From contig NZ_FNOK01000005.1 in the NCBI RefSeq assembly GCF_900106995.1, positions 62,001-126,000 on the forward strand: DNA of 64,000 bases, in the 5' to 3' direction. Below, in pieces: positions 1-64,000 of this stretch; within the stretch, counting starts at the first letter, position 1, and each line of letters begins with the position of its first letter. A program made the translations under genes and the position numbers. The DNA is from Saccharopolyspora shandongensis. Lineage in GTDB: Bacteria; Actinomycetota; Actinomycetes; Mycobacteriales; Pseudonocardiaceae. The notes beneath the pieces were generated by a model. It saw only the letters and a list, made by a program, of their open reading frames with translations. It was not told the DNA's origin and made no database searches.

Positions 1-974
<974 letters not shown>

Positions 975-1005
975 TCTGTCCGCCGGAGGTGGCACGATCT
1001 GCGGC

Positions 1006-1491
1006 ATGACGACGATCCGCGCGGCCCGGCCGGCCGAGTACGAAGCCATCGGTGAGATCTCGGCCCGGGCCTACACGGAGAGCGGGAATCTGTCGGACGA
1101 CATCGACTACACCGTGGTGCTGCGCGATGCCGCCGGGCGGGCGGAGCACGCCGAACTGCTGGTCGCCGTCAAGGGCGACGAAGTGCTGGGCACGGTCACG
1201 CTGGTGCGGCACGACAGCTCGTACGCCGACCTCGCGCGGCCCGGCGAGCTGGAGTTCCGGATGCTGGCCGTGGCGCCGGAGGCGGCGGGCAACGGAGTCG
1301 GCCAGGCGCTGGTGGAGGCGGTGATCGACCGGGCGCGCGCGGAGGGGATGGAGCGCGTCGTGCTGTGCGTGCGGGACTCCGTGAAGCCCGCCCGGCGCCT
1401 CTACGAGCGGCTGGGCTTCGAGCGCCGTCCCGGCCGCGACTGGCACCCGGCAGTGGACGTCCACCTGCTCGGCTACGCCCTGGAGCTCTGA
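1006..1491 (+). CDS. GNAT-family N-acetyltransferase
   Basis: Predicted acetyl-CoA-dependent acetyltransferase of 161 residues, one GNAT fold. The acetyl-CoA loop is visible around residues 85-105 (MLAVAPEAAGNGVGQAL, the Q/R-x-x-G-x-G/A type). The C-terminal motif is SVKPARRLYERLGFERRPG. The ATG is preceded by GGAGG about 18 nt upstream, so the RBS spacing is long, but no better start exists. It follows ligA by 31 nt on the same strand and may be cotranscribed. The substrate cannot be read from the sequence. A terminator-like hairpin follows directly. Confidence 0.85.
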   Translation: MTTIRAARPAEYEAIGEISARAYTESGNLSDDIDYTVVLRDAAGRAEHAELLVAVKGDEVLGTVTLVRHDSSYADLARPGELEFRMLAVAPEAAGNGVGQALVEAVIDRARAEGMERVVLCVRDSVKPARRLYERLGFERRPGRDWHPAVDVHLLGYALEL

Positions 1492-1520
1492 CCGATCCGG
1501 CCATCTCAACAGGTCGGGTG

Positions 1521-1566
1521 CTCGTGAGTGTTTTGGACCGCGATAGCAGCCCGAAGCGCTCACGAG
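1521..1566 (+). terminator. Hairpin with conserved loop (family 2, copy 1)
   Basis: Arms 1521-1536 (CTCGTGAGTGTTTTGG) and 1551-1566 pair over 16 positions with three G-T wobbles. The loop holds GCGATAGCAGC. Similar arms and loop recur at 48835-48884 and 56420-56469. It lies 30 nt past the acetyltransferase stop and 56 nt from the stop of the convergent ACT gene, so it probably ends transcription from both sides. Confidence 0.6.
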
Positions 1567-1621
1567 TGCTGCGGAACCGCCGCCGCGACGCCATGCAGAA
1601 CGAGCCTGGAAACGGATCTTC

Positions 1622-2275
1622 TCAGCTGTCGAGGACGACCGAGACGATGCCCGCGAGGTGGGCCAGGCGGGCCAGCTCCGCGGTGCGGAACATCGGGCCG
1701 CCCGGGCGGCCCGCCAGCAGCACGCGGTCCGGCTTGCCGATCGGCGTCGCCGCCAGCTCGGTGCCCAGTTCCTTCCAGGTGTCCGGCACCCACGGCTCGT
1801 CGCCGTCGAGGATCGCCGCCCGCGCCAGCGGCAGCCACGGCAGCTCCAGGTAGCCCTCCTGCGGGGCCGAGGTGCTGGCCGCCAGCTGCTCCGCGCCGCC
1901 CGAGCGGTGCCCGAAGACGACCGCCCAACCGGATCGGATGATCTTCGGGACGCCCTCGGCGAGGATCTGCAACCCGTTCGCCGGCTCGGCCGCGATCTCC
2001 TCGACGAGCTCCAGCTCGCGGTGCGTGTCCAGCACGCCCGCGTACGGCCGGACCGCGTCGACCTCCACGCCGTCGACCGACTCGGCGGCGGTGATCAGCA
2101 CGTCCGGCAGCCGGCCCGACGGCAGCTCCACGACCAGGTCGTCGATCGCCACGCCGTTGCCGCGCTCGACGACGTCGACGCTGAGGATGTCGGCACCGAT
2201 CTCGCCGAGCGCGCTCGCCACCGACCCGAGGTTGCCGGGCCGGTCCGGTATCTGCACCCGGATGAGGAAGGACAC
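1622..2275 (-). CDS. ACT domain-containing protein (Rv3013-like)
   Basis: 217-residue protein starting with an ACT domain (residues 1-75: SFLIRVQIPDRPGNLGSVAS, GADILSVDVVE). ACT domains bind amino acids and regulate enzymes. The C-terminal 130 residues have no motif I recognise. GTG at 2275 is chosen because GGAGG lies 11 nt upstream; the open frame continues far upstream but only as a shadow of gatA. M. tuberculosis has a similar gene, Rv3013, between ligA and gatC. It is transcribed away from gatC, so 2276-2618 should hold both promoters. The exact role is unknown; amino-acid sensing is inferred from the domain alone. Confidence 0.8.
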   Translation of the reverse strand: MSFLIRVQIPDRPGNLGSVASALGEIGADILSVDVVERGNGVAIDDLVVELPSGRLPDVLITAAESVDGVEVDAVRPYAGVLDTHRELELVEEIAAEPANGLQILAEGVPKIIRSGWAVVFGHRSGGAEQLAASTSAPQEGYLELPWLPLARAAILDGDEPWVPDTWKELGTELAATPIGKPDRVLLAGRPGGPMFRTAELARLAHLAGIVSVVLDS

Positions 2276-2618
2276 CGGACTCAACGCCTCCAGCTTCGTG
2301 CGCGACACCTCGCCGGCCGCGCTCTCGCTACCGCACGAGGCCGCACTGCAGCGGCTCCTCGTGCGAGGAACTGGCAATTGAAATTGTGTCAGACGCGACG
2401 CCCCCGCGGTGCGCCCGGCGTCCACGGAGTGGAAGTACCTGCGGTTTTCCGTCGTGTCACGGGCGTTTTCGCGGGCGGGCGGCCCGGTGATCCGCAGTGG
2501 AACCGCCGCGGGCCCGGGCGGCCCCGGCGGCGCCCGCGCCCCCTCCAGGAGCGGGTCCGGGCATCGCCATAGACTGAGCTGTACCCGTGAAACCGGACAT
2601 GACCAGGGAGCCTTCGCA
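2276..2618. promoter_or_regulatory. Divergent intergenic region between ACT gene and gatC
   Basis: 343 bp without a convincing gene. It holds an inverted repeat GCACGAGG/CCTCGTGC (2333-2340 and 2357-2364) and an AT-richer patch with CAATTGAAATTG near 2378. A possible -10 box TAGACT lies about 45 nt before gatC. AGGGAG at about 2605-2610 is the gatC ribosome binding site. No clear -35 element was seen. Confidence 0.4.
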
Positions 2619-2918
2619 GTGTCCAAGATCTCCCGCGACGAGGTCGCACACCTCGCCGGCCTGGCGCGGCTGGCCGTCACCGAGGCCGAGCTCGACACCT
2701 TCGCCGGCCAGCTCGACCAGATCCTCGATGCGGTGGCCAAGGTGGGCGAGGTCGCTGCGGACGACATCCCGCCGACCTCCCACGCCGTGCCGGTGACCAA
2801 CGTTTTCCGCGATGACGAGGTGCGGCCGGGCCTGTCGCGCGAGCAGGCGCTCGCCGCGGCGCCGGCCGCCGAAGAGGACCGGTTCCGCGTGCCGCGGATC
2901 CTGACCGAGGAGGCCTGA
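2619..2918 (+). CDS. gatC: Asp-tRNA(Asn)/Glu-tRNA(Gln) amidotransferase subunit C
   Basis: 99-residue GatC, the small subunit that wraps GatA and stabilises GatCAB. The complex converts misacylated Glu-tRNA(Gln), and often Asp-tRNA(Asn), to the amide form. Typical features are [20 protein letters not shown] at residues 4-23, followed by helices and a C-terminal [11 protein letters not shown]. The open frame extends about 210 nt upstream, but GTG at 2619 with AGGGAG 9 nt before it gives the usual family length. The stop overlaps the gatA start (TGATG), so translation is coupled. Confidence 0.95.
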
Positions 2919-4447
2919 TGACGACCGCATCCGGCGGCAGCCTGACCGGGCTGACCGCATCCGAGCTCGCCGCCAAGCTGCAGGCGGGCGAGGTCACGTC
3001 GGTCGAGGTGACGCAGGCGCACTTGGACCGGATCGCCGCCGTGGACCAGGAGGTGCACGCGTTCCTGCACGTCGACGCCGACGGGGCGCTGGCCGCCGCG
3101 CGGCGGGTCGACGAGGAGCGCGCCGCGGGGAACACCACGTCGCCGCTGGCCGGCGTGCCGCTGGCGCTCAAGGACGTGCTGACCACCACCGACATGCCCA
3201 CCACCTGCGGCTCCAAGATGCTGGAGGGCTGGGTTCCGCCTTACGACGCGACCGTGACGCGCCGGCTGCGCGAGGCGGGCGTGGTCATCCTCGGCAAGAC
3301 GAACATGGACGAGTTCGCGATGGGCTCGTCGACCGAGAACTCCGCGTACGGCCCGACCCGCAACCCGTGGGACCTGGAGCGCATCCCCGGCGGTTCCGGC
3401 GGCGGTTCGTCGGCGGCGCTGGCCGCGTTCGAGGCGCCGCTGGCCATCGGCACCGACACCGGCGGCTCGATCCGCCAGCCCGGCGCGGTGACCGGCACGG
3501 TCGGCGTCAAGCCGACCTACGGCGGCGTTTCCCGCTACGGCCTCGTCGCGTTCTCCTCGTCGCTGGACCAGCCCGGCCCGTGCGCGCGCACGGTGCTGGA
3601 CGCCGCGCTGCTGCACGAGGTGATCGCCGGGCACGACCCGATGGACTCCACCTCGATCAACCAGCCCGTGCCGCAGGTCGTCGCCGCGGCCGAGCAGGGC
3701 GCTTCGGGCGGCCTGCAGGGCGTGCGCGTCGGCGTGGTCCGCGAGCTCTCCGGCGACGGCTACCAGCCGGGCGTGCAGCGGGCCTTCGACGCCGCCGTCA
3801 AGCAGCTGTCCGCGCTGGGCGCGGAGGTCATCGAGGTCTCCTGCCCGCACTTCACCTACGCGCTGCCGGCCTACTACCTGATCGCGCCGAGCGAGTGCTC
3901 CTCCAACCTCGCCCGCTTCGACGCGATGCGCTACGGCCTGCGCGTCGGCGACGACGGCGCGCGCAGCGCCGAAGAGGTCATGTCGCTGACCCGCGAGGCC
4001 GGGTTCGGCCCCGAGGTGAAGCGGCGCATCATGCTCGGCACCTACGCGCTGTCCTCGGGCTACTACGACGCCTACTACGGCCAGGCGCAGAAGGTGCGGA
4101 CGCTGATCACCCGCGACTTCACCGCCGCGTTCGAGCAGGTCGACGTGCTGGTGTCGCCCACGACGCCGACCACCGCCTTCAAGATCGGCGAGCGGGTCGA
4201 CGACCCGATGGCGATGTACCTGGCGGACCTGTGCACCATCCCGTCCAACCTGGCCGGCAACGCCGCCATGAGCGTCCCGTGTGGACTGTCCGATGAGGAT
4301 GGCCTGCCGGTCGGGCTGCAGATCATGGCCCCGGCGATGGCCGACGAGTGGCTCTACCGGGTCGGCGCGGCCTACGAGGCGGCGCGCAACGCCACCCAGG
4401 ACGGCCCGCTGATCAACCGTGTTCCGCAGCTGGAGGTCGCGCGATGA
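2918..4447 (+). CDS. gatA: Asp-tRNA(Asn)/Glu-tRNA(Gln) amidotransferase subunit A
   Basis: 509-residue amidase-signature subunit. It hydrolyses glutamine and passes ammonia to GatB. The Ser-cisSer-Lys triad is visible: Lys85 (GVPLALKD), Ser160 (GGSGGGSS) and Ser184 (DTGGSIRQP). These sit six residues beyond the Staphylococcus aureus GatA positions. The start overlaps the gatC stop and the stop overlaps the start of a 65-residue ORF (ATGA). Together with gltX at 26768 and the tRNA genes near 29.4 kb, it supplies the indirect route to Gln-tRNA(Gln). Confidence 0.97.
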
Positions 4448-4641
4448 ACCCGAAGATCAAAGCAGCGTTCCAGCTCGCCTCGGTGCTCTCGGCGGCCCTC
4501 GGGCTGCGGTCGAGCTTCCGCGCAGCGCGGGAGGAGAAGGACAAGCTCGCGCTGGCGGACGTGGTCATCACCGCGCTCGGCCTGATCACCGGCACCGCGC
4601 TGGCCGTGCGGGCCCTGCGCAAGGGGGAGGACGACAAGTGA
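4444..4641 (+). CDS. Small predicted membrane protein between gatA and gatB
   Basis: 65 residues, too short to recognise. The ATG overlaps the gatA stop (ATGA) and its TGA overlaps the gatB GTG (GTGA), so it is coupled at both ends. The N-terminal half is basic and amphipathic ([10 protein letters not shown]). Residues about 37-57 ([21 protein letters not shown]) could form one transmembrane helix, followed by RKGEDDK. Third positions are strongly G/C, like the neighbours, which supports real coding. In M. tuberculosis this interval holds pfkA instead. Function unknown; membrane anchoring or assembly of GatCAB is only a guess. Confidence 0.75.
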
Positions 4642-6143
4642 CCGCCGTCGCCGAGATCATGGACTACGACGAGGTCCTCGCGCGGTTCGACCCGGTGCTC
4701 GGGCTCGAAGTGCACGTGGAGCTGTCCACCAAGACGAAGATGTTCTGCGGCTGCGCCAACGCCTTCGGCGCCGAGCCGAACACCCAGGTGTGCCCGGTGT
4801 GCCTGGGCCTGCCTGGTGCGCTGCCGGCGCTCAACGGCAAGGCCGTGGAAGCCGCCATCCGGATCGGGCTGGCGCTGAACTGCCAGGTCGCCGAGTGGTG
4901 CCGGTTCGCCCGGAAGAACTACTTCTACCCGGACATGCCGAAGAACTTCCAGACCTCGCAGTACGACGAGCCGATCGTCCACGACGGCTACCTGGACGTG
5001 CTGCTGGACGACGGCGAGACCTTCCGGGTCGACATCGAGCGGGCGCACATGGAAGAGGACACCGGCAAGTCCTCGCACATGGGCGGCAGCACCGGCCGGA
5101 TCCACGGCGCGGACTACTCGCTGCTGGACTACAACCGGGCAGGCGTGCCGCTGATCGAGATCGTCACCAAGCCGATCGTCGGTGCCGGGGAGCGGGCTCC
5201 CGAGGTCGCGCGCGCCTACGTCTCGGCGCTGAGGGACCTGCTGCGCGCGCTGGACGTCTCCGACGTGCGGATGGACCAGGGCTCGCTGCGCTGCGACGCG
5301 AACGTGTCGCTGATGCCGAAGGGCACGACGGAGTTCGGCACCCGCACCGAGACGAAGAACGTCAACTCGCTGCGCAGCGTGGAACGCGCGGTGCGCTTCG
5401 AGATGCAGCGGCACGCCGCGGTGCTGACCGCGGGCGGCTCGATCCTGCAGGAGACGCGGCACTTCGACGAGTCCACGGGCGGCACGTCGGCGGGCCGCCG
5501 CAAGGAGACCTCCGAGGACTACCGCTACTTCCCGGAGCCCGACCTGGTGCCGATCGCGCCGTCCCGGGCGTGGGTCGAGGAGCTGTCCAAGACCCTGCCG
5601 GAGATGCCGTGGGAGCGGCGCAAGCGCGCGCAGGAGGACTGGGGCCTGTCCGACGAGGAGCTGCGCGACCTGGTCAACGCCGGGGCGCTGGAGCTGGTGG
5701 CGCAGACCGTCGACGCGGGCGCGCCCTCCGGCGACGCCCGCTCCTGGTGGGTTTCGTACCTGGCGCAGCAGGCCAACACCCGCGGCGTCGAGCTCGCCGA
5801 CCTGGAGATCGCGCCGAAGCAGCTGGCACGGGTGATCGCGCTGGTCGCCGAGGGCAAGCTGACCAACAAGCTGGCCCGGCAGGTCGTCGACGGGGTGCTC
5901 GCCGGTGAGGGCGAGCCGGACGACGTGGTGGCGGCCCGCGGCCTGGAGGTCGTGTCCGACGACTCGGCGCTGCAGGCGGCGATCGACGAGGCGCTGGCGG
6001 CGCAGCCGGACATCGCGGACAAGATCCGCGGCGGCAAGGTGCAGGCGGCGGGCGCGATCGTCGGCGCGGTCATGAAGGCCACCAAGGGCCAGGCGGACGC
6101 CAAGCGGGTCCGCGAGCTCGTCCTCGCGGCCTGCGGCCAGTAA
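4638..6143 (+). CDS. gatB: Asp-tRNA(Asn)/Glu-tRNA(Gln) amidotransferase subunit B
   Basis: 501-residue tRNA-binding and kinase subunit of GatCAB. It activates the misacyl group with ATP and amidates it. The N-terminal catalytic cradle has [18 protein letters not shown], and the zinc-type cysteines are completed by [12 protein letters not shown]. The C-terminal YqeY-like tRNA-binding domain ends [16 protein letters not shown] at 4638 overlaps the preceding small ORF by 4 nt and has GGGGGAG just upstream. The open frame upstream of it is a shadow. A strong hairpin follows the stop, so the operon probably ends here. Confidence 0.97.
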
Positions 6144-6167
6144 CGGGCGCCGGAACGGCCGAGAACC

Positions 6168-6202
6168 GAAGCGGGGAACCGGAACTTCCGGTTCCCCGCT
6201 TC
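6168..6202 (+). terminator. Terminator of the gatCAB operon
   Basis: Nearly perfect inverted repeat: 17-nt arms GAAGCGGGGAACCGGAA and its complement around a single C (effective loop 3-5 nt), 25 nt past the gatB stop. No long T run follows. Confidence 0.75.
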
Positions 6203-6211
6203 GCATCTCCC

Positions 6212-6496
6212 CAGTTTCAATGAGGGTTTTTCATCCTGGTGAGCCCGCAGTCGCGGGTCGCAAAGGTGCACGTCGATGGGGTGTCGCATGCGCCGCAGGC
6301 GCATAGCCCACCTACGACACTTGCACCGCCGCGGGTTCACGGTGCCCACCCCTTCGGGGTTCCCTCGGCGAGGACGGCCCCTCCGCCGTGTATTGGACAT
6401 ACATCAGGAGGGGCATCCACAGACCAGGGAGCCTCTGAGGTTCCGCTACCCGCACCGCCACGCAAACTGAGGTTGGAAAAACCTCAATTGAAACTG
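6212..6496 (-). repeat. Structured intergenic repeat, copy A (285 bp, inverted ends)
   Basis: Copy of a family found eight times in the window, here in reverse orientation. Its ends are inverted repeats of about 22 bp (CAGTTTCAATGAGGGTTTTT at left; the complement of CAGTTTCAATTGAGGTTTTT at right). Inside are a paired stem GCCCCTCC/GGAGGGGC and a hairpin ATGCGCC-GCA-GGCGCAT at 6288-6304. Other copies have different bases at these stems but keep the pairing. The right end lies 10 bp from the stop of the convergent SDR gene. Confidence 0.75.
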
Positions 6497-6506
6497 CGGG
6501 TTGGGG

Positions 6507-7259
6507 TCAGCGGGCGAGGTAGCCGCCGTCGACGTAGAGCTCGGAGCCCGTGGTGAAGGACGCGTCGTCGCTGGCGAGGTAGGCGACCGCCGCCGCGACC
6601 TCGGCCGGGCGGCCGAGGCGGCCCAGCGGCGTCACCGCGAGGATCGCCGCCTCCCGGTCGGTGCCGCGGGCGCCGGCCAGGATCGCGGTGTCGATGAAGC
6701 CGGGATGCACCGAGTTCACCCGGATCCCCGTATCGGCCCACTGCAGCGCGGCGTTCTTGGTGAGCAGCCGGACCGCGCCCTTCGCCGCGTGGTAGGCCGG
6801 GCTCGTGCCGAAGCCGCCGCTGGCGCCGAAGATCGAACTGATGTTGATCACCGACGCGTGCTCGGAGGCGCGCAGCGCCTCGGCCGCGGCCCGCATGCCC
6901 AGGAACACGCTGGTCTGGGTGACCGCGATGGTGCGTTCGTAGCTCTCCGCCGTGGTGTCCTCGATGGTGCCGTGGTCGGCGATCCCGGCGTTGTTGACCA
7001 GGATGTCCAGGCCCCCGAACTCGTCGACGGCGGACCGGACCGCGGCCGCCCACGCGGCCTCGTCGGCGACGTCGTGGTGCAAGAAAAGCGACCTTCCGCC
7101 GTCGTCGCGGATCTCGGCGGCGACGGCGGCCCCGGCCTCGTCCTGGATGTCGGTGACCACGACCGCCGCGCCTTCCGCGGCCAGCCTGAGGGCGGTCTGC
7201 CGGCCGATTCCGCCCGCACCGCCGGTGACCAGCGCGACCCTGTCCCGCAACCGCAACAT
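6507..7259 (-). CDS. SDR-family NAD(P)-dependent oxidoreductase
   Basis: 250-residue classical short-chain dehydrogenase/reductase. The cofactor motif TGGAGGIG is at residues 12-19 and NNAG near 90. The catalytic Ser, Tyr and Lys appear in SSIFGASGG and YHAAK around 140-160, and the C-terminal half ends YVDGGYLAR. It is closest in type to 3-oxoacyl-ACP reductase or alcohol dehydrogenase-like SDRs; the substrate cannot be told. ATG at 7259 is chosen because AGGGTGG lies just upstream and residues 1-8 fit the usual SDR start. A possible monooxygenase relic follows upstream on the same strand. Confidence 0.9.
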   Translation of the reverse strand: MLRLRDRVALVTGGAGGIGRQTALRLAAEGAAVVVTDIQDEAGAAVAAEIRDDGGRSLFLHHDVADEAAWAAAVRSAVDEFGGLDILVNNAGIADHGTIEDTTAESYERTIAVTQTSVFLGMRAAAEALRASEHASVINISSIFGASGGFGTSPAYHAAKGAVRLLTKNAALQWADTGIRVNSVHPGFIDTAILAGARGTDREAAILAVTPLGRLGRPAEVAAAVAYLASDDASFTTGSELYVDGGYLAR

Positions 7260-7318
7260 CGATCCACCCTTCGCCGAACGATCTTGCAACGAAGGGTGGC
7301 ACGGCGCGGCGGAATCCG

Positions 7319-7426
7319 TCACCGGCCGGATGGGCGAGCGCCCGCGGTCTCGGTGATCCGGCCGATGTGGCCGTCCGGTCGCACCAGCACGAGCGTCCCG
7401 GCGGCCACGTCGTAGGCCCGCCAAGC
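7319..7426 (-). pseudogene. Possible C-terminal relic of an aromatic FAD monooxygenase
   Basis: The reverse strand encodes about 35 residues, AWRAYDVAAGTLVLVRPDG followed by HIGRI, ending in a stop. LVRPDGH followed by a short tail is the usual C-terminus of phenol-hydroxylase-type FAD monooxygenases. Nothing upstream in this frame resembles the rest of such an enzyme. It lies between the SDR start and the lipoprotein stop. Identification rests on one short motif. Confidence 0.35.
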
Positions 7427-7434
7427 GAGCCGGG

Positions 7435-8595
7435 TCAGTCTTTGCCCGCGGAACCGGCGGACGGGGACTCGATCCGCAGGACGCGGTCGTCGCTGGAGAT
7501 CGGTTGGCCGCCGTCTTTGTTCGCGGTGCCCAGCCACACCAGGCCGTCCGGGCCGAGCGCGGCGGCGGAGAAGCGCCCGTAGGTCTTCTCCATGACCTTC
7601 GTCGGCTGACCGGTGAAGCTGCCGTCCGGCGCCGGGTGCAGGGTGTACAGCGCCGCGGCGTCGGTCAGCGCCACCACGACCTGCCCCGGGTCGGCGGCGC
7701 AACCCGCCACCCCGGGCCGCTCCGCCCAGGTCCACGCCGGCGACCCCAGCGGCTCGCCCAGCTGCACCCGGTACAGGGCGTCCTGGCCGCCGCTGCGGTC
7801 GGTCACCCAGTACATGCCCAGCGCGGGCGTGCCGCACAGCCCTCCCGGCGAGGTCAGCCCGGCGGCGACCACCGGCGACGTGGGGTTCGGGTTGCCCGCC
7901 ACGGGCTTGCCGGAACTGTCGATGCGCAGCACCTTGCCCGCCAGCGACTGCGGATTCGCGGCGTTGGCCGGGCTGCCCGCGTTGCCGGTGGCGATCAGCA
8001 GCGAGCCCTGGCCGTCGTCGAGCATCGCCCCCGCGTTGCCCGTCGAGCCCTTCGGGATGCCGGTCAGCACCGGCTTGGGCCGGTCCCCGGCCGCGACCCG
8101 GACGACCTGGTTGTCGCTGCGGGTCGTGACGTAGGCGTAGAACAGCTCGTCCTCGTGGTACGTGGGGGAGAGGGCGAGCCCGGTGAGCCCGCCGCCACCG
8201 CTGGGATCGACCGGAATCCGGGCCAGCTCAACGGGTTTCGTGCCGCGCTGCACGCGCAGCACCCGCCCGGTGGCGCGCTCGCCGACGAGCGCGGCCTGGC
8301 CGCCGGGCAGCACCGCGATCGCGCCGACCGGATCCAGGCAGGTGGCCACCACCGCCGGATCGGGGTCCTCGCAACCGACCGGCGCGTTCGGTTGCTGCGG
8401 CGACGTGCCGGATTCGGGCGGCGGCGAGGACTCGTTCTCGAAGGACGGCTGCGGGCCGGCCTGCGGCTCCAGCGAGGGCGGGTCGCCCCACGGCCGGGGG
8501 TGCTCGTCGGGGAACTGCGCGCAGCCGGCCAGCAGCGTGCCGAGCACGGCTGTCATGCCCAGCAGAAGACGACGCATGCGAAACGAGGCGGCCAC
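7435..8595 (-). CDS. LppZ-like lipoprotein, PQQ-dependent sugar dehydrogenase (GSDH) fold
   Basis: Exported beta-propeller protein of up to 386 residues. The N-terminus is a lipoprotein signal (RRLLLGMTAVLGTLLAGC, lipobox LAGC), then a Pro/Ser/Gln-rich linker to about residue 75. The rest is like glucose/sorbosone dehydrogenases (GLALSPTYHEDELFYAYVT, GNAGSPANA, LTSPGGLCGTPALG). In M. tuberculosis lppZ sits at the equivalent place next to a DoxX gene. Start is GTG 8595; ATG 8577 gives a shorter, equally good signal peptide, and neither has a strong RBS. Activity is untested and could be structural. Confidence 0.85.
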   Translation of the reverse strand: MAASFRMRRLLLGMTAVLGTLLAGCAQFPDEHPRPWGDPPSLEPQAGPQPSFENESSPPPESGTSPQQPNAPVGCEDPDPAVVATCLDPVGAIAVLPGGQAALVGERATGRVLRVQRGTKPVELARIPVDPSGGGGLTGLALSPTYHEDELFYAYVTTRSDNQVVRVAAGDRPKPVLTGIPKGSTGNAGAMLDDGQGSLLIATGNAGSPANAANPQSLAGKVLRIDSSGKPVAGNPNPTSPVVAAGLTSPGGLCGTPALGMYWVTDRSGGQDALYRVQLGEPLGSPAWTWAERPGVAGCAADPGQVVVALTDAAALYTLHPAPDGSFTGQPTKVMEKTYGRFSAAALGPDGLVWLGTANKDGGQPISSDDRVLRIESPSAGSAGKD

Positions 8596-8740
8596 GACGC
8601 CCGACCCTATCGGCCGACGGGTGAACCCAGGGTGAGCCGGTGCTCGCCGGCCCCGTCGCCGCGGTTCGGTCCGCGATCTCGATGGAAATCGGGCCTTCGA
8701 TCTGCGGCGAACGGACCTCGGTTTCCGGGATGCGGAAGGT

Positions 8741-9706
8741 TCAGCGCTCTGGGCGTTCGGCGCGGCGGCGCGGGCCCGGCTCCGGGAGGCGCAGGCGGAT
8801 CCGCGGGACCGGCGGCGGTGGCGGGTCGATGCCGAGCCGGGCGCACTCGACCGCTTCCACCCGGCGCAGCAGCAGGGCCAGCTCCTCGCGCACCACGTCG
8901 GGGGCCTCGAACGGGATGAAGTGCGACGTCGCCAGCTGCCGCACCCTCGCCTGTGGCAGCGCCGCGACCGCCCGGACGGTGCCGGCGAAGTCCGCCAGCA
9001 CGTCGTGCCGTCCAGTGAGGACGGTCAGCGGGCAGCTCAGCCCCGTCACCTGGGTCCGGGCCGATGCGCTCCACGCGAGGCCCATCGCCAGGTGCCACTG
9101 CCAGTCCCGGTGCAGCAGCTGCCGGAGCACCGCCGCGGCGACCTCGCGGTCCACCTCGGGGCGCAGCAGGCCGCTGCACCGCACGAGCTGCGCCGCGAGT
9201 TCCGTGACCGGCAGCCGGGACGTGATCGACGTCAGCAGGCCGCCGAAGATCTGCAACGAGGCGGAGCCGCTCGCGGCGAGCAGCCGCCGGGCGAGCTCCG
9301 GCACGCCGAGCGCCGCGAGCAGCGCGTCCGCGGCGGCCGTCGGCGGCCCGGCGAGGAGCATCAGGCCGCGCACCCGATCGGGGAACCGCCGGGCGAGCTC
9401 GACCGCCACCACCGTGCCCGCCGACCAACCGACGACGGTGCAATCCTTCACACCCGCGTCGTCGAGCACGGCCAATGCGTCGTCCACTTGATCACCGAGC
9501 GTGCCTGAATGATTGTTCTCCGGTGTCCAACCCAGCATTCGGGCCGACGAATCCATCGGAAGAATTTCGGGCGCGGCACCGAGCTCCGGGCACACCAGGA
9601 CCGCCTGTGGCGCCGCGGTCTCCGGCGTCCAATGCGTGGACGCCCATTCCCGGGGCCGCGCGCCACCTGCGGAAACGTCGAACTCACGGAACAGCTGATC
9701 GGCCAT
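8741..9706 (-). CDS. Alpha/beta hydrolase
   Basis: 321-residue alpha/beta-hydrolase. The nucleophile elbow is GWSAG, the acid is probably the Asp in LTGRHDVL, and the His is in ATSHFIPFEAP. A lid region follows the nucleophile. The frame opens further upstream, but ATG 9706 (MADQLFREF) has GGGGGA upstream and keeps the promoter region for the divergent DoxX gene. No close family name can be given; it could be a haloperoxidase-like or ester hydrolase. The divergent neighbour starts only 113 bp away. Confidence 0.8.
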   Translation of the reverse strand: MADQLFREFDVSAGGARPREWASTHWTPETAAPQAVLVCPELGAAPEILPMDSSARMLGWTPENNHSGTLGDQVDDALAVLDDAGVKDCTVVGWSAGTVVAVELARRFPDRVRGLMLLAGPPTAAADALLAALGVPELARRLLAASGSASLQIFGGLLTSITSRLPVTELAAQLVRCSGLLRPEVDREVAAAVLRQLLHRDWQWHLAMGLAWSASARTQVTGLSCPLTVLTGRHDVLADFAGTVRAVAALPQARVRQLATSHFIPFEAPDVVREELALLLRRVEAVECARLGIDPPPPPVPRIRLRLPEPGPRRRAERPER

Positions 9707-9804
9707 CGAACCATTTTCCCCCAGCCGGGTGTGCGCAGTATCGAACAAATCACTTGTCAGAAAGCTTTTGCCGGAAAGACTCGCACGTTGGGGTGACCAT
9801 GCCC

Positions 9805-9810
9805 TAGCCT
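9805..9810 (+). promoter_or_regulatory. Leaderless-type -10 box of the DoxX gene
   Basis: TAGCCT ends 8 nt before the GTG start codon, so the transcript would begin at or beside the start codon. No ribosome binding site precedes the GTG. No convincing -35 was found. Confidence 0.5.
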
Positions 9811-9818
9811 CGTCCGGC

Positions 9819-10595
9819 GTGAGCATTCACGACGATCGCCCCGGCGGTGCGGGCGGCAACCCCGACGATCGAAACTACGGCGCGCACGCCCAACAACCCG
9901 GAGCGGGTTCGAAGGGCGCACCGAGTGCCGCGCAAGGCGCACCGAGTGCGCGGAGCACGCAGAGCCTCAGCGCGCAGAAGTACAACTACTACGACGACGA
10001 TGACGGCTACAGCGACGGCGAAGCCACGTCCGTGGTCGACCGCAGAAGTTCGGCGGGCGACTACTACGACGAGATCGGCGACCCGCGCAAGCCCTTCGGC
10101 TGGAACGCGGGCGCCGACCTCGGTCTGCTGATCCTGCGGCTGGCGCTGGGCGGGATATTCCTCGCCCACGGCGCGCAGAAGCTCTTCGGCATCCTCGGCG
10201 GTCCCGGCCCGGACGGCTTCGCCGCGGCGCTGGGCAAGATGGGCTTCGAGAACAGCGCCGTGCTGGCCCTGGTCACCGGCGGCACCGAGCTCGGCGCGGG
10301 CGCGCTGCTGGTGCTGGGCCTGTTCACGCCGCTGGCCGCCGCCGGCATCGTCGGCGTGATGGGCAACGCGATATTCCTCAAGCTCGGCGCCGGGTTCTTC
10401 GCCGCCTCCGGTGGTTTCGAGCTCGAGGCGACGCTCGGCGCGCTGGGCCTCGGCCTGATGTTCACCGGCCCCGGCCGGGTGGCGCTGGACTACGGGCGCG
10501 TGTGGTTCCGCCGCCCGCTGGCCTTCGGGTTCATCGCCCTGATCATCGCGGTCGCCGCGTCCGCAGCGGTCCTGATCCTGTTCCACGGCCTCTGA
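9819..10595 (+). CDS. DoxX-family membrane protein with acidic N-terminal extension
   Basis: 258 residues. Residues 1-95 are soluble, rich in Gly, Ala, Ser, Asp and Tyr (NYYDDDDGYSDGE). From about 100 there is a DoxX domain (GLLILRLALGGIFLAHGAQK, GGTELGAGALLVLGLF) with four predicted transmembrane helices, and the C-terminal helix AFGFIALIIAVAASAAVLIL. M. tuberculosis Rv3005c, a DoxX protein in the oxidative-stress membrane complex with SodA and SseA, lies at the same place beside lppZ. The open frame continues upstream, but GTG 9819 is chosen for the leaderless -10 box. A role in redox stress is inferred from the homologue. Confidence 0.85.
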   Translation: MSIHDDRPGGAGGNPDDRNYGAHAQQPGAGSKGAPSAAQGAPSARSTQSLSAQKYNYYDDDDGYSDGEATSVVDRRSSAGDYYDEIGDPRKPFGWNAGADLGLLILRLALGGIFLAHGAQKLFGILGGPGPDGFAAALGKMGFENSAVLALVTGGTELGAGALLVLGLFTPLAAAGIVGVMGNAIFLKLGAGFFAASGGFELEATLGALGLGLMFTGPGRVALDYGRVWFRRPLAFGFIALIIAVAASAAVLILFHGL

Positions 10596-10612
10596 CCTCG
10601 GAACGACCCGGA

Positions 10613-10649
10613 AAGCGGGGGCGCGCACAACGAGTGCGCGCCCCCGCTT
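10613..10649 (+). terminator. Terminator after the DoxX gene
   Basis: Perfect 15-bp stem (AAGCGGGGGCGCGCA and complement) with a 7-nt loop, 18 nt past the stop, followed by CGTCTTTCG. Confidence 0.8.
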
Positions 10650-10665
10650 CGTCTTTCGCGAGGAG

Positions 10666-10752
10666 CTACCGGACCCGGGTCCTCAGCATCCGGTAGCAGT
10701 GCACCCGGAGTTCCCGGCGGTAGCGGCCGGTGGACTCGCCGAACGCCCGCTC
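10666..10752 (-). pseudogene. Relic of an ECF sigma factor, N-terminal fragment
   Basis: On the reverse strand 28 codons read ERAFGESTGRYRREL then RVHCYRML and end at a stop after RTRVR. The pattern YRREL-x-VHCYRML is the start of region 2 in ECF sigma factors, where GS-x-x-DAED normally follows. Here the frame breaks after CYRML. It lies between the DoxX terminator and the ilvD terminator. Only this fragment remains, so it is non-functional if real. Confidence 0.45.
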
Positions 10753-10765
10753 CGGGCAAAGCGAA

Positions 10766-10791
10766 AGGGGCACCCGGTGACGGGTGCCCCT
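10766..10791 (-). terminator. Terminator of ilvD
   Basis: Perfect 11-bp stem AGGGGCACCCG with loop GTGA, 18 nt past the ilvD stop. It is followed on the minus strand by TTTCGCTTTG. Confidence 0.75.
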
Positions 10792-10808
10792 CGCGTTCGG
10801 CAGGTCGA

Positions 10809-12653
10809 TCACCTGTTGACGTCGCGGACCGCTCCGTAGGAGGCGGAGGTGGCGAGGCGGGCGTAGGCGCGCAGCGCCGCCGTGACCTTGCGTTCGCGGC
10901 CCACCGGCTGCCACGGGTGCTCGCTGGCGTCCATCTTGGCGCGGCGCTCGGCCAGGACCTCCTCGGAGACCAGCAGTTCCAGCTTGCGCTCGCGGACGTC
11001 GATCAGGATCTGGTCGCCGTTCTCCACCAGACCGATCGTGCCGCCGCTGGCCGCCTCCGGGGAGATGTGGCCGATCGACAGGCCCGACGAACCGCCGGAG
11101 AACCGGCCGTCGGTGATCAGCGCGCACTTCTTGCCCAGCCCCGAGCCCTTCAGGAAGGCCGTCGGGTGCAGCATCTCCTGCATGCCCGGCCCGCCGGACG
11201 GACCCTCGTAGCGGACCACCAGCACCTCGCCCGGCTGGATCTCCTTGTTCAGGATCACCGACACGGCCTGCTCCTGGCTCTCCACCACGCGTGCCGGGCC
11301 CTGGAAGTGCCAGAGCTCCTCCTCGACACCGGCGGTCTTGATCACCGCGCCTTCCTCGGCGAGGTTGCCCTTGAGCACCGCCAGGCCGCCGTCGGCGGTG
11401 TAGGCGTGCGCGACATCGCGGATGCAGCCGTTCGCGGCATCGGTGTCCAAAGAGGACCAGCGGTTCTCCGTGGAGAACGCCTTCGTGGTGCGGACCCCGC
11501 CCGGCGCCGCGTGGAACAGCTCGATGGCCTCCGCCGACGGCGACTCGCCGCGGATGTCCCATTTGGACAGCCACTCGGTCAGGTCCGCGCTGTGCACCGA
11601 CGAGACGTCGCGGTGCAGCAGGCCCGCCCGGTCGAGCTCGCCCATGATCGCGCTGATGCCACCGGCCCGGTGCACGTCCTCCATGTGGTAGTCGGAGTTC
11701 GGGCTCACCTTCGACAGGCACGGCACCCGGCGGCTGGTCTCCGCGATGTCGTCCAGCGAGAAGTCGATCTCGCCTTCGAGCGCCGCCGCCAGCGTGTGCA
11801 GCACCGTGTTCGTGGAACCGCCCATGGCCATGTCCAGCGCCATCGCGTTCTCGAACGCATTCTTGTTCGCGACCGAGCGCGGCAGCACCGACTCGTCGTC
11901 CTCGCCGTAGTAGCGCTTCGCGATGCGCACCACCGTGCGACCGGCCTCCTCGAAGAGGGCGCGGCGCGCGGCGTGGGTCGCCAGCGTGGACCCGTTGCCG
12001 GGCAGCGCCAGGCCGAGTGCCTCGGTGAGGCAGTTCATCGAGTTCGCGGTGAACATGCCCGAGCACGAGCCGCACGTCGGGCAGGCCGACCGCTCGACCT
12101 CCGAGAGCCCCTCCTCGTCCACCGCCGGGCTCGCGGACGCCGAGATCGCCGTGATCAGGTCGGTCGGCGCCTGCGCCACGCCATCCACCACGACGGCCTT
12201 GCCGGCCTCCATCGGCCCGCCGGAGACGAACACCGCCGGGATGTTCAGCCGCATCGCGGCGTTGAGCATGCCGGGCGTGATCTTGTCGCAGTTGGAGATG
12301 CACACCAGCGCGTCGGCCTGGTGCGCGTTGACCATGTACTCCACCGAGTCGGCGATCAGCTCGCGCGAGGGCAGCGAGTAGAGCATGCCGCTGTGGCCCA
12401 TGGCGATGCCGTCGTCCACCGCGATGGTGTGGAACTCGCGCGGCACGCCCCCGGCCTCGCGGATGGTGGCGGCGACCACGTCGCCGAGGTCGCGCAGGTG
12501 CACGTGGCCTGGCACGAACTGGGTGTAGGAGTTGGCGATCGCCACGATGGGCTTGCCGAAGTCGTCGTCGGTCATGCCGGTGGCACGCCACAGCGAGCGG
12601 GCGCCGGCGGCATTCCGTCCGTGTGTCGTGGTGCGGGAGCGCAGCTGAGGCAT
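10809..12653 (-). CDS. ilvD: Dihydroxy-acid dehydratase
   Basis: 614 residues, the long E. coli-type length. It dehydrates dihydroxy acids to 2-oxo acids in the isoleucine and valine pathways. Iron-sulfur and substrate motifs are visible: [11 protein letters not shown] near 120 and [19 protein letters not shown] near 195. The C-terminal [15 protein letters not shown] is also present. The open frame starts at TTG 12668, but ATG 12653 ([13 protein letters not shown]) is the standard family start. In M. tuberculosis ilvD (Rv0189c) lies elsewhere; here it joins the ilv/leu region. Structured repeat copy B occupies its 5' side, so the promoter probably lies in or next to the repeat. Confidence 0.96.
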
Positions 12654-12992
12654 TTTGAAGGTTTCCAAACTCGTTTTGCGTGGCGGTGCAGGTAGCGGCC
12701 CCCCTGCGGGAGTTACAGAAGCCTTCTCGGCTCCGGGATCCCCGACTTGCGCATGACCAATACGCGGCGTCGGGGCTGTCCTCGCGAGAAGACTTCTGAG
12801 AACCCGCGGCGGTGCAAGTTGCTCAGGTGGGCTAAGCGGCTTCGCCGCTTGCGGCCGCTTTCGGCCTTGCGAGTCGGGCGTCGCGGCGGTCTACCACCGG
12901 AAGTGGCTTCGCCACTTGCCTGACGGCGAGGCGTTGCGAGCCCGCCCCCGGACCGCGCCTTGTGGGCGCGGGAAGTTGCGGTGCGGCCGACA
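12654..12992. other. Intergenic region between the PH-domain gene and ilvD
   Basis: 339 bp. Repeat copy B covers 12675-12852. A second small hairpin AAGTGG-CTTCG-CCACTT lies near 12901-12917, outside the repeat core. No gene or clear promoter for ilvD was found. Confidence 0.5.
12675..12852 (+). repeat. Structured intergenic repeat, copy B
   Basis: Starts TTGCGTGGCGGTGCAGG and ends in the hairpin AAGCGGC-TTC-GCCGCTT at 12834-12850. Inner pairs CCCCGAC/GTCGGGG and an outer stem CAGAAGCCTTCTCG with CGAGAAGACTTCTG (13 of 14 paired) are visible. It lies directly 5' of ilvD. This is the copy farthest from a stop codon. Confidence 0.75.
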
Positions 12993-13535
12993 TTACTCCT
13001 GCGTGGTCGGGTCGGGCAGCCGCCCACCGCTGATCGCCGCCACTTGAGGCAGGTCGCGTACCCGCACCGCCGGGAGCTGGACCTCCTTGCCGGAGCGCAG
13101 CACGGCCTTGAGCCAGCGCTTCTCGTCCAGCCGCAGCGACACCACGTCGTCCCAGCCGAACTTGGTGCGGCCGAGCATGGTGCGCGCCACCACCTGCTGC
13201 GCGTCGAACGTGGTGCGGGTGCGCAGGATCCACACCGCCAACCCGAGCGGGATCAGGTAGATCAGCAGCGCCCAGGTGCCCGCGGTGGTGGCCAGCGGGG
13301 TGGCGCAGATGATGACCGCCAGCACGCCCAGCAGCGCCACCGGTGTGATCCGGAACGTCAAGGACTTCGGGCCCTCGGGCTCCGCCGGGGCGGCCTGCTC
13401 CGCGTCGGCGGACTCCGCGGTCCGCTCGTCGGTGGACTCGGCGGCCTGCTCCGCGTCGGAGGGCTGCGTGTCGGACGGCTCCGGGGCGGGCTGCTTGGCG
13501 TCGGGCTGCTCGGGCTCCTGCGGGGTCTCGCTCAC
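12993..13535 (-). CDS. PH domain-containing membrane protein (Cfp6-like)
   Basis: 180 residues. Residues 1-56 are an acidic, Pro/Glu/Ala-rich linker. Two transmembrane helices follow (ITPVALLGVLAVIICATPLA, WALLIYLIPLGLAVWIL), then a bacterial PH-like domain (TTFDAQQVVARTMLGRTKFG, SLRLDEKRWLKAVL) to the end. M. tuberculosis cfp6 (Rv3004), annotated as a low-molecular-weight antigen, occupies the equivalent place before ilvB. The function of the family is unknown. It is divergent from ilvB. Confidence 0.85.
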   Translation of the reverse strand: MSETPQEPEQPDAKQPAPEPSDTQPSDAEQAAESTDERTAESADAEQAAPAEPEGPKSLTFRITPVALLGVLAVIICATPLATTAGTWALLIYLIPLGLAVWILRTRTTFDAQQVVARTMLGRTKFGWDDVVSLRLDEKRWLKAVLRSGKEVQLPAVRVRDLPQVAAISGGRLPDPTTQE

Positions 13536-13735
13536 GCCTCCGATGGTCTCACCTGCGATTCCCGGCGCAGTGGGCGGCCGAACGCCCCGGGCGACCAGCC
13601 GCCCACGCGACCGCCGAGACGCGTTCGGCCCACGCGTCGCATGTCACATCTCACGGCGCGGACCACCTCTGATGGCACCGCTGACCTGGGCTTATCCCCG
13701 ATGAGGAGGCCGCGTCGGGCGATCTCAGGCGTCCA

Positions 13736-13761
13736 CCATGCGGGAAGATCTTCCCGCATGG
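13736..13761. promoter_or_regulatory. 26-bp perfect palindrome upstream of the ilvB promoter
   Basis: CCATGCGGGAAGA and its exact complement meet without a spacer. It ends 1 bp before the -35 TTGACG, so a bound repressor or activator would touch RNA polymerase. No other copy was noticed in the window. Confidence 0.6.
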
Positions 13762-13762
13762 T

Positions 13763-13791
13763 TTGACGTCGCGGGTCGCTTTGATTAACGT
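13763..13791 (+). promoter_or_regulatory. Promoter of the ilvB leader transcript
   Basis: TTGACG (13763-13768), a 17-nt spacer, then TAACGT (13786-13791). Initiation would fall about 7 nt later, at or next to the leader-peptide ATG at 13799, so the leader is probably translated from a leaderless mRNA. Confidence 0.65.
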
Positions 13792-13798
13792 CCTTGCC

Positions 13799-13849
13799 AT
13801 GCTGCGACTGCACGACATTCTCGTACTTCCCCGGCGCGTCGACGCCTAG
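13799..13849 (+). CDS. ilvB leader peptide
   Basis: 16-residue [19 protein letters not shown] then TAG. Seven of the 16 residues are Leu, Ile or Val, with ILVL in a row, which fits ribosome-mediated attenuation by branched-chain aminoacyl-tRNA levels. It begins at the predicted transcription start. Its last codons form the left arm of a 13-bp hairpin, and a U-tract terminator follows. Corynebacterium ilvBNC is known to have a leader-peptide attenuator. Confidence 0.75.
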
Positions 13850-13912
13850 GAAGTTCGCAGCGTCGACGCGCCAACCCTCGTCAGGCCTATTTGGGGTCTG
13901 CGGGGGTTTTTT
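13833..13912 (+). terminator. ilvB transcription attenuator
   Basis: Hairpin 1:2 has perfect 13-bp arms, GGCGCGTCGACGC at 13833-13845 and its complement at 13860-13872. Next to it a terminator stem runs from AACCCTCG (13873) to CGGGGGTT and ends in TTTTTTCG at 13907-13914. A ribosome stalled on the Leu/Ile/Val codons would free the second arm. The antiterminator pairing itself is inferred. Confidence 0.7.
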
Positions 13913-13949
13913 CGTGTCCGGTCCAACTCCCGACCCCGAGGCAGACCCG

Positions 13950-15779
13950 ATGACCAGCGCCAATACTCGGCAGAATCCGGTCCCGGCGCCCCCGCCAGGA
14001 CGCCGTCCCAAGCCCGCGCCGCCCAGCGGTGCCCCAGTGAAGCTGACCGGTGCTCAGGCACTGGTGCGCTCGCTGGAGGCCGTCGGCTGCGAGATCGTCT
14101 TCGGGATTCCGGGCGGCACGATCCTCCCCTCCTACGACCCGCTCCTCGACTCGAAGAAGGTCCGGCACATCCTGGTGCGCCACGAGCAGGGCGCCGGGCA
14201 CGCGGCCACCGGCTACGCGCAGGCCACCGGCAAGGTCGGCGTGTGCATGGCGACGTCCGGCCCCGGGGCGACGAACCTGGTCACCGCGCTCGCCGACGCC
14301 AACATGGACTCGGTCCCGCTCGTCGCGATCACCGGTCAGCAGAGCACCGGCCTGATCGGCACCGACGCCTTCCAGGAAGCCGACATCTGCGGCATCACGC
14401 TGCCGATCACCAAGCACAACTTCCTGGTCACCGACCCCGAGGACCTGCCGCGGATCATCGCCGAGGCGTTCTACATCGCCGCCAGCGGCCGGCCCGGCCC
14501 GGTGCTGGTGGACATCCCCAAGGACGTCCAGCAGGCGACCATGTCGTTCTCCTGGCCGCCGGAGATGAAGCTGCCCGGCTACCGGCCGACCAGCAAGCCG
14601 CACGGCAAGCAGGTCCGGGAGGCCGCCAAGCTGATCACCGAGGCGCGCCGCCCGGTGCTCTACGTCGGCGGCGGGGTCATCAAGGCCGAGGCGCACGCCG
14701 AGCTGCGGCAGCTGGCCGAGCGCACCGGCATCCCGGTGGTCACCACGCTGATGGCGCGCGGCGCGTTCCCCGACTCGCACCCGCAGCACATGGGCATGCC
14801 CGGCATGCACGGCACGGTCGCCGCGGTCGCCGCGATGCAGCGCGCCGACCTGCTGATCGCGCTGGGCACCCGCTTCGACGACCGGGTCACCGGCCAGCTG
14901 TCGTCGTTCGCGCCGGAGGCCAAGGTCGTGCACGCCGACATCGACCCGGCGGAGATCTCCAAGAACCGCTACGCGGACGTGCCGATCGTCGGCGACTGCA
15001 AGGAGGTCATAGCCGAGCTGATCGACGCGGTCGCCGCCGCCACCGAGCAGCACGGCACCGCGGACCTGACGGCCTGGCGGGCGGACCTCGACGACCTGCG
15101 CGAGCGCTTCCCGCTGGGCTACCAGTGGCCGTCCGACGGCAGCCTGTCGCCGGAGTACGTCATCGAGCGCCTCGGCAAGCTGGTCGGGCCGGAGGCGATC
15201 TACGCCGCCGGCGTCGGCCAGCACCAGATGTGGGCCGCGCAGTTCGTCGGCTACGAGAACCCGCGCACCTGGCTGAACTCCGGCGGCCTCGGCACGATGG
15301 GCTACGCGGTGCCCGCCGCGATGGGCGCCAAGGTCGGCATGCCGGACAAGGCCGTGTGGGCCATCGACGGCGACGGCTGCTTCCAGATGACCAACCAGGA
15401 GCTCGCCACCTGCGCCATCGAGGACATCCCCATCAAGGTGGCCGTCATCAACAACGGCAACCTCGGTATGGTCCGGCAGTGGCAGAACCTGTTTTACGCC
15501 GAGCGCTACTCACACAGTGACCTCGGCACCCACAAGCACCGCATCCCGGACTTCAAACTGCTGGCCGAGGCCTACGGCTGCGCGGGCCTGCGGTGCGAGT
15601 CCAAAGAGGACGTCGACAGCGTCATCCAGCGGGCGATGGAGATCAACGACCGACCCGTCGTGATCGACTTCGTGGTGGGCAAGGACGCCCAGGTGTGGCC
15701 GATGGTCGCCGCGGGCACCGGAAACGACGAGATCATGGCGGCGCGCGGCATCCGCCCGCTGTTCGAGGAGGATGAATGA
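13950..15779 (+). CDS. ilvB: Acetolactate synthase, large (catalytic) subunit
   Basis: 609 residues. The TPP- and FAD-dependent enzyme makes acetolactate or acetohydroxybutyrate, the first common step to Val, Leu and Ile. Residues 1-30 are a Pro-rich extension. The catalytic Glu79 lies in [14 protein letters not shown]. The TPP motif runs from [14 protein letters not shown] to NNGNLGMV in the C-terminal third. The frame opens at TTG 13794, but that region is the leader; ATG 13950 gives the usual length. Transcription is preceded by an attenuator. The stop overlaps the ATG of a 48-codon ORF leading into ilvN. Confidence 0.96.
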
Positions 15780-15922
15780 GCAGCCCTATGTCAACTCTGG
15801 TGCTGCTCAACCGCACCTCAGGGGACCGTGACGTAAACCAGCCACAAGAAACCTCGAAACGAGCGATTGAGCTGGACGCAACCACAACTGCAAATCTCGG
15901 AGAGGCGGGACTGCGCCCATGA
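15776..15922 (+). CDS. Possible 48-residue ORF bridging ilvB and ilvN
   Basis: ATG 15776 overlaps the ilvB stop (ATGA) and its TGA overlaps the ilvN ATG (ATGA), so the 139-nt gap is exactly one reading frame. It begins [17 protein letters not shown] and has no domain. Only a little over half of its third positions are G or C, well below the neighbours. It may therefore be a coupling ORF rather than a gene for a stable protein, or chance. Confidence 0.4.
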
Positions 15923-16425
15923 CCCGACACACGCTGAGCGTGCTGGTGGAGAACGTCCCCGGGGTGCTCGCCCGGGTGTCCGGCCTGTTCTCCCGGCGCA
16001 GCTTCAACATCGAGTCGCTCGCGGTCGGCCCGACCGAGCACCCGGAGATCTCCCGGATGACGATCGTGGTCGCCGTCTCCGACCAGCCGCTGGAGCAGGT
16101 CACCAAGCAGCTCAACAAGCTGGTCAACGTGATCAAGATCGTGGAGCTGGAGACCGATGCCGCGGTGCAGCGGGAGCTGCTGCTGGTCAAGGTCCGCGCC
16201 GACGCGTCGGTGCGCAGCCAGGTGCTGGAGACGGTGCAGCTGTTCCGCGCGAAAGTGGTGGACGTCTCGCCGGAGGCGCTGACCATCGAGGCCACCGGTA
16301 CCGCCGATAAGCTCGACGCGCTGCTGCGAATGCTGGAACCTTACGGCGTCCGCGAGATGGTGCAGTCGGGAACGATCGCGATCGGCCGTGGCCCGCGTTC
16401 CATCACGGCCACTGCAGTGCGCTGA
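15919..16425 (+). CDS. ilvN: Acetolactate synthase, small (regulatory) subunit
   Basis: 168 residues. It stabilises IlvB and carries valine feedback. The N-terminal ACT domain is clear (TLSVLVENVPGVLARVSGLF, RRSFNIESLAVGPTE), followed by the C-terminal small-subunit domain (VKVRADASVRSQVLETVQLF, EPYGVREMVQSGTIAIGRG). Length and order match actinobacterial IlvN. ATG 15919 overlaps the stop of the short bridging ORF; no strong RBS is visible, which suits coupled translation. Confidence 0.95.
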   Translation: MTRHTLSVLVENVPGVLARVSGLFSRRSFNIESLAVGPTEHPEISRMTIVVAVSDQPLEQVTKQLNKLVNVIKIVELETDAAVQRELLLVKVRADASVRSQVLETVQLFRAKVVDVSPEALTIEATGTADKLDALLRMLEPYGVREMVQSGTIAIGRGPRSITATAVR

Positions 16426-16565
16426 TCCGGCGCCCCCGCCACAGGGCCGAAAACCGAAGAACCTGTCGCCGAATTCGTCCGCGGAGCCGTCCTGGCGGGT
16501 ACCCCGGGCGAGAAGACCACCGCATTCGGCGGCGGGTACGAAGAAGTCCCGAAAGGAAACGCTGA

Positions 16566-17567
<1,002 letters not shown>

Positions 17568-17618
17568 GGACCCGCGATCCTCGGCGGCGCGCCGACCGCG
17601 CGTCCGGCCGATGCGAAA

Positions 17619-17653
17619 AGGCCCGGTGAGCCCCACGAGGGATCACCGGGCCT
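17619..17653 (+). terminator. Terminator after ilvC
   Basis: Perfect 11-bp stem AGGCCCGGTGA with a 13-nt loop, 51 nt after the ilvC stop and preceded by AAAA. Confidence 0.65.
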
Positions 17654-17727
17654 CGGCCTTCCCGGTAGGTTCCCGGACCGGCTTTCCCAGTTGCCAAAGG
17701 GGGAAACCGGTCGCTGCGGGTGAGGGA

Positions 17728-17733
17728 TAAGGT
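17728..17733 (+). promoter_or_regulatory. Leaderless-type -10 box of the DUF397-like gene
   Basis: TAAGGT ends 7 nt before GTG 17741 and no ribosome binding site lies between them. Confidence 0.5.
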
Positions 17734-17740
17734 ACGCATC

Positions 17741-17986
17741 GTGAGTGCAGACAACGAGATCGTCGACAACAAGGCGCACATCCGCCACAAGCTGGACTTC
17801 ACCGACGCGGAGTGGATCACCAGCACGGACGACCCGGACGAGCCGGGCGTCGAGATCGCCTTCGTGGACGGCTACATCGGCATGCGCAACGGCGCCGAAC
17901 CGGAGGGCCCGGTCCTGGTCTTCACGCCGGAGGAGTGGGACGCGTTCGTCGCCGGCGCCAAGGACGGCGAATTCGACGAGCCGTGA
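17741..17986 (+). CDS. Small DUF397-like protein
   Basis: 81 residues, acidic. The C-terminal half (GPVLVFTPEEWDAFVAGAKD) is the conserved end of DUF397, a small actinobacterial domain often paired with XRE regulators. The usual N-terminal WRKSSYS part is absent, so it is a divergent or partial version. GTG 17741 is chosen for its leaderless -10 box; a frame from 17720 is possible. No helix-turn-helix partner lies nearby. Function unknown. Confidence 0.7.
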   Translation: MSADNEIVDNKAHIRHKLDFTDAEWITSTDDPDEPGVEIAFVDGYIGMRNGAEPEGPVLVFTPEEWDAFVAGAKDGEFDEP

Positions 17987-18007
17987 TGGTGAAGGTGAAC
18001 GGCTCGT

Positions 18008-18198
18008 TTTGCGTAGCGGTGCAGGTGGCGGCCCCCCTGCGGGAGTTACAGAAGCCTTCTCGGCTGTGGGATCCCCGACTTGTGTATGACCAATACGCGG
18101 CGTCGGGGCTGTCCTCGCTGGGAGAACTCCGGAGGGGTGGGCGCCGTGAACCCGCGGCGGTGCGAGTTGCGAGGGTGGGCTAAGCGGCTGCGCCGCTT
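18008..18198 (+). repeat. Structured intergenic repeat, copy C
   Basis: Begins TTTGCGTAGCGGTGCAGG about 20 nt after the DUF397-like stop and ends in AAGCGGC-TGC-GCCGCTT (18182-18198). The CCCCGAC/GTCGGGG pair is present. The outer stem pairs less well than in the other copies. Confidence 0.75.
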
Positions 18199-18575
18199 GC
18201 GGTGGCTCCCGAGTGTGTGGAGTTCGGTGTCGCGGTGGCGGATGCGTTCCAGGTGGAAGGTGAATCTTGCTCGTGTTGGCGCCAGGAGCAATACGGTGTT
18301 CCGTCGGGTGACGGAGACCGTCACGTGTACCAGAGTCCTTGTGCAGGCGGGTGGCCGCCACCTGGGTGACGCCGTGTCCCCATGGCGTTGCGCGTTGTGT
18401 CCGCAGCCTGGTTGATCTGCGACAATGCCGAAGAATCGGGTTTAACGGGCGGGCAATTCCGGACCGGTGATCCGGGCAACACCCTTGTGAACGCTTTCTC
18501 AAACTCCCGTTAAACTTCGACCCCGTCCGGGCACATCGCCGTGCCGACCGTGATCTTCAAAAATGGAGTTCGCCC
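18199..18575 (+). promoter_or_regulatory. Upstream region of serA
   Basis: About 375 bp without a gene. A perfect 10-bp inverted repeat GTTTAACGGG/CCCGTTAAAC lies at 18440-18449 and 18506-18515, close to the likely serA promoter, and may be an operator. No leader peptide rich in one amino acid was found. Confidence 0.4.
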
Positions 18576-20171
18576 GTGACCAACGCAAGCCGTCCTGTCG
18601 TCCTGATCGCCGAGAAGCTGGCACCGTCCGTGATCGACGCCCTCGGGGACGAGGTCGAGATCCGCAACGTGGACGGCACCGACCGGCCGGCGTTGCTCGA
18701 CGCCGTCGCCGACGCCGATGCGCTGCTGGTCCGCTCCGCCACCAAGGTCGACGCCGAGGTGCTTTCGGCGGCGAAGAAGCTCAAGGTCGTCGCCCGCGCC
18801 GGGGTCGGTCTGGACAACGTCGAGGTGCCCGCCGCCACCGAGCGCGGCGTGATGGTGGTCAACGCCCCCACCTCCAACATCGTCTCGGCCGCCGAGCACG
18901 CGATGGCGCTGCTGCTCGCGGTCGCGCGCAACGTCGCGCAGGCCGACGCCAGCCTCAAGGCCGGCGAGTGGAAGCGCAGCTCCTACACCGGCGTGGAGCT
19001 CAACGGCAAGACCGTCGGCGTGGTCGGCCTGGGCAAGATCGGCCAGCTGTTCGCGCAGCGCGTCGCCGCCTTCGGCACCAAGCTGATCGCCTACGACCCC
19101 TACGTGTCGGCGGGTCGCGCCGCGCAGCTGGGCATCGAGCTGGTCTCGCTCGACGAGCTGCTGGCCCGCGCCGACGCGATCTCCATCCACCTGCCGAAGA
19201 CCGCCGAGACCCTCGGCCTCATCGGCGCCGAGGAGCTGAAGAAGGCCAAGCCGGGCCTGCTGGTCGTCAACGCCGCCCGCGGCGGCCTGATCGACGAGGA
19301 CGCGCTGGTCGACGCGCTGCGCAACGGCCAGATCGGCGGCGCGGGCATCGACGTCTTCAAGACCGAGCCGACCACCGAGAGCCCGCTGTTCGAGCTGTCC
19401 AACGTGGTCGTCACCCCGCACCTGGGCGCGTCCACCGTCGAGGCGCAGGACCGCGCGGGCACCGACGTCGCCCGCTCGGTGCGGCTGGCGCTGCGCGGCG
19501 ACTTCGTGCCGGACGCCGTCAACGTGCAGGGCGGCGTGGTCGGCGAGGAGGTCCGCCCGTACCTGTCGCTGACCCAGAAGCTGGGCCAGGTGCTGGCCGC
19601 GCTGGTCGGCAGCACGCCGAGCTCGGTGACCATCGAGGCCCGCGGTGAGCTGGCCGACGAGGATGTCTCGGTGCTGCAGCTGGCGGCGCTGCGCGGCGTT
19701 TTCGCCGGCGCCGTGGAGAACCAGGTGACCTTCGTCAACGCGCCGCAGCTGGCCGAGGACCTGGGCGTGCAGGTGGAGGTCAAGACCTCCTCGGAGAGCC
19801 CGAACCACCGCAGCGTGGTGTCGGTGCGCGCGGGCTTGCCGGACGGCCGCACCGCCGTGGTCTCGGGCGCGCTGTCCGGGTCGAACCAGGTGGAGAAGCT
19901 GGTCGAGGTCAACGGCCGGCACTTCGACCTGCGGGCCGAGGGCAACGTGCTGCTGCTGGAGTACCCGGACCGGCCGGGCGTGATGGGCCGGGTCGGCACC
20001 CTGCTCGGCGAGGTGGGCGTGAACATCGAGGCGGCGATGGTCAGCCAGACCACGGAGCGCTCGGACGCGATCATGTTGCTGCGCGTGGACCGTCCGGTCG
20101 AGCCGGGCGTGCTGGAGCCGATCGGCGCCGCGGTCGGTGCGCGCATCGTGCGCACCGTCAGCTTCGAGTAA
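18576..20171 (+). CDS. serA: D-3-phosphoglycerate dehydrogenase
   Basis: 531 residues, the long actinobacterial form (M. tuberculosis SerA1 has 528). It catalyses the first step of serine synthesis. The N-terminal part has the split substrate domain and the NAD domain (VGVVGLGKIGQLFAQRVAAF). Catalytic motifs are NAARGGLIDEDAL and VVVTPHLGASTVEAQDRAG. The intervening domain spans about 320-450. The C-terminal ACT domain (LLLEYPDRPGVMGRVGTLLG) binds serine. GTG 18576 has ATGGAG upstream. The window has no serC or serB. Confidence 0.96.
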   Translation: MTNASRPVVLIAEKLAPSVIDALGDEVEIRNVDGTDRPALLDAVADADALLVRSATKVDAEVLSAAKKLKVVARAGVGLDNVEVPAATERGVMVVNAPTSNIVSAAEHAMALLLAVARNVAQADASLKAGEWKRSSYTGVELNGKTVGVVGLGKIGQLFAQRVAAFGTKLIAYDPYVSAGRAAQLGIELVSLDELLARADAISIHLPKTAETLGLIGAEELKKAKPGLLVVNAARGGLIDEDALVDALRNGQIGGAGIDVFKTEPTTESPLFELSNVVVTPHLGASTVEAQDRAGTDVARSVRLALRGDFVPDAVNVQGGVVGEEVRPYLSLTQKLGQVLAALVGSTPSSVTIEARGELADEDVSVLQLAALRGVFAGAVENQVTFVNAPQLAEDLGVQVEVKTSSESPNHRSVVSVRAGLPDGRTAVVSGALSGSNQVEKLVEVNGRHFDLRAEGNVLLLEYPDRPGVMGRVGTLLGEVGVNIEAAMVSQTTERSDAIMLLRVDRPVEPGVLEPIGAAVGARIVRTVSFE

Positions 20172-20182
20172 CTCGAACGAGT

Positions 20183-20223
20183 GACACGGGGGCCGTTCCA
20201 TGATGTGGGACGGCCCCCGTGTC
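20183..20223 (+). terminator. Terminator after serA
   Basis: Perfect 14-bp stem GACACGGGGGCCGT with a 13-nt loop, 12 nt past the stop; no T run. Confidence 0.75.
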
Positions 20224-20258
20224 GTGCCAGGGATCGATGGTCATCTCACTCCAATGGG

Positions 20259-20277
20259 TGTCCCACGTTCTGGGACA
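20259..20277. promoter_or_regulatory. Candidate IclR-type operator before leuB
   Basis: TGTCCCACGTTCTGGGACA is a 7-5-7 inverted repeat, 110 nt before leuB. It shares TCCC-N4-TCTGGGA with the repeat at 33262-33280 between the iclR gene and leuC. A common site for the leucine regulator is inferred. Confidence 0.5.
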
Positions 20278-20386
20278 TATCATCCAATTGGTGGGCCCGG
20301 CATGCCGCTGCCCGCAGTCGTGCCGGTAGCCTTCGGCTCAACAGTTCGAGCCCCGCGGGTCGGGGTGGTTCTCGGGAGGTGTGTAG

Positions 20387-21430
20387 ATGCGGCTCGCTGT
20401 GATCCCCGGCGACGGGATCGGGCCGGAGGTTATTGCCGAGGCACTCAAGGTCCTCGGCGAGGTGGTGCCGGATACCGAGATCACTCGTTACGACCTGGGA
20501 GCGGCGCGCTGGCACGCGACCGGGGAGCTGCTGCCCGAGTCCGTGCTGGGTGAACTCCGCCAGCACGACGCGATCCTGCTCGGCGCCGTCGGCGACCCGA
20601 CGGTGCCCAGCGGCATCCTGGAGCGCGGCCTGCTGCTGCGGCTGCGCTTCGAGCTCGACCACCACGTGAACCTGCGGCCGGCCCGGCTCTACCCGGGCGT
20701 GAAGAGTCCGGTGGTCGACCCCGGCGAGATCGACATGGTCGTGGTTCGCGAGGGTACCGAGGGTCCGTACGCGGGCAACGGCGGTCTGCTCCGCAAGGAC
20801 ACCACGCACGAGATCGCGACCGAGGTCAGCATCAACACCGCGTTCGGCGTGGAGCGGGTGGTGCGCGACGCGTTCGCCCGCGCCGCCTCCCGGCCGCGCA
20901 GGCACCTGACGCTGGTGCACAAGACCAACGTGCTCACCCACGCCGGATCGTTGTGGTCGCGCGTGGTGGAAGAGGTCTCGCTGCAGTACCCGGACGTGAC
21001 CGTCGCCTACCAGCACGTGGACGCCACCATGATCCACCTGGTCACCGACCCGTCCCGGTTCGACGTGATCGTCACCGACAACCTCTTCGGCGACATCATC
21101 ACGGACCTGGCGGGTGCCGTCACCGGTGGCATCGGCCTGGCGGCCAGCGGCAACATCGATGCCACCCGCCGTAACCCGAGCATGTTCGAGCCGGTGCACG
21201 GCAGCGCGCCGGACATCGCCGGGCAGGGCGTGGCGGACCCGACCGCGGCGGTGCTGTCGGTCGCGATGCTGCTCGACCACGTCGGCCTGACCGAGGCCGC
21301 CAGGCGGGTCGAGGCGTCGGTGGCGTTCGACCTGGCCACCCGCGACCACTCGGCGCCGGGCGCGACCTTCGCGATCGGCGACCGCCTCGCGGCGCTGGTC
21401 TCCTCCCGCGAGGTCGCCCCGCAGTCCTGA
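20387..21430 (+). CDS. leuB: 3-isopropylmalate dehydrogenase
   Basis: 347 residues. It oxidatively decarboxylates 3-isopropylmalate in leucine synthesis, using NAD+. The N-terminus is [14 protein letters not shown], the substrate Arg cluster is in [20 protein letters not shown], and the metal and cofactor motifs are [20 protein letters not shown] and [15 protein letters not shown]. The length suits the short actinobacterial type. GGGAGGT lies directly upstream of ATG 20387. It stands alone between two terminators, so control is probably by the inverted repeat upstream. Confidence 0.96.
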
Positions 21431-21446
21431 TCTCGTCCATCGCGTT

Positions 21447-21472
21447 GAGGGCGTCCCGGAAGGGGCGCCCTC
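21447..21472 (+). terminator. Terminator after leuB
   Basis: 11-bp stem GAGGGCGTCCC with one wobble and loop GGAA, followed by TTCGTT. Confidence 0.7.
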
Positions 21473-21480
21473 TTCGTTGC

Positions 21481-21512
21481 CCTCATGTGCAACTCGTGAG
21501 TTGCACATGAGG
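21481..21512. promoter_or_regulatory. Operator 1 of the SRPBCC-ArsR operon
   Basis: Perfect 15-bp arms CCTCATGTGCAACTC around GT. Core GTGCAACTC-GT-GAGTTGCAC is shared with operator 2; the centres are 33 bp apart, about three helical turns. Confidence 0.6.
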
Positions 21513-21519
21513 CGATGGG

Positions 21520-21539
21520 GTGCAACCCTGGGGTTGCAC
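21520..21539. promoter_or_regulatory. Operator 2 of the SRPBCC-ArsR operon
   Basis: GTGCAACCCTGGGGTTGCAC, a perfect 9-2-9 palindrome 21 bp before the start codon. Its position suits a block to transcription. Binding by the ArsR protein encoded two genes on is inferred. Confidence 0.6.
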
Positions 21540-21560
21540 AACCGTTGGATTGGAGTGGGC

Positions 21561-22004
21561 ATGGTTTCCGACCGGATCGAACGCGAGATCGTCATCGAGG
21601 CGCCTGCGGAGCAGGTGTGGGCGGCACTGCTGGAACCCGAGTTCTGGCTCGGCGAGGCGGATCCGACCGGCGTCGAGGTAGGGGAGGGCAGCAGGCTGGT
21701 CTCGGAGCACACCGAGTACGGCACCTTCCCGCAGCTGATCGAGAAGCTGGATCCGCACCGCTACCTCGCCTACCGCTGGGCGAGCGCCTTCCCCGGCGAG
21801 GAGCCCGCGGCGGGCAACTCGACACTGGTCGAGTTCACCCTCACCGAGGAGAGTGGAACGACCCGGCTGCGCGTGGTCGAGAGCGGGTTCGCCGCACTCG
21901 CCGCGTCGGAGGAGACGCGGCGCGGCGCGGTCGACGACAACACCGGCGGCTGGGAACAGGTGCTGGACGAGGTCAAGCAGAAGGTGGAGAAGCGGCAGGC
22001 GTGA
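21561..22004 (+). CDS. SRPBCC (AHSA1-like) family protein
   Basis: 147 residues with the START/Bet v1-like fold of the AHSA1 group. The start IEREIVIEAPAEQVWAALLE is typical, as is the C-terminal GGWEQVLDEVKQKVEKR. Such proteins bind small hydrophobic ligands; this ligand is unknown. ATG 21561 has TTGGAG upstream; the frame opens 84 nt earlier but across the operators. The stop overlaps the ArsR start (GTGA), the common AHSA1-ArsR pairing. Confidence 0.85.
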   Translation: MVSDRIEREIVIEAPAEQVWAALLEPEFWLGEADPTGVEVGEGSRLVSEHTEYGTFPQLIEKLDPHRYLAYRWASAFPGEEPAAGNSTLVEFTLTEESGTTRLRVVESGFAALAASEETRRGAVDDNTGGWEQVLDEVKQKVEKRQA

Positions 22005-22327
22005 CGGAGCACGGTGAGGTCGACGAGGTGCTGGCGGCGCTGGCCGATCCGACCAGGCGGCAGCTCGTGGACCTGCTCGGCGAGCGCGGTGAGGCCAGCG
22101 CGACGGCGCTGGCCGCCGCGCTACCGGTGTCGCGGCAGGCGGTCGTCAAGCACCTGGCGGTGCTGGAGAACGCGGGCCTGGTGACGTCGAACCGGGTGGG
22201 GCGGGAGGTCCGCTTCGCGATCCGGTCGGAGCCGCTGGCGGCGACGGCGCGCTGGCTGGAGTCCCGCGCCGCCAGGTGGGATCGGCGCCTGGCGGCGCTC
22301 AAGCGCCGCGCCGAATCCGGGCAGTAG
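22001..22327 (+). CDS. ArsR-family transcriptional regulator
   Basis: 108-residue winged-helix repressor: ALADPTRRQLVDLLGERGEA, recognition helix region LPVSRQAVVKHLAVLENAGL, then the wing VTSNRVGREVRFAI. No Cys metal-site motif is present, so it is not a classical metal sensor and probably belongs to the SdpR/AHSA1-linked group. GTG overlaps the SRPBCC stop. It probably represses its own operon through the two GTGCAAC palindromes upstream. Confidence 0.88.
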   Translation: MTEHGEVDEVLAALADPTRRQLVDLLGERGEASATALAAALPVSRQAVVKHLAVLENAGLVTSNRVGREVRFAIRSEPLAATARWLESRAARWDRRLAALKRRAESGQ

Positions 22328-22399
22328 GCCGGCGTGCCCGGATGGTGGGACGACGTGGTCGTCTGGTGGTCCGGTGCCGGGTTGTGGCAGCATGGGTTC

Positions 22400-22444
22400 G
22401 TGGCTTTCCGCAGTGTGATCATTATTGGCGAGCGCGCCGGGTAG
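22400..22444 (+). CDS. cimA leader peptide
   Basis: 14-residue ORF MAFRSVIIIGERAG from GTG 22400 to TAG. It holds Val and three consecutive Ile codons, as expected for attenuation by Ile-tRNA supply before an isoleucine-pathway gene. The last four codons form the left arm of an 11-bp hairpin. No ribosome binding site is visible; translation may be leaderless. Confidence 0.65.
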   Translation: MAFRSVIIIGERAG

Positions 22445-22497
22445 ACGATTCCGCACCCCGGCGCGCTGACCTCTCGCATCTGCGGGGGGTCTTTTTT
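22431..22497 (+). terminator. cimA transcription attenuator
   Basis: Hairpin 1:2 is a perfect 11-bp stem, AGCGCGCCGGG (22431-22441) with 22457-22467. The adjacent terminator stem GACCTCTCGC (22468-22477) pairs with GCGGGGGGTC (22482-22491) with two wobbles and is followed by TTTTTT. The layout copies that of ilvB. Confidence 0.7.
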
Positions 22498-22550
22498 GTT
22501 GCCTGCGCCGCCGCTTCCACCCCATCTCCGACGCCGACAGGAGAAATCCA

Positions 22551-24185
22551 GTGACCCGCACCAACCCGGCCGGAACGCCGCTGGGCGACGACTTCCACGT
22601 CTACGACACGACCCTGCGGGACGGCGCGCAGCGCGAGGGCATTTCCTACTCCGTCACCGACAAGCTCGCCGTCGCGCGGCTGCTGGATTCGCTGGGCGTC
22701 GGCTTCATCGAAGGCGGCTGGCCCGGCGCGCTGCCCAAGGACACGGAGTTCTTCCACCGCGCCGCCGAAGGCGAACTCGACCTCCGGCACGCCGCCCTCG
22801 TCGCCTTCGGCTCCACCCGGCGGGCCGGGACCAAAGTGGACGAAGATCCGCAGGTGCGGGCACTGCTGGAGTCGCGCGCCCCGGTGGTGACGCTGGTGGC
22901 CAAATCGGACCGACGGCACATCGAGCGGGCGCTGCGCACCGATGTGGCCGAGAACTGCGCGATGGTCGCCGACACGGTGCGCTACCTGGTCGGGGAGGGC
23001 CGCCGGGTGTTCCTCGACGCCGAGCACTTCTTCGACGGCTACGCCTTCGATCCCGACACCTCGCTGCGCGTGCTGGACGCCGCCGCCGGCGCGGGCGCGG
23101 ATGTCGTCGTGCTGTGCGACACCAACGGCGGGCAGCTGCCGCTGCAACTGGCCGAGACGGTCCGCGAAGTCGTGTCGCGCACGGGATTCCGCGTCGGCAT
23201 CCACTGCCAGGACGACACCGGCTGCGCGGTGGCCAACAGCGTCGCCGCCGTGCAGGCCGGCGCGACTCACGTGCAGTGCACCGCCAACGGCTACGGGGAG
23301 CGGGCGGGCAACGCGGATCTGTTCGCCGTGATCGGCAATCTCGCCGTGAAACTGGAGATGCCGGTGTTGCCGGTGGGAAAGCTGCGCGAGCTGACCAGGG
23401 TTTCGCACGCGCTGGCCGAGATCGCCAACCTCGCGCCGGACACGCACCAGGCCTACGTCGGCCAGTCGGCCTTCGCGCACAAGGCGGGGCTGCACGCGAG
23501 CGCGATCAAAGTGGACCCCGAGCTGTACAACCACATCGATCCGGCGCTGGTGGGCAACGGGATGCGGGTGCTGGTCACCGAGATGGCCGGGCGCGCCAGC
23601 CTGGAGCTCAAGGGCGCCGAGCTCGGCCTCGACCTCGCGGAGTCGCCGGCCGCCGTCACCGGCGCGGTGCGCCGGGTGAAGGAACTGGAAGCGCGCGGCT
23701 GGTCCTTCGAAGCGGCCGACGCGTCGCTGGAACTGCTGCTGCGCGGCGAAATGGCCGCCGTGGCAGACGGCGATCCGGTCGAGGCGCCGTTCGAGCTGGA
23801 GTCCTATCGCGTCGTGCTCGACCACCGATCGGACGGCGAGACGGTTTCCGAAGCGACGGTCAAGGTGCACGTCGCGGGGGAGCGCGTGATCGCCACGACA
23901 GAAGGGAACGGGCCCGTCAACGCCCTCGACGCGGCGCTGCGCAAGGCGCTGGTCCCGCACCTGCCCTGGCTGGAATCCGTTGAGCTGGCCGACTACAAGG
24001 TGCGCATCCTCATCGACGCGCCAGGCACCGACGCGGTCACCCGCGTGCTCGTCGAATCCCGCGACGGCGAGGAGGAGTGGACCACGGTGGGCGTGCACGG
24101 CAACATCGTCGAGGCGAGCTGGCTCGCGCTCTGCGACGCGCTGGTGTACAAGGCCCTGCGGCGCAACACGATCAGCACCCGCTGA
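22551..24185 (+). CDS. cimA: Citramalate synthase
   Basis: 544 residues of the LeuA/CimA family, with the CimA-type start VYDTTLRDGAQREGISYSVT. The DRE-TIM barrel metal and substrate residues include the Asp and Arg of TLRDGAQ and ECTANGYGERAGNAD-like spacing (CTANGYGERAGNAD). The C-terminal LeuA dimer/regulatory domain spans about 400-540. It condenses pyruvate and acetyl-CoA to citramalate, giving 2-oxobutyrate for isoleucine without threonine deaminase. GTG 22551 has AGGAGA upstream. The isoleucine-rich leader peptide upstream supports the assignment over 2-isopropylmalate synthase. Confidence 0.9.
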   Translation: MTRTNPAGTPLGDDFHVYDTTLRDGAQREGISYSVTDKLAVARLLDSLGVGFIEGGWPGALPKDTEFFHRAAEGELDLRHAALVAFGSTRRAGTKVDEDPQVRALLESRAPVVTLVAKSDRRHIERALRTDVAENCAMVADTVRYLVGEGRRVFLDAEHFFDGYAFDPDTSLRVLDAAAGAGADVVVLCDTNGGQLPLQLAETVREVVSRTGFRVGIHCQDDTGCAVANSVAAVQAGATHVQCTANGYGERAGNADLFAVIGNLAVKLEMPVLPVGKLRELTRVSHALAEIANLAPDTHQAYVGQSAFAHKAGLHASAIKVDPELYNHIDPALVGNGMRVLVTEMAGRASLELKGAELGLDLAESPAAVTGAVRRVKELEARGWSFEAADASLELLLRGEMAAVADGDPVEAPFELESYRVVLDHRSDGETVSEATVKVHVAGERVIATTEGNGPVNALDAALRKALVPHLPWLESVELADYKVRILIDAPGTDAVTRVLVESRDGEEEWTTVGVHGNIVEASWLALCDALVYKALRRNTISTR

Positions 24186-24204
24186 GCCGGGAAGCAGCGA
24201 GACA

Positions 24205-24262
24205 GGTCCGTCCTCGTCGGATCGCAGTTTCAATTGGAACTGCGATCCGACGAGGACGGACC
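24205..24262 (+). terminator. Terminator after cimA, perfect 25-bp stem
   Basis: Arms 24205-24229 and 24238-24262 are exact complements, starting GGTCCGTCCTCGTCGG. The loop is TCAATTGG. CAGTTTCAATTG across the apex also occurs in the ends of repeat copy A. No T run follows. Confidence 0.8.
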
Positions 24263-24346
24263 GCGGCAGGTCAGGGTGTGCGTGCCCAAGTATGTTGGTC
24301 GTGGGTGCCATCCACCCGAGTCCACTTTCGATTCCGGAGGTTCGTC

Positions 24347-25129
24347 TTGCGCTTGGCACGTGTCGCCCACTCCGACGGGGTGTCGTTCGTCGCACTGGAG
24401 CCGGATCCGGCCGCACCGCAGGAGAAGGTGCTGGCGGTCGAGATCGACCAGCACCCGTTCGGCGACCCGACGTTCACCGGTCGCAAGTGGCCGATGGCCG
24501 ATGTCCGGCTGCTGGCCCCGATCCTGCCCACCAAGGTCATCTGCGTGGGCAAGAACTACGCCGAGCACGCCCGCGAGATGGGCTCGGAACCGCCGGAGAA
24601 CCCGGTGATCTTCATGAAGCCGTCGACCTCGGTGATCGGCCCCAACGCCGCCATCAAGCTGCCGCCGAACTCCGAGCGGGTGGACTTCGAGGGCGAGCTC
24701 GCCGCCGTCGTCGGGCAGCCGTGCAAGGACGTGCCGGAGGCGCGGGGCACCGAAGTGCTGCTGGGCTACACGATCGCCAACGACGTGACCGCGCGCGACC
24801 AGCAGCAGGCCGACGGGCAGTGGACGCGGGCCAAGGGCTACGACACGTTCTGCCCGCTGGGCCCGTGGATCGACACCTCGTTGGACCCGTCGGACCTGGC
24901 GATCCGCACCGATCTGGACGGCGAGCTCAAGCAGAACTCGCGCACGTCGCTGCAGATCCACGACATCGCGGCGCTCGTGTCGTGGATCTCGCGGGTGATG
25001 ACGCTGCTGCCGGGAGACGTGATCCTCACCGGAACCCCGGCGGGCGTGGGCCCGATGCAGGCGGGCCAGAAGGTCTCGGTCTCCATCGACGGCCTGGGCA
25101 CCCTGACCAACCCGGTCCAGCAGGGCTGA
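24347..25129 (+). CDS. Fumarylacetoacetate hydrolase (FAH) family protein
   Basis: 260 residues, the FAH fold of hydrolases, isomerases and decarboxylases acting on oxo-acids. KVICVGKNYAEHAREMG starts the catalytic domain. Metal ligands are in VDFEGELAAVVG and the following Asp of GYTIANDVTARD. The C-terminus has GDVILTGTPAGVGPM. M. tuberculosis has a similar gene (Rv2993c) just before gltX. TTG 24347 is chosen because GGAGG lies 6 nt upstream; the frame opens further up only across the terminator. The substrate is unknown. Confidence 0.88.
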   Translation: MRLARVAHSDGVSFVALEPDPAAPQEKVLAVEIDQHPFGDPTFTGRKWPMADVRLLAPILPTKVICVGKNYAEHAREMGSEPPENPVIFMKPSTSVIGPNAAIKLPPNSERVDFEGELAAVVGQPCKDVPEARGTEVLLGYTIANDVTARDQQQADGQWTRAKGYDTFCPLGPWIDTSLDPSDLAIRTDLDGELKQNSRTSLQIHDIAALVSWISRVMTLLPGDVILTGTPAGVGPMQAGQKVSVSIDGLGTLTNPVQQG

Positions 25130-25142
25130 CGGCCTCCGAGGT

Positions 25143-25423
25143 CCGCGATTCCCATTGAGGTTTCTCATTCTCGTTGTGCGTGGCGGTGCGGGTGGCGGAA
25201 CCTCAGCGTCCGCCTGGGCTGTGGGTGCCCAACCCCGATACACGGCGGTTGGGCCGTCCTCGCCAGGCGAACGTTGAGAACCTGCGGCGGTGCGAGCTGC
25301 GTGGGTGGGCTATGCGCCTGCGGCGCATGCGACTGCTTTCGGGATTCGGTCCGTTGGCTGTCGCGGCTGCGGTCACCAACCACGATAAAAAACGCTCATC
25401 GGCACCTCCAATGGGGATTGCGG
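25143..25423 (+). repeat. Structured intergenic repeat, copy D (281 bp, inverted ends)
   Basis: The ends pair: CCGCGATTCCCATTGAGGT at 25143-25161 with the complement of CCGCAATCCCCATTGGAGGT at 25404-25423. Inner stems are CTCAGCGTCCGCCTGG with CCAGGCGAACGTTGAG (14 Watson-Crick pairs of 16), GCCCAACC/GGTTGGGC, and the hairpin ATGCGCC-TGC-GGCGCAT (25312-25328). It lies 14 bp after the FAH stop and 12 bp from the stop of the convergent FAD gene. Confidence 0.8.
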
Positions 25424-25434
25424 ACGCCCGGTCG

Positions 25435-26664
25435 TCAGCGGAGGGCCGCCTTGGGCGGGCGTTCGCGGACCGCGCCGTAGGCGAGGACGTACGCGGGGAT
25501 CCGGCGCAGCCACGGGGCGTTCGAGACCGCCCGCAGGGGCAGCGGCAGGCGCGCGGTGTTGCCGAAGTCGATTTCCCCGCGCAGCGCCGGGGAGATCACG
25601 TTCTCGTGGATTACCCGCTGCAGCCGCTGGATCAGCACCGTCGTCGGCCAGCGCCGCCGCTGCACCGCTGCGACGTGCCTGCGCTCCAAACGACCTTCGC
25701 GCAGCGGCTCGGCCAGGTGGCGGGCCGCCGCGACGGCGTCCTGCACCGCCAGGTTGATCCCGATGCCGCCGACCGGTGACATCGCGTGCGCCGCGTCGCC
25801 GATGCACAGCAGGCCCGGCACGTGCCACTTGCGCAACCGGTCCAGGGTCACGTGCAGCACCTTGACCTCGTCCCAGCTGCGCACCAGATTCCGCCCGGCC
25901 AGCCAGGGGAAGAAGCGGACCAGGCGCTCGTCGAGCTCCTCGACGGGCCGGTTGCGGCCCTCCGGGTCGGTGCCCTTGCCGATGATCGACGCGACCTGGA
26001 AGTAGTCGCCGCGGTCGAACATGGCGGTGAAGGTGCGTTCCCGGATCAGGCCGATGCCGCCCGCGGGATCGCCGGTCTGCCGCGGGATCCGGAACCACCG
26101 GACGTCCATCGGCGTCGGGAAGTCCTGCAGGCCGAGTTCGGGCATGCCGCGGACGAAGGACTTCCGGCCGTCGCAGGCCACCGTGATGGTGGCGCGCAGC
26201 TCGCCGGTCTCGCCGTCGGCGGTGCGGTAGCGCACCCCGTTGACGCGGCCGCGTTCCCGGATCAGCTCCGTCGCCTCGGTGTTCATCCGCAGGGTGAACG
26301 TCGGTTCCTGCTTGCCCGCGTCGGCCAGCATGGCCAGGAAGTCCCACTGCGGGACCATCGCGATGTAGTTGTACTTCACCTTGAGCGCCTTGAAGTCGCC
26401 GAAGGTGAACAGCTCGCCGGCCGGGCCGATCGGCAGCCGCACCTGGTTCAGGCGGCGCTGCGGGAGTTCGGCGAACCGCTCGGCCAGCCCCAGGTCGTCG
26501 AGGAGTTGCAGCGTGGTGGGGTGCACCGTGTCGCCCCGGAAGTCCCGCAGGAAGTCGCCGTGCTTCTCCAGCACGGTCACCTCGACGCCGGCCCTGGCGA
26601 GCAGCAGCCCCAGCACCATGCCCGCCGGTCCGCCGCCGATCACGCAGCAGGTGGTCCGCTCCAT
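25435..26664 (-). CDS. FAD-dependent monooxygenase (aromatic hydroxylase-like)
   Basis: 409 residues of the group A flavin monooxygenase family. FAD motifs are CVIGGGPAGMVLGLLLARAG at the N-terminus, the DG motif in CDGRKSFVRGMP, and GD in LCIGDAAHAMSPVGGIGIN. No membrane segment. The substrate is unknown; oxidative tailoring or breakdown of an aromatic compound is likely from the family. ATG 26664 has GGAGGGG upstream. A palindrome TTCAAC-N4-GTTGAA sits 19 bp before the start, so a TetR/MarR-type repressor may act, but none is encoded next to it. Confidence 0.88.
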   Translation of the reverse strand: MERTTCCVIGGGPAGMVLGLLLARAGVEVTVLEKHGDFLRDFRGDTVHPTTLQLLDDLGLAERFAELPQRRLNQVRLPIGPAGELFTFGDFKALKVKYNYIAMVPQWDFLAMLADAGKQEPTFTLRMNTEATELIRERGRVNGVRYRTADGETGELRATITVACDGRKSFVRGMPELGLQDFPTPMDVRWFRIPRQTGDPAGGIGLIRERTFTAMFDRGDYFQVASIIGKGTDPEGRNRPVEELDERLVRFFPWLAGRNLVRSWDEVKVLHVTLDRLRKWHVPGLLCIGDAAHAMSPVGGIGINLAVQDAVAAARHLAEPLREGRLERRHVAAVQRRRWPTTVLIQRLQRVIHENVISPALRGEIDFGNTARLPLPLRAVSNAPWLRRIPAYVLAYGAVRERPPKAALR

Positions 26665-26682
26665 CGCGATCCCCTCCAGTAT

Positions 26683-26698
26683 TTCAACGGGTGTTGAA
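26683..26698. promoter_or_regulatory. Candidate operator of the FAD monooxygenase
   Basis: TTCAACGGGTGTTGAA, 6-4-6 palindrome extended by TAT/ATA on the outside, between the monooxygenase and gltX. Confidence 0.5.
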
Positions 26699-26752
26699 TA
26701 AGTTCAGGATGCCTCGCCCGGATGCCCCCGTCAACCGCCGACGGCGGGTGAC

Positions 26753-26758
26753 TACGCT
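26753..26758 (+). promoter_or_regulatory. -10 box of gltX
   Basis: TACGCT ends 9 nt before ATG 26768; the 5' leader would be only 2-3 nt and lacks an RBS. Confidence 0.5.
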
Positions 26759-26767
26759 GGATGTGTT

Positions 26768-28264
26768 ATGAGCACGCCAGAAGCCGCAGCACACGCCGAC
26801 GCCAGGCCCGTTCGCGCCCGGTTCTGCCCCTCGCCGACCGGGACACCGCACGTCGGCCTCATCCGCACCGCCCTCTACAACTGGGCGTTCGCCCGGCACA
26901 ACAAGGGCACCCTGGTGTTCCGCATCGAGGACACCGACGCCAACCGGGACTCCGAGGAGTCCTACCAGGCGATCCTCGACGCGCTGCGCTGGTTGGGCCT
27001 CGACTGGGACGAAGGCCCCGAGGTCGGCGGCCCCTGCGGCCCCTACCGGCAGAGCGAGCGGCGCGACATCTACGCCGACGTCGCCCAGCGACTGCTGGCC
27101 GCCGGCGAGCTCTACGAGTCCTACTCCAGCCCGGAAGAGATCGAAGCCCGCCACAAGGCCAAGGGCCGCGACCCCAAGCTGGGCTACGACAACTTCGACC
27201 GCGACCTCACCGACGAGCAGATCGCCGGCTACCGCGCCGAAGGGCGCAAGCCCGTGCTGCGCCTGCGGATGCCCGATCGCGACATCGCCTTCACCGACCT
27301 GGTGCGCGGCGAGATCACCTTCCCCGCGGGCAGTGTCCCGGACCCCGTGCTGGTGCGCGGCAACGGCGACCCGCTCTACACCCTCACCAACCCGGTCGAC
27401 GACGCGCTGATGCACATCACGCACGTGCTGCGCGGCGAAGACCTGCTGTCCTCCACGCCCCGCCAGATCGCGCTCTACGAGGCGCTGCAGCGCATCGGGG
27501 TCACCGACTTCACCCCCGAGTTCGGCCACCTGCCGTTCGTCATGGGCGAAGGCAACAAGAAGCTCTCCAAGCGCGACCCGCAGTCCAACCTGTTCCACCA
27601 TCGCGACCGGGGTTTCCTGCCGGAAGGCCTGCTGAACTACCTCGCGCTGCTCGGCTGGTCCATCTCCGACGACCGCGACGTGTTCAGCCTCGACGAGATG
27701 GTGGACGCCTTCGAGATCGGTCGCGTCAGCGCCAACCCGGCGCGCTTCGACCAGAAGAAGGCCGACGCGATCAACTCCGCGCACCTGCGCGCCCTCGCGC
27801 CCGACGACTTCGTCGACCGCGTGGTGCCCTACCTCGTCCAGGGCGGTGTGCTCCCGGCCGAGCCGACGGAGCAGCAGCTCGCCATCGTGCGCGCCGCCGC
27901 GCCGCTGGTGCAGGAGCGGCTGATCGTGCTCTCCGACGCCGTCGGCATGATGGCCTTCCTGTTCGCCGGCGACGACTTCGCGCCTGAACCCGCCTCCGCG
28001 GAGAAGGCCCTCGGTGAAGACGCCAAGCCGGTCCTGGAAGCCGCCATCAACGCCCTCGACGCGCTGCCCGAGTGGACCACGGCGGCCATCGAGCAGGCGC
28101 TGAAGGACTCCGTCGTCGACGGCCTCGGCATCAAGCCCCGCAAGGCCTTCGCGCCGGTCCGCGTGGCGATCACCGGCCGCACGGTGTCGCCGCCGCTGTA
28201 CGAGTCGATGGAACTCCTCGGCCGCGACATCTCCCTCGAACGGCTGCGCAAGGTCCTCGGCTGA
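26768..28264 (+). CDS. gltX: Glutamyl-tRNA synthetase
   Basis: 498 residues, class I. It charges tRNA(Glu) and, in organisms with GatCAB and no GlnRS, also puts Glu on tRNA(Gln). The HIGH motif is HVGL at 28-31, the KMSKS motif is KLSKR near 262, and the C-terminal anticodon-binding helical domain is present. The short N-terminal extension [14 protein letters not shown] is typical of actinobacteria. One tRNA-Gln and two tRNA-Glu genes lie 1.1-3.7 kb downstream and gatCAB 20 kb upstream. Repeat copy E starts directly at the stop. Confidence 0.97.
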
Positions 28265-28324
28265 GAAGCGGGTTTCCAGGCTGAGCGGCTGCGCCGCTTC
28301 AAGGACGACAACCCGCCCTACCGG
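28265..28324 (+). repeat. Structured intergenic repeat, short copy E
   Basis: A 60-bp deleted version. It keeps only the closing stem GCGGGTT/AACCCGC (28268-28274 with 28310-28316) and the terminal hairpin GCGGCTGCGCCGC, followed by CCCTACCGG as in copy G. The inner 130-150 bp are missing. Confidence 0.7.
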
Positions 28325-28337
28325 GCTCTGACGGGCC

Positions 28338-28374
28338 GGTCGTGAGTGCGAGAACACACCTCGCACTCACGACC
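28338..28374. terminator. Terminator after gltX
   Basis: Perfect 15-bp stem GGTCGTGAGTGCGAG with loop AACACAC. Confidence 0.8.
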
Positions 28375-28453
28375 GCCGCCGCCAACCGGACTCAACGGAA
28401 ACAGGCCGACAGGATCACCGTGTTGGCCGAGTCGGACGCAGCGGGTGAGCGCC

Positions 28454-28459
28454 TAGCCT
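28454..28459 (+). promoter_or_regulatory. Leaderless-type -10 box of the HAD gene
   Basis: TAGCCT, 6 nt before GTG 28466; same sequence as the DoxX box. Confidence 0.5.
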
Positions 28460-28465
28460 CTCGGG

Positions 28466-29239
28466 GTGACATCCGCGCCTGAAACACCGACCACCCACGA
28501 ACTCGGACAGATCAAAGCGGTCTGCCTCGACTTCGACGACACCCTGCTCGACAGCGGGCGAGCGGCGCGGCACAGCCTGCGGGAACTCGTCGGCAGCGAC
28601 CGCGCCTGGCCGGTGTGGCAGCGCACCACGGACCAGCACTACGCGCGGTACGTCACCAACGAGGTCGACTTCGACGTGATGTGCGTCGAACGCACCCAAG
28701 CGTTCTTCGCGGCCTTCGGTGAGAAGCTCGACACCGCCGAAGCGGCGCGCCGCGAAACGCTGCGGATGGCCGCCATGCAGCGCGCCTGGGCCCTCTACGA
28801 CGACGCCTGGCCGTGCCTCGACTGGCTCCGCGCCAGCGGCCTCCGGCTCGCCGTGATCACCAACGCGCCCAGCGCGTACCAGCGCAAGAAGATCGCCGCC
28901 GTCGGCCTCGCCGACGCCTTCGACGAACTGATCATCTCCGCCGAGGCCGGCGTCGCCAAACCGGACCCGCGCATCTTCCACGCCGCCTGCGACGCGCTCG
29001 GCCTGCGCCCCGAAGAAGTCGCCCACGTCGGTGACAAGCTCGACATCGACGCCCTCGGCGCCGCCCGCGCCGGCCTGCACGGCATCTGGCTCAACCGCGG
29101 CGGGAACCAGGGCCCGGCCGCGAACGTGCCGACCATCACGGGCCTCCACCAGCTGCCCGAATTCCTCGTCGCCGACCTGCCCGCCGTCCCGGCCCCCGCG
29201 CAACCGCCGCGCCGGACCGCCGAGCTGGTCGGCCGCTGA
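28466..29239 (+). CDS. HAD-family hydrolase
   Basis: 257 residues, haloacid dehalogenase superfamily. Motif I is DFDDTLLD with nucleophile Asp22 and acid/base Asp24; motif II is VITNAPS; motif III is the Lys in AGVAKPDPRIF; motif IV is HVGDKLDIDALGAA. A helical cap lies between motifs I and II, so it is probably a small-molecule phosphatase. The substrate is unknown. The C-terminal 30 residues are Pro/Ala-rich. A leaderless -10 box precedes the GTG. Confidence 0.9.
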   Translation: MTSAPETPTTHELGQIKAVCLDFDDTLLDSGRAARHSLRELVGSDRAWPVWQRTTDQHYARYVTNEVDFDVMCVERTQAFFAAFGEKLDTAEAARRETLRMAAMQRAWALYDDAWPCLDWLRASGLRLAVITNAPSAYQRKKIAAVGLADAFDELIISAEAGVAKPDPRIFHAACDALGLRPEEVAHVGDKLDIDALGAARAGLHGIWLNRGGNQGPAANVPTITGLHQLPEFLVADLPAVPAPAQPPRRTAELVGR

Positions 29240-29324
29240 CCCCGCTCCGGGCCGCTGCGACCGTCTCCACCTGCGACGATCCTGGAAAGAGGGGGGTGAT
29301 TTCCGGGCGTCGGAAGGGATGGTC

Positions 29325-29330
29325 TAATAT
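29325..29330 (+). promoter_or_regulatory. Candidate -10 of the tRNA-Gln/tRNA-Glu transcript
   Basis: TAATAT in the only AT-rich spot before the tRNA genes, 83 nt upstream of tRNA-Gln. No good -35 was seen. Confidence 0.4.
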
Positions 29331-29413
29331 TCTTATCAACACGGAGGGCAGCGGCCCGGAGCCCGAACTTCTCTCAGAGGAGGTCGGAAAACCGAGTCGG
29401 CCGTCCGACACCA

Positions 29414-29485
29414 TGGGGTATGGTGTAATTGGCAGCACGACTGATTCTGGTTCAGTTAGTCTAGGTTCGAGTCCTGGTACCCCAG
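29414..29485 (+). tRNA. tRNA-Gln (anticodon CUG)
   Basis: 72 nt cloverleaf: acceptor TGGGGTA/TACCCCA with discriminator G, anticodon arm ACTGA-TTCTGGT-TCAGT giving CTG, and T-arm with GGTTCGAGTCC. CCA is not encoded. It is probably charged with Glu by GltX and amidated by GatCAB. Confidence 0.95.
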
Positions 29486-29518
29486 CGAGCTGGTCACATC
29501 GTGATCACTCAACAACGC

Positions 29519-29591
29519 GGTCCCGTCGTCTAGCGGCCTAGGACGCCGCCCTCTCAAGGCGGTAGCGCGGGTTCAAATCCCGTCGGGACTA
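29519..29591 (+). tRNA. tRNA-Glu (anticodon CUC), copy 1
   Basis: 73 nt: acceptor GGTCCCG/CGGGACT (G1-U72 wobble as in other actinobacterial tRNA-Glu), anticodon arm CCGCC-CTCTCAA-GGCGG giving CTC, T-loop TTCAAAT. Identical to the copy at 31936. It probably shares a transcript with tRNA-Gln 33 nt upstream. Confidence 0.95.
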
Positions 29592-29602
29592 CAAGGGTGG
29601 GA

Positions 29603-29638
29603 GGGCTCTGTCTACGCTTTGCGTAGACGGGGCCCTTT
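29603..29638 (+). terminator. Terminator of the tRNA-Gln/tRNA-Glu transcript
   Basis: 15-bp stem GGGCTCTGTCTACGC with two wobbles, loop TTT, then TTTCC. A second stem ACCCCC/GGGGGT followed by TGCTTTTT lies at 29671-29698. Confidence 0.7.
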
Positions 29639-29809
29639 CCGCTTTTTCATTGGGGGGCCGAGCCCCCCATACCCCCCACGGTGCGGGGGTTGCTTTTTGT
29701 GGGCTCCATCGCCTTTTCGGGCGTACCCGGCCTGGGTTGCCGACCAGCCATCCTCATCTGGGCCGATGGAGCCGGATTGCCCTTATCCAGGCCCTTCGGC
29801 GTTGGGCCT

Positions 29810-30073
29810 GCGCTTCGCTTGGCCGACTTGGGTTCGCCCTGCGCTTCGCTTGGCCGACTTGGGTTCGCCCTGTGCTTCGCTTGGGCTTCGGCTTGGGTTG
29901 GCTTCTTGGCTTCTTGGCTTCTTGGCTTCTTGGGCTTTGGGTTTGTTGGGCTTCTTTTGTTGGGGTTGTTGCTCTTTGGTGTTCTTCTTGGGGTTGGGGC
30001 GCTTCCGTTGCTTTGGGGTTCGGGGCTTTGGGGTTTTGGGTTGGGTTCCTTTTTGTTGGGGTAGCTTTTTCTT
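29810..30073 (+). other. Low-complexity, adenine-free region before the AraC gene
   Basis: It begins with a 31-nt unit (GCGCTTCGCTTGGCCGACTT and on) at 29810, 29841 and in part at 29872, then four TTGGCTTC units near 29900. From 29858 to 30062 the + strand contains no A at all. A30063 is the only A before A30120. No promoter box can be found for the downstream gene. No coding frame here is convincing. Confidence 0.7.
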
Positions 30074-31090
30074 GTGGGGCTTGGTGGGGGGCTTGGGCGT
30101 CGGTTTGTCGTTGTTGCTTATGACGGGGCTCAGATCCTTGATGTGGCTTGTCCTTGCGGGGCTTTGGAGGTTGCCAACTCTCATGGGGCCTCTCCTCCTT
30201 ACGTCGTCGAGTTGGCCACCGTTTCCGGGGCCGGGGCACGTAGTTCTTCCGGGATCGTTGTTGGGGGCGCTCGGCGCTTGGCCTCCTTGACCGGGGCGAT
30301 CGACACCTTGCTCGTCGTTGGCGGGGCCGGGACTCGGGCCGCCGCTACCGATCAGCAGCTGTTGGGGCAGGTTCGGCGGTTGGCGCAGCGGAGCCGGCGG
30401 ATCGCTTCCGTTTGCACCGGTACCTTCGTCCTCGCCGCCGCCGGGTTGCTCGACGATCGGCGGGTCACCACGCACTGGGGGTACGGGGCGTCCCTCGCCG
30501 CCGAGTTTCCTTCCGTGACCGTGGATCCCGCTCCGCTGTACATCCGGGACGGCAACGTTTACACGTCCGCCGGGGTCACCAGTGCCTTGGACCTCACGCT
30601 TGCTCTGATCGAGGACGACCACGGCCCCACCTTGGCTCGTGAGGTTGCTCGCGAACTCGTGACCTACCTGCACCGTCCGGCCGATCAGGCGCAGATCAGC
30701 ACCTTCCTGGCCGCTCCGCCGCCCAGCAACCGGTTGGTGCGGGACCTGCTTGCGCACATCACCGCCAACCTCGCCGGCGACCTGAGTCCGCCCGCGCTCG
30801 CCGCGCGCGCCAGGGTCACCACCAGGCACCTCAACCGGCTGTTCGCCACGCACCTGGGCACCACCCCTGCTCGTGCGGTGCGGGTTGCGCGGACCGAGGC
30901 CGCAGCGCACCTGGTGCGCGCCAGCGAGCTGTCGCTGGCCGCTGTCGCGCGCCGGTGCGGGTTCCGGTCGGCGACGACGCTGCGCCAAGCTTTCCTCGAC
31001 CACTACGGGGTCTCCGGGGACAAGATTCGCAAGATGGCGGACATGCCGCGTCCGCTCGAACCGGAAAACGCCAAGACTCCTCTGGCATGA
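30074..31090 (+). CDS. GlxA-type AraC-family regulator (DJ-1/PfpI plus HTH)
   Basis: 338 residues. The N-terminal DJ-1/PfpI domain (RFVVVAYDGAQILDVACPCG, IASVCTGTFVLAAAGLLDDR) senses an unknown ligand. The C-terminal AraC DNA-binding domain has two HTH motifs (SPPALAARARVTTRHLNRLF, SLAAVARRCGFRSATTLRQA). GTG 30074 is the only start in frame, since TAG lies 12 nt upstream. The first 40 codons are rich in T and G and differ from the GC-rich rest. The stop overlaps the next start (ATGA). It probably controls its own operon. Confidence 0.88.
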   Translation: MGLGGGLGRRFVVVAYDGAQILDVACPCGALEVANSHGASPPYVVELATVSGAGARSSSGIVVGGARRLASLTGAIDTLLVVGGAGTRAAATDQQLLGQVRRLAQRSRRIASVCTGTFVLAAAGLLDDRRVTTHWGYGASLAAEFPSVTVDPAPLYIRDGNVYTSAGVTSALDLTLALIEDDHGPTLAREVARELVTYLHRPADQAQISTFLAAPPPSNRLVRDLLAHITANLAGDLSPPALAARARVTTRHLNRLFATHLGTTPARAVRVARTEAAAHLVRASELSLAAVARRCGFRSATTLRQAFLDHYGVSGDKIRKMADMPRPLEPENAKTPLA

Positions 31091-31830
31091 GGAGTCAACC
31101 AACGACCCGCCGGACAGTTCTCGCCGGCATGGCTGCCGTCGCCGCGTTCGGCATTACGGCCGGCGCCGCCGTTGCGGAAGGCAGCGGCCCGCGGATCGGA
31201 ATCCTGCTGTACGACGGCTTCAGCCTGCTGGACCCCACCGGCCCCGCCGAGCTGCTGTCCCGGCTGCCGGGCGCGACCGTGACGATGCTCGCCGAGCGCC
31301 GCGGCCCGGTGCGCACCGACACGCGCCAGGTCTCGGTCGTGGCCGAGCGGTCGATCGCCGAGGTGGACCGGCTGGACGTGCTGCTCGTCCCGGGCGCCGG
31401 TGAGCGCGGCACGGTCGCCGTGATGGAGAACCCGGTTCTGATCGACTGGATCCGCCGCGTGGACCGGCGCACCACGTGGACCACGTCGGTCTGCACCGGC
31501 TCGCTGATCCTCGGCGCGGCCGGTCTGCTCCGCGACCGCGCGACCACTTACTGGGCCTCGGCGGGCTACCTGGAGAGCACGTTCGGCGTGAAGTACGTGC
31601 CGGAGCGGTACGTCCAGGTCGGCAAGGTCATCACCGCCGCGGGCGTTTCGGCGGGCATCGACATGGCGCTCTTCCTCGCCGCCCGCCTCGCCGGCGACGA
31701 GATCGCCCGCGGCGTCCAGCTCGCCGTCGAGTACGACCCGCACCCGCCGTTCGATTCCGGCAACGCCGCCACCGCGAGCCCGGAGCTCAAGGAACTCGCG
31801 CTCCGGCTGATCGCCGAATCGCAGAAGTAG
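31087..31830 (+). CDS. Exported DJ-1/PfpI-family protein
   Basis: 247 residues. The N-terminus is an export signal, RRTVLAGMAAVAAFGITAGA, with twin Arg, possibly Tat-dependent. The DJ-1/PfpI domain has RIGILLYDGFSLLDPTGPAE and the nucleophile elbow TSVCTGSLILGAAGLL. It is related to the first domain of the AraC protein upstream, so the pair probably arose by duplication, with the HTH absent here. Overlapping ATGA couples the two. Enzymatic activity is unknown; an isonitrile hydratase or glyoxalase-like role is possible. Confidence 0.82.
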   Translation: MRSQPTTRRTVLAGMAAVAAFGITAGAAVAEGSGPRIGILLYDGFSLLDPTGPAELLSRLPGATVTMLAERRGPVRTDTRQVSVVAERSIAEVDRLDVLLVPGAGERGTVAVMENPVLIDWIRRVDRRTTWTTSVCTGSLILGAAGLLRDRATTYWASAGYLESTFGVKYVPERYVQVGKVITAAGVSAGIDMALFLAARLAGDEIARGVQLAVEYDPHPPFDSGNAATASPELKELALRLIAESQK

Positions 31831-31892
31831 CTCGTCAACGCCCCGGAAGCGACGCCTCCGGGGCGCCGGAACGCGCGCGTGGGGGGTGGGTG

Positions 31893-31921
31893 TTCGACGC
31901 GATTCCGGGGTGCTGTAAAGT
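31893..31921 (+). promoter_or_regulatory. Promoter of the second tRNA-Glu
   Basis: TTCGAC (31893-31898), 17-nt spacer, TAAAGT (31916-31921). The start would be about 8 nt before the tRNA. Confidence 0.65.
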
Positions 31922-31935
31922 TCTTCTCGTTACGC

Positions 31936-32008
31936 GGTCCCGTCGTCTAGCGGCCTAGGACGCCGCCCTCTCAAGGCGGTAGCGCGGGTTCAAATCCCGT
32001 CGGGACTA
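31936..32008 (+). tRNA. tRNA-Glu (anticodon CUC), copy 2
   Basis: Identical in all 73 nt to the copy at 29519, with its own promoter and terminator. Confidence 0.95.
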
Positions 32009-32019
32009 CAAGGGTGGGA

Positions 32020-32054
32020 GGGCCCTGTCTGCGGAAGGCGCAGATGGGGCCCTT
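32020..32054 (+). terminator. Terminator of the second tRNA-Glu
   Basis: Stem GGGCCCTGTCTGCG with its partner ending GGGGCCC, then TTTCC. Confidence 0.7.
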
Positions 32055-32254
32055 TCCGTTTTTCGATTGGGGGGCCGAGCCCCCCATGCCCCCCACGGTG
32101 CGGGGGTTGCTTTTTTGTGGGCTCCATCGCTTTTCTGGCGTACCCGGCCTGGGTTGCCGACCAGCCAGATGGCTCAGCCTCAGCTGGGCCTTAGGAGCCG
32201 GATTGCCCTTATCCGGGCCTTCGGAGGTGGCTGGCCCTGCGCTTCGCTTGGGCC

Positions 32255-32546
32255 TTCGGGGTTGGCTGGCTTGGGTCGGTTCGTCGGCCTCTTTCTATTT
32301 CATCGGGGCGTAGTTGGGTGTGGCTTCAGTGGCCTTCGGTGGCTTTCAGCGGTTGTTGCTGGGCGTTGTTGGTTCTGCTCGGGGCCGACAGCGGATGGGA
32401 ACCGTGCTGCGCGGGCACCTTCGCGTTCGCCGAGGCGGGGACGCCTTTGCCGGGATTCTCCGCTAGGCCGGTGGATGTCGCGCCGCCCGGCTGGTGGGGC
32501 GCATGGGTTTTGGCGATGCGGGCCGACAGCCCGCATCGCTCGGCGT
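32255..32546. other. Intergenic region with no recognised feature
   Basis: About 290 bp between R2 and the stop of the IclR gene. It is G/T-rich on the + strand to about 32390, like the region after R1 but with adenines. I see no gene, hairpin or promoter here. Confidence 0.5.
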
Positions 32547-33248
32547 TCACAGGCGGTTCTGGAGGGCGTCCGCCGCAGCCAGCAGGTCCGCCGCCCAGCG
32601 GGCTCCCGGGCGCCTTCCCATTCGGTCGATCGGGCCCGAAACCGATATGGCCGCCACGACGTTGCCCTGGGTGTCCCGGACCGGCGCGGAGACGCTCGCC
32701 ACTCCCGACTCCCGTTCCGCGACGCTCTGGGCCCAGCCCCTCCGCCTGACCTCCATCAGCGTTCGCTCCCCGTAGACCGCTTCCGCCAGGACCGCGCGTT
32801 GGGTCGCCGGGTCGGACCAGGCCGCCAGGACCTTCGCCCCAGATCCCGCCGTCATCGACAGCGCCGTTCCCACCGGGACCGTGTCCCGCAGGCCGCTCGG
32901 CGGTTCCGCCGCCGCTATGCACAGGCGTTGCATTCCGTCCCGCCGGTAGAGCTGGACGCTTTCGCCCGTGACGTCTCTGAGCTTCGGTAGGACCGTCGCC
33001 GCCGCCTCCAGGAGCGGATCCACCGCTCCGCCCGCTAGTTCCGCCAGCGCCGCTCCCGGGCGCCAGCGACCGTCCGAGCCCCTCCGCAGGAGGCGGTGGA
33101 CCTCCAGACCCACCGCCAGGCGGTGCGCCGTTGCCCTTGGCAGCCCCGTGCGGCTGCACAGTTCGGCCAGGCCGCAAGGTTCGGCCGCTACCGCCTGGAG
33201 GACGGCCACTGCCTTGTCCAGTACTCCGATGCCGCTATGCTGTCCCAC
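32547..33248 (-). CDS. IclR-family regulator of leucine genes (NdgR/LtbR-like)
   Basis: 233 residues: N-terminal winged helix (SGIGVLDKAVAVLQAVAAEP, LCSRTGLPRATAHRLAVGL) and C-terminal IclR effector domain (GESVQLYRRDGMQRLCIAAA, SGPIDRMGRRPGARW). Actinobacteria carry this gene divergent from leuCD. Its Streptomyces (NdgR) and Corynebacterium (LtbR) relatives control leucine synthesis genes. GTG 33248 lies 88 bp from leuC. The inverted repeat at 33262 is the likely binding site and a similar one precedes leuB. Orthology is inferred from position and family. Confidence 0.9.
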   Translation of the reverse strand: MGQHSGIGVLDKAVAVLQAVAAEPCGLAELCSRTGLPRATAHRLAVGLEVHRLLRRGSDGRWRPGAALAELAGGAVDPLLEAAATVLPKLRDVTGESVQLYRRDGMQRLCIAAAEPPSGLRDTVPVGTALSMTAGSGAKVLAAWSDPATQRAVLAEAVYGERTLMEVRRRGWAQSVAERESGVASVSAPVRDTQGNVVAAISVSGPIDRMGRRPGARWAADLLAAADALQNRL

Positions 33249-33261
33249 GTACCGATACTAG

Positions 33262-33280
33262 CTTCCCGATATCTGGGAAG
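33262..33280. promoter_or_regulatory. Candidate IclR-type operator between the regulator gene and leuC
   Basis: CTTCCCGATATCTGGGAAG, a 6-bp inverted repeat in the 88-bp divergent gap. It matches the leuB site at 11 of 19 positions, including both TCCC and TCTGGGA. Confidence 0.55.
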
Positions 33281-33336
33281 TCCACTCTGTGGGAGAGGCC
33301 CGATCCGGGTCTCGGCAGGCTCGACTGGGAGCAGCG

Positions 33337-34740
33337 ATGGGAAAAACGCTCGCGGAAAAGGTTTGGGAAGCGCACATCGTGCGCCGTGGTGAAGGGCACG
33401 AGCCAGACCTGCTCTACATCGATCTCCACCTGGTGCACGAGGTCACCAGTCCGCAGGCATTCGAAGGGCTCCGGCTGGCCGGGCGGCCCGTCCGGCGGCC
33501 CGACCTGACGCTGGCCACCGAGGACCACAACGTGCCCACCACCGGCATCGACCTCCCGATCGCCGACCCGGTGTCGCGCACCCAGGTCGACACCTTGCGG
33601 AAGAACTGCGAGGAATTCGGCATCCGGCTGCACCCGATGGGCGACGCCGAGCAGGGCATCGTGCACGTCGTCGGGCCGCAGCTCGGGCTGACACAGCCTG
33701 GCACGACCGTGGTCTGCGGCGACAGCCACACCTCGACGCACGGCGCGTTCGGCGCTTTGGCGTTCGGCATCGGCACTTCCGAGGTCGAGCACGTGCTGGC
33801 CACCCAGACCCTGCCGCTGAAGCCGTTCAAGACCATGGCCATCAACATCGAGGGCACGCTGCGGCCGGGAGTCACCAGCAAGGACGTGATTCTCGCCGTC
33901 ATCGCGAAGATCGGCACCGGCGGCGGCCAGGGCTACGTCCTGGAGTACCGCGGCGAGGCGATCCGCAAGCTGTCCATGGAAGCCCGCATGACGGTCTGCA
34001 ACATGTCGATCGAGGCGGGCGCGCGGGCCGGCATGATCGCGCCCGACGAAACGACTTTCGCCTACCTGAAGGGGCGGCCGCACGCCCCCGAGGGCGCGGA
34101 CTGGGACGCCGCCGTCGAGTACTGGCAGACACTGCGCACCGACGACGACGCCACATTCGACGCAGAAGTCACGCTGGACGCCGACGAACTGACCCCGTTC
34201 GTCACCTGGGGCACCAACCCGGGCCAGGGCCTGCCGTTGGGCGAGCGGGTGCCGGACCCGGCGGAGATCGCCGACGAGGGCGAGCGGTTCGCCGCCGAGA
34301 AGGCCTTGGCGTACATGGGCTTGACGCCCGGGACGCCGCTGCGCGAGGTGTCCGTGGACACCGTCTTCCTCGGTTCGTGCACCAACGGCCGGATCGAGGA
34401 CCTGCGCGCCGCCGCCGAGGTTCTCAAGGGCCGCAAGGTCGCCGCGGACGTGCGGATGCTCGTCGTCCCGGGCTCGATGAAGGTCCGGAAGCAGGCGGAG
34501 TCCGAGGGGCTGCACGAGGTTTTCACCGCGGCCGGGGCGGAATGGCGTTCGGCCGGTTGTTCGATGTGCCTGGGCATGAACCCGGACCAGCTGACGCCGG
34601 GCGAGCGCAGCGCGTCGACCTCCAACCGCAACTTCGAGGGCAGGCAAGGCAAGGGCGGCCGCACGCACCTGGTCTCCCCGCTGGTCGCGGCGGCCACGGC
34701 CGTGCGCGGAACCCTGTCCTCCCCCGAAGACCTGAGCTGA
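33337..34740 (+). CDS. leuC: 3-isopropylmalate dehydratase, large subunit
   Basis: 467 residues, aconitase family. With LeuD it isomerises 2- to 3-isopropylmalate. The 4Fe-4S cysteines are in [13 protein letters not shown] and [15 protein letters not shown]. The N-terminus [15 protein letters not shown] is typical. ATG 33337 has GGGAGC upstream; the open frame begins 48 nt earlier but within the regulatory gap. leuD follows after 26 nt. Confidence 0.97.
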
Positions 34741-34766
34741 ACCACATCCCACCAGGAGCAGTGACG

Positions 34767-35369
34767 ATGGAACCGTTCAAGACGCACACCGGGGTCGGCG
34801 TCCCGCTGCGCCGGTCCAACGTGGACACCGACCAGATCATCCCGGCCGTCTACCTCAAGCGGGTTTCCCGGACCGGGTTCGAGGACGCCCTGTTCGCCGC
34901 CTGGCGCGGGGACGAGGACTTCATCCTCAACCAGGAGCCCTTCCGCGCCGGCAGCGTGCTGGTCGCCGGGCCCGACTTCGGCACCGGGTCATCGCGCGAG
35001 CACGCCGTGTGGGCGTTGAAGGACTACGGCTTCCGGGTGGTCATCTCCAGCCGTTTCGCGGACATCTTCCGCGGCAATTCGGGCAAGCAGGGGCTGCTGG
35101 CCGCCCAGTGCGAGCAGTCCGATGTGGAGCTGCTGTGGAAGCTGCTGGAGAACGAGCCCGGTACCGCCGTGACGGTGGATCTGGAGCAGCGGACGGTGCA
35201 TGCGAAGGACCTCACGGTGCCCTTCGGCATCGACGACTACACGCGCTGGCGGCTGCTGGAAGGGCTCGACGACATCGGTCTGACCCTTCGGCACGCCGAG
35301 ACGATCGACACTTTTGAGCAGGCCCGGCCGAGCTTCAAACCGGTGACCCTGCCCGCTCGCCAGGGCTGA
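34767..35369 (+). CDS. leuD: 3-isopropylmalate dehydratase, small subunit
   Basis: 200 residues, the swivel domain. Start [20 protein letters not shown], and the substrate loop [19 protein letters not shown]. Length and sequence match LeuD. AGGAG lies 9 nt before ATG 34767; an in-frame GTG at 34761 is too close to it. A 15-bp terminator follows the stop. Confidence 0.97.
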
Positions 35370-35385
35370 TAGAGATGCCTTTCGG

Positions 35386-35423
35386 GGGCGAGTTTTTCCT
35401 GTAGTGAAAGGAAAAACTCGCCC
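35386..35423 (+). terminator. Terminator after leuCD
   Basis: Perfect 15-bp stem GGGCGAGTTTTTCCT with an 8-nt loop. It differs from typical ones in having A5/T5 inside the stem. Confidence 0.8.
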
Positions 35424-35548
35424 GCCGGGGGACAACTGAACAGTTGCTCCAGGAGCTCTGCGGACCCCGTTGCCCGGACGCGAATGCCCACGCCCCAACG
35501 AAAAAATGAGGCGTGGCGAATGGCATTTGCTTGTCCGGGGCTTTACCG

Positions 35549-35601
35549 TTGACATTGAGTCGGCCCAACGGGGCCGTTGTTGTGTCCTGGGAGGGACTGA
35601 A
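35549..35601 (+). promoter_or_regulatory. hup promoter and leader
   Basis: TTGACA at 35549-35554 is a perfect -35. The -10 region is poor (around 35572-35580, GCCGTTGTTG). GGGAGGGA provides the ribosome binding site about 7 nt before GTG 35602. Confidence 0.45.
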
Positions 35602-36264
35602 GTGAACAAGGCCCAACTCATCGAGGCTCTGGCAGAACGCCTCGGAGACAAGAAGACCGCCAGCCAGGCTGTGGAAAGCGTTGTGGACATCATCGTTCGC
35701 AACGTCAACAAGGGCGAAAAGGTCAACATCACCGGCTTCGGGGTTTTCGAGAAGCGGGCCCGCGCCGCACGCACTGCTCGCAACCCGCGCACCGGTGAGA
35801 GCGTGAAGGTCAAGAAGACCAACGTCCCCGCCTTCCGCGCCGGCACCCAGTTCAAGGAAGTCGTGGGCGGACAGCGGAAACTGCCGCGCGTCTCCGCGGC
35901 CAAGGCGGCCACCACCCGTGGTGCCACCACGAAGACCGCCGGCGTCGCCAAGGCCCCGGCCGGTACTCGCGCCAAGGCCACCACCACGCGTGCCGCCGCG
36001 ACGAAGACCACGACCCGTGCCACCACGGCAAAGGCGACCGCCACCAAGGCCGCTCCGAAGCGGGCCGCCGCCACCAAGGCGACCGCCACCAAGGCGACCA
36101 CGGCCAAGGCCGCCCCGGCGAAGGCCGCCGCCAAGGCGACCCCGGCCAAGCCCGCCGCGAAGCGGGCGACGACGGCGAAGGCCGCCGCCACGAAGTCGAC
36201 GGCCAAGACGACCCGTCCGGCGACCAAGAAGGCGACGACCACGCGCAAGTCCACGAAGAAGTGA
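35602..36264 (+). CDS. hup: HU-family nucleoid protein with Lys/Ala/Thr-rich tail
   Basis: 220 residues. Residues 1-92 are a DNA-binding HU domain ([40 protein letters not shown]). Residues 93-220 are a histone H1-like tail of KAT/KAA/RAT repeats, as in mycobacterial HupB. It compacts DNA and probably binds RNA. The tail has almost no acidic residue. GTG 35602 gives MNKAQLIE, the family start. Two hairpins lie after the stop (36266-36286 and 36297-36343). Confidence 0.95.
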
Positions 36265-36640
36265 CTGCTCGCTACTGCAGCGAGCAACAGTGGACCGAGC
36301 GGGCGGCGAGATGACCCGGCAAGGGGTCACCAGCCGCCCGCTCACGGCGTTCCCCGGTCGTCCGGTCATCGCCCCGACGTCAGGTGATGCCCGGAAAACC
36401 GCTTGAGAAGGCCGTGACCGCCGGGGCGCCGGCGGTCGCTCAGATTCACCCGTGGACGGCGCGCAACGTCCACACGGCGCGATCAGCGCCGGACAGCGCC
36501 CGCGCAGCACACCGCCGGACAAGCCGGTTCGGTGCTGGTGCGGTCGCGGTCGTCAGTTGGAGCCGGGGCGTCGGCGGATCATTCGCCGGCACCGAGTTCG
36601 CCGACGCATCCGTCCTCCTGCACAGCTCGGTTTTGTTCTT
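36265..36640. other. Intergenic region after hup
   Basis: About 375 bp. Hairpins TGCTCGCT-ACTGC-AGCGAGCA (36266-36286) and one at 36297-36343, plus GACCGCCGG/CCGGCGGTC near 36415, are the only structures. No gene was recognised. Confidence 0.5.
36297..36343 (+). terminator. Terminator after hup
   Basis: Perfect 11-bp stem GAGCGGGCGGC with an inner TGACCC/GGGTCA stem. Confidence 0.65.
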
Positions 36641-36834
36641 GAAGCGGCGCAGCCGCTTGGCCCACCTCGCAGCTTGCGCTGCCGCGGGTTCTCAGGCTGC
36701 GCCCGCCCTCTGGGCTGCTGGGCGAGGCCAGGCCCCAGCGCTGTGCACTGGGCATGCATAAGTCGGGGATCCCGGAGTCCAGGCGGCGACCGCAACTCCC
36801 GTAGGGGTGCCGCCACTGGCACTGCCACGCAAGA
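36641..36834 (-). repeat. Structured intergenic repeat, copy F
   Basis: Reverse orientation. Hairpin AAGCGGC-GCA-GCCGCTT at 36642-36658; the block GATCCCCGACTT and the 5' end TTGCGTGGCAGTGCC are recognisable on the minus strand. The end lies 17 bp from the stop of the Nudix gene. The closing arms pair only in part (CGGT/ACCG and TCTTG/CAAGA). Confidence 0.7.
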
Positions 36835-36850
36835 GGAGTAAGACCGGTTC

Positions 36851-37828
36851 TCAGGCCAGCGGGTCCGCGAGGTAGTCCGCCGCGGCCAGCCGCAGCGCCG
36901 GGGCGCTGCCGTTCCCGGAAGACCGGTCCCGGGCGAACGTGAGCGTCCAGACGCTGCCCTTCCGGCTGGCCACCTCGCCGAGCCGCAGGTCGGTGGAATC
37001 GGCCAGCCGCGCCACCAGGTCCGGGATCACGCCGCCCTGGCTGCACACCACCGCCGTGCCGGGGCCGTCGGCCACCCCGCGGAGCGCGTCGGCGGCCGCG
37101 TCCGGATCGCCGAGATAGCCCTCTTCGGAAAAGAGCGGCTCGGTCGCAATCCCGATTCCGAGGTCCGCCGCGATCGGCGCCACCGTTTGTTCGCAGCGCA
37201 GTCGCGGTGCGGAATAGATGCGGGCGGGGCCGAACAACGACAACAGCGAATGCAATGCGTCGCGCTGCCGCTGTCCGGCTTCGGTGAGCGGGCGCAGGTC
37301 GTCGTCTCCGGCCCATTCGGACCTTTTGCCTGCTTTCGCGTGCCGCACCAGCAACACGGTCGCGGATTGGGCGGGCGACTTCTCGAATGCGTCGAGCACC
37401 CCGGCGTCGTGCGGATAGCTCAGCAGGTCACGCGCGCGGCCAGTGGGTAGCCAGCGCAGCTCGTCCACTTCGTCGTTCGGCGCGAACGCCCCTTCGCCGG
37501 CCCGGGCGGTGAAGTAGTCGACGACCTTCGGGGCCCGACCGCCGCCGGCCACCGGCACCGAGTAGTCCACCCGGGTCAGGAATCGCGACAGCACGCAGGA
37601 AAACCCGGTCTCCTCGGCCACCTCGCGGACCGCCGCGTGCGCGGGCAGCTCGCCCGGGTCGAGCTTGCCCTTCGGCAGCGACCAGTCGTCATAACGGGGC
37701 CGGTGCACCAGCGCCACCTCGGTGCCGGTGGCGCCCGCGCGCCAGAGCACGGCACCGGCCGCCCGGACCGGTGCTGACGTTGCTTCGTCGATTCCGCCGG
37801 GCACCGGCTGGTTCTCGGTCGTGCTCAT
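36851..37828 (-). CDS. Nudix hydrolase fused to SixA-type phosphatase (MutT1-like)
   Basis: 325 residues. The N-terminal Nudix domain has a complete box (GX5EX7REUXEEXGU) at 54-76. The C-terminal histidine phosphatase starts at LLVRHAKAGKRSEW near 163 and ends near 325. M. tuberculosis MutT1 (Rv2985) has the same architecture; it degrades 8-oxo-dGTP and diadenosine polyphosphates, with the second domain acting on phosphate products. ATG 37828 lies 5 nt after the ppk stop, so the two are one operon. Confidence 0.93.
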   Translation of the reverse strand: MSTTENQPVPGGIDEATSAPVRAAGAVLWRAGATGTEVALVHRPRYDDWSLPKGKLDPGELPAHAAVREVAEETGFSCVLSRFLTRVDYSVPVAGGGRAPKVVDYFTARAGEGAFAPNDEVDELRWLPTGRARDLLSYPHDAGVLDAFEKSPAQSATVLLVRHAKAGKRSEWAGDDDLRPLTEAGQRQRDALHSLLSLFGPARIYSAPRLRCEQTVAPIAADLGIGIATEPLFSEEGYLGDPDAAADALRGVADGPGTAVVCSQGGVIPDLVARLADSTDLRLGEVASRKGSVWTLTFARDRSSGNGSAPALRLAAADYLADPLA

Positions 37829-37833
37829 CTTCC

Positions 37834-40119
37834 TCAGGACACCTTCGCACCGTGCATGCGCAGCATTTCCACCTGGTGATCGCGGACTTGCTCCCCGCTG
37901 CGCGGCGACGCTTCCCAGTCGCCCTTCGCATTGAGCACCCAGCAGCGGGTGTCCGGGTGCAGCGCCGAATCCAGCATCGCGTCGAGCTGGTGGGTGAGCT
38001 TCACGTCGGTCACCCGCACCTGGGTCTCGATCCGCCGGTCCAGGTTCCGGTGCATCATGTCAGCGCTGCCGAGCCAGTGCTCGTCGATGCCGACGAAGTG
38101 GAACACCCGGGAATGCTCCAGGAAGCGGCCCAGGATCGAGCGCACCTCGATGTTCTCGCTGAGGCCCTCCACGCCGGCCTTCAGCGAGCAGATCCCGCGC
38201 ACCACGACGCGCACCGGCACGCCGGCCAGCGAAGCCCGGTAGAGGGTGTCGATGATCTGCTCGTCGACCAGCGAGTTCACCTTCATCCTGATGCCGCACG
38301 GCAAACCCTGGCGGGCCCGCTCGATCTCGTCCTCGACGCGCTCCACGATGCCGTTGCGGATGCCCTGCGGCGACACCAGGATCCGGCGGTACTGGCCGTG
38401 CCGGGCGTAGCCGGTGAGCACGTTGAACAGGTCGGTGAGGTCCGCGCCGATCTCCGGCGAGGCGGTCAGCAGGCCCAGATCCTCGTAGATCCGCGCGGTC
38501 TTCGGGTTGTAGTTGCCGGTGCCCAGGTGGCAGTAGCGGCGGATCGTGGAACCCTCCTGGCGCACCACGAGCGCCGTCTTGCAGTGCGTCTTCAACCCCA
38601 CCAGGCCGTAGACGACGTGCACCCCGGCACGCTCCAGGGTTCGCGCCCACTGGATGTTGGCCTGCTCGTCGAACCGCGCCTTCAGCTCCACCAGCGCCAC
38701 CACCTGCTTGCCCGCCTCGGCGGCGTCGATGAGCGCGTTGACGATGGGGGAGTCGCCGGAGGTCCGGTACAGGGTCTGCTTGATGGCCAGCACGTGCGGA
38801 TCCGCCGCGGCCTGCTCTATGAACCGCTGCACCGACGTGGAGAACGAGTCGTAGGGGTGGTGCACCAGCACGTCGCCCTCGCGCAGCGTGGAGAAGATGC
38901 TCTTCGGCGTCTGCCCCTCGGCGAACGCCGGGTGCGTCGCGGGCACGAACGGCGAGGCCTTGAGGTCCGGGCGGTGCAGCCGGTCCAGCTGGAACAGGCA
39001 GGACAGGTCCAGGAGTCCCTTGACCTCCACCACGTCGTGCTGGTCGACCTCCAGCTCGCGCAGCAGGAGTTCGAGCATGTTCTCGCTCATCGTCTCGGTC
39101 ACTTCCAGCCGCACCGGCGGCCCGAAGCGACGGCGTGCGAGTTCCCGCTCCATGGCCTGCAGGAGGTCCTCGTCGCGGTCCTCCTCGACCTCCAGGTCGG
39201 CGTTGCGGGTGACGCGGAAGATGTGGTGCTCGGCGACCCGCATCCCGGGGAACAGCTTCCCGAGGTGCGCCGCGATGAGTTCCTCCAGCGGCAGGAAGGT
39301 GGCGTGCTCGTTCTCCCGGTCGGTTTCGACGCGGATCAGCCGCGGCACGTTGTCCGGCACCTTGACCCGCGCGAAGCGGCGCAGCCCGGCGTCCGGGTCG
39401 GCGACGGTGACCGCGAGGTTCAGCGACAGCCCCGAGATGTAGGGGAACGGGTGCGCCGGGTCGACCGCCAACGGGGTGAGCACCGGGAAGATGTGGTCCT
39501 CGAAGTAGCGGGCCAGCCTGTCCTGGTCGGCGGTTTCCAGCTCGGCCCAGCGCAGGATCCGGACGCCGTGCGCCGCCAGTTCCGGCAGCAGCTCGTCGGT
39601 GAAGACCCGGCTCAGCTTCTCCATCAGGTCCTGGTTGCGGGCGGAGATCCGCACCAGCTGCTCGTGCGGGGTGAGCCCATCGGCGCTGCGCACCGAGAGG
39701 CCGGTCTCCTCGCGGCGCTTCAGCCCGGCGACCCGGACCATGTAGAACTCGTCCAGGTTGGACGCGAAGATCGCGAGGAACTTGGCGCGCTCCAGCACCG
39801 GCTGCGACTGGTCCTCGGCGATCGCCAGCACCCGCGCGTTGAAGTCGAGCCACGACAGTTCGCGGTTGAGGTACCGGTCTTCGGGCAGGTCGGTGGTCGC
39901 GGCCGCGCGGGTCACCGCGGGCGGGGCGGAGGGCACCCGGGCACCGTCGGGAGCGTTGCCGGTGGTGTCGGCGGTCGCCGGCGCCTGGGCAGCGACCGGG
40001 TTTCCGGTGCGGCCGGCCGCGCGAGGCGTGCGACGTGTCCGGCCGCTGGAGGTGCGCTTGGCTGGCTGCTTCGGGATCCGGTCGCTGCTGTCGGTGCTCA
40101 CCCGACCATTGTCGCTCAT
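37834..40119 (-). CDS. ppk: Polyphosphate kinase
   Basis: 761 residues, PPK1 family. It makes inorganic polyphosphate from ATP. The order is a Ser/Thr/Ala-rich N-terminal extension to about 80, then the PPK1 N domain ([20 protein letters not shown]), head domain, and the two PLD-like C domains. The phospho-His motif is [23 protein letters not shown] 40119 is chosen; GTG 40101 would remove six residues, and the frame opens further to 40164 without RBS support. It is followed at 5 nt by the Nudix gene. Confidence 0.96.
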
Positions 40120-40233
40120 CCGGGCGGTTCTCTTCGACTTCTGACGTGTGCGTGTGATGTTCACGGTTGTGGATGAACATTCACGTACGAGCCCCTTAAC
40201 GCCGTGTCGTACGCGGCCGCTCGGAGGGTGTGG

Positions 40234-40863
40234 TCACGACACCCGGCGAGCGGTGTGCGGGCCGAGGCCGAGCGCCGCCGCGGCGGCCAGGTCGGCCTCG
40301 GTGTCCACGTCGCAGCGCAGCGAGTCCCACTGACCCAGGAGCGTTTTCGCCCCGGAATCGGCGTGCGCGTCCGCCGAGCCGGGCCCGAACAGGGGCGCGA
40401 GCGGTCCGCCGCGCTCCGCCAGCAGCAGCGTGGTGCCGGTGCCGTGCCGGTCCGGGCAGAACGAGCGGTCGTCACCGGCGGCGGCGATCGCGGCCGCGAG
40501 CTCGGCGGGCCGCAGGGCGGGCAGATCCGCCTGCAGCGCGCCGATCCGCGTCGCGATCCCGCGCCGCCGCAACTGGGCGTCGCCGTGCCGCAACGCGGCG
40601 TTCAGCCCGGCCGCCGGGGTGTCCGGGAGCACCTCGACGCCCTCGGCGGCGAATGTCTCGGTGAGCGTCGGGTCGGAGGTCACCACGACGACTCCGGCGA
40701 CGCCGGCCGCCCGGCGCGCGGCCGTCACTGTGTCCAAGGCCACGGCCGTGACCAGGTCGGCGTGCGCCGCGCCCCGCCCGGCGGCGCCGAGCAGCCGCGA
40801 CTTCGCCAGGTGCAGCGGCTTGATCGGCACTATGAGGTACAAACCTGCGGTCACGTCTGCCAT
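40234..40863 (-). CDS. cofC: Phosphoenolpyruvate guanylyltransferase (F420 synthesis)
   Basis: 209 residues, nucleotidyltransferase of the CofC/FbiD family. In mycobacteria Rv2983 (FbiD) joins GTP and phosphoenolpyruvate to begin the F420 side chain. Motifs: VPIKPLHLAKSRLLG, VVVTSDPTLTETFAAEGVEV, GIATRIGALQADLPALRPAE. The open frame extends upstream to 41058 but ATG 40863 gives the family start MADVTAGLYLIVPIKP. The position before ppk and near gpsA copies M. tuberculosis. The window has no other F420 gene. Confidence 0.92.
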   Translation of the reverse strand: MADVTAGLYLIVPIKPLHLAKSRLLGAAGRGAAHADLVTAVALDTVTAARRAAGVAGVVVVTSDPTLTETFAAEGVEVLPDTPAAGLNAALRHGDAQLRRRGIATRIGALQADLPALRPAELAAAIAAAGDDRSFCPDRHGTGTTLLLAERGGPLAPLFGPGSADAHADSGAKTLLGQWDSLRCDVDTEADLAAAAALGLGPHTARRVS

Positions 40864-40990
40864 CTTGCCGTCGCGCGGCCCCGGACCGGCACTGCTCCGG
40901 CGGCATTCGGGTTCCGCCGTGCGGGATGTCCGGCGGCCCGGCCCGGCAGGTAACTTGTCGGGGCGCTTGCGACCAGTTGAAGGAGATGCC

Positions 40991-41767
40991 GTGGCGGAAC
41001 CGAAGAGCCTCCGGCGCCAGCGGAGGCAGACCAGCGAAAAGGCGCAGGGCATGGGCAAGTTCTGGCTCGGCCTCGCCCGCGGTGTCTTCTACCCGTTGAC
41101 CGCCGCGCTGGCCCGCACCAAGGTGACCGGGCTGGAGCGCATCCCCGCCGAGGGCCCGGCGCTGCTGGTGTTCAACCACGTCTCGCACCTGGACCCGATC
41201 TTCGACGCCGTCACCGTGCACAGGGCGGGCCGGGTGCCGCGGTTCCTCGCGAAGAACACGCTCTGGAACGTGCCGGTGCTCAAGAGCGTCCTGGTGGGTG
41301 TCGACCAGATCCCCGTCTACCGCGGCACCGCCGACGCGCAGAAGAGCCTGCAGGACGCGCACAACGCGCTGGAGCGCGGCAAGACGATCGTGATCTACCC
41401 CGACGGCACCATCACCAAGGACCCGGACGGCTGGCCGATGACGCCGAAGGTCGGGGTGGCGCGGTTGGCGCTGGCGCACGACATCCCGGTGATCCCGGCT
41501 GCCCGGTGGGGCACCCGCGACATCTACGACCACTACAAGAAGCGGTTCCGGCCGTTCCCGCGCAAGACCGTGGAGATCGCCTTCGGCGAGCCGCTGGACC
41601 TGTCCGCCTACCGCGGCATGGAGCACGACACGCAGGCGCTGCGCGAGGTCACGCAGCTGGCGATGACCCGGGTGCGGGAACTGCTCGGCGAGATCCGCGG
41701 CGAGCAGCCGCCCGCCGAGTTCTACAGCAGCGCCCGCAAGACCCGGGGCGACGATGGCGCGGCCTGA
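40991..41767 (+). CDS. 1-acylglycerol-3-phosphate O-acyltransferase (PlsC-like)
   Basis: 258 residues. It is expected to acylate lysophosphatidate or a similar glycerophosphate. The catalytic HX4D motif is in [10 protein letters not shown], with later motifs [12 protein letters not shown] and [14 protein letters not shown]. An N-terminal amphipathic/hydrophobic segment around residues 25-38 may touch the membrane. GTG 40991 has AAGGAG upstream. Its end overlaps gpsA by 14 nt, so it is coupled to glycerol-3-phosphate supply. Confidence 0.9.
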
Positions 41768-42761
41768 GCGGATCACCGTCCTCGGCGCGGGTTCCTGGGG
41801 CACCACGTTCGCGAAGGTCCTCGCCGACGCGGGCAACGACGTCGTCCTGTGGGCGCGGCGCGCGGAGGTCGCCGCGGCGATCAACGAAACCCGCTGCAAC
41901 GCCGCGTACCTGCCGGACATCCGGCTGCCGTCGACGTTGCGCGCCACCGATGACGCCGCCGAGGCGGTGCACGGCGCCGGCGCGGTGGTGCTCGCGGTGC
42001 CCAGCCAGACGTTGCGCGAGAACCTCGCCGGCTGGCAGCCGCTGCTGCCGCCGGAGGCGACGCTGGTGAGCCTGGCCAAGGGCGTCGAGCTGAGCACGCT
42101 GAAGCGGATGAGCGAGGTGATCGGCGAGGTCGCGGACGTGCCGATGGAGCACGTCGCGGTCGTCTCCGGGCCCAACCTGGCCAAGGAGATCGCCGCCGAG
42201 CAGCCGACCGCGACCGTGGTGGCCTGCCCGGACCACGACCGGGCCGTCGCGCTGCAGCACGCCTGCTCGACGCCGTACTTCCGGCCCTACACCAACACGG
42301 ATCTCGTCGGCATCGAGATCGCCGGGGCGTGCAAGAACGTGATCGCGCTGGCCTGCGGGATGGCCGCTGGGCTGGGCTTCGGGCACAACACGATGTCCTC
42401 GCTGATCACCCGCGGCCTGGCCGAGACGACCCGGCTGGGCGCCGCGCTGGGCGCCGACCCGATGACGTTCGCGGGCCTGGCCGGGCTGGGCGACCTGGTC
42501 GCCACCGCCATGTCGCCGCTGTCGCGCAACCGGACCTTCGGCGAGCGGCTGGGGCGCGGCGAAACCCTGGCGCAGGCGCAGGAGGCCGCGCACGGGCAGG
42601 TTTCCGAGGGCGTGAAGTCGTGCTCGTCGATCCGCCAGCTGGCGGCGCGGCACGGCGTCGAGATGCCGATCACGGACGTGGTGCACCGGGTGTGCCACGA
42701 GGGCCTCGCGCCCGCACCCGCGGCCGCCGAGCTGCTCGGCCGCGAGCGCAAACCGGAATGA
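41754..42761 (+). CDS. gpsA: Glycerol-3-phosphate dehydrogenase (NAD(P)+)
   Basis: 335 residues. It reduces dihydroxyacetone phosphate to sn-glycerol-3-phosphate for phospholipids. The NAD motif GAGSWG is at 11-16, [17 protein letters not shown] near 135, and the catalytic Lys in [23 protein letters not shown] 41754 overlaps plsC by 14 nt. A long imperfect hairpin follows. Confidence 0.96.
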
Positions 42762-42766
42762 CCCGG

Positions 42767-42848
42767 GCGGCTTCCCGGGGTCGTGAGGGGCTGTGGTCGC
42801 CGGAGCGGCCAGCACCGCTCACGATGGCGGGAAGCCGCTCGAAGGAGT
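42767..42848 (+). terminator. Hairpin after gpsA
   Basis: Arms GCGGCTTCCCG then TCGTGAG pair with CTCACGA and CGGGAAGCCGC (18 of 21 positions). It encloses a second GC-rich stem. The TCGTGAG core resembles the hairpins at 1521 and 28338. Confidence 0.55.
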
Positions 42849-42909
42849 CCGCGGTTTCCGCCGGGAACCGACACCGCGAGGGGGCACCGAACTCGCGATG
42901 GGAGAACTT

Positions 42910-44013
42910 GTGAGCACATCGGATCTCGGCGACGGCACGCGCTGCGTGCGCGGCGGGCACCCGGAGCCGGCCGGCGGGACGCCGCTGCTGCCGGGCCCGG
43001 TCTTCGCCGCGCCGTTCCACCTGGGCGAGGACGTCCAGGCCGCCGATTTCTACGGCCGGGCGGGCAATCCCACCTGGCGGGCGCTGGAGTCGGCCATCGG
43101 CGACCTGGACGGCGGGCAGTGCGTTCTGCTGCCGTCGGGCATGGCGGCGATCAGCACGCTGCTGCGCGCGGTGCTCCGCCCCGGCGATGCGCTGATCCTG
43201 CCCAGCGACGGGTACTACGCGACGCGCCAGTTCGTCCGCGACGAGCTCGCCGAACTGGAGCTGGACGTCCGGGAGATCGACACGCCCGGTCCCTGGCACG
43301 ACGACGTCTTCGCCGGGGTTCGCCTGGTGCTGCTGGAAACCCCGTCGAACCCGGGGCTGGACGTGTGCGACATCGCCGAGCTCGCGGAGCGCGCGCACGC
43401 GGTGGGCGCGCTGCTGGCGGTGGACAACACGACGGCGACGCCGCTCGGGCAGCGGCCGCTGGAGCTGGGCGCGGACATCGTGGTGGCCAGCGACACCAAG
43501 GCCCTGTCCGGGCACAGCGACATCCTGATGGGGCACGTGTCGGTCCGCGACGAGGAACTGGCGCAGCGGCTGGTGCGGGCGCGGACCCTCTCCGGCTCGA
43601 TCCCCGGCCCCTTCGAGACCTGGCTGGCGCACCGCAGCATGGGCACGCTGGACCTGCGCCTGGCGCGGCAGGCCGAGAACGCGGCGGCGCTCGTCGAGGC
43701 GCTGCGCGAGCACCCGGCGGTTTCCGGGCTGCGCTGGCCGGGATTGCCCGGCGACCCGTCGCACGAGCTCGCCCGGCGGCAGATGCGCCGCTGGGGCGGG
43801 GTGTTCCGGTTCGAGCTGGCCGATGCGCGGGCGGTCGAGGAGTTCGTCCGGCGCAGTGAGCTGGTGGTGGCGGCGACGAGCTTCGGCGGCCTGCACAGCA
43901 CGGTCGACCGCCGCGCCCAGTGGGGCGACCCGGTGCCGGAGGGCTTCGTCCGGTTCTCGGCTGGCTGCGAAGACCCGGCCGACCTGGTCGCCGACGTCCT
44001 CCAAGCCCTGTAG
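42910..44013 (+). CDS. PLP-dependent Cys/Met metabolism enzyme (cystathionine gamma-lyase type)
   Basis: 367 residues of the cystathionine gamma-synthase/lyase family. The PLP-binding Lys is in VVASDTKALSGHSDILMG, the phosphate loop is SGMAAISTLLRAVL, and the Asp of AVDNTTATPLG holds the ring nitrogen. Lyase, synthase or methionine gamma-lyase activity cannot be told from sequence alone. GTG 42910 has GGAG 6 nt upstream; ATG 42898 is an alternative. The cysteine dioxygenase and its Cys-rich leader follow, so a sulfur amino acid role is plausible. Confidence 0.85.
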   Translation: MSTSDLGDGTRCVRGGHPEPAGGTPLLPGPVFAAPFHLGEDVQAADFYGRAGNPTWRALESAIGDLDGGQCVLLPSGMAAISTLLRAVLRPGDALILPSDGYYATRQFVRDELAELELDVREIDTPGPWHDDVFAGVRLVLLETPSNPGLDVCDIAELAERAHAVGALLAVDNTTATPLGQRPLELGADIVVASDTKALSGHSDILMGHVSVRDEELAQRLVRARTLSGSIPGPFETWLAHRSMGTLDLRLARQAENAAALVEALREHPAVSGLRWPGLPGDPSHELARRQMRRWGGVFRFELADARAVEEFVRRSELVVAATSFGGLHSTVDRRAQWGDPVPEGFVRFSAGCEDPADLVADVLQAL

Positions 44014-44210
44014 AGCGTTTTCCAGTCACACCTTGCGTGGCGGTGCCGGTGGCGGAACCTCAGGCGTCTTCTCGCTGTGGGATCCCCGGCATGATGAATA
44101 CCAGTCGGGGCTGTCCTCGTGAGAAGAAGCCTGAGAACCCGCGGCGGTGCGAGTTGCTTAGGTGGGCTAAGCGGTTGCGCCGCTTCAAAGGCCACAACAC
44201 GCCCTACCGG
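44014..44210 (+). repeat. Structured intergenic repeat, copy G
   Basis: Begins at the stop of the PLP enzyme. The outer stem CTCAGGCGTCTTCTCG (44059-44074) pairs with TGAGAAGAAGCCTGAG (44120-44135), 14 Watson-Crick of 16, with a sequence unlike that of copy D. Inner pair CCCCGGC/GTCGGGG; hairpin AAGCGGT-TGC-GCCGCTT (44169-44185). Closing arms GCGTTTT and AACACGC. Confidence 0.8.
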
Positions 44211-44349
44211 ACTCCCGAATAACGGCCTCTAGAACTCCAGAAGTGATCAACGGCGGGCGGGATCCGCCACCGTGGTGTGAGATCTTGCGGCTTCGAGTTG
44301 ACGCGGGTCCCCTCCGGCTGGTTCAGTTCTTCCCGTGTTGCTGCGTGCT
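44211..44349. promoter_or_regulatory. Upstream region of the cysteine dioxygenase leader
   Basis: 139 bp between repeat G and the leader ATG; the promoter is expected here but no clear -10 was found. Confidence 0.35.
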
Positions 44350-44421
44350 ATGACTGATCGACGGGGTCACATCGACCTGCGCCGCGTCGCCAGCGCGCTC
44401 TGTCTGTGTTCTTCGTGTTGA
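44350..44421 (+). CDS. Cysteine-rich leader peptide upstream of cysteine dioxygenase
   Basis: 23-residue ORF: MTDRRGHIDLRRVASA followed by LCLCSSC and TGA. Three of the last six residues are Cys. The pattern R-x-H-[IV]-DL-x-R-x-x-SALC is that of small actinobacterial leader peptides, and polycysteine leaders that sense cysteine are known in mycobacteria. It lies 90 nt before the dioxygenase, so ribosome stalling at Cys codons may control it. Confidence 0.7.
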   Translation: MTDRRGHIDLRRVASALCLCSSC

Positions 44422-44451
44422 TCGTTCTCCCGTAATTCCCGGGCGTTTCCG

Positions 44452-44471
44452 GGCGCGCACGCACGCGCGCC
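44452..44471 (+). promoter_or_regulatory. Hairpin between leader and cysteine dioxygenase
   Basis: GGCGCGC-ACGCAC-GCGCGCC, a perfect 7-bp stem 40 nt before GTG 44512. It may be part of the switch; there is no T run, so translation rather than termination might be controlled. Confidence 0.45.
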
Positions 44472-44511
44472 GACGGCCCGGGGCTCATCACGATCCCGAA
44501 GGACATCCGCC

Positions 44512-44982
44512 GTGTTCGCCGTTCCGCCGAATACCCTTGCCGCACCTGCCGATCTCTCCATCGCGCACCCGGTCCGCATCGCCCGGGAACTCGCCGCCGA
44601 CCGCGGCTCGTGGACGCACCTGCTGCGCTACGACCCGGACCAGCGCTGGTCGGGCCTGCTCGCGCGCACCGAGAGCTACGAGGCGTGGCTGCTGAGCTGG
44701 TTGCCCGGCCAGCACACCGAACTGCACGACCACGGCGGCGCCACCGGCGCCTTCACCGTGATCGCCGGCAACCTGACCGAGCGCGTCGTCCAACCCCGGG
44801 GCACCGAGGTGCTGCACCCGCTGACCGCGGGCCAGTCCCGCGTCTTCGGCCCGAACTACGTGCACCAGGTGCACAACGACGGGCCGGACCCGGCGGTGAG
44901 CGTCCACGTCTACCGCCCGGCCCGGGCCCGGATGACCCTCTACACCCACGACCCGGTCGCCGGCCTCCGCCAGGCGCGGTGA
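44512..44982 (+). CDS. Cysteine dioxygenase family protein
   Basis: 156-residue cupin that oxidises cysteine to cysteine sulfinate with iron and O2. Metal ligands: the two His of ELHDHGGATGAF and the His of GPNYVHQVHN. The position of the mammalian crosslinking Cys is Gly, as in most bacterial enzymes. GTG 44512 has GAAGGA upstream. The Cys-rich leader strengthens the link to cysteine. A 3-mercaptopropionate dioxygenase is the alternative. Confidence 0.87.
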   Translation: MFAVPPNTLAAPADLSIAHPVRIARELAADRGSWTHLLRYDPDQRWSGLLARTESYEAWLLSWLPGQHTELHDHGGATGAFTVIAGNLTERVVQPRGTEVLHPLTAGQSRVFGPNYVHQVHNDGPDPAVSVHVYRPARARMTLYTHDPVAGLRQAR

Positions 44983-45066
44983 CGCGCGCGGGGCATCCGG
45001 GGGACCGGGCGCCCCGCGCCGCAACGACTTTCGCGCCGTGTCCACAATCGACCCGGCCGCGCGGGC

Positions 45067-45492
45067 TCAGGCTCCGGGCGTGGGTTTCGAGAAGTGGAAG
45101 GACGGGATCGCGAATCCGGTCCCGAGGTAGCGGCGGTGCGCGTCGTGGCGTTGCGTGCCCGAATCCAGGTGGATTTCCCGGATTCCGAGCCTGCGGGCCT
45201 CCGCGTCGATCCAGTCGAGCAGTGCCTTCGCGTGCCCCCGCTTCCGGGCTGCCGGCAGGGTGACGAGGTCGTCGACGTACAGGTAGTGGCCCCACGCGAA
45301 CGACCGCCCGGCGCGGAACCCCGCGACGGCGGCGACCTCGCCGGCGCCGTCGAGCGACGCGATCAGCCGGTAACCCGCCGCCCGCTGCTGCTCCGCCTGC
45401 GCCCGGAACTCCTCCGGCGAAGCCAGATCCGGCCGCAGCTCGCGGAGCACCGGGTAGGCGGGCGCGATGTCGTCCAGTTCCACGACGCTCAT
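45067..45492 (-). CDS. GNAT-family N-acetyltransferase
   Basis: 141 residues. Motifs: YLYVDDLVTLPAARKRGHAK (acetyl-CoA loop R-K-x-G-x-A) and LGIREIHLDSGTQRHDAHRR. The ATG at 45492 overlaps the stop of the upstream flavoprotein (ATGA), so it is the second gene of a two-gene operon divergent from the PdxR-type regulator. The substrate is unknown. Confidence 0.85.
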   Translation of the reverse strand: MSVVELDDIAPAYPVLRELRPDLASPEEFRAQAEQQRAAGYRLIASLDGAGEVAAVAGFRAGRSFAWGHYLYVDDLVTLPAARKRGHAKALLDWIDAEARRLGIREIHLDSGTQRHDAHRRYLGTGFAIPSFHFSKPTPGA

Positions 45493-46151
45493 CGCTGGTA
45501 CTGCCGCTCGCCGACGTGCCGCGGCACCTCGAATCCAGCAGGCAGGTCCGGCGCGGATTCCGGTGCGCCCCAGTGCATGCGCAGCGGCAGCACCCCGGCC
45601 CACGCCTCGCCCGCCTCGACGTCCTCGGCGTCGTCGTTGGGGCCGCCGCTGCGGACCTTCACCGCGGCTTCGGCGAGGTCGACGGCGAGGACCGCCGTCG
45701 CGGCCAGCTCCCGCTTGTTCGGCTGCCGCGCGTGGTCCCACGAACCGGGCGCGAGCTGTTCGGTGATCACCCGCAGCGCCTGCAGCTTCTCGTCGTCGTC
45801 GACGACGTTCCGGGCGCGCCCGTGGATCATTGCGGAGCGGAAGTTCACGGAGTGGTGGAACAGCGAGCGCGCGTAGACGATCCCGTCGAGGTGGGTCACC
45901 GTGACGCAGACCTCGACTCCCTCGGCGGCCTCCCGCAGGCTGCGCGCGCCGGTCGAGCCGTGCACGTAGAGCGTGTCGCCGCTGCGTCCGTAGCCTGTGG
46001 GCAGCACCCGGGGAGCGCCGTCGACCAGCAGGCCGAGGTGGCAGATCAGGCCGGTGTCCAGGGCGGCGTGCAGGTCGCTGCGCTCGGTGCGGGCCCGGTC
46101 GCTGCCGCGGCGGATGGTGGTCCGTTCTGTGGTGGAGAGCTGTCGGGTCAC
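45489..46151 (-). CDS. Pyridoxamine 5'-phosphate oxidase family protein
   Basis: 220 residues with the split-barrel flavin fold (PNPOx-like, the heme/F420-binding relatives included). HLGLLVDGAPRVLPTGYGRS and GDTLYVHGSTGARSLREAAE are typical of the Pyridox_ox_2 group. GTG 46151. It lies divergent from a MocR/PdxR-type gene with shared operators, which suggests control by pyridoxal phosphate. True PNP oxidase activity is not shown by any motif. Confidence 0.83.
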   Translation of the reverse strand: MTRQLSTTERTTIRRGSDRARTERSDLHAALDTGLICHLGLLVDGAPRVLPTGYGRSGDTLYVHGSTGARSLREAAEGVEVCVTVTHLDGIVYARSLFHHSVNFRSAMIHGRARNVVDDDEKLQALRVITEQLAPGSWDHARQPNKRELAATAVLAVDLAEAAVKVRSGGPNDDAEDVEAGEAWAGVLPLRMHWGAPESAPDLPAGFEVPRHVGERQYQR

Positions 46152-46171
46152 GAGGAACAGGATCTTTCAGC

Positions 46172-46217
46172 AAGTGGCATTATCGAAGTGCCAATCAGGG
46201 AGAATTTCGAAATGCCA
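46172..46217. promoter_or_regulatory. Repeats in the PdxR-type divergon
   Basis: Direct repeats TCGAAGTGCCA (46183-46193) and TCGAAATGCCA (46207-46217), plus AAGTGGCATT at 46172 in inverse orientation. MocR-type regulators often bind such paired direct repeats. The second repeat overlaps the regulator's start codon. Confidence 0.55.
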
Positions 46218-47624
46218 CATGCCGTGCCCGCTGCCAGCTCCCCGCTGCTGGAGCTGGCCATCGACCTGCGCCGCGACGATCCCCGTCCGCTCGCCGTTCA
46301 GCTCGCCGACGCGCTGCGGCACGCCGCCACCCTCGGCCAGCTCCGCGGCGGCGACCGCCTGCCGTCCACGCGCGCGCTCGCGCGGCACCTCGAAGTGAGC
46401 CGCACGGTGACCGCCGCGGCCTACGAGCAGCTGCACGCCGAGGGCTGGATCGCCGGGCGGCACGGCTCGGGCACCTACGTCACGACCAGCCCGCCCGGAT
46501 CGCGGGCCGGAGCGACCACCGGCGCGGACCGCGGCGCGCGGCAGGCGGACGAGCCGATGGTGGTGCTGACGCCCGGCGTGCCGTGGGCGGGCGGAGTCGA
46601 CCGGGCGGCGTGGCGGCGGGCCTGGCGCGCGGCGGCGGACACCCCGCCCGACTCGAAGCCGCATCGCGGCGGGTCGATCGAATACCGCGAGGCCATCACC
46701 GAACACCTGCTGCGCCACCGCGGCCTGGTCGTCGGCGGGCTGACGGTGGACAACGTGCTGGCCACCGGTGGCACCACGTCGGCTGTCGTCGAGCTGGCCG
46801 GCTCGGTGCTCCGCCGCGGCGCGGCGGTCGCCGTGGAGGAGCCCGGGTATCAGCGGGCGGTGGGCGCGCTGCGGTCGGTGGGCGTGCGGGTCGTGGCGGC
46901 GCCGGTCGATCACGCGGGCATCGTGGTCGATGCCATTCCGCGCGGCGTGCAAGCGGTCTACTGCTCGCCCGCGCACCAGTACCCGATCGGCGGCCGGTTG
47001 CCGGCGGAGCGCCGGATCGCGCTGGTGGAGCGGGCGCGCGCCGAGGGCTGGCTGATCATCGAGGACGACTACGACGGCGAGCTCCGCTACGACGTGGCGC
47101 CGCTGCCGGTGCTCGCGTCGATGGCCCCGGACGTCGTCGTGCACCTCGGCACGACGAGCAAGATCCTCACCCCGACCCTGGGCGTGGGCTGGATGCTGGC
47201 GCCCGACGACGTCGCGGCTTGCGTGCTGCAGCACCGCGATCGCACGGGGACCAGCCCGGCTCCGGCGGGACAGCGCGTGCTGGTGGAGCTTGCCCGCCAC
47301 GGCGACCTCGGACGGCACCTGCGACGCCTGCGGCGGGAACTCTCGCAGCGCCGGGCGTTCGTGGTGGAGAAGCTCGCGGCAGAAGGCGTCGAGGTGTTCG
47401 GCGACCGAGCCGGGGCGCACGTGGTGCTTCCGCTGCCGGACGCGGAGACCGAGCAGCGCGTGGTCGCGATGGCCGCGGAGCGCGGACTGGTGCTCGACGG
47501 GCTGCGGCGGCACCACTGCGGTCCGCAGCAGTGGTTCGGGTTGGCGCTCGGCTACGCCGCGTGTTCGCGCGACGAACTGGAACGCGCGCTGCCGATTCTG
47601 GCTCGGTTGTGCGGGAACGCGTGA
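46212..47624 (+). CDS. PdxR-type (MocR family) regulator with aminotransferase domain
   Basis: 470 residues: N-terminal GntR winged helix (QLADALRHAATLGQLRGGDR, LPSTRALARHLEVSRTVTAA) and C-terminal type I aminotransferase-like domain. SSKILTPTLGVGWMLAP supplies the PLP Lys. These proteins sense PLP. ATG 46212 with GGGAG 9 nt upstream is chosen; the large open frame before it is a shadow of the divergent gene. It probably controls the flavoprotein gene on the other side. Confidence 0.88.
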   Translation: MPHAVPAASSPLLELAIDLRRDDPRPLAVQLADALRHAATLGQLRGGDRLPSTRALARHLEVSRTVTAAAYEQLHAEGWIAGRHGSGTYVTTSPPGSRAGATTGADRGARQADEPMVVLTPGVPWAGGVDRAAWRRAWRAAADTPPDSKPHRGGSIEYREAITEHLLRHRGLVVGGLTVDNVLATGGTTSAVVELAGSVLRRGAAVAVEEPGYQRAVGALRSVGVRVVAAPVDHAGIVVDAIPRGVQAVYCSPAHQYPIGGRLPAERRIALVERARAEGWLIIEDDYDGELRYDVAPLPVLASMAPDVVVHLGTTSKILTPTLGVGWMLAPDDVAACVLQHRDRTGTSPAPAGQRVLVELARHGDLGRHLRRLRRELSQRRAFVVEKLAAEGVEVFGDRAGAHVVLPLPDAETEQRVVAMAAERGLVLDGLRRHHCGPQQWFGLALGYAACSRDELERALPILARLCGNA

Positions 47625-47707
47625 AATAGCTCGCTCGCGGCGGGGAAGCGATCGGTTCCGCTGTGCACCCGGTCAACCTTTGTGAAACGGGCCTTCGGCA
47701 CGGCAGG

Positions 47708-47713
47708 TATGGT
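47708..47713 (+). promoter_or_regulatory. Leaderless-type -10 box of ddl
   Basis: TATGGT, 7 nt before ATG 47721. Confidence 0.5.
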
Positions 47714-47720
47714 CCGGCGC

Positions 47721-48812
47721 ATGACACAGCGCAAGACCCGGGTGGCCGTCGTCTTCGGCGGGCGCAGCACCGAGCACGGCATTTCCTGCGTGTCCGCCGG
47801 TAGCGTGCTCTCGCACCTGGACCCGGACCGCTTCGAGATCCTGCCGGTCGGCATCACCCGCGAGGGCGCCTGGGTGCTCGGCACCGACGACCCGAAGCAG
47901 CTGGAGATCCGGGACCGGCAGGCACCCGAGGTCGTGCAGAACACCGCGCTCGCGCTGCCCGGTGACCCCACCCGCCGCGAGCTGGTGCTGCTGGAGCCGG
48001 GCCGCGGCGGCGAGGTGCTGTCGTCGGTCGACGTGGTGTTCCCGGTGCTGCACGGCGCGTTCGGCGAGGACGGCACCATCCAGGGCCTGCTGGAGATGGC
48101 CGACGTGCCCTACGTCGGGGCGGGCGTGCTCTCCAGCGCCGTGTCGATGGACAAGGAGTACACCAAGAAGCTGCTCGCCGCGGAGGGCCTGGGCGTGGGG
48201 CGCTTCGAGGTGCTGCGCCGCGATCAGGCCACGCTGGACGAGCGGCAGCGCGAACGGCTCGGGCTGCCGGTGTTCGTCAAGCCCACGCGGGCCGGATCGT
48301 CGCTGGGCATCACCAAGGTCACCGACTGGGCGGACCTGGACGCCGCGATCGCGGAGGCGCGGCGCACCGACCCGAAGGTGATCATCGAGTCGGCGGTGGT
48401 GGGCCGCGAGATCGAATGCGGCGTGCTGGAGTTCCCGGACGGCCGGATCGAGGCGTCGCTGCCCGCCGAGCTGCGGGTCACCGGCGAATCCGACTGGTAC
48501 GACTACGAGTCCAAGTACCTCGACGATGTCACCGAGTTCGACATCCCGGCCAAGATCGGCGACGACGCGATCGAGGAGCTGCGCGCCGCGGCGGTGCGGG
48601 CCTTCCGCGCGCTGGACTGCCAGGGCCTGGCGCGGGTCGACTTCTTCCTCGCCGAGAACGGCGAGCTGATCGTCAACGAGGTCAACACGATGCCGGGCTT
48701 CACGGCGATCTCGCTGTACCCGCGGATGTGGGCGGACACGGGCGTCGACTACCGGACGCTGCTGACCACCCTCGTCGAAACGGCGATCTCCCGGGGCACC
48801 GGCCTCCGCTGA
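47721..48812 (+). CDS. ddl: D-alanine--D-alanine ligase
   Basis: 363 residues, ATP-grasp. It makes D-Ala-D-Ala for peptidoglycan. The N-terminal start [20 protein letters not shown] is typical; Glu and Ser of the catalytic triad are in it and in [11 protein letters not shown]. The metal site is [22 protein letters not shown] 47721 has a leaderless -10; the frame opens 39 nt earlier. The D-Ala type is likely because a Tyr/Phe specificity residue context is normal, but D-lactate activity was not excluded. Confidence 0.95.
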
Positions 48813-48834
48813 GCCGGCGGTTTCCACAGCTCAA

Positions 48835-48884
48835 GGCCCGTGCGCGTTTTGTGTCGCTAGAGCAGCACAAAACGTGCACGGGCC
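48835..48884. terminator. Hairpin with conserved loop (family 2, copy 2)
   Basis: 19-bp stem GGCCCGTGCGCGTTTTGTG with one wobble and loop TCGCTAGAGCAG, between the convergent ddl and DUF3515 genes. Confidence 0.75.
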
Positions 48885-48894
48885 TTTTGGTGCG

Positions 48895-49512
48895 TCAGGG
48901 GAAGACCGGCTGCTTGGGGAGGGTGTTGCGGAGGATCTCGGAGAGGTCCTGGATGGGGCCGGTTCCGGTGCCCTCGGGAGCGGTGAGCGCGACGTACACG
49001 GGGCGGTCGACCGCCAGCCACGAGGTGTCGCCGCCCTGGTTGATCTCCAGCCAGCTGACGCCGGAGACGTCCAGCAGCTGCGCCGTCGGCGTCAGCTCCT
49101 GCGGGGCGTCGATGCCGCACCGCACCGTCAGCGGGTCGTGCTTCGCATCTCCCCACGCGACGGTTCCCGCCGGCGCCGGCTCCGCCAGCGCGCGGCGCGG
49201 CACGAGCGCGTCGCCCACGGCGAGCTCGCGCGGCAGGGCTTGGAGCACCGCCGCGCACTCCGGCGACGACGCCTTCGGCGCCGGGACGGGCGCGAGCGGA
49301 AGTGGCCCGGTCCGCCGGGCCGCCTCTGCTTCCGCTTGGGCCTGCTGTGCCTGGTGTTCGCCGTACCAGCCGTATGCGCCGACGCCGGCGACCGCCAGGG
49401 CGAGGAGTGCGCCGAGCGTGATCGCCACGATCAACACCGGCCGGGGCAATCCGGTCGCTGATTGGTGAACCACGTCGTCCACTACAGCACGGCCGCCGCC
49501 GGGTGCGGTCAC
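48895..49512 (-). CDS. DUF3515 membrane-anchored protein (Rv2980-like)
   Basis: 205 residues. One transmembrane helix near 25-45 (VLIVAITLGALLALAVAGVG), a short Gln/Ala-rich stalk, then an extracellular domain with two Cys (SPECAAVLQALPRELAVGDA, VRCGIDAPQEL) and a C-terminal DLSEILRNTLPKQPVF. M. tuberculosis Rv2980 occupies the same place beside ddlA. Function unknown; a link to the cell wall is only positional. GTG 49512 is the assumed start. Confidence 0.85.
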   Translation of the reverse strand: MTAPGGGRAVVDDVVHQSATGLPRPVLIVAITLGALLALAVAGVGAYGWYGEHQAQQAQAEAEAARRTGPLPLAPVPAPKASSPECAAVLQALPRELAVGDALVPRRALAEPAPAGTVAWGDAKHDPLTVRCGIDAPQELTPTAQLLDVSGVSWLEINQGGDTSWLAVDRPVYVALTAPEGTGTGPIQDLSEILRNTLPKQPVFP

Positions 49513-49572
49513 CGGCCCGGCCGTGCTCCACTCTGGTGCGGGCTGCCCACCCGCGCTTTCAGCGACGGATCG

Positions 49573-49806
49573 TCACAGGTGCACCACGGGGCAGGTCAGG
49601 GTGCGGGTGATGCCGTCGACGTTCTGGATCTTCGCCACGACCATCTTGCCGAGCTGGTCGACGTTCTCTGCCTCGGCGCGCACGATCACGTCGTACGGGC
49701 CGGTGACGTCTTCGGCGCTGATGATGCCGGCGAAGTCCTTGATCTCGCCGGCGACCGCGGCGGCCTTGCCGACTTCGGTCTGGATGAGGATGTATGCCTG
49801 AACCAC
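49573..49806 (-). CDS. Stand-alone Lrp/AsnC ligand-binding domain protein
   Basis: 77 residues, only the alpha/beta RAM domain of Lrp/AsnC (VQAYILIQTEVGKAAAVAGE, GPYDVIVRAEAENVDQLGKM). There is no HTH, so it cannot bind DNA itself; it may join an oligomer of a full Lrp or act in amino acid sensing. GTG 49806 has AAGGGG upstream; the frame opens further upstream without support. It is upstream of and co-directional with DUF3515, and divergent from thiL. Confidence 0.88.
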   Translation of the reverse strand: MVQAYILIQTEVGKAAAVAGEIKDFAGIISAEDVTGPYDVIVRAEAENVDQLGKMVVAKIQNVDGITRTLTCPVVHL

Positions 49807-49903
49807 GGCGTGCCCCTTCGTGTGGCCGATGTGCTCGGGGTAGGAAACTGGCAGAAAGTTACCCCATCGGACCGAGCGGATGCTCAAGGAAGGAAGGTCC
49901 CAG

Positions 49904-50869
49904 TTGGGTCCTGATTCATCGCAGGACGCACAGACCGTTTCCCAGTTGGGTGAGTTCGGTCTCATCGATCGGGTTACGGCCGGGCGGCCTCAGTCACCAG
50001 GCACGTTGATCGGGCCGGGTGACGACGCCGCGGTCCTGGCAGCCCCGGACGGCCGGGTGGTGGCCGCCACCGACGTGCTCGTCGAAGGGGTGCACTTCCG
50101 TTTCGACTGGTCGACACCGGAGCAGGTGGGGCGCAAGGCCGTCGCGGTGAACCTCTCGGACATCGCCGCGATGGGCGCGGTGCCGACCGGCCTGCTCGTG
50201 GGCCTGGCGTGCTCCCCGGACCTGCCGACGAACGTGGCCGACGAGCTGTCCGCGGGCATGTGGGAAGAAGCACAGCGGGTCGGCATCGGCATCGTCGGCG
50301 GCGACATGGTGTCGGCGACCTCACTGACGATCTCGATCACAGCGCTGGGCGACCTGCAGGGCCGGGAGCCGGTGACGCGGTCGGGCGCGCGGCCGGGGGA
50401 CGTGGTCGCGGTGGCCGGCCGACTGGGCTGGTCGGCGGCCGGGTTGGCCGTCCTGGGGCGGGGTTTCCGCTCGCCGGTCGCGGTCGTCGGCGCGCACCGC
50501 GTGCCGGAGCCGCCGTACGCGGCGGGGCCGCAGGCGGCCGTCGCGGGCGCGACGTCCATGGTGGACACCTCGGACGGGCTGCTGGCCGATCTCGGGCACA
50601 TCGCCGAGGCGTCGCAGGTGGCCATCGACGTCCGCACCGAGCAGGTCGAGGTGCCGCAGCGGCTGATCGAGGTCGCCTCGGCGCTGGGCGCGGACGCCCG
50701 GCACTGGGTGCTCACCGGCGGCGAGGACCAGGCGCTGGCCGCGACGTTCCCGCCGGGGCGTCCGCTGCCGGAGGGCTGGCGCGCGATCGGCGTCGTCGCC
50801 GAGGGCGCGGGTGTCACGGTGGACGGCGGCGAGTACGAGGGCCCGGCGGGCTGGGAGCACTGGCGTTGA
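49904..50869 (+). CDS. thiL: Thiamine-monophosphate kinase
   Basis: 321 residues, the PurM/AIR synthase-like kinase fold. It phosphorylates thiamine phosphate to thiamine pyrophosphate. Motifs: LIGPGDDAAVLAAPDGR, DVLVEGVHFRFDWSTPEQVG, GGDMVSATSLTISITALGDL, DTSDGLLADLGHIAE. TTG 49904 is chosen because AAGGAAGG lies 6 nt upstream; ATG 49880 in frame would add 8 residues that include the RBS. No TPP riboswitch was found before it. Confidence 0.93.
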   Translation: MGPDSSQDAQTVSQLGEFGLIDRVTAGRPQSPGTLIGPGDDAAVLAAPDGRVVAATDVLVEGVHFRFDWSTPEQVGRKAVAVNLSDIAAMGAVPTGLLVGLACSPDLPTNVADELSAGMWEEAQRVGIGIVGGDMVSATSLTISITALGDLQGREPVTRSGARPGDVVAVAGRLGWSAAGLAVLGRGFRSPVAVVGAHRVPEPPYAAGPQAAVAGATSMVDTSDGLLADLGHIAEASQVAIDVRTEQVEVPQRLIEVASALGADARHWVLTGGEDQALAATFPPGRPLPEGWRAIGVVAEGAGVTVDGGEYEGPAGWEHWR

Positions 50870-50894
50870 CGCAGGACCGCCGAGGACTTCCCGA

Positions 50895-50943
50895 AACGCG
50901 GAGAACCCCGATGCGCCACCGGCACATCGGGGTTCTCCGCGTT
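50895..50943. terminator. Bidirectional terminator thiL / transporter
   Basis: Perfect 19-bp stem AACGCGGAGAACCCCGATG with an 11-nt loop, 25 nt after thiL and 8 nt from the convergent transporter stop. Confidence 0.85.
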
Positions 50944-50951
50944 CGGGGCGA

Positions 50952-52289
50952 CTAGCCCGCCGAGGAGCCCGCCGGGGCAGGCGCGTCCTGCATCAGCGGC
51001 TTCTTCGCCGTCTCCTTCATCAGCAGGATCGGCACCAGCGCCACCAGGGCCGCGGCCATCAGGTAGAACGCCGGGAACAAGGTGTTGCCGGTCGAGGTCA
51101 CGACGGCGTCGTTGACCAGCGGCGCGGTCCCGCCGAAGACCGCCGTGGAGATGTTGTACCCGATGCAGAAGGCCGCGTAGCGGACCTTCGTCGGGAACAT
51201 CGCCGGCAGCGTCGCCGCCAGCGGCCCGATCAGCTGCACGTGCCCGATCGCCAGCAGGCCCAGCCCCAGGATCGTGGTCAGCACGGTGCCCTGGGAGATC
51301 AGCATGAACGCCGGGATCGGCAGCACGATGAAGCAGATCGCCGCGGACAGGAACAGCGGTTTGCGGCCGACCCGGTCCGACAGCGCGCCCACCGGCGTGA
51401 TGATCACCATCATGAACAGCACCGTCAGCAACAGCGGGACCAGGACCTGGTACTCCTGGCCGTCCTCCACGTGGAGCGTGTTCTTGAGGTACGTCTCCAT
51501 GTAGGTCAGGATCGTGTAGTTGGCGATGTTGATCAGCACCACGATGCCCATCAGGATCAGCAGCTGCCGCCACCATTCCTTGATCAGGTCCTTCAGCGGC
51601 GACTTGGCCACCTGGTGCGTCGCTTCGAGCTTCTTGAACGCCGGCGTGTCTTCCAGCTTGCTCCGCAGGTAGAGACCGACGCCGCCGAGCGGACCGGCGA
51701 TCAGGAACGGAATGCGCCAGCCCCAGCTTTCCATCGAGGCGGTGTCCAGATTCAAGATCAGGATCGTGGGCACCAGCGCGCCGAATCCGAATCCGACGAG
51801 CGTGCCGAATTCCAGCCAGCTCCCCCAGAAGCCGCGGCGCCGGTCGGGCGCGAACTCGGCGATGTAGGTCGCCGCGCCGCCGTATTCGCCGCCGGTCGAG
51901 AAGCCTTGCAGCAACCGGCACAGCAGCAGGAGCATCGGCGCGAAGATGCCGATGGTCTCGTAGGTGGGCAGCAGGCCGATGACGAACGTCGATCCGGACA
52001 TCAGCAGGATCGTCACCGCCAGCACCTTCTGCCGGCCGATCCGGTCGCCCAGCGGGCCGAAGAACAGGCTGCCCAGCGGCCGGAACAGGAAGGAGATGGC
52101 GAAGACGCCGAAGGCCGAGATGGTCTCGAGCGGGCCGGGGAAGAACTGGTGGCCCACGTATGCGGCCACATATGCATATACGCCGAAGTCGTACCACTCC
52201 GTGCAGTTGCCGATTGCCGCTGCGCCAACTGCGCGACGGAGCAGGGAGCGCTGCTCGGCTGATGTTTCGGCTGATTCCTGCGAAGTCAT
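50952..52289 (-). CDS. MFS transporter, metabolite:H+ symporter type (ProP/ShiA-like)
   Basis: 445 residues with about 12 predicted transmembrane helices. The family signature [20 protein letters not shown] is at the N-terminus, [20 protein letters not shown] in loop 2-3, [18 protein letters not shown] in helix 5, and DRVGRKPLF in loop 8-9. It probably imports an osmolyte, a dicarboxylate or a similar acid; the substrate cannot be told. ATG 52289 is chosen; the GTG 15 nt upstream overlaps the GGAGGT. Confidence 0.88.
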
Positions 52290-52658
52290 GAGTTTGCGGC
52301 CCACCTCCGGGTCATGCCATCCACCCTTGCGGTCTTCAGAACTCCGGTGAACCTAGCTGAGCGGCCTTGAGGAGGCCACCAAAAGACGTGGATTGCGTTA
52401 TTCCGATGTTATTTCCTATATGCAAAAGGTCACCGAACGAACGGTCCGCGCGTTGTGTCGGAGTGTCGTCGATTTGACAGCCGAATTCGGCGGGTGACTA
52501 GCGGAAATGGTGCTTTCGTGTGGCAGTCGGATACGGGTGTGCGCCATATCGCCCGCTATGTTACTTCGATCGAGTGTGACGTGCGACACATTGATCGGTT
52601 TGAAGTCGATCTCGGGGCTGTCCGTAGGGCGATCTTGGTCTCTCGCTAGGGTGCTCGC
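52290..52658. promoter_or_regulatory. Divergent region between the transporter and ung
   Basis: 369 bp, AT-richer than its surroundings near 52395-52440. It holds TTGACA at 52474-52479 on the + strand with a weak TAGCGG -10, an imperfect inverted repeat around 52568-52599 (CGATC...GTGT/ACAC...GATCG) and the leaderless -10 of ung at 52647. No gene seen. Confidence 0.45.
52647..52652 (+). promoter_or_regulatory. Leaderless-type -10 box of ung
   Basis: TAGGGT, 6 nt before ATG 52659. Confidence 0.5.
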
Positions 52659-53333
52659 ATGGTCGCACGTCCGTTGCAAGAGCTCGTGGAAGCCGGATGG
52701 GCGCAAGCCCTGGAGCCGGTCGCCGATCAGATCAAGAAGATGGGCGAGTTCCTGCGCACCGAGGTAGCCGAGGGCCGGACGTACCTGCCCGCGCCGGAGC
52801 ACGTGCTGCGCGCCTTCCAACAGCCGTTCCACGACGTGCGGGTGCTGATCGTGGGCCAGGACCCGTACCCGACGCCCGGGCACGCGGTCGGCCTCAGCTT
52901 CTCCGTCGCGCCCGGCGTCGCGCCGCCGCGCAGCCTGGTCAACATCTACCGCGAGTACACCGAGGACCTCGGCCACCCCAAGCCCACCAGCGGCGACCTC
53001 ACGCCGTGGACCGAGCGCGGGGTGCTGCTGCTCAACAGGGCGCTGACGGTCCGGCCCCGCAACTCCGGTTCGCACCGGGGCAAGGGCTGGGAGGAGATCA
53101 CCGCGCAGGCCATCCGCGCGCTGGCCGCGCGGGAGGAGCCGCTGGTGGCGATCCTCTGGGGCCGCGACGCCCGCGATCTGCGCCCGCTGATGCCCGGCGT
53201 GGAGTGCGTCGAATCGCCGCACCCGAGCCCGATGTCGGCCGACCGCGGCTTCTTCGGCTCCCGCCCGTTCAGCCGGGTGAACGAGATCCTCGAGCGCCGC
53301 GGCATGGAGCCCATCGACTGGAAGCTGCCGTAG
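52659..53333 (+). CDS. ung: Uracil-DNA glycosylase
   Basis: 224 residues, family 1 UDG. It removes uracil from DNA. The catalytic Asp68 is in GQDPYP at 66-71, and the DNA-binding loop [19 protein letters not shown] ends the fold. [10 protein letters not shown] near 128 replaces the usual LLLNTVLTV. ATG 52659 has a leaderless -10 box. Repeat copy H begins at its stop. Confidence 0.96.
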
Positions 53334-53343
53334 AGGGGTTTCT

Positions 53344-53544
53344 GCTCGCCTTGCTCTGCGGTGCGGGTGGCGGCCCCCTGCTGGAGTTGCGGACGCCGCC
53401 TGGACTGTGGGATCCCCGACTTACGTGTGCCTAGCGGCATCGGGGACTGGCCTCGCCCAGTAGCCTAGAAGGCGGGCACAGTCTGAGAACCCGCGGCGGT
53501 GCAAGTTGCGTGCGTGGCGAAAGAGGAAGCGGCTGCGCCGCTTG
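53344..53544 (+). repeat. Structured intergenic repeat, copy H
   Basis: Starts 10 nt after the ung stop. Block TCTGCGGTGCGGGTGGCGG, the pair CCCCGA/TCGGGG and hairpin AAGCGGC-TGC-GCCGCTT (53528-53544) are clear. The outer stem is weaker than in D and G. Confidence 0.7.
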
Positions 53545-53679
53545 CCTGACCACCCGGTGCCGCCGGGCAAGCCCCGGCGCAGGCGCGTTTTGCCTGTTCG
53601 CGGCGTATGGATTTCGGTTCCGCCCGGTCGTACATTGGCCTTTGCCGGATGATGCGTTCGGGGCGGAAGAAGGCCCGTC
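53545..53679. other. Region between repeat H and the membrane protein gene
   Basis: About 135 bp. One possible hairpin CCCGGTGCCGCCGGG near 53551; otherwise nothing recognised. Confidence 0.4.
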
Positions 53680-54267
53680 ATGAGAGCCGGCCGGAATGGC
53701 AGCGACCTGCGGTGCCTGATCCGCAGGATATTTCCGGGGGCGAACCCGCTGCGGCGGCGCACCGACTACTTCGAGCCCGTCGCGCTGCTGCTGGTCGCGC
53801 TGATCGCGGTCGCCACCGTGGTGGCGGCCCTGTTCGTCGCGCAGTCCGAGCTGCGCGGCCGGCTCGCCGACGTGGATCGCGAGCAGGCGGCCAAGCACCA
53901 GGTGGTGGCGACGGTCGTCGCCGAGCTCGGCGATGCCGCCGGGACCGCCCACCGGCCGGTCGCGGTGCGCTGGGGACAGGCGCCGGACGAGCACTTCGCC
54001 GTCATCCAGCTACCGGCCCGCGCCCCGGCGGCCGGAACCGTTCCGGTGTGGCTGGACCAGCAGGGCCAGCCGACCTCGCCGCCGCTGACCCGAGCTGAGG
54101 CGACCCAGGCCGCCGGCATGGCCGGGGCGAGCGTGCTGCTCGGATCCGCGCTGTTCACCACGGTCGCCCTGATGGGAGCCCGGTTGATCGTGACCCGCAG
54201 GCGACTCGCGGCTTGGGCCGCGGAGTGGGAGAAGGTCGGCCCCCAGTGGCGCAACCACGCCTCATGA
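53680..54267 (+). CDS. Rv1733c-like two-helix membrane protein
   Basis: 195 residues. Two transmembrane helices, about 32-54 (EPVALLLVALIAVATVVAAL) and 148-168 (GASVLLGSALFTTVALMGAR), surround an extracellular domain of about 90 residues. The N-terminal NPLRRRTDYFEP and C-terminal EWEKVGPQWR match the actinobacterial Rv1733c family. Function unknown. ATG 53680 has no clear RBS. Confidence 0.78.
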   Translation: MRAGRNGSDLRCLIRRIFPGANPLRRRTDYFEPVALLLVALIAVATVVAALFVAQSELRGRLADVDREQAAKHQVVATVVAELGDAAGTAHRPVAVRWGQAPDEHFAVIQLPARAPAAGTVPVWLDQQGQPTSPPLTRAEATQAAGMAGASVLLGSALFTTVALMGARLIVTRRRLAAWAAEWEKVGPQWRNHAS

Positions 54268-54281
54268 GCCGGTGAACGCAG

Positions 54282-54312
54282 AAAACCCCGAGGCGCTGGG
54301 CCTCGGGGTTTT
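54282..54312. terminator. Bidirectional terminator membrane protein / rpmB
   Basis: Perfect 13-bp stem AAAACCCCGAGGC, loop GCTGG. A4 on one side and T4 on the other give T runs in both directions. Confidence 0.85.
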
Positions 54313-54326
54313 GCGCGCAGTCGAGT

Positions 54327-54518
54327 TCAGCCGCGGACGACCTTGCCGGCCTTCAGGCAAGAGGTGCACACGTTCATGCGCTTGCGCTGCGAAAGGCCGA
54401 TCTTGGCGTGCACGGTCTGAATGTTCGGGTTCCACCGGCGCTTGGTCTTCCGGTGGGAGTGCGAGACCGAGTTGCCGAAGCCTGGTCCCTTACCGCAGAC
54501 GTCGCAGACGGCAGCCAC
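54327..54518 (-). CDS. rpmB: 50S ribosomal protein L28, zinc-binding form
   Basis: 63 residues. C5 and C8 ([19 protein letters not shown]) and [10 protein letters not shown] near the end make a Cys4 zinc site, so this is the C+ form that zinc-starved actinobacteria often exchange for a C- paralogue. GTG 54518 has AAGGGG 8 nt upstream; the GTG 9 nt earlier overlaps it. M. tuberculosis also has an rpmB gene in this area. Confidence 0.93.
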
Positions 54519-54807
54519 GTCAGACACCCCTTAACTTTGCTTGACGGTTACAGCGATGAGAGCCGCAAGCGCACCACGGCCGCATCAGCCTCGCGTGAGC
54601 GCTCACTGTCCACCGCCGTGACCGGCGGTCTCAGCCCGGAGAACCCGGTTGCCCGGGGTCATCGCCACCCTGGGACCGGATCAGTGTAGCCCACCCGATG
54701 GCGGCGCTCCCGGCGGTGGGGGCGAGTGCCGATGCGTGCCGAACCCGGCGCGGACAGCGACTAGTCTCGGACAATCCGATCGTAGGTGGCTGCGTGGGAG
54801 GTCGCGG
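54519..54807. promoter_or_regulatory. Divergent region rpmB / DhaL-type gene
   Basis: 289 bp. A likely -10 TAGTCT for the DhaL-type gene lies at 54762-54767. ACCGCCG/CGGCGGT repeats near 54614 may be a hairpin. Nothing else recognised. Confidence 0.4.
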
Positions 54808-56358
54808 GTGTTGCGGACGCTGACTGCGGCGGCTGCCCGCCGGTGGGCCGACCTGGCGCTGGCCGGGCTGGCGGCAGAGCGCGAGGCGATCGACCGGATC
54901 AACGTCTACCCGGTCGCCGACGGCGACACCGGTACCAACCTGCTGCACACGATGCGCGCGGCGGTGGAAGCGCTCGACGCGGTCGAGCCGGACACGCTCG
55001 GCGGCGTGCTCGCCGCGTTGTCGAAGGGCGCGCTCGGCGGCGCGTGCGGCAACTCCGGCGTGCTGCTCTCGCAGGCCCTGCGCGGTATCGCCGAGTCACT
55101 GCGCGACGTCGCCGAAGCCGACGGCCGGGCCTTGGGTGCGGCGTTGGCCCGTGCGGACGAACTGGCCAGGCAGGCCGTCGCCGAGCCCGCCGAGGGCACG
55201 GTGCTGTCGGTGTTGCGCGCTGCGGCGCTCGCGGCCGGTTCCGGCGAGCTCGACGCGGTCGTGCACCGCGCGACCCGGGCCGCCGTCGACGCGTTGGCCG
55301 CCACTCCGGGCCAGCTCTCGGTGCTCTTCGACGCAGGTGTCGTCGATGCCGGCGGGCGGGGCCTGGTGATCATGCTCGACGCGTTGCACGCGGTGGTGCG
55401 CGATGGCGAGCGGCTCGCGCCCGAGGCGCCCGTGCCGGGCGACTCGGGAGTGCTGGAGCACGAGTCGCAGCACGAGTACGAGGTCATGTACCTGCTGGCC
55501 GACACCGATCAGGGCCGGGTCGCGGCGCTGCGCGATGCGTTGTGCGCGCTCGGCGACTGCGTGTCGGTGGTCGGTGACGGTGCGGATTCCTGGGCCGTGC
55601 ACGTGCACTGCGACGACATCGGGGCGGCGATCGAGTCGGGCATCGGGACCGGGCGCGTGCACAAGATCAAGGTCACCCGGTTCGCCGACCAGCAGGCCGC
55701 GTTCGCGCGGGACGTCGCCGTGCTCGCCTGCGTCACCGACGACGTCCTGGGCGAGCTGTTCGCCGCCGAGGGCGCGGATGTGCTGGTCGGCGGCGCGGAG
55801 TTGACCGAGGAGCGGCTCCGCGAGGCGTTCGTCGCGACCGGCGCCGCGCACGTCGTCGTGCTGCCCAACGGCGCGGCCACGGCCGCCGCGGTGGAGCGGG
55901 TCGGCGCGATCGGCGAGGGGCAGGACGTGGTCGTGGTGCCGATGGCGTCGCCGGTGCAGGGGCTGGCCGCGCTCGCGGTGCACGATCCGACCCGGCGCCG
56001 GGCCGCCGACCAGGTGGCGATGGCCGAGGCGGCGGCCGCGACGCGGCGCGGCGAGCTGCGCATCGCCGATGCCGAGGCGCTGACCTGGGTCGGCCGCTGC
56101 CTGCCTGGCGACGTGCTCGGGCTGATCGACGGCGAGGTCGTGCTCATCGGCGACGACGTGCCCGCCGCCGCCCGCGAGCTCGCCACCAGGATGCTCGCCA
56201 CCGGTGGCGAGCTGCTCACGGCGCTGGTCCGGGCCGATGCGCCGGCGGGCCTGCCGGAGGCGCTGGCCGGACACCTCCGCCACGCCCATCCCGAGGTCGA
56301 GTTCGCCCACTACCCGGGCGGGAACCTCGACGCCCTGCTCCTCATCGGCGTCGAGTAG
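54808..56358 (+). CDS. DhaL-domain kinase (FakA/YloV-like, Rv2974c-like)
   Basis: 516 residues. The N-terminal DhaL nucleotide domain has NVYPVADGDTGTNLLHTMRA with its Asp cluster at about 33-40 and GGACGNSGVLLSQALRGIAE. The middle domain and the C-terminal DegV-linked domain follow (CLPGDVLGLIDGEVVLIGDD). In Firmicutes FakA phosphorylates fatty acids bound to FakB; here no fakB gene is in the window, so the substrate is inferred. GTG 54808 has GGGAGG 6 nt upstream. recG follows in M. tuberculosis but is separated here by a four-gene cassette. Confidence 0.9.
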   Translation: MLRTLTAAAARRWADLALAGLAAEREAIDRINVYPVADGDTGTNLLHTMRAAVEALDAVEPDTLGGVLAALSKGALGGACGNSGVLLSQALRGIAESLRDVAEADGRALGAALARADELARQAVAEPAEGTVLSVLRAAALAAGSGELDAVVHRATRAAVDALAATPGQLSVLFDAGVVDAGGRGLVIMLDALHAVVRDGERLAPEAPVPGDSGVLEHESQHEYEVMYLLADTDQGRVAALRDALCALGDCVSVVGDGADSWAVHVHCDDIGAAIESGIGTGRVHKIKVTRFADQQAAFARDVAVLACVTDDVLGELFAAEGADVLVGGAELTEERLREAFVATGAAHVVVLPNGAATAAAVERVGAIGEGQDVVVVPMASPVQGLAALAVHDPTRRRAADQVAMAEAAAATRRGELRIADAEALTWVGRCLPGDVLGLIDGEVVLIGDDVPAAARELATRMLATGGELLTALVRADAPAGLPEALAGHLRHAHPEVEFAHYPGGNLDALLLIGVE

Positions 56359-56419
56359 CACCTCTGCCGCGTTCGCCAGCACCAGCATCGCTCCGATGTG
56401 GTCGCATTTTGCCTGGTCA

Positions 56420-56469
56420 GACCCGTGTGTACTTCTTGCTGCTATGGCGACAAAAAGTACGCACGGGTC
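56420..56469 (+). terminator. Hairpin with conserved loop (family 2, copy 3)
   Basis: 15-bp stem GACCCGTGTGTACTT with one wobble; inner loop GCTGCTATGGCGAC is the complement of GTCGCCATAGCAGC, matching the other family 2 loops. 61 nt after the DhaL-type stop. Confidence 0.75.
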
Positions 56470-56516
56470 CTGGCCTGCGCGAACGGTGAGGCTGCTGGCA
56501 GATAAGAAGTGAATGG

Positions 56517-56533
56517 TGCTAGTGTCATTAGCA
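56517..56533. promoter_or_regulatory. Operator of the GntR cassette
   Basis: TGCTAGTGTCATTAGCA, near-perfect 17-bp palindrome overlapping the possible -10 TAGTGT, directly before ATG 56536. Autoregulation is likely. Confidence 0.6.
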
Positions 56534-56535
56534 TC

Positions 56536-56886
56536 ATGTTGCTTTCGTTGGATTTGCACGATCAGCGGCCGCTGCACGAGCAGGCCGCCGACGCCATCCG
56601 GCGCGCCATCACCGACGGCGAGGTCGAGCCGGGCGATCGGTTGCCGCCCGCTCGGGACCTGGCGGTCGCGCTGCAGATCAACCCCAACACCGTGCTGCGC
56701 GCGCTGCGCGAGCTGCGCGAAGAGGGGTTGCTGGAGTTCCGCCGCGGGCGCGGCGTCACGGTGCTGCGCCGCCCGGATGCGAAGGCGGCGCTGCAGCGGA
56801 AGCTCGGCGAGCTGCTGGCCGAGGCCGAGCGCCACGGCTATCGGCCGGACGACGTCATCGAGTGGATCAGGCAGGGGGAGAGATGA
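56536..56886 (+). CDS. GntR-family regulator, YtrA type
   Basis: 116 residues: winged helix only (LHEQAADAIRRAITDGEVEP, DLAVALQINPNTVLRALREL), with a short C-terminal helical tail as in YtrA. Such repressors sit at the head of membrane-protein operons and often respond to cell-envelope stress. ATG 56536 follows the palindrome. The stop overlaps an ATG for the next gene (ATGA). Confidence 0.9.
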   Translation: MLLSLDLHDQRPLHEQAADAIRRAITDGEVEPGDRLPPARDLAVALQINPNTVLRALRELREEGLLEFRRGRGVTVLRRPDAKAALQRKLGELLAEAERHGYRPDDVIEWIRQGER

Positions 56887-56936
56887 GGGATTCATCCAGG
56901 CCGGAGTCGGGCGGCCCATCGGACGCAGGAGGCGAA

Positions 56937-57887
56937 ATGACCTACCGCACCCGGTTCCTGGCCGTTTGGGGCCTCTGGGTCGTGGCCGTGACGGCGGTGC
57001 TCTTCTTCGGCATCCGGGCCTTCCGCGACCGGCTGCCCGATCCGATCGCGTCGCACTGGGGCTTCTCCGGCGCGCCGGACGACTCGACGCCGGTCGCGGT
57101 ATTCCTGATCTTCGTGTCGGTCGGCTGGCTGGTGCTCGGGTCGGCCGTCGCCGGGTACGCCGCGCGCGGCTGGCGGCGACGCCGCACCCGCGCCGCCGCG
57201 GGCGCCATCCTCACCGCCGGCGCGGTGTTCATGATCGGCCTGGCGGCGCTGACGGTGTGGTCGAACCTCGACGTCGCCGAGTGGCGGCAGGCGCGGTCGA
57301 TGAACTGGCAGATGATCCCGGTGCTGCTGATCGCAGCGCTCGCCGGCCGGCTCGGCTGGTTCGCCTACCACCGGGGGCCGGACGAGGCCGCGCAAGACGC
57401 AGCCGAGGGGCCGGAGCTGGCGCTGAAGCCGGGCCAGCGGGCGGTGTGGCTGGCGTCGGTGTCGAGCCGGGCGCTCAGCGCGGGCGGCTGGCTCTTGCTG
57501 CTGGTCGCGGCCGCGACCGCCGTCTTCCAGCCCTGGCCGATCGTGCTGGCCCCGCTGCTGGCGGGTGCGGCCTGCCTGGCCCTGTCCTCGGCGCGGGTGC
57601 AGATCGACGAGCGCGGGGTCCGGGTCGCGTTCGGGCCGCAGCGCTGGCCGGCCCGGCTGATCCCGCTGGCGAAGATCGACGGCGTGCGGGTCGAGACCCG
57701 GCGGCCGCTGGAGGTCGGCGGCTGGGGTTACCGGGTCCTGCCGAGCAGCACCGCGATCATGCTGCGCGGCGGCGAGTGCCTAGTCCTGCGGCTGACGTCC
57801 GGCCGCGACTTCTACATCAGCGTCGACCACGCCGAACGCGGCGCGGAACTGGTCAACGCGCTCATCACCGAACGCTCGGCGCTGTGA
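56937..57887 (+). CDS. DUF1648 membrane protein
   Basis: 316 residues. DUF1648 (RDRLPDPIASHWGFSGAPDD near 30-50) with at least five predicted transmembrane helices, then a soluble PH-like C-terminal region (RVQIDERGVRVAFGPQRWP). DUF1648 also forms the N-terminus of SdpI-type immunity proteins. ATG 56937 has AGGAGG 4 nt upstream; ATG 56883, overlapping the GntR stop, is an alternative. Function unknown. Confidence 0.82.
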   Translation: MTYRTRFLAVWGLWVVAVTAVLFFGIRAFRDRLPDPIASHWGFSGAPDDSTPVAVFLIFVSVGWLVLGSAVAGYAARGWRRRRTRAAAGAILTAGAVFMIGLAALTVWSNLDVAEWRQARSMNWQMIPVLLIAALAGRLGWFAYHRGPDEAAQDAAEGPELALKPGQRAVWLASVSSRALSAGGWLLLLVAAATAVFQPWPIVLAPLLAGAACLALSSARVQIDERGVRVAFGPQRWPARLIPLAKIDGVRVETRRPLEVGGWGYRVLPSSTAIMLRGGECLVLRLTSGRDFYISVDHAERGAELVNALITERSAL

Positions 57888-57898
57888 GGGGAAACATC

Positions 57899-58783
57899 GT
57901 GGGACGTCGTGATCTGTGGGTGTTCTTACTGGTGGCGCTGGGCGGCGCGTGGCTGGTGGCGCTGCCGCTGTGGCTCGCGGGCGGCCTCGGCAGCGGTTTC
58001 CCGTGGCTCGCCGGAGTCATGATGTTCACGCCGACGCTGGGCGTGCTCGCGGTGCGGCTGCTGGACCGCCGCGTGCCGGCCCGCGAATGGGCCCGCGCGA
58101 CCAGCTTGACCTTCGGGCCGGACAAAGGGCGCACGGTCGTGCTGCTGCTGGCCGCCTGGTTCGGCACGCCGCTGCTCAGCGCGGCGGCCGTCGCGCTGAG
58201 CGCGGCCATCGGAGTCCTCGCGGTGGACTTCGACTTCAGCCTGATGCGCGAGGCGATGGGCGGCGCCCCGCCGATCGGCGTCGGGACCGTCGTGCTGATC
58301 CAGCTGGTGTCGATGGTCCTGCTGGCGCCGCTGATCAACTCGGTGCCGGCCTTCGGCGAGGAGTGGGGCTGGCGGGGCTGGCTGCTGCCGCGGCTGCAGG
58401 GGTTCGGCACCTGGCCCGCGCTGCTGCTCTCCGGCCTGATCTGGGGTGTCTGGCACGCACCGCTGACGCTGCTCGGCTACAACTACCCGCAGCTCGGCCC
58501 CTGGTCTGCGCTCCTGTTCACCGGGTTCTGCGTGATCTACGGGGTGCTGATGGGCTGGCTGCGGCTGTACTCGGGCAGCGTCTGGCCCGCGGTGCTGTGC
58601 CACGGCTCGTTCAACGCGTCCGCCGGGCTGCCGATGATCCTGGGTTCCGCGGCCGAGCCGCCGAACGTGGTCGTCGCCGGGATCACCGGCCTGGTCGGCT
58701 GGGTGCCGATGGCCGCGCTGGCGCTGTTCGTGATGCGCCGGTGGCCCCTCGACCGGGCCCCGCAGCCGGTCGCGGCCGCCTGA
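57899..58783 (+). CDS. CPBP-family intramembrane metalloprotease
   Basis: 294 residues, about eight predicted helices. The family motifs are complete: EEWGWRGWLLPRL, GVWHAPLTLLGY and HGSFNASAGL. CPBP proteins are type II CAAX protease relatives; in bacteria many give immunity to peptides. GTG 57899 has GAGGGG upstream; GTG 57884 overlapping the previous stop is possible. Middle gene of the cassette. Confidence 0.87.
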   Translation: MGRRDLWVFLLVALGGAWLVALPLWLAGGLGSGFPWLAGVMMFTPTLGVLAVRLLDRRVPAREWARATSLTFGPDKGRTVVLLLAAWFGTPLLSAAAVALSAAIGVLAVDFDFSLMREAMGGAPPIGVGTVVLIQLVSMVLLAPLINSVPAFGEEWGWRGWLLPRLQGFGTWPALLLSGLIWGVWHAPLTLLGYNYPQLGPWSALLFTGFCVIYGVLMGWLRLYSGSVWPAVLCHGSFNASAGLPMILGSAAEPPNVVVAGITGLVGWVPMAALALFVMRRWPLDRAPQPVAAA

Positions 58784-58883
58784 CCAGCCCCGGCCCGGTC
58801 GGCGATGCCCGGCCGGGCCGACCGGTGGCGGCGACCTGGCGCTACTGTCGTTACTGGTCGTCGACTGTCCCGGGAGCGTCCAA

Positions 58884-59345
58884 GTGAGTGTCCGAAGCCG
58901 GTATCTGTGGTTCGTCGGTGGCTGGACCGTGCTCATCGCGCTGCTGATGATCGCCGTCCCGCTGCTGCTGCGCACCCGGTTGCCGGAGCCCATCGCGATC
59001 GAGTGGACGTCGTCGGGCGCGCCGAAGAGTTCCAGCTCGCTGCGCGACTTCCTGTTCGACAAGCTCGTCTGGTGGCTGGCGGTCGCCGCGGTGTGGAGCG
59101 TGTTCGGGGTCCGCGGGGTGCTGCGGCGGCGCGGCCTGGCCTGGGCCGGGGCGGCGCTGGGCGTATTCGGCTCGCTGATGCTCGGCACCGTCGTGCTGAC
59201 TACGCTCACCAACCTGAACGCCCCGGACTTCCGGGACACCGTCGACCTCCACGCGCAGGGCTGGCTGCTGCTGGGCGGTGCGCTCGCGGGCTGGCTCGGC
59301 TGGCGGCTGGGCAGCCAGAGCGCGCGGGTCGCCGCCACCGACTGA
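58884..59345 (+). CDS. Second DUF1648 membrane protein
   Basis: 153 residues, DUF1648 (LRTRLPEPIAIEWTSSGAPK near 30-50) with four predicted helices and no C-terminal PH-like region. It is a shorter relative of the gene at 56937. GTG 58884 follows GGGAG. It is 101 nt after the CPBP gene and closes the cassette. Confidence 0.8.
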   Translation: MSVRSRYLWFVGGWTVLIALLMIAVPLLLRTRLPEPIAIEWTSSGAPKSSSSLRDFLFDKLVWWLAVAAVWSVFGVRGVLRRRGLAWAGAALGVFGSLMLGTVVLTTLTNLNAPDFRDTVDLHAQGWLLLGGALAGWLGWRLGSQSARVAATD

Positions 59346-59429
59346 TCGACTCGTCGGTGCCGTCCGATAGCTTGCGGGTGCCTGCCCGGCGGGACGACCG
59401 GTGACGATGCGCACGGCGGAGGACATGCA

Positions 59430-61667
59430 GTGACCACATTGGACGCGAAGCTCGACCGGGTGCTCGGCGCCAAGACCGGCAAGGCGCTCGATTCGGCGCT
59501 GGGCCTCGCCACGGTGGGGGATCTGCTGCGCCACTACCCGCGCCGCTACGCCGAGCGCGGCGAGCTGACCGCGATCGCCGGGCTGGAGCTCGGCGAGCAC
59601 GCCACGGTGCTGGCGCAGGTCGAGCGGGTCAGCAAGCGCACCATGAAGTCCCGCCGCGGCACCATCGTCGAGGCCCGGATCACCGACGGCCACCGCTCGC
59701 TGAGCTGCACGTTCTTCAACCAGGCGTGGCGGGAGCGCGAGCTGCTGCCGGGGCGGCGCGGCATGTTCGCGGGCAAGGTCACCGCCTTCCGCGACCAGCT
59801 GCAGCTGGCGCACCCCGAGTACCAGCTCTTCGACGCGGACAAGACCGATCTCGGTTCGGCGGCCGAGGAATTCGCCGCCGCGGTGCTCCCGGTCTACCCG
59901 GCCGCGCAGGGCCTGCCGTCGTGGTCCATCGCGCAGTGCGTGAGCCAGGTGCTGGACGTCTGGGACGGCGCCGAAGACCCGCTGCCGGTGGAGCTGCGCG
60001 ACCGGATGGGGCTGGCCGATCTCGAGTCGGCGCTGCGCAAGATCCACCGCCCGCAGAACTTCGGCGACGTCCAGGCCGCGCAGGACCGGCTGAAGTGGGA
60101 CGAGGCGCTGGCGGTGCAGCTGGCGCTCGCACAGCTGCGCGGCGCGGCGAAGTCGCACCCGGCGCCGGTGTGCCGGATGCGCGACGACGGCGTCCTGGTG
60201 GCGTTCGACCAGCGGATGCCGTTCGAGCTGACCAAGGGGCAGCAGGAGATCGGCGAGCAGATCGCCGCCGACCTGACCACCGAGCACCCGATGAACCGCC
60301 TGGTGCAGGGCGAGGTCGGCAGCGGCAAGACGGTGGTGGCGCTGCGCGCGATGCTGCAGGTGGTGGACTCCGGCCGGCAGGCGGCGATGCTCGCGCCGAC
60401 CGAGGTGCTCGCCGCGCAGCACGCCCGCTCGCTGCGCGAACTGCTCGGCGACCTGGCGATGGCCGGCGAGCTCGGCGGCGCGGACAACGCCACCCGCGTG
60501 ACGCTGCTGACCGGCTCGCTGAACGCGGCGCAGCGCAAGAAGGCCTTGCTGGAGGCGGCTTCCGGCGAAGCCGGGATCGTCGTCGGCACGCACGCGCTGA
60601 TCCAGGACCGGGTGTCGTTCGCCGATCTCGGCCTGGTCGTGGTGGACGAGCAGCACCGCTTCGGCGTCGAACAGCGCGATGCGCTGCGGGCGCGCGGCGG
60701 AGACGACGTGTCGCCGCACGTGCTCGTCATGACCGCGACGCCGATCCCGCGCACGGTGGCGATGACGGTCTACGGCGACCTGGAAACCTCGGCGCTGCGG
60801 GAACTTCCGCGCGGCCGCTCGCCGATCAGCACGAGCGTCGTTCCGGTGGCGGAGAAACCGGCCTGGCTGGATCGCGCCTGGGCACGCATCCACGAGGAGG
60901 TCGCGGCCGGGCACCAGGTCTACGTGGTATGCCCGCGGATCGGCGACGACGAGGAGAACCCGGGCAAGGGCAAGAAGAAAGCGGCGAAGTCCGCTGTGGA
61001 CGACAGCGACGGCGGCGGCGAGGAGCCGCCGCCGGAGGACGGCGAGGAGCGGCGGCCGCCGCTGGCGGTGCTCGACGTCGCGGAGCAGCTCGCGGCCGGG
61101 CCGCTGGCGGGCCTGCGGCTGGGCATCCTGCACGGCAGGCTGGCCGCCGACGACAAGGACGCGGTGATGCGCGCCTTCGCCGCGGGCGAGCTCGACGTGC
61201 TGGTCGCCACCACCGTCATCGAGGTCGGCGTCAACGTCCCGAACGCGACCGTCATGGTGATCATGGACGCCGACCGGTTCGGCGTCAGCCAGCTGCACCA
61301 GCTGCGCGGCCGCGTCGGCCGGGGCAGCGCGCCGGGCCTGTGCCTGCTGGTCAGCGAGGCGATGGCGGGTACCACGACGCGGGACCGGCTGGACGCGGTC
61401 GCCTCCACCACGGACGGCTTCGAGCTGGCCCGCCTCGACCTGGAACTGCGTCGCGAGGGCGACATCCTCGGCGCGGCGCAGTCCGGGCGGAAGTCGGGGC
61501 TGAAGATGCTGTCGCTGCTGCGCGACGAGGACGTGATCGCCCAGGCCCGCGAGGAGGCGGACCGGGTGGTCGGCGAGGACCCGCAGCTCCGGAACCACCC
61601 GGGCCTGGCCCGGATGGTCGCGGAGGTCGTCGACGCCGAACGCGCGGAGTACCTGGAGAAGAGCTGA
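59430..61667 (+). CDS. recG: ATP-dependent DNA helicase RecG
   Basis: 745 residues. It reverses stalled forks and processes branched DNA. N-terminal wedge/OB domain (ISGRY-like ARITDGHRSLSCTFFNQAW), Walker A GEVGSGKT near 293-300, DEQH box (VVDEQHRFGVEQRD) near 406, helicase C motifs TTVIEVGVNVPNATVMV and HQLRGRVGRG. A charged insert near 510-545 (GKGKKKAAKSAVDD, then a Gly/Glu-rich stretch) is not in most RecG proteins. GTG 59430. Confidence 0.95.
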   Translation: MTTLDAKLDRVLGAKTGKALDSALGLATVGDLLRHYPRRYAERGELTAIAGLELGEHATVLAQVERVSKRTMKSRRGTIVEARITDGHRSLSCTFFNQAWRERELLPGRRGMFAGKVTAFRDQLQLAHPEYQLFDADKTDLGSAAEEFAAAVLPVYPAAQGLPSWSIAQCVSQVLDVWDGAEDPLPVELRDRMGLADLESALRKIHRPQNFGDVQAAQDRLKWDEALAVQLALAQLRGAAKSHPAPVCRMRDDGVLVAFDQRMPFELTKGQQEIGEQIAADLTTEHPMNRLVQGEVGSGKTVVALRAMLQVVDSGRQAAMLAPTEVLAAQHARSLRELLGDLAMAGELGGADNATRVTLLTGSLNAAQRKKALLEAASGEAGIVVGTHALIQDRVSFADLGLVVVDEQHRFGVEQRDALRARGGDDVSPHVLVMTATPIPRTVAMTVYGDLETSALRELPRGRSPISTSVVPVAEKPAWLDRAWARIHEEVAAGHQVYVVCPRIGDDEENPGKGKKKAAKSAVDDSDGGGEEPPPEDGEERRPPLAVLDVAEQLAAGPLAGLRLGILHGRLAADDKDAVMRAFAAGELDVLVATTVIEVGVNVPNATVMVIMDADRFGVSQLHQLRGRVGRGSAPGLCLLVSEAMAGTTTRDRLDAVASTTDGFELARLDLELRREGDILGAAQSGRKSGLKMLSLLRDEDVIAQAREEADRVVGEDPQLRNHPGLARMVAEVVDAERAEYLEKS

Positions 61668-61714
61668 GCGAACGGCCCGTTCGCCTCGGTCGGTGAGGTG
61701 AACGGGCCGTTCGC
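61668..61714 (+). terminator. Terminator after recG
   Basis: Perfect 15-bp stem GCGAACGGCCCGTTC with an inner CCTC/GAGG pair, directly after the stop. Confidence 0.8.
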
Positions 61715-61778
61715 TTCGGGGGAGCGATGCGGGCCGTGCCGGTGTCAGCGCCCAGGGATAGGTGCGGGGCTTAGGGCG

Positions 61779-61982
61779 TCAGGTGGCCGGTAGTTCTCGG
61801 TGGTCGGTGGAGAGGAACGAGGCCACCGGGCGCAGCCCTGCCCGGGAGTTCGGCCGGACCCGCAGGTCCCGCAGGGCGGCGGCCTCGGCGTGGACGTCGG
61901 CGGCCCCGGTGTCGAGGGCGTGAGGGCGCGGTGGCATCGGTGGCTCCCCGGTGCGGCGTCGCGGTCGGGTTTTCAGCGCCAT
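61779..61982 (-). CDS. Doubtful small ORF
   Basis: 67 codons ending RPVASFLSTDHRELPAT. No RBS, no recognisable domain. It may be chance in GC-rich DNA. Listed because the 580-bp gap holds no better gene. Confidence 0.2.
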   Translation of the reverse strand: MALKTRPRRRTGEPPMPPRPHALDTGAADVHAEAAALRDLRVRPNSRAGLRPVASFLSTDHRELPAT

Positions 61983-62250
61983 CCACGGTCTTGTGGTCTT
62001 CTGGGGCCGTCGGCCGCCGATCGGGCGGCAGTCCGGAGCGGGCGCCACGCCTGAGCGCCAGTAAGAGATCGAAAATTCGGCATAAGAAAAATTAGCGCTG
62101 ATTTCTTTTGGTCCAGACCTTGTCTCGTTCCGGCATTTGGGCAGGTCATAAAGGTAACGAGGTGTCCATCACCTGAGAGGTTCTCCCGGTTAAGGGAATT
62201 TTCGCGGTACGGTGCTCACACCGACCGACACCTGCCCAGGAGGAGCCGGC
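61983..62250 (+). promoter_or_regulatory. Upstream region of pyc
   Basis: Clearly AT-richer at 62060-62200 (GAAAATTCGGCATAAGAAAA). TACGGT near 62208-62213 could be a -10. AGGTG-N5-CACCT near 62159 is an inverted repeat. AGGAGGAG is the RBS. Confidence 0.5.
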
Positions 62251-64000
62251 ATGTTCCGCAAGGTCCTTGTCGCGAACCGCGGCGAGATTGCGATCCGCGC
62301 GTTCCGCGCCGCGTACGAGCTAGGCGCGGGCACGGTCGCGGTGTTCCCGCACGAAGACCGCAACTCGCTGCACCGCCTGAAAGCCGATGAGTCGTACGAG
62401 ATCGGCGAGCCTGGGCATCCGGTCCGCGCTTACCTGTCCGTCGAGGAGATCGTCAAAGCCGCGCGCGAGGCCGGCGCCGACGCCGTCTACCCCGGCTACG
62501 GGTTCCTCTCCGAGAACCCCGAACTGGCGCGCGCCTGCCGGGAAGCCGGGATCACCTTCGTCGGCCCCAGCCACGAGATCCTGCAGATGACCGGCAACAA
62601 GGCGACCGCGGTCGCCGCCGCCCGCGAGGCCGGCGTGCCGGTGCTGGACTCCTCGGCGCCGTCCCGCGAGATCGACGAGCTGCTCACGGCCGCCGAGAGC
62701 ATGACGTTCCCGGTGTTCGTCAAGGCCGTCGCCGGTGGCGGCGGGCGCGGCATGCGCCGCGTCGACGCCCCCGCCGGGCTGCGCGAGGCGCTGGAAGCCG
62801 CGATGCGCGAGGCCGAATCGGCCTTCGGCGACCCGACGGTCTTCCTGGAGCAGGCGGTCATCAACCCGCGGCACATCGAGGTGCAGATCCTCGCCGACGC
62901 CGCGGGCAACGTGATCCACCTCTTCGAGCGCGACTGCTCCGTGCAGCGCCGCCACCAGAAGGTCATCGAGATCGCCCCGGCGCCGAACCTGGACCCGCAG
63001 CTGCGGGAGCGGATCTGCGCCGACGCCGTCGCCTTCGCCCGCAAGATCGGCTACGTCAACGCGGGCACCGTGGAGTTCCTGGTCGACGAGCAGGGCCGCC
63101 ACGTGTTCATCGAGATGAACCCGCGCATCCAGGTGGAGCACACGGTCACCGAGGAGGTCACCGACGCCGACCTGGTGCAGTCGCAGCTGCGCATCGCCGC
63201 CGGCGAGACGCTCGAAGACCTCGGCATGACGCAGGACGCGATCCGGTTGCGCGGCGCGGCCCTGCAGTGCCGCATCACCACCGAGGACCCGGCCAACGGG
63301 TTCCGCCCGGACACCGGCATGATCAGCGCCTACCGCTCGCCGGGCGGCGCGGGCATCCGGCTCGACGGCGGCACCGCGTTCGCCGGCACCAGCGTCAGCG
63401 CGCACTTCGACTCGATGCTGGTGAAGCTGTCCTGCCGGGGCCGCGACTTCGCCACCGCCGTCGCCCGCGCCCGCCGCGCGGTCGCCGAGTTCCGCATCCG
63501 CGGCGTGTCCACGAACATCCCGTTCCTGCAGGCGGTGCTGGACGATCCGGACTTCGCCGCGGGCAAGGTCACCACGTCGTTCATCGGCGAGCGGCCGCAC
63601 CTGCTCACCGCGCGCCACTCGGCCGACCGCGGTACCCGGCTGCTGAACTACCTCGCCGACGTCACCGTCAACCGGCCCAACGGCGAGCGCCCGACCACCC
63701 CGGACCCGGTGCACAAGCTGCCGAAGATCGACCTGTCGGTGCCGCCGGCGGCCGGCTCCAAGCAGCGGCTCACCGAGCTCGGCCCGGAGGGATTCGCCCG
63801 CTGGCTGCGGGAATCCAAGGCCGTCGGCGTCACCGACACCACCTTCCGGGACGCCCACCAGTCGCTGCTGGCGACCCGAGTACGCACCCGCGACCTGCTC
63901 GCGGTCGCGCCGCACGTGGCGCGGCTGACGCCGGAGCTGCTGTCCCTGGAGTGCTGGGGCGGCGCGACCTACGACGTGGCGCTGCGGTTCCTCGCCGAGG
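62251..64000 (+). CDS. pyc: Pyruvate carboxylase, N-terminal part (3' end outside window)
   Basis: 583 residues are visible. It carboxylates pyruvate to oxaloacetate with ATP and biotin. The biotin carboxylase domain is complete: start RKVLVANRGEIAIRAFRAAY, ATP-grasp KAVAGGGGRGMRRV, metal and catalytic motif EMNPRIQVEHTVTEEV. The carboxyltransferase domain starts near residue 525 with TDTTFRDAHQSLLATRV and runs off the edge. ATG 62251 has AGGAGGAG upstream. In M. tuberculosis pca (Rv2967c) likewise lies after recG. Confidence 0.96.
   Translation, partial: MFRKVLVANRGEIAIRAFRAAYELGAGTVAVFPHEDRNSLHRLKADESYEIGEPGHPVRAYLSVEEIVKAAREAGADAVYPGYGFLSENPELARACREAGITFVGPSHEILQMTGNKATAVAAAREAGVPVLDSSAPSREIDELLTAAESMTFPVFVKAVAGGGGRGMRRVDAPAGLREALEAAMREAESAFGDPTVFLEQAVINPRHIEVQILADAAGNVIHLFERDCSVQRRHQKVIEIAPAPNLDPQLRERICADAVAFARKIGYVNAGTVEFLVDEQGRHVFIEMNPRIQVEHTVTEEVTDADLVQSQLRIAAGETLEDLGMTQDAIRLRGAALQCRITTEDPANGFRPDTGMISAYRSPGGAGIRLDGGTAFAGTSVSAHFDSMLVKLSCRGRDFATAVARARRAVAEFRIRGVSTNIPFLQAVLDDPDFAAGKVTTSFIGERPHLLTARHSADRGTRLLNYLADVTVNRPNGERPTTPDPVHKLPKIDLSVPPAAGSKQRLTELGPEGFARWLRESKAVGVTDTTFRDAHQSLLATRVRTRDLLAVAPHVARLTPELLSLECWGGATYDVALRFLAE

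Follow-up and report, generated by a model that had tools for sequence, protein, structure and literature searches.

What are the structured repeats that recur between the genes of Saccharopolyspora shandongensis, and do they represent mobile DNA or an RNA element of the host? The question arises from a 64,000-nt stretch of contig NZ_FNOK01000005.1, here called the window. An initial annotation of this DNA listed eight copies of an intergenic repeat with paired changes in its stems, and offered two readings, a non-autonomous mobile element or an unrecognised structured RNA.

A repeat family of the Pseudonocardiaceae

The repeat family is real. Each of the eight listed intervals bears the described sequence blocks, although the boundaries given are approximate only. 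A covariance model (R1), trained on 54 copies with those of the window excluded, recovers seven of the eight with E-values of 1.7e-26 to 2.4e-7. The eighth, at 28265-28324, is a fragment of the right end and not a full element. Elements are about 170-290 bp in length, carry no transposase gene and contain a core of about 155 nt. With genes called by a purpose-written ORF script rather than curated annotation, an overlap of more than 20 nt with a called gene was found for one of 54 copies from this genome ("own" copies) and for none of 60 copies of the named sample.

Own regions L001-L038 surround the strongest hits of a search with the copy at 44014 and are therefore biased towards its subfamily. 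Regions L244-L263, sited by hand with the matches unseen, form a fairer sample. Arbitrarily placed own-genome DNA totalling 400 kb contained 20 matches including fragments, 13 of them above 100 bits, and the genome total is therefore estimated at roughly 300-500 copies. In a search of Pseudonocardiaceae genomes, at most 25 matches per genome were scored under stricter filters. The family was found in 21 of 22 Saccharopolyspora genomes (genus assigned by kin) and in 11 further genera of the Pseudonocardiaceae.

The repeats had been described as matching no named family, and this agrees with Rfam. At the gathering threshold the whole window yields three tRNAs and no match to the repeats, the copy at 44014 has no match up to E 10, and the six matches of the copy at 6212 all fall far below gathering scores. 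No title or abstract opening describing the family was found in the literature searched, which is weak evidence as most subscription journals were not covered.

Copies in the window and their sites in relatives

The copy at 6212-6496 (-) belongs to subfamily ii (R1 E 5.7e-21). Its core, 6288-6458, is bounded by the ends GAGGTTTTTCC../..GAAAAACCCTC, and palindrome arms CAGTTTCAATT../..ATTGAAACTG flank core and ends together. The tail is common to 15 further own copies. The gene just upstream on the same strand (6507-7259, -) has its stop at 6507, 48 nt before the core block. The copy at 12675-12852 (+; E 5.8e-26) is the sole window copy antisense to both flanking genes; it is missing in G021 and G004, truncated in G014 and present in G017, G006 and G005. 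At 18008-18198 (+; E 3.2e-17) lies a copy with an extra arm hairpin, its core block 29 nt behind the stop of gene 17741-17986 (+). This site is empty in G014, copy-free in G004 and holds only a right-block fragment in G021, while G017, G006 and G005 have copies.

A second subfamily ii copy, at 25143-25423 (+; E 1.6e-24), sits within a terminator-like hairpin, flanked by its two arms, downstream of gene 24380-25129 on the same strand. It is missing in G017, where the locus is 97% identical, and in G021 and G004; G006 and G005 have relics resembling its left half. In G014 the site holds an unrelated 3.1-kb insert, which was considered as a possible autonomous element and rejected, as by eye the genes inside are unrelated. 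The fragment at 28265-28324 (+), consisting of end hairpin and tail, starts right behind the stop codon of gene 26768-28264 and shares 86% identity over 50 nt with 44165-44214; the weak R1 match here (E 0.026) spans 28195-28299.

The copy at 36641-36834 (-; E 2.8e-8) has its core block 25 nt from the stop codon of gene 36851-37828 (-), and is missing in G006, G021 and G004 and present in G017 and G005. The copy at 44014-44210 (+; E 1.7e-26) abuts the stop codon of gene 42946-44013, with its core block 26 nt from the stop. By eye it retains decayed subfamily i ends, (TA)GAGCGTTTTCC .. AACGGCCTC(TA). In its structured core, 44040-44185 (+), conserved GCGGTGC blocks flank a long stem and the end hairpin follows. 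At this site there is no copy in G021, a different sequence in G017, a shortened copy in G014 and a subfamily ii copy in G004. The last copy, at 53344-53544 (+; E 2.4e-7), has its core block 24 nt past the stop codon of gene 52686-53333. Its site is empty in G006, G005, G014, G021 and G004, G017 aligns through it, and S. flava (L147) has a copy behind the same gene.

Six window copies (12675, 18008, 25143, 36641, 44014 and 53344) thus have a site that is empty or copy-free in at least one of six relatives. Conversely, when ten copies of other species were aligned to the own genome, nine fell on copy-free own sites, with clean edges in three, and one proved to be shared. Copies have therefore moved in and out of sites since the related species split. 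Such insertion polymorphism is a property of miniature transposable elements (MITEs), and the empty sites support the earlier suggestion of a non-autonomous mobile element.

Orientation and spacing relative to genes

Copies are intergenic and lie mostly in gene sense, often just behind a stop codon or inside the loop of a terminator-like hairpin. Between tandem genes, sense and antisense copies number 34 and 9 in the named sample, 35 and 10 in the own sample including arbitrarily placed regions, and 9 and 1 in those regions alone. Among the 87 sense copies within 200 nt of a stop, 60 have the core block 20-36 nt past it, compared to 7.4 expected under uniform placement; in the arbitrarily placed sample this tight spacing is seen in only 5 of 15 sense copies. 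The gene-sense bias and the frequent placement of the core 20-36 nt behind a stop codon are new in the present analysis. The genes themselves have little in common. Among 314 neighbouring proteins the largest cluster has seven members (reductase-like by eye) and there is no recurrent family beyond common ones, on which ground a functional link through neighbouring genes was rejected.

Structure and paired change

Paired change was counted in an alignment (A1) of 54 copies kept from 172 nhmmer matches (72 own, 100 named), each with E <=1e-6, arms of regular length and an identifiable end hairpin, and with duplicates removed. Because of these criteria, copies with irregular arms, including all those of the window, lie outside the pair counts. 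In A1, 95.4% of pair cells are paired versus 83.6% in shuffles, a value reached by none of 500 shuffles. Both sides have changed in 236 cells versus 75.8 in shuffles, and in 20 of the 43 pairs. Covariation is 0.271 versus at most 0.075 with partners slid, the slid versions being the sole control for kinship among copies. The exchanges first noted in the inner stem, end hairpin and outer stem are present in the sequence, and the paired change that they suggested is strong across the 54 copies. By eye, an additional small hairpin is visible in one of the arms of some copies, so not every copy obeys one structure.

Covariation above chance is what a structured RNA should display. Two further expectations, a preference for G·U over A·C on the sense strand and structure kept at orthologous sites, are not borne out. 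Read on the sense strand and with helix P2 set aside, the mismatched cells of paired positions hold A·C 56 times and G·U 12 times; on the antisense strand the bias would be towards G·U. With P2 counted, G·U rises to 69 cells, but a single column pair of A1 (45-96), an invariant G·T, accounts for 54 of these. Recent single events between close copies show the same direction, with 32 to AC, 11 to GU and 17 other, alongside 59 double changes. Pairs switch from G-C to C-G or back, intermediates are few, and arm types are swapped among orthologous copies. The sense strand also folds less stably than its reverse, by a mean of 2.4 kcal/mol, and is the stronger in only 27 of 94 cases.

Between close relatives, orthologous copies show 6 compensated pair changes and 53 one-sided or broken ones, a tally of nine overlapping comparisons that include decayed, poorly aligning copies. 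At one site shared with S. kobensis there are 9 compensated and 4 other changes, and 5 and 7 in the comparison with S. flava; both sets would also fit local selection or gene conversion. The one-sided changes between close orthologs and the A·C mismatches outside P2 argue against a sense-strand RNA serving individual genes, and favour a structure kept in the source lineages that jump. Together with the single shared site among ten, they tell against the proposal that the strand shown encodes a structured RNA of an unrecognised kind. An RNA from the antisense strand may be compatible with the mismatch bias outside P2.

Subfamilies and a probable IS5-family source

The tails of 69 own copies comprise 10 in the subfamily i cluster, 16 of subfamily ii and 40 that are unshared. 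The subfamily i right end, CATCCAAAACAGCCTC followed by TATAG, matches GAGGCTGTTTTGGAT, which is the terminal inverted repeat of an insertion sequence of the IS5 family. This element occurs in G013 and at the ends of own contigs, and has a 301 aa transposase (DUF4096 and DDE_Tnp_1). Five fetched G013 copies of it and the own L264 lie inside the loop of one terminator, CGTGAGTNNTTTG..CTATA, as do the subfamily i copies L013 and L028; of three truncated own copies of the element, only L264 lies within this terminator. As ends and terminator-loop target both match the insertion sequence, subfamily i is classed as a MITE. The general MITE features of short length, many copies and no transposase hold for the family; only subfamily i has its terminal inverted repeats in common with an autonomous element from the genus.

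End signatures are fainter elsewhere. Among 55 copies at stop codons, inverted ends with at least 9 of 12 matches occur in 6 versus 1.9 expected (control maximum 8), at a mean of 7.09 matches versus 6.90 in the control. Target duplications of 7-mers or longer occur in 11 versus 6.0 (control maximum 13), and this search for terminal repeats and duplications was dropped as near control. By eye, target duplications are TA (or TATA) for subfamily i and ATT/AAT in some subfamily ii copies; candidates exist in a few other copies, with systematic counts within or near the control range.

Other sources were considered. An IS630-family source was rejected, as the DDE_3 loci L233, L234 and L243 merely touch repeats because an IS630-like element has itself inserted in the repeat's apical loop. 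These insertions aside, none of the fetched DUF4096 and DDE_3 loci has the core within the element.

Mobile DNA and its alternatives

The repeats are probably non-autonomous MITE/REP-like mobile DNA of about 170-290 bp with a covarying hairpin core under selection. An IS5-family transposase would move subfamily i in trans, and the other subfamilies would have been moved by an IS5-family or related enzyme before their ends decayed. Selection on the hairpin would act in active source copies, where it might aid the jump or replace a 3' hairpin disturbed by insertion. Copy density, empty sites, paired change, sense bias, stop spacing, the rarity of overlap with called genes, the mainly one-sided changes at close orthologs and the ends and target of subfamily i all support this reading. 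Against it stand the small share of copies in the subfamily i cluster, the many unshared tails, the presence of just one of the three truncated own insertion sequences in the terminator, the tight spacing of only 5 of 15 sense copies in the arbitrarily placed sample, and stop-codon copies whose inverted ends and target duplications do not clearly exceed the control. The compensated changes at the S. kobensis site and in the S. flava comparison count against it too. Furthermore, a DDE transposase of the cut-and-paste type needs no hairpin core with paired change, and a sense bias would not follow from its symmetrical ends.

Unlikely, if still worth weighing, is a role of the core in the 3'-UTR, as an RNA that acts as terminator, stabiliser or regulator. 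It would then spread by insertion or gene conversion, each gene retaining its copy for a function in the mRNA. Strong covariation, sense bias and stop-codon spacing in both own and named samples, the invariant G·T that pairs solely in sense-strand RNA and the compensated changes at the S. kobensis site would all be expected of it. The A·C excess outside P2, also among recent single events, the weaker sense folds, the one-sided ortholog changes, the rarity of shared sites and the lack of a recurrent neighbouring family all oppose it.

Slightly less probable is a jump for which a folded single strand or an antisense-strand RNA serves as substrate or guide; the element would home to stop codons in gene sense, and subfamily i would have captured its IS5-like ends later. 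It has a place here because paired change lies mainly between source lineages and not at resident orthologs, whose changes in close relatives are mostly one-sided, and because DDE end signatures of stop-codon copies are not clearly above control; the sense bias fits it too, and the mismatch bias outside P2 suits antisense-strand RNA. In S. erythraea antisense transcription is enriched at gene 3' ends and 190 putative intergenic ncRNAs are described (PMC3610266), a report whose relevant parts draw no link between these transcripts and the present repeat. Weighing against such a jump, the invariant G·T becomes C·A in antisense RNA, no neighbouring gene recurs, and no enzyme was found, the five Y1, the DUF4096 and the DDE_3 loci fetched having no core in the element, save for the IS630-like insertions within repeats.

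It is improbable that mutation created the paired change, with hairpin-templated repair or gene conversion keeping the arms complementary without selection. Double pair changes nearly as frequent as single ones, G-C to C-G flips with few intermediates and the swapped arm types would suit such a process, yet one-sided changes persist in orthologs, where the repair should also act.

Mobilisation as REP sequences by a RAYT (Y1) transposase is very improbable and was rejected: REPs, including the GTAG and CGTC palindromes (PMC3733652, PMC2817692), are likewise abundant, palindromic, intergenic and mainly downstream of coding regions, and GTAG REP ends often furnish the TAG stop codon of flanking ORFs, but they measure 20-40 bp (PMC3733652) against about 155 nt for the present core, and no core lies in the fetched flanks, about 1.5 kb, of any of the five Y1_Tnp matches in the genome (L278-L282).

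Known systems and implications

The nearest likeness is to IS5-family MITEs, which are also short, free of transposase and high in copy number, and whose terminal inverted repeat and terminator-loop target are shared by subfamily i. The present repeats differ in having a covarying hairpin core common to subfamilies with different ends, in the inverted ends of stop-codon copies, which are not above control, and in their gene-sense placement behind stops. Covarying stems are shared with the structured RNA families of Rfam, none of which the repeats match. The MIRU of mycobacteria are repeats at stop codons (DTGA) that are oriented with the genes; they are shorter and are not known to have this stem architecture.

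If the mobile reading is true, perhaps several hundred gene ends in S. shandongensis bear mobile hairpins for which no description was found in the searches made. Related producers of antibiotics and insecticides would bear such gene-end hairpins too. The position at stop codons makes it testable how a mobile element settles at 3' ends and leaves the gene unharmed. It is also a warning that covariation in bacterial repeats may stem from selection on the moving element and not on a host RNA.

Anatomy of the repeat

The window sits in contig 67 of the 10.15-Mb genome. The initial annotation claimed eight intervals of a structured intergenic repeat in it, and the repeat family is confirmed: seven contain the core, and 28265-28324 is a right-end fragment. 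In a typical copy, a copy-variable left hairpin is followed by the conserved block GCGGTGCRGGTNGCGG and a long multi-helix stem topped by an apical hairpin; a second block, CCGCGGCGGTGCRAGTTGC, comes next, and then the end hairpin AAGCGGC/GCCGCTT. One arm bears an additional small hairpin in some copies, and because arm types are mixed among orthologous copies of close relatives, the sequences point to gene conversion among copies. The tails of 69 copies from the source genome fall into subfamily ii (16), subfamily i (10), a third group (3), and unshared tails (40). One copy in the relative G017 (L216) lacks the 115-nt stem seen in L009 10093-10277, as if deleted between the two GCGGTGC direct repeats.

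Other structures were also seen in the window. A direct repeat of 184 nt with 93% identity (29515-29698 and 31932-32115) contains one tRNA gene in each unit, and a third tRNA lies nearby at 29414-29485. An inverted repeat at 24205-24262 has 29-bp arms, 97% complementary, with zero spacer and CGCAGTTTCAATTG at its centre, a motif that also occurs beside subfamily ii copies.

The repeat is present in records named Saccharopolyspora and Actinopolyspora, plus one Halopolyspora and two Amycolatopsis loci, with 77 of 112 pattern-matched loci containing a family hit. A covariance-model search, an approach already envisaged in the initial annotation, found matches in 32 of 120 relatives under strict filters which may miss weak matches. 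Within the genus, 21 of 22 genomes match; each of 11 other genera, all belonging to the same family, contributes a single genome, so that 12 of the 74 genera are represented. The layout had been thought to belong to no named family, and the repeats have no match in Rfam.

Position relative to genes

Based on our own ORF calls, copies between tandem genes are mostly sense, with 34 sense and 9 antisense in the named sample (database records bearing species names) and 35 and 10 in the source-genome sample, counting arbitrarily placed regions, which alone give 9 and 1. In those regions 15 of 17 copies are downstream of a same-direction gene. The core block GCGGTGC lies 20-36 nt past the stop of such a gene in 60 of 116 copies (56 source, 60 named). 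If the 87 sense copies no more than 200 nt from a stop were spaced uniformly, 7.4 would be expected in this range, against the 60 observed. Spacing of 20-35 nt is found in 25 of 41 sense copies from the source genome and in 33 of the 49 from the named sample. The arbitrarily placed regions show tight spacing in only 5 of 15 sense copies, and seven of the other ten belong to subfamily ii. The stop codons at the 60 tightly spaced copies are TGA (40), TAG (15), and TAA (5). Seven of the eight window copies, fragment counted, follow the stop codon of a same-strand gene, with the core block 24-29 nt past it at 18008, 36641, 44014, and 53344. The sole exception, 12675, is antisense to both neighbouring genes.

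Presence and absence in relatives

Synteny with six relatives and alignments of individual sites show where copies are missing. Copy 53344 is missing in G006, G005, G014, G021, and G004; 36641 in G006, G021, and G004; 12675 in G021 and G004; and 25143 in G017, G021, and G004. Neither G014 nor G004 has copy 18008, and G021 has a right-block fragment there; 44014 is missing in G021 and G017, the latter carrying other sequence instead. At 25143 and L009_16491, a further source-genome site, G017 contains a terminator-like hairpin alone, and subfamily ii therefore sits within such a palindrome. G017 also carries an inverted copy in the intergenic region that contains L005_16826 in the source genome.

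Of 85 named copies, 26 had a flank match in the source DNA examined. Ten such sites were aligned, of which one, L137_3463 from S. kobensis, is a common copy and nine are copy-free in the source genome. Edges are clean in three (L100/L003, L107_4895/L026, and L137_4624/L019) and align poorly in the remaining six. A copy in S. flava and window copy 53344 both follow the same gene.

Different family copies were found at the same gene's 3' end in the source genome (L009 516-742) and S. soli (L086 2401), one at the stop codon and the other farther downstream. In G014, ~3.1 kb of unrelated genes (L192 13800-16970) occupy the position of window copy 25143. A clean ~127-bp intergenic insertion at window 15776-15901, judged by eye to have no relation to the repeats, is present in the source genome, G017, and G006 and absent from G005, G014, G021, and G004.

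Candidate mobilising enzymes

A Y1 transposase was rejected as mobiliser, as none of the five Y1 loci matched in the genome carries the core within the flank of about 1.5 kb that was examined. By eye, subfamily i begins GAGSCTGTTT and ends CATCCAAAACAGCCTC with TA on both flanks, and copies L013 and L028 lie inside a terminator loop. The source genome contains three insertion sequence copies with left end GAGGCTGTTTTGGA, each cut off by a contig end: L264 in the same kind of terminator, L268 adjoining another MITE, and L271 elsewhere. The genome G013 has six copies of a related insertion sequence, and all five fetched lie in that terminator loop. Its inverted ends are 19 bp, with a one-base difference in L265, and its 301-aa protein has DUF4096 and DDE_Tnp_1 domains of the IS4/5 family. 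Sharing its ends and terminator-loop target with this insertion sequence makes subfamily i a MITE. The earlier suggestion of a non-autonomous mobile element is thereby sharpened, and the copy-free sites in relatives also support it. For the stop-codon copies the same mechanism is only inferred, since inverted ends and target duplications are near control level in 55 of them.

A second MITE (L012 14603-14853) has the same IS5-like ends and a different interior of terminator-like hairpins, and directly adjoins a cut-off insertion sequence copy. An IS630-like insertion sequence (PF13358) is inserted at a TA in the apical loop of the repeat in three source loci (L233 1-345, L234 1376-1687, and L243 1-280), three of the 12 DDE_3 matches listed, four of which were examined. 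The repeats may offer it a safe landing place.

Paired change and its interpretation

Pair statistics were taken from 54 regular copies (29 source, 25 named), all from outside the window and chosen from 172 hits. Of 2298 pair cells, 95.4% are paired; both sides have changed in 20 of the 43 pairs, chiefly from one Watson-Crick pair to another. The covariation score is 0.271, compared with 0.080 for shuffles and ≤0.075 for slid versions, bearing out the compensatory change first noticed in the window.

The initial annotation also proposed an unrecognised structured RNA. Outside helix P2 of the core there are 56 A·C and 12 G·U cells; P2 contributes 57 further G·U cells, 54 of them from one invariant pair. 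Single changes relative to the nearest neighbour give 32 A·C and 11 G·U (p 0.002). As A·C mispairs outnumber G·U in both counts, the pattern does not look like selection on a sense-strand RNA, though this is not a clean test: unpaired positions, in counts uncorrected for composition, likewise have an excess of G>A over C>T (82 and 33). An antisense RNA from the repeat is possible.

Copies at the same site were compared as compensated versus one-sided or broken pair changes. Site 12675 gives 0 and 10 for the source genome versus G006, 0 and 13 versus G005, 0 and 2 versus G017, and 0 and 4 for G006 versus G005. At 18008, the source genome versus G017 gives 4 and 7, and G017 versus G005 gives 1 and 9. 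At 36641, the source genome gives 0 and 5 versus G017 and 0 and 0 versus G005, and G017 versus G005 gives 1 and 3. Close relatives thus total 6 compensated and 53 one-sided or broken changes, rough counts as comparisons overlap and decayed copies align with difficulty. The more distant S. kobensis gives 9 compensated and 4 other, and S. flava at 53344 gives 5 and 7. The tests made here give no support to the structured-RNA interpretation, and the mobile-element interpretation is supported. The rough pair-change counts at orthologous sites favour a structure that would be kept in source lineages rather than gene by gene.
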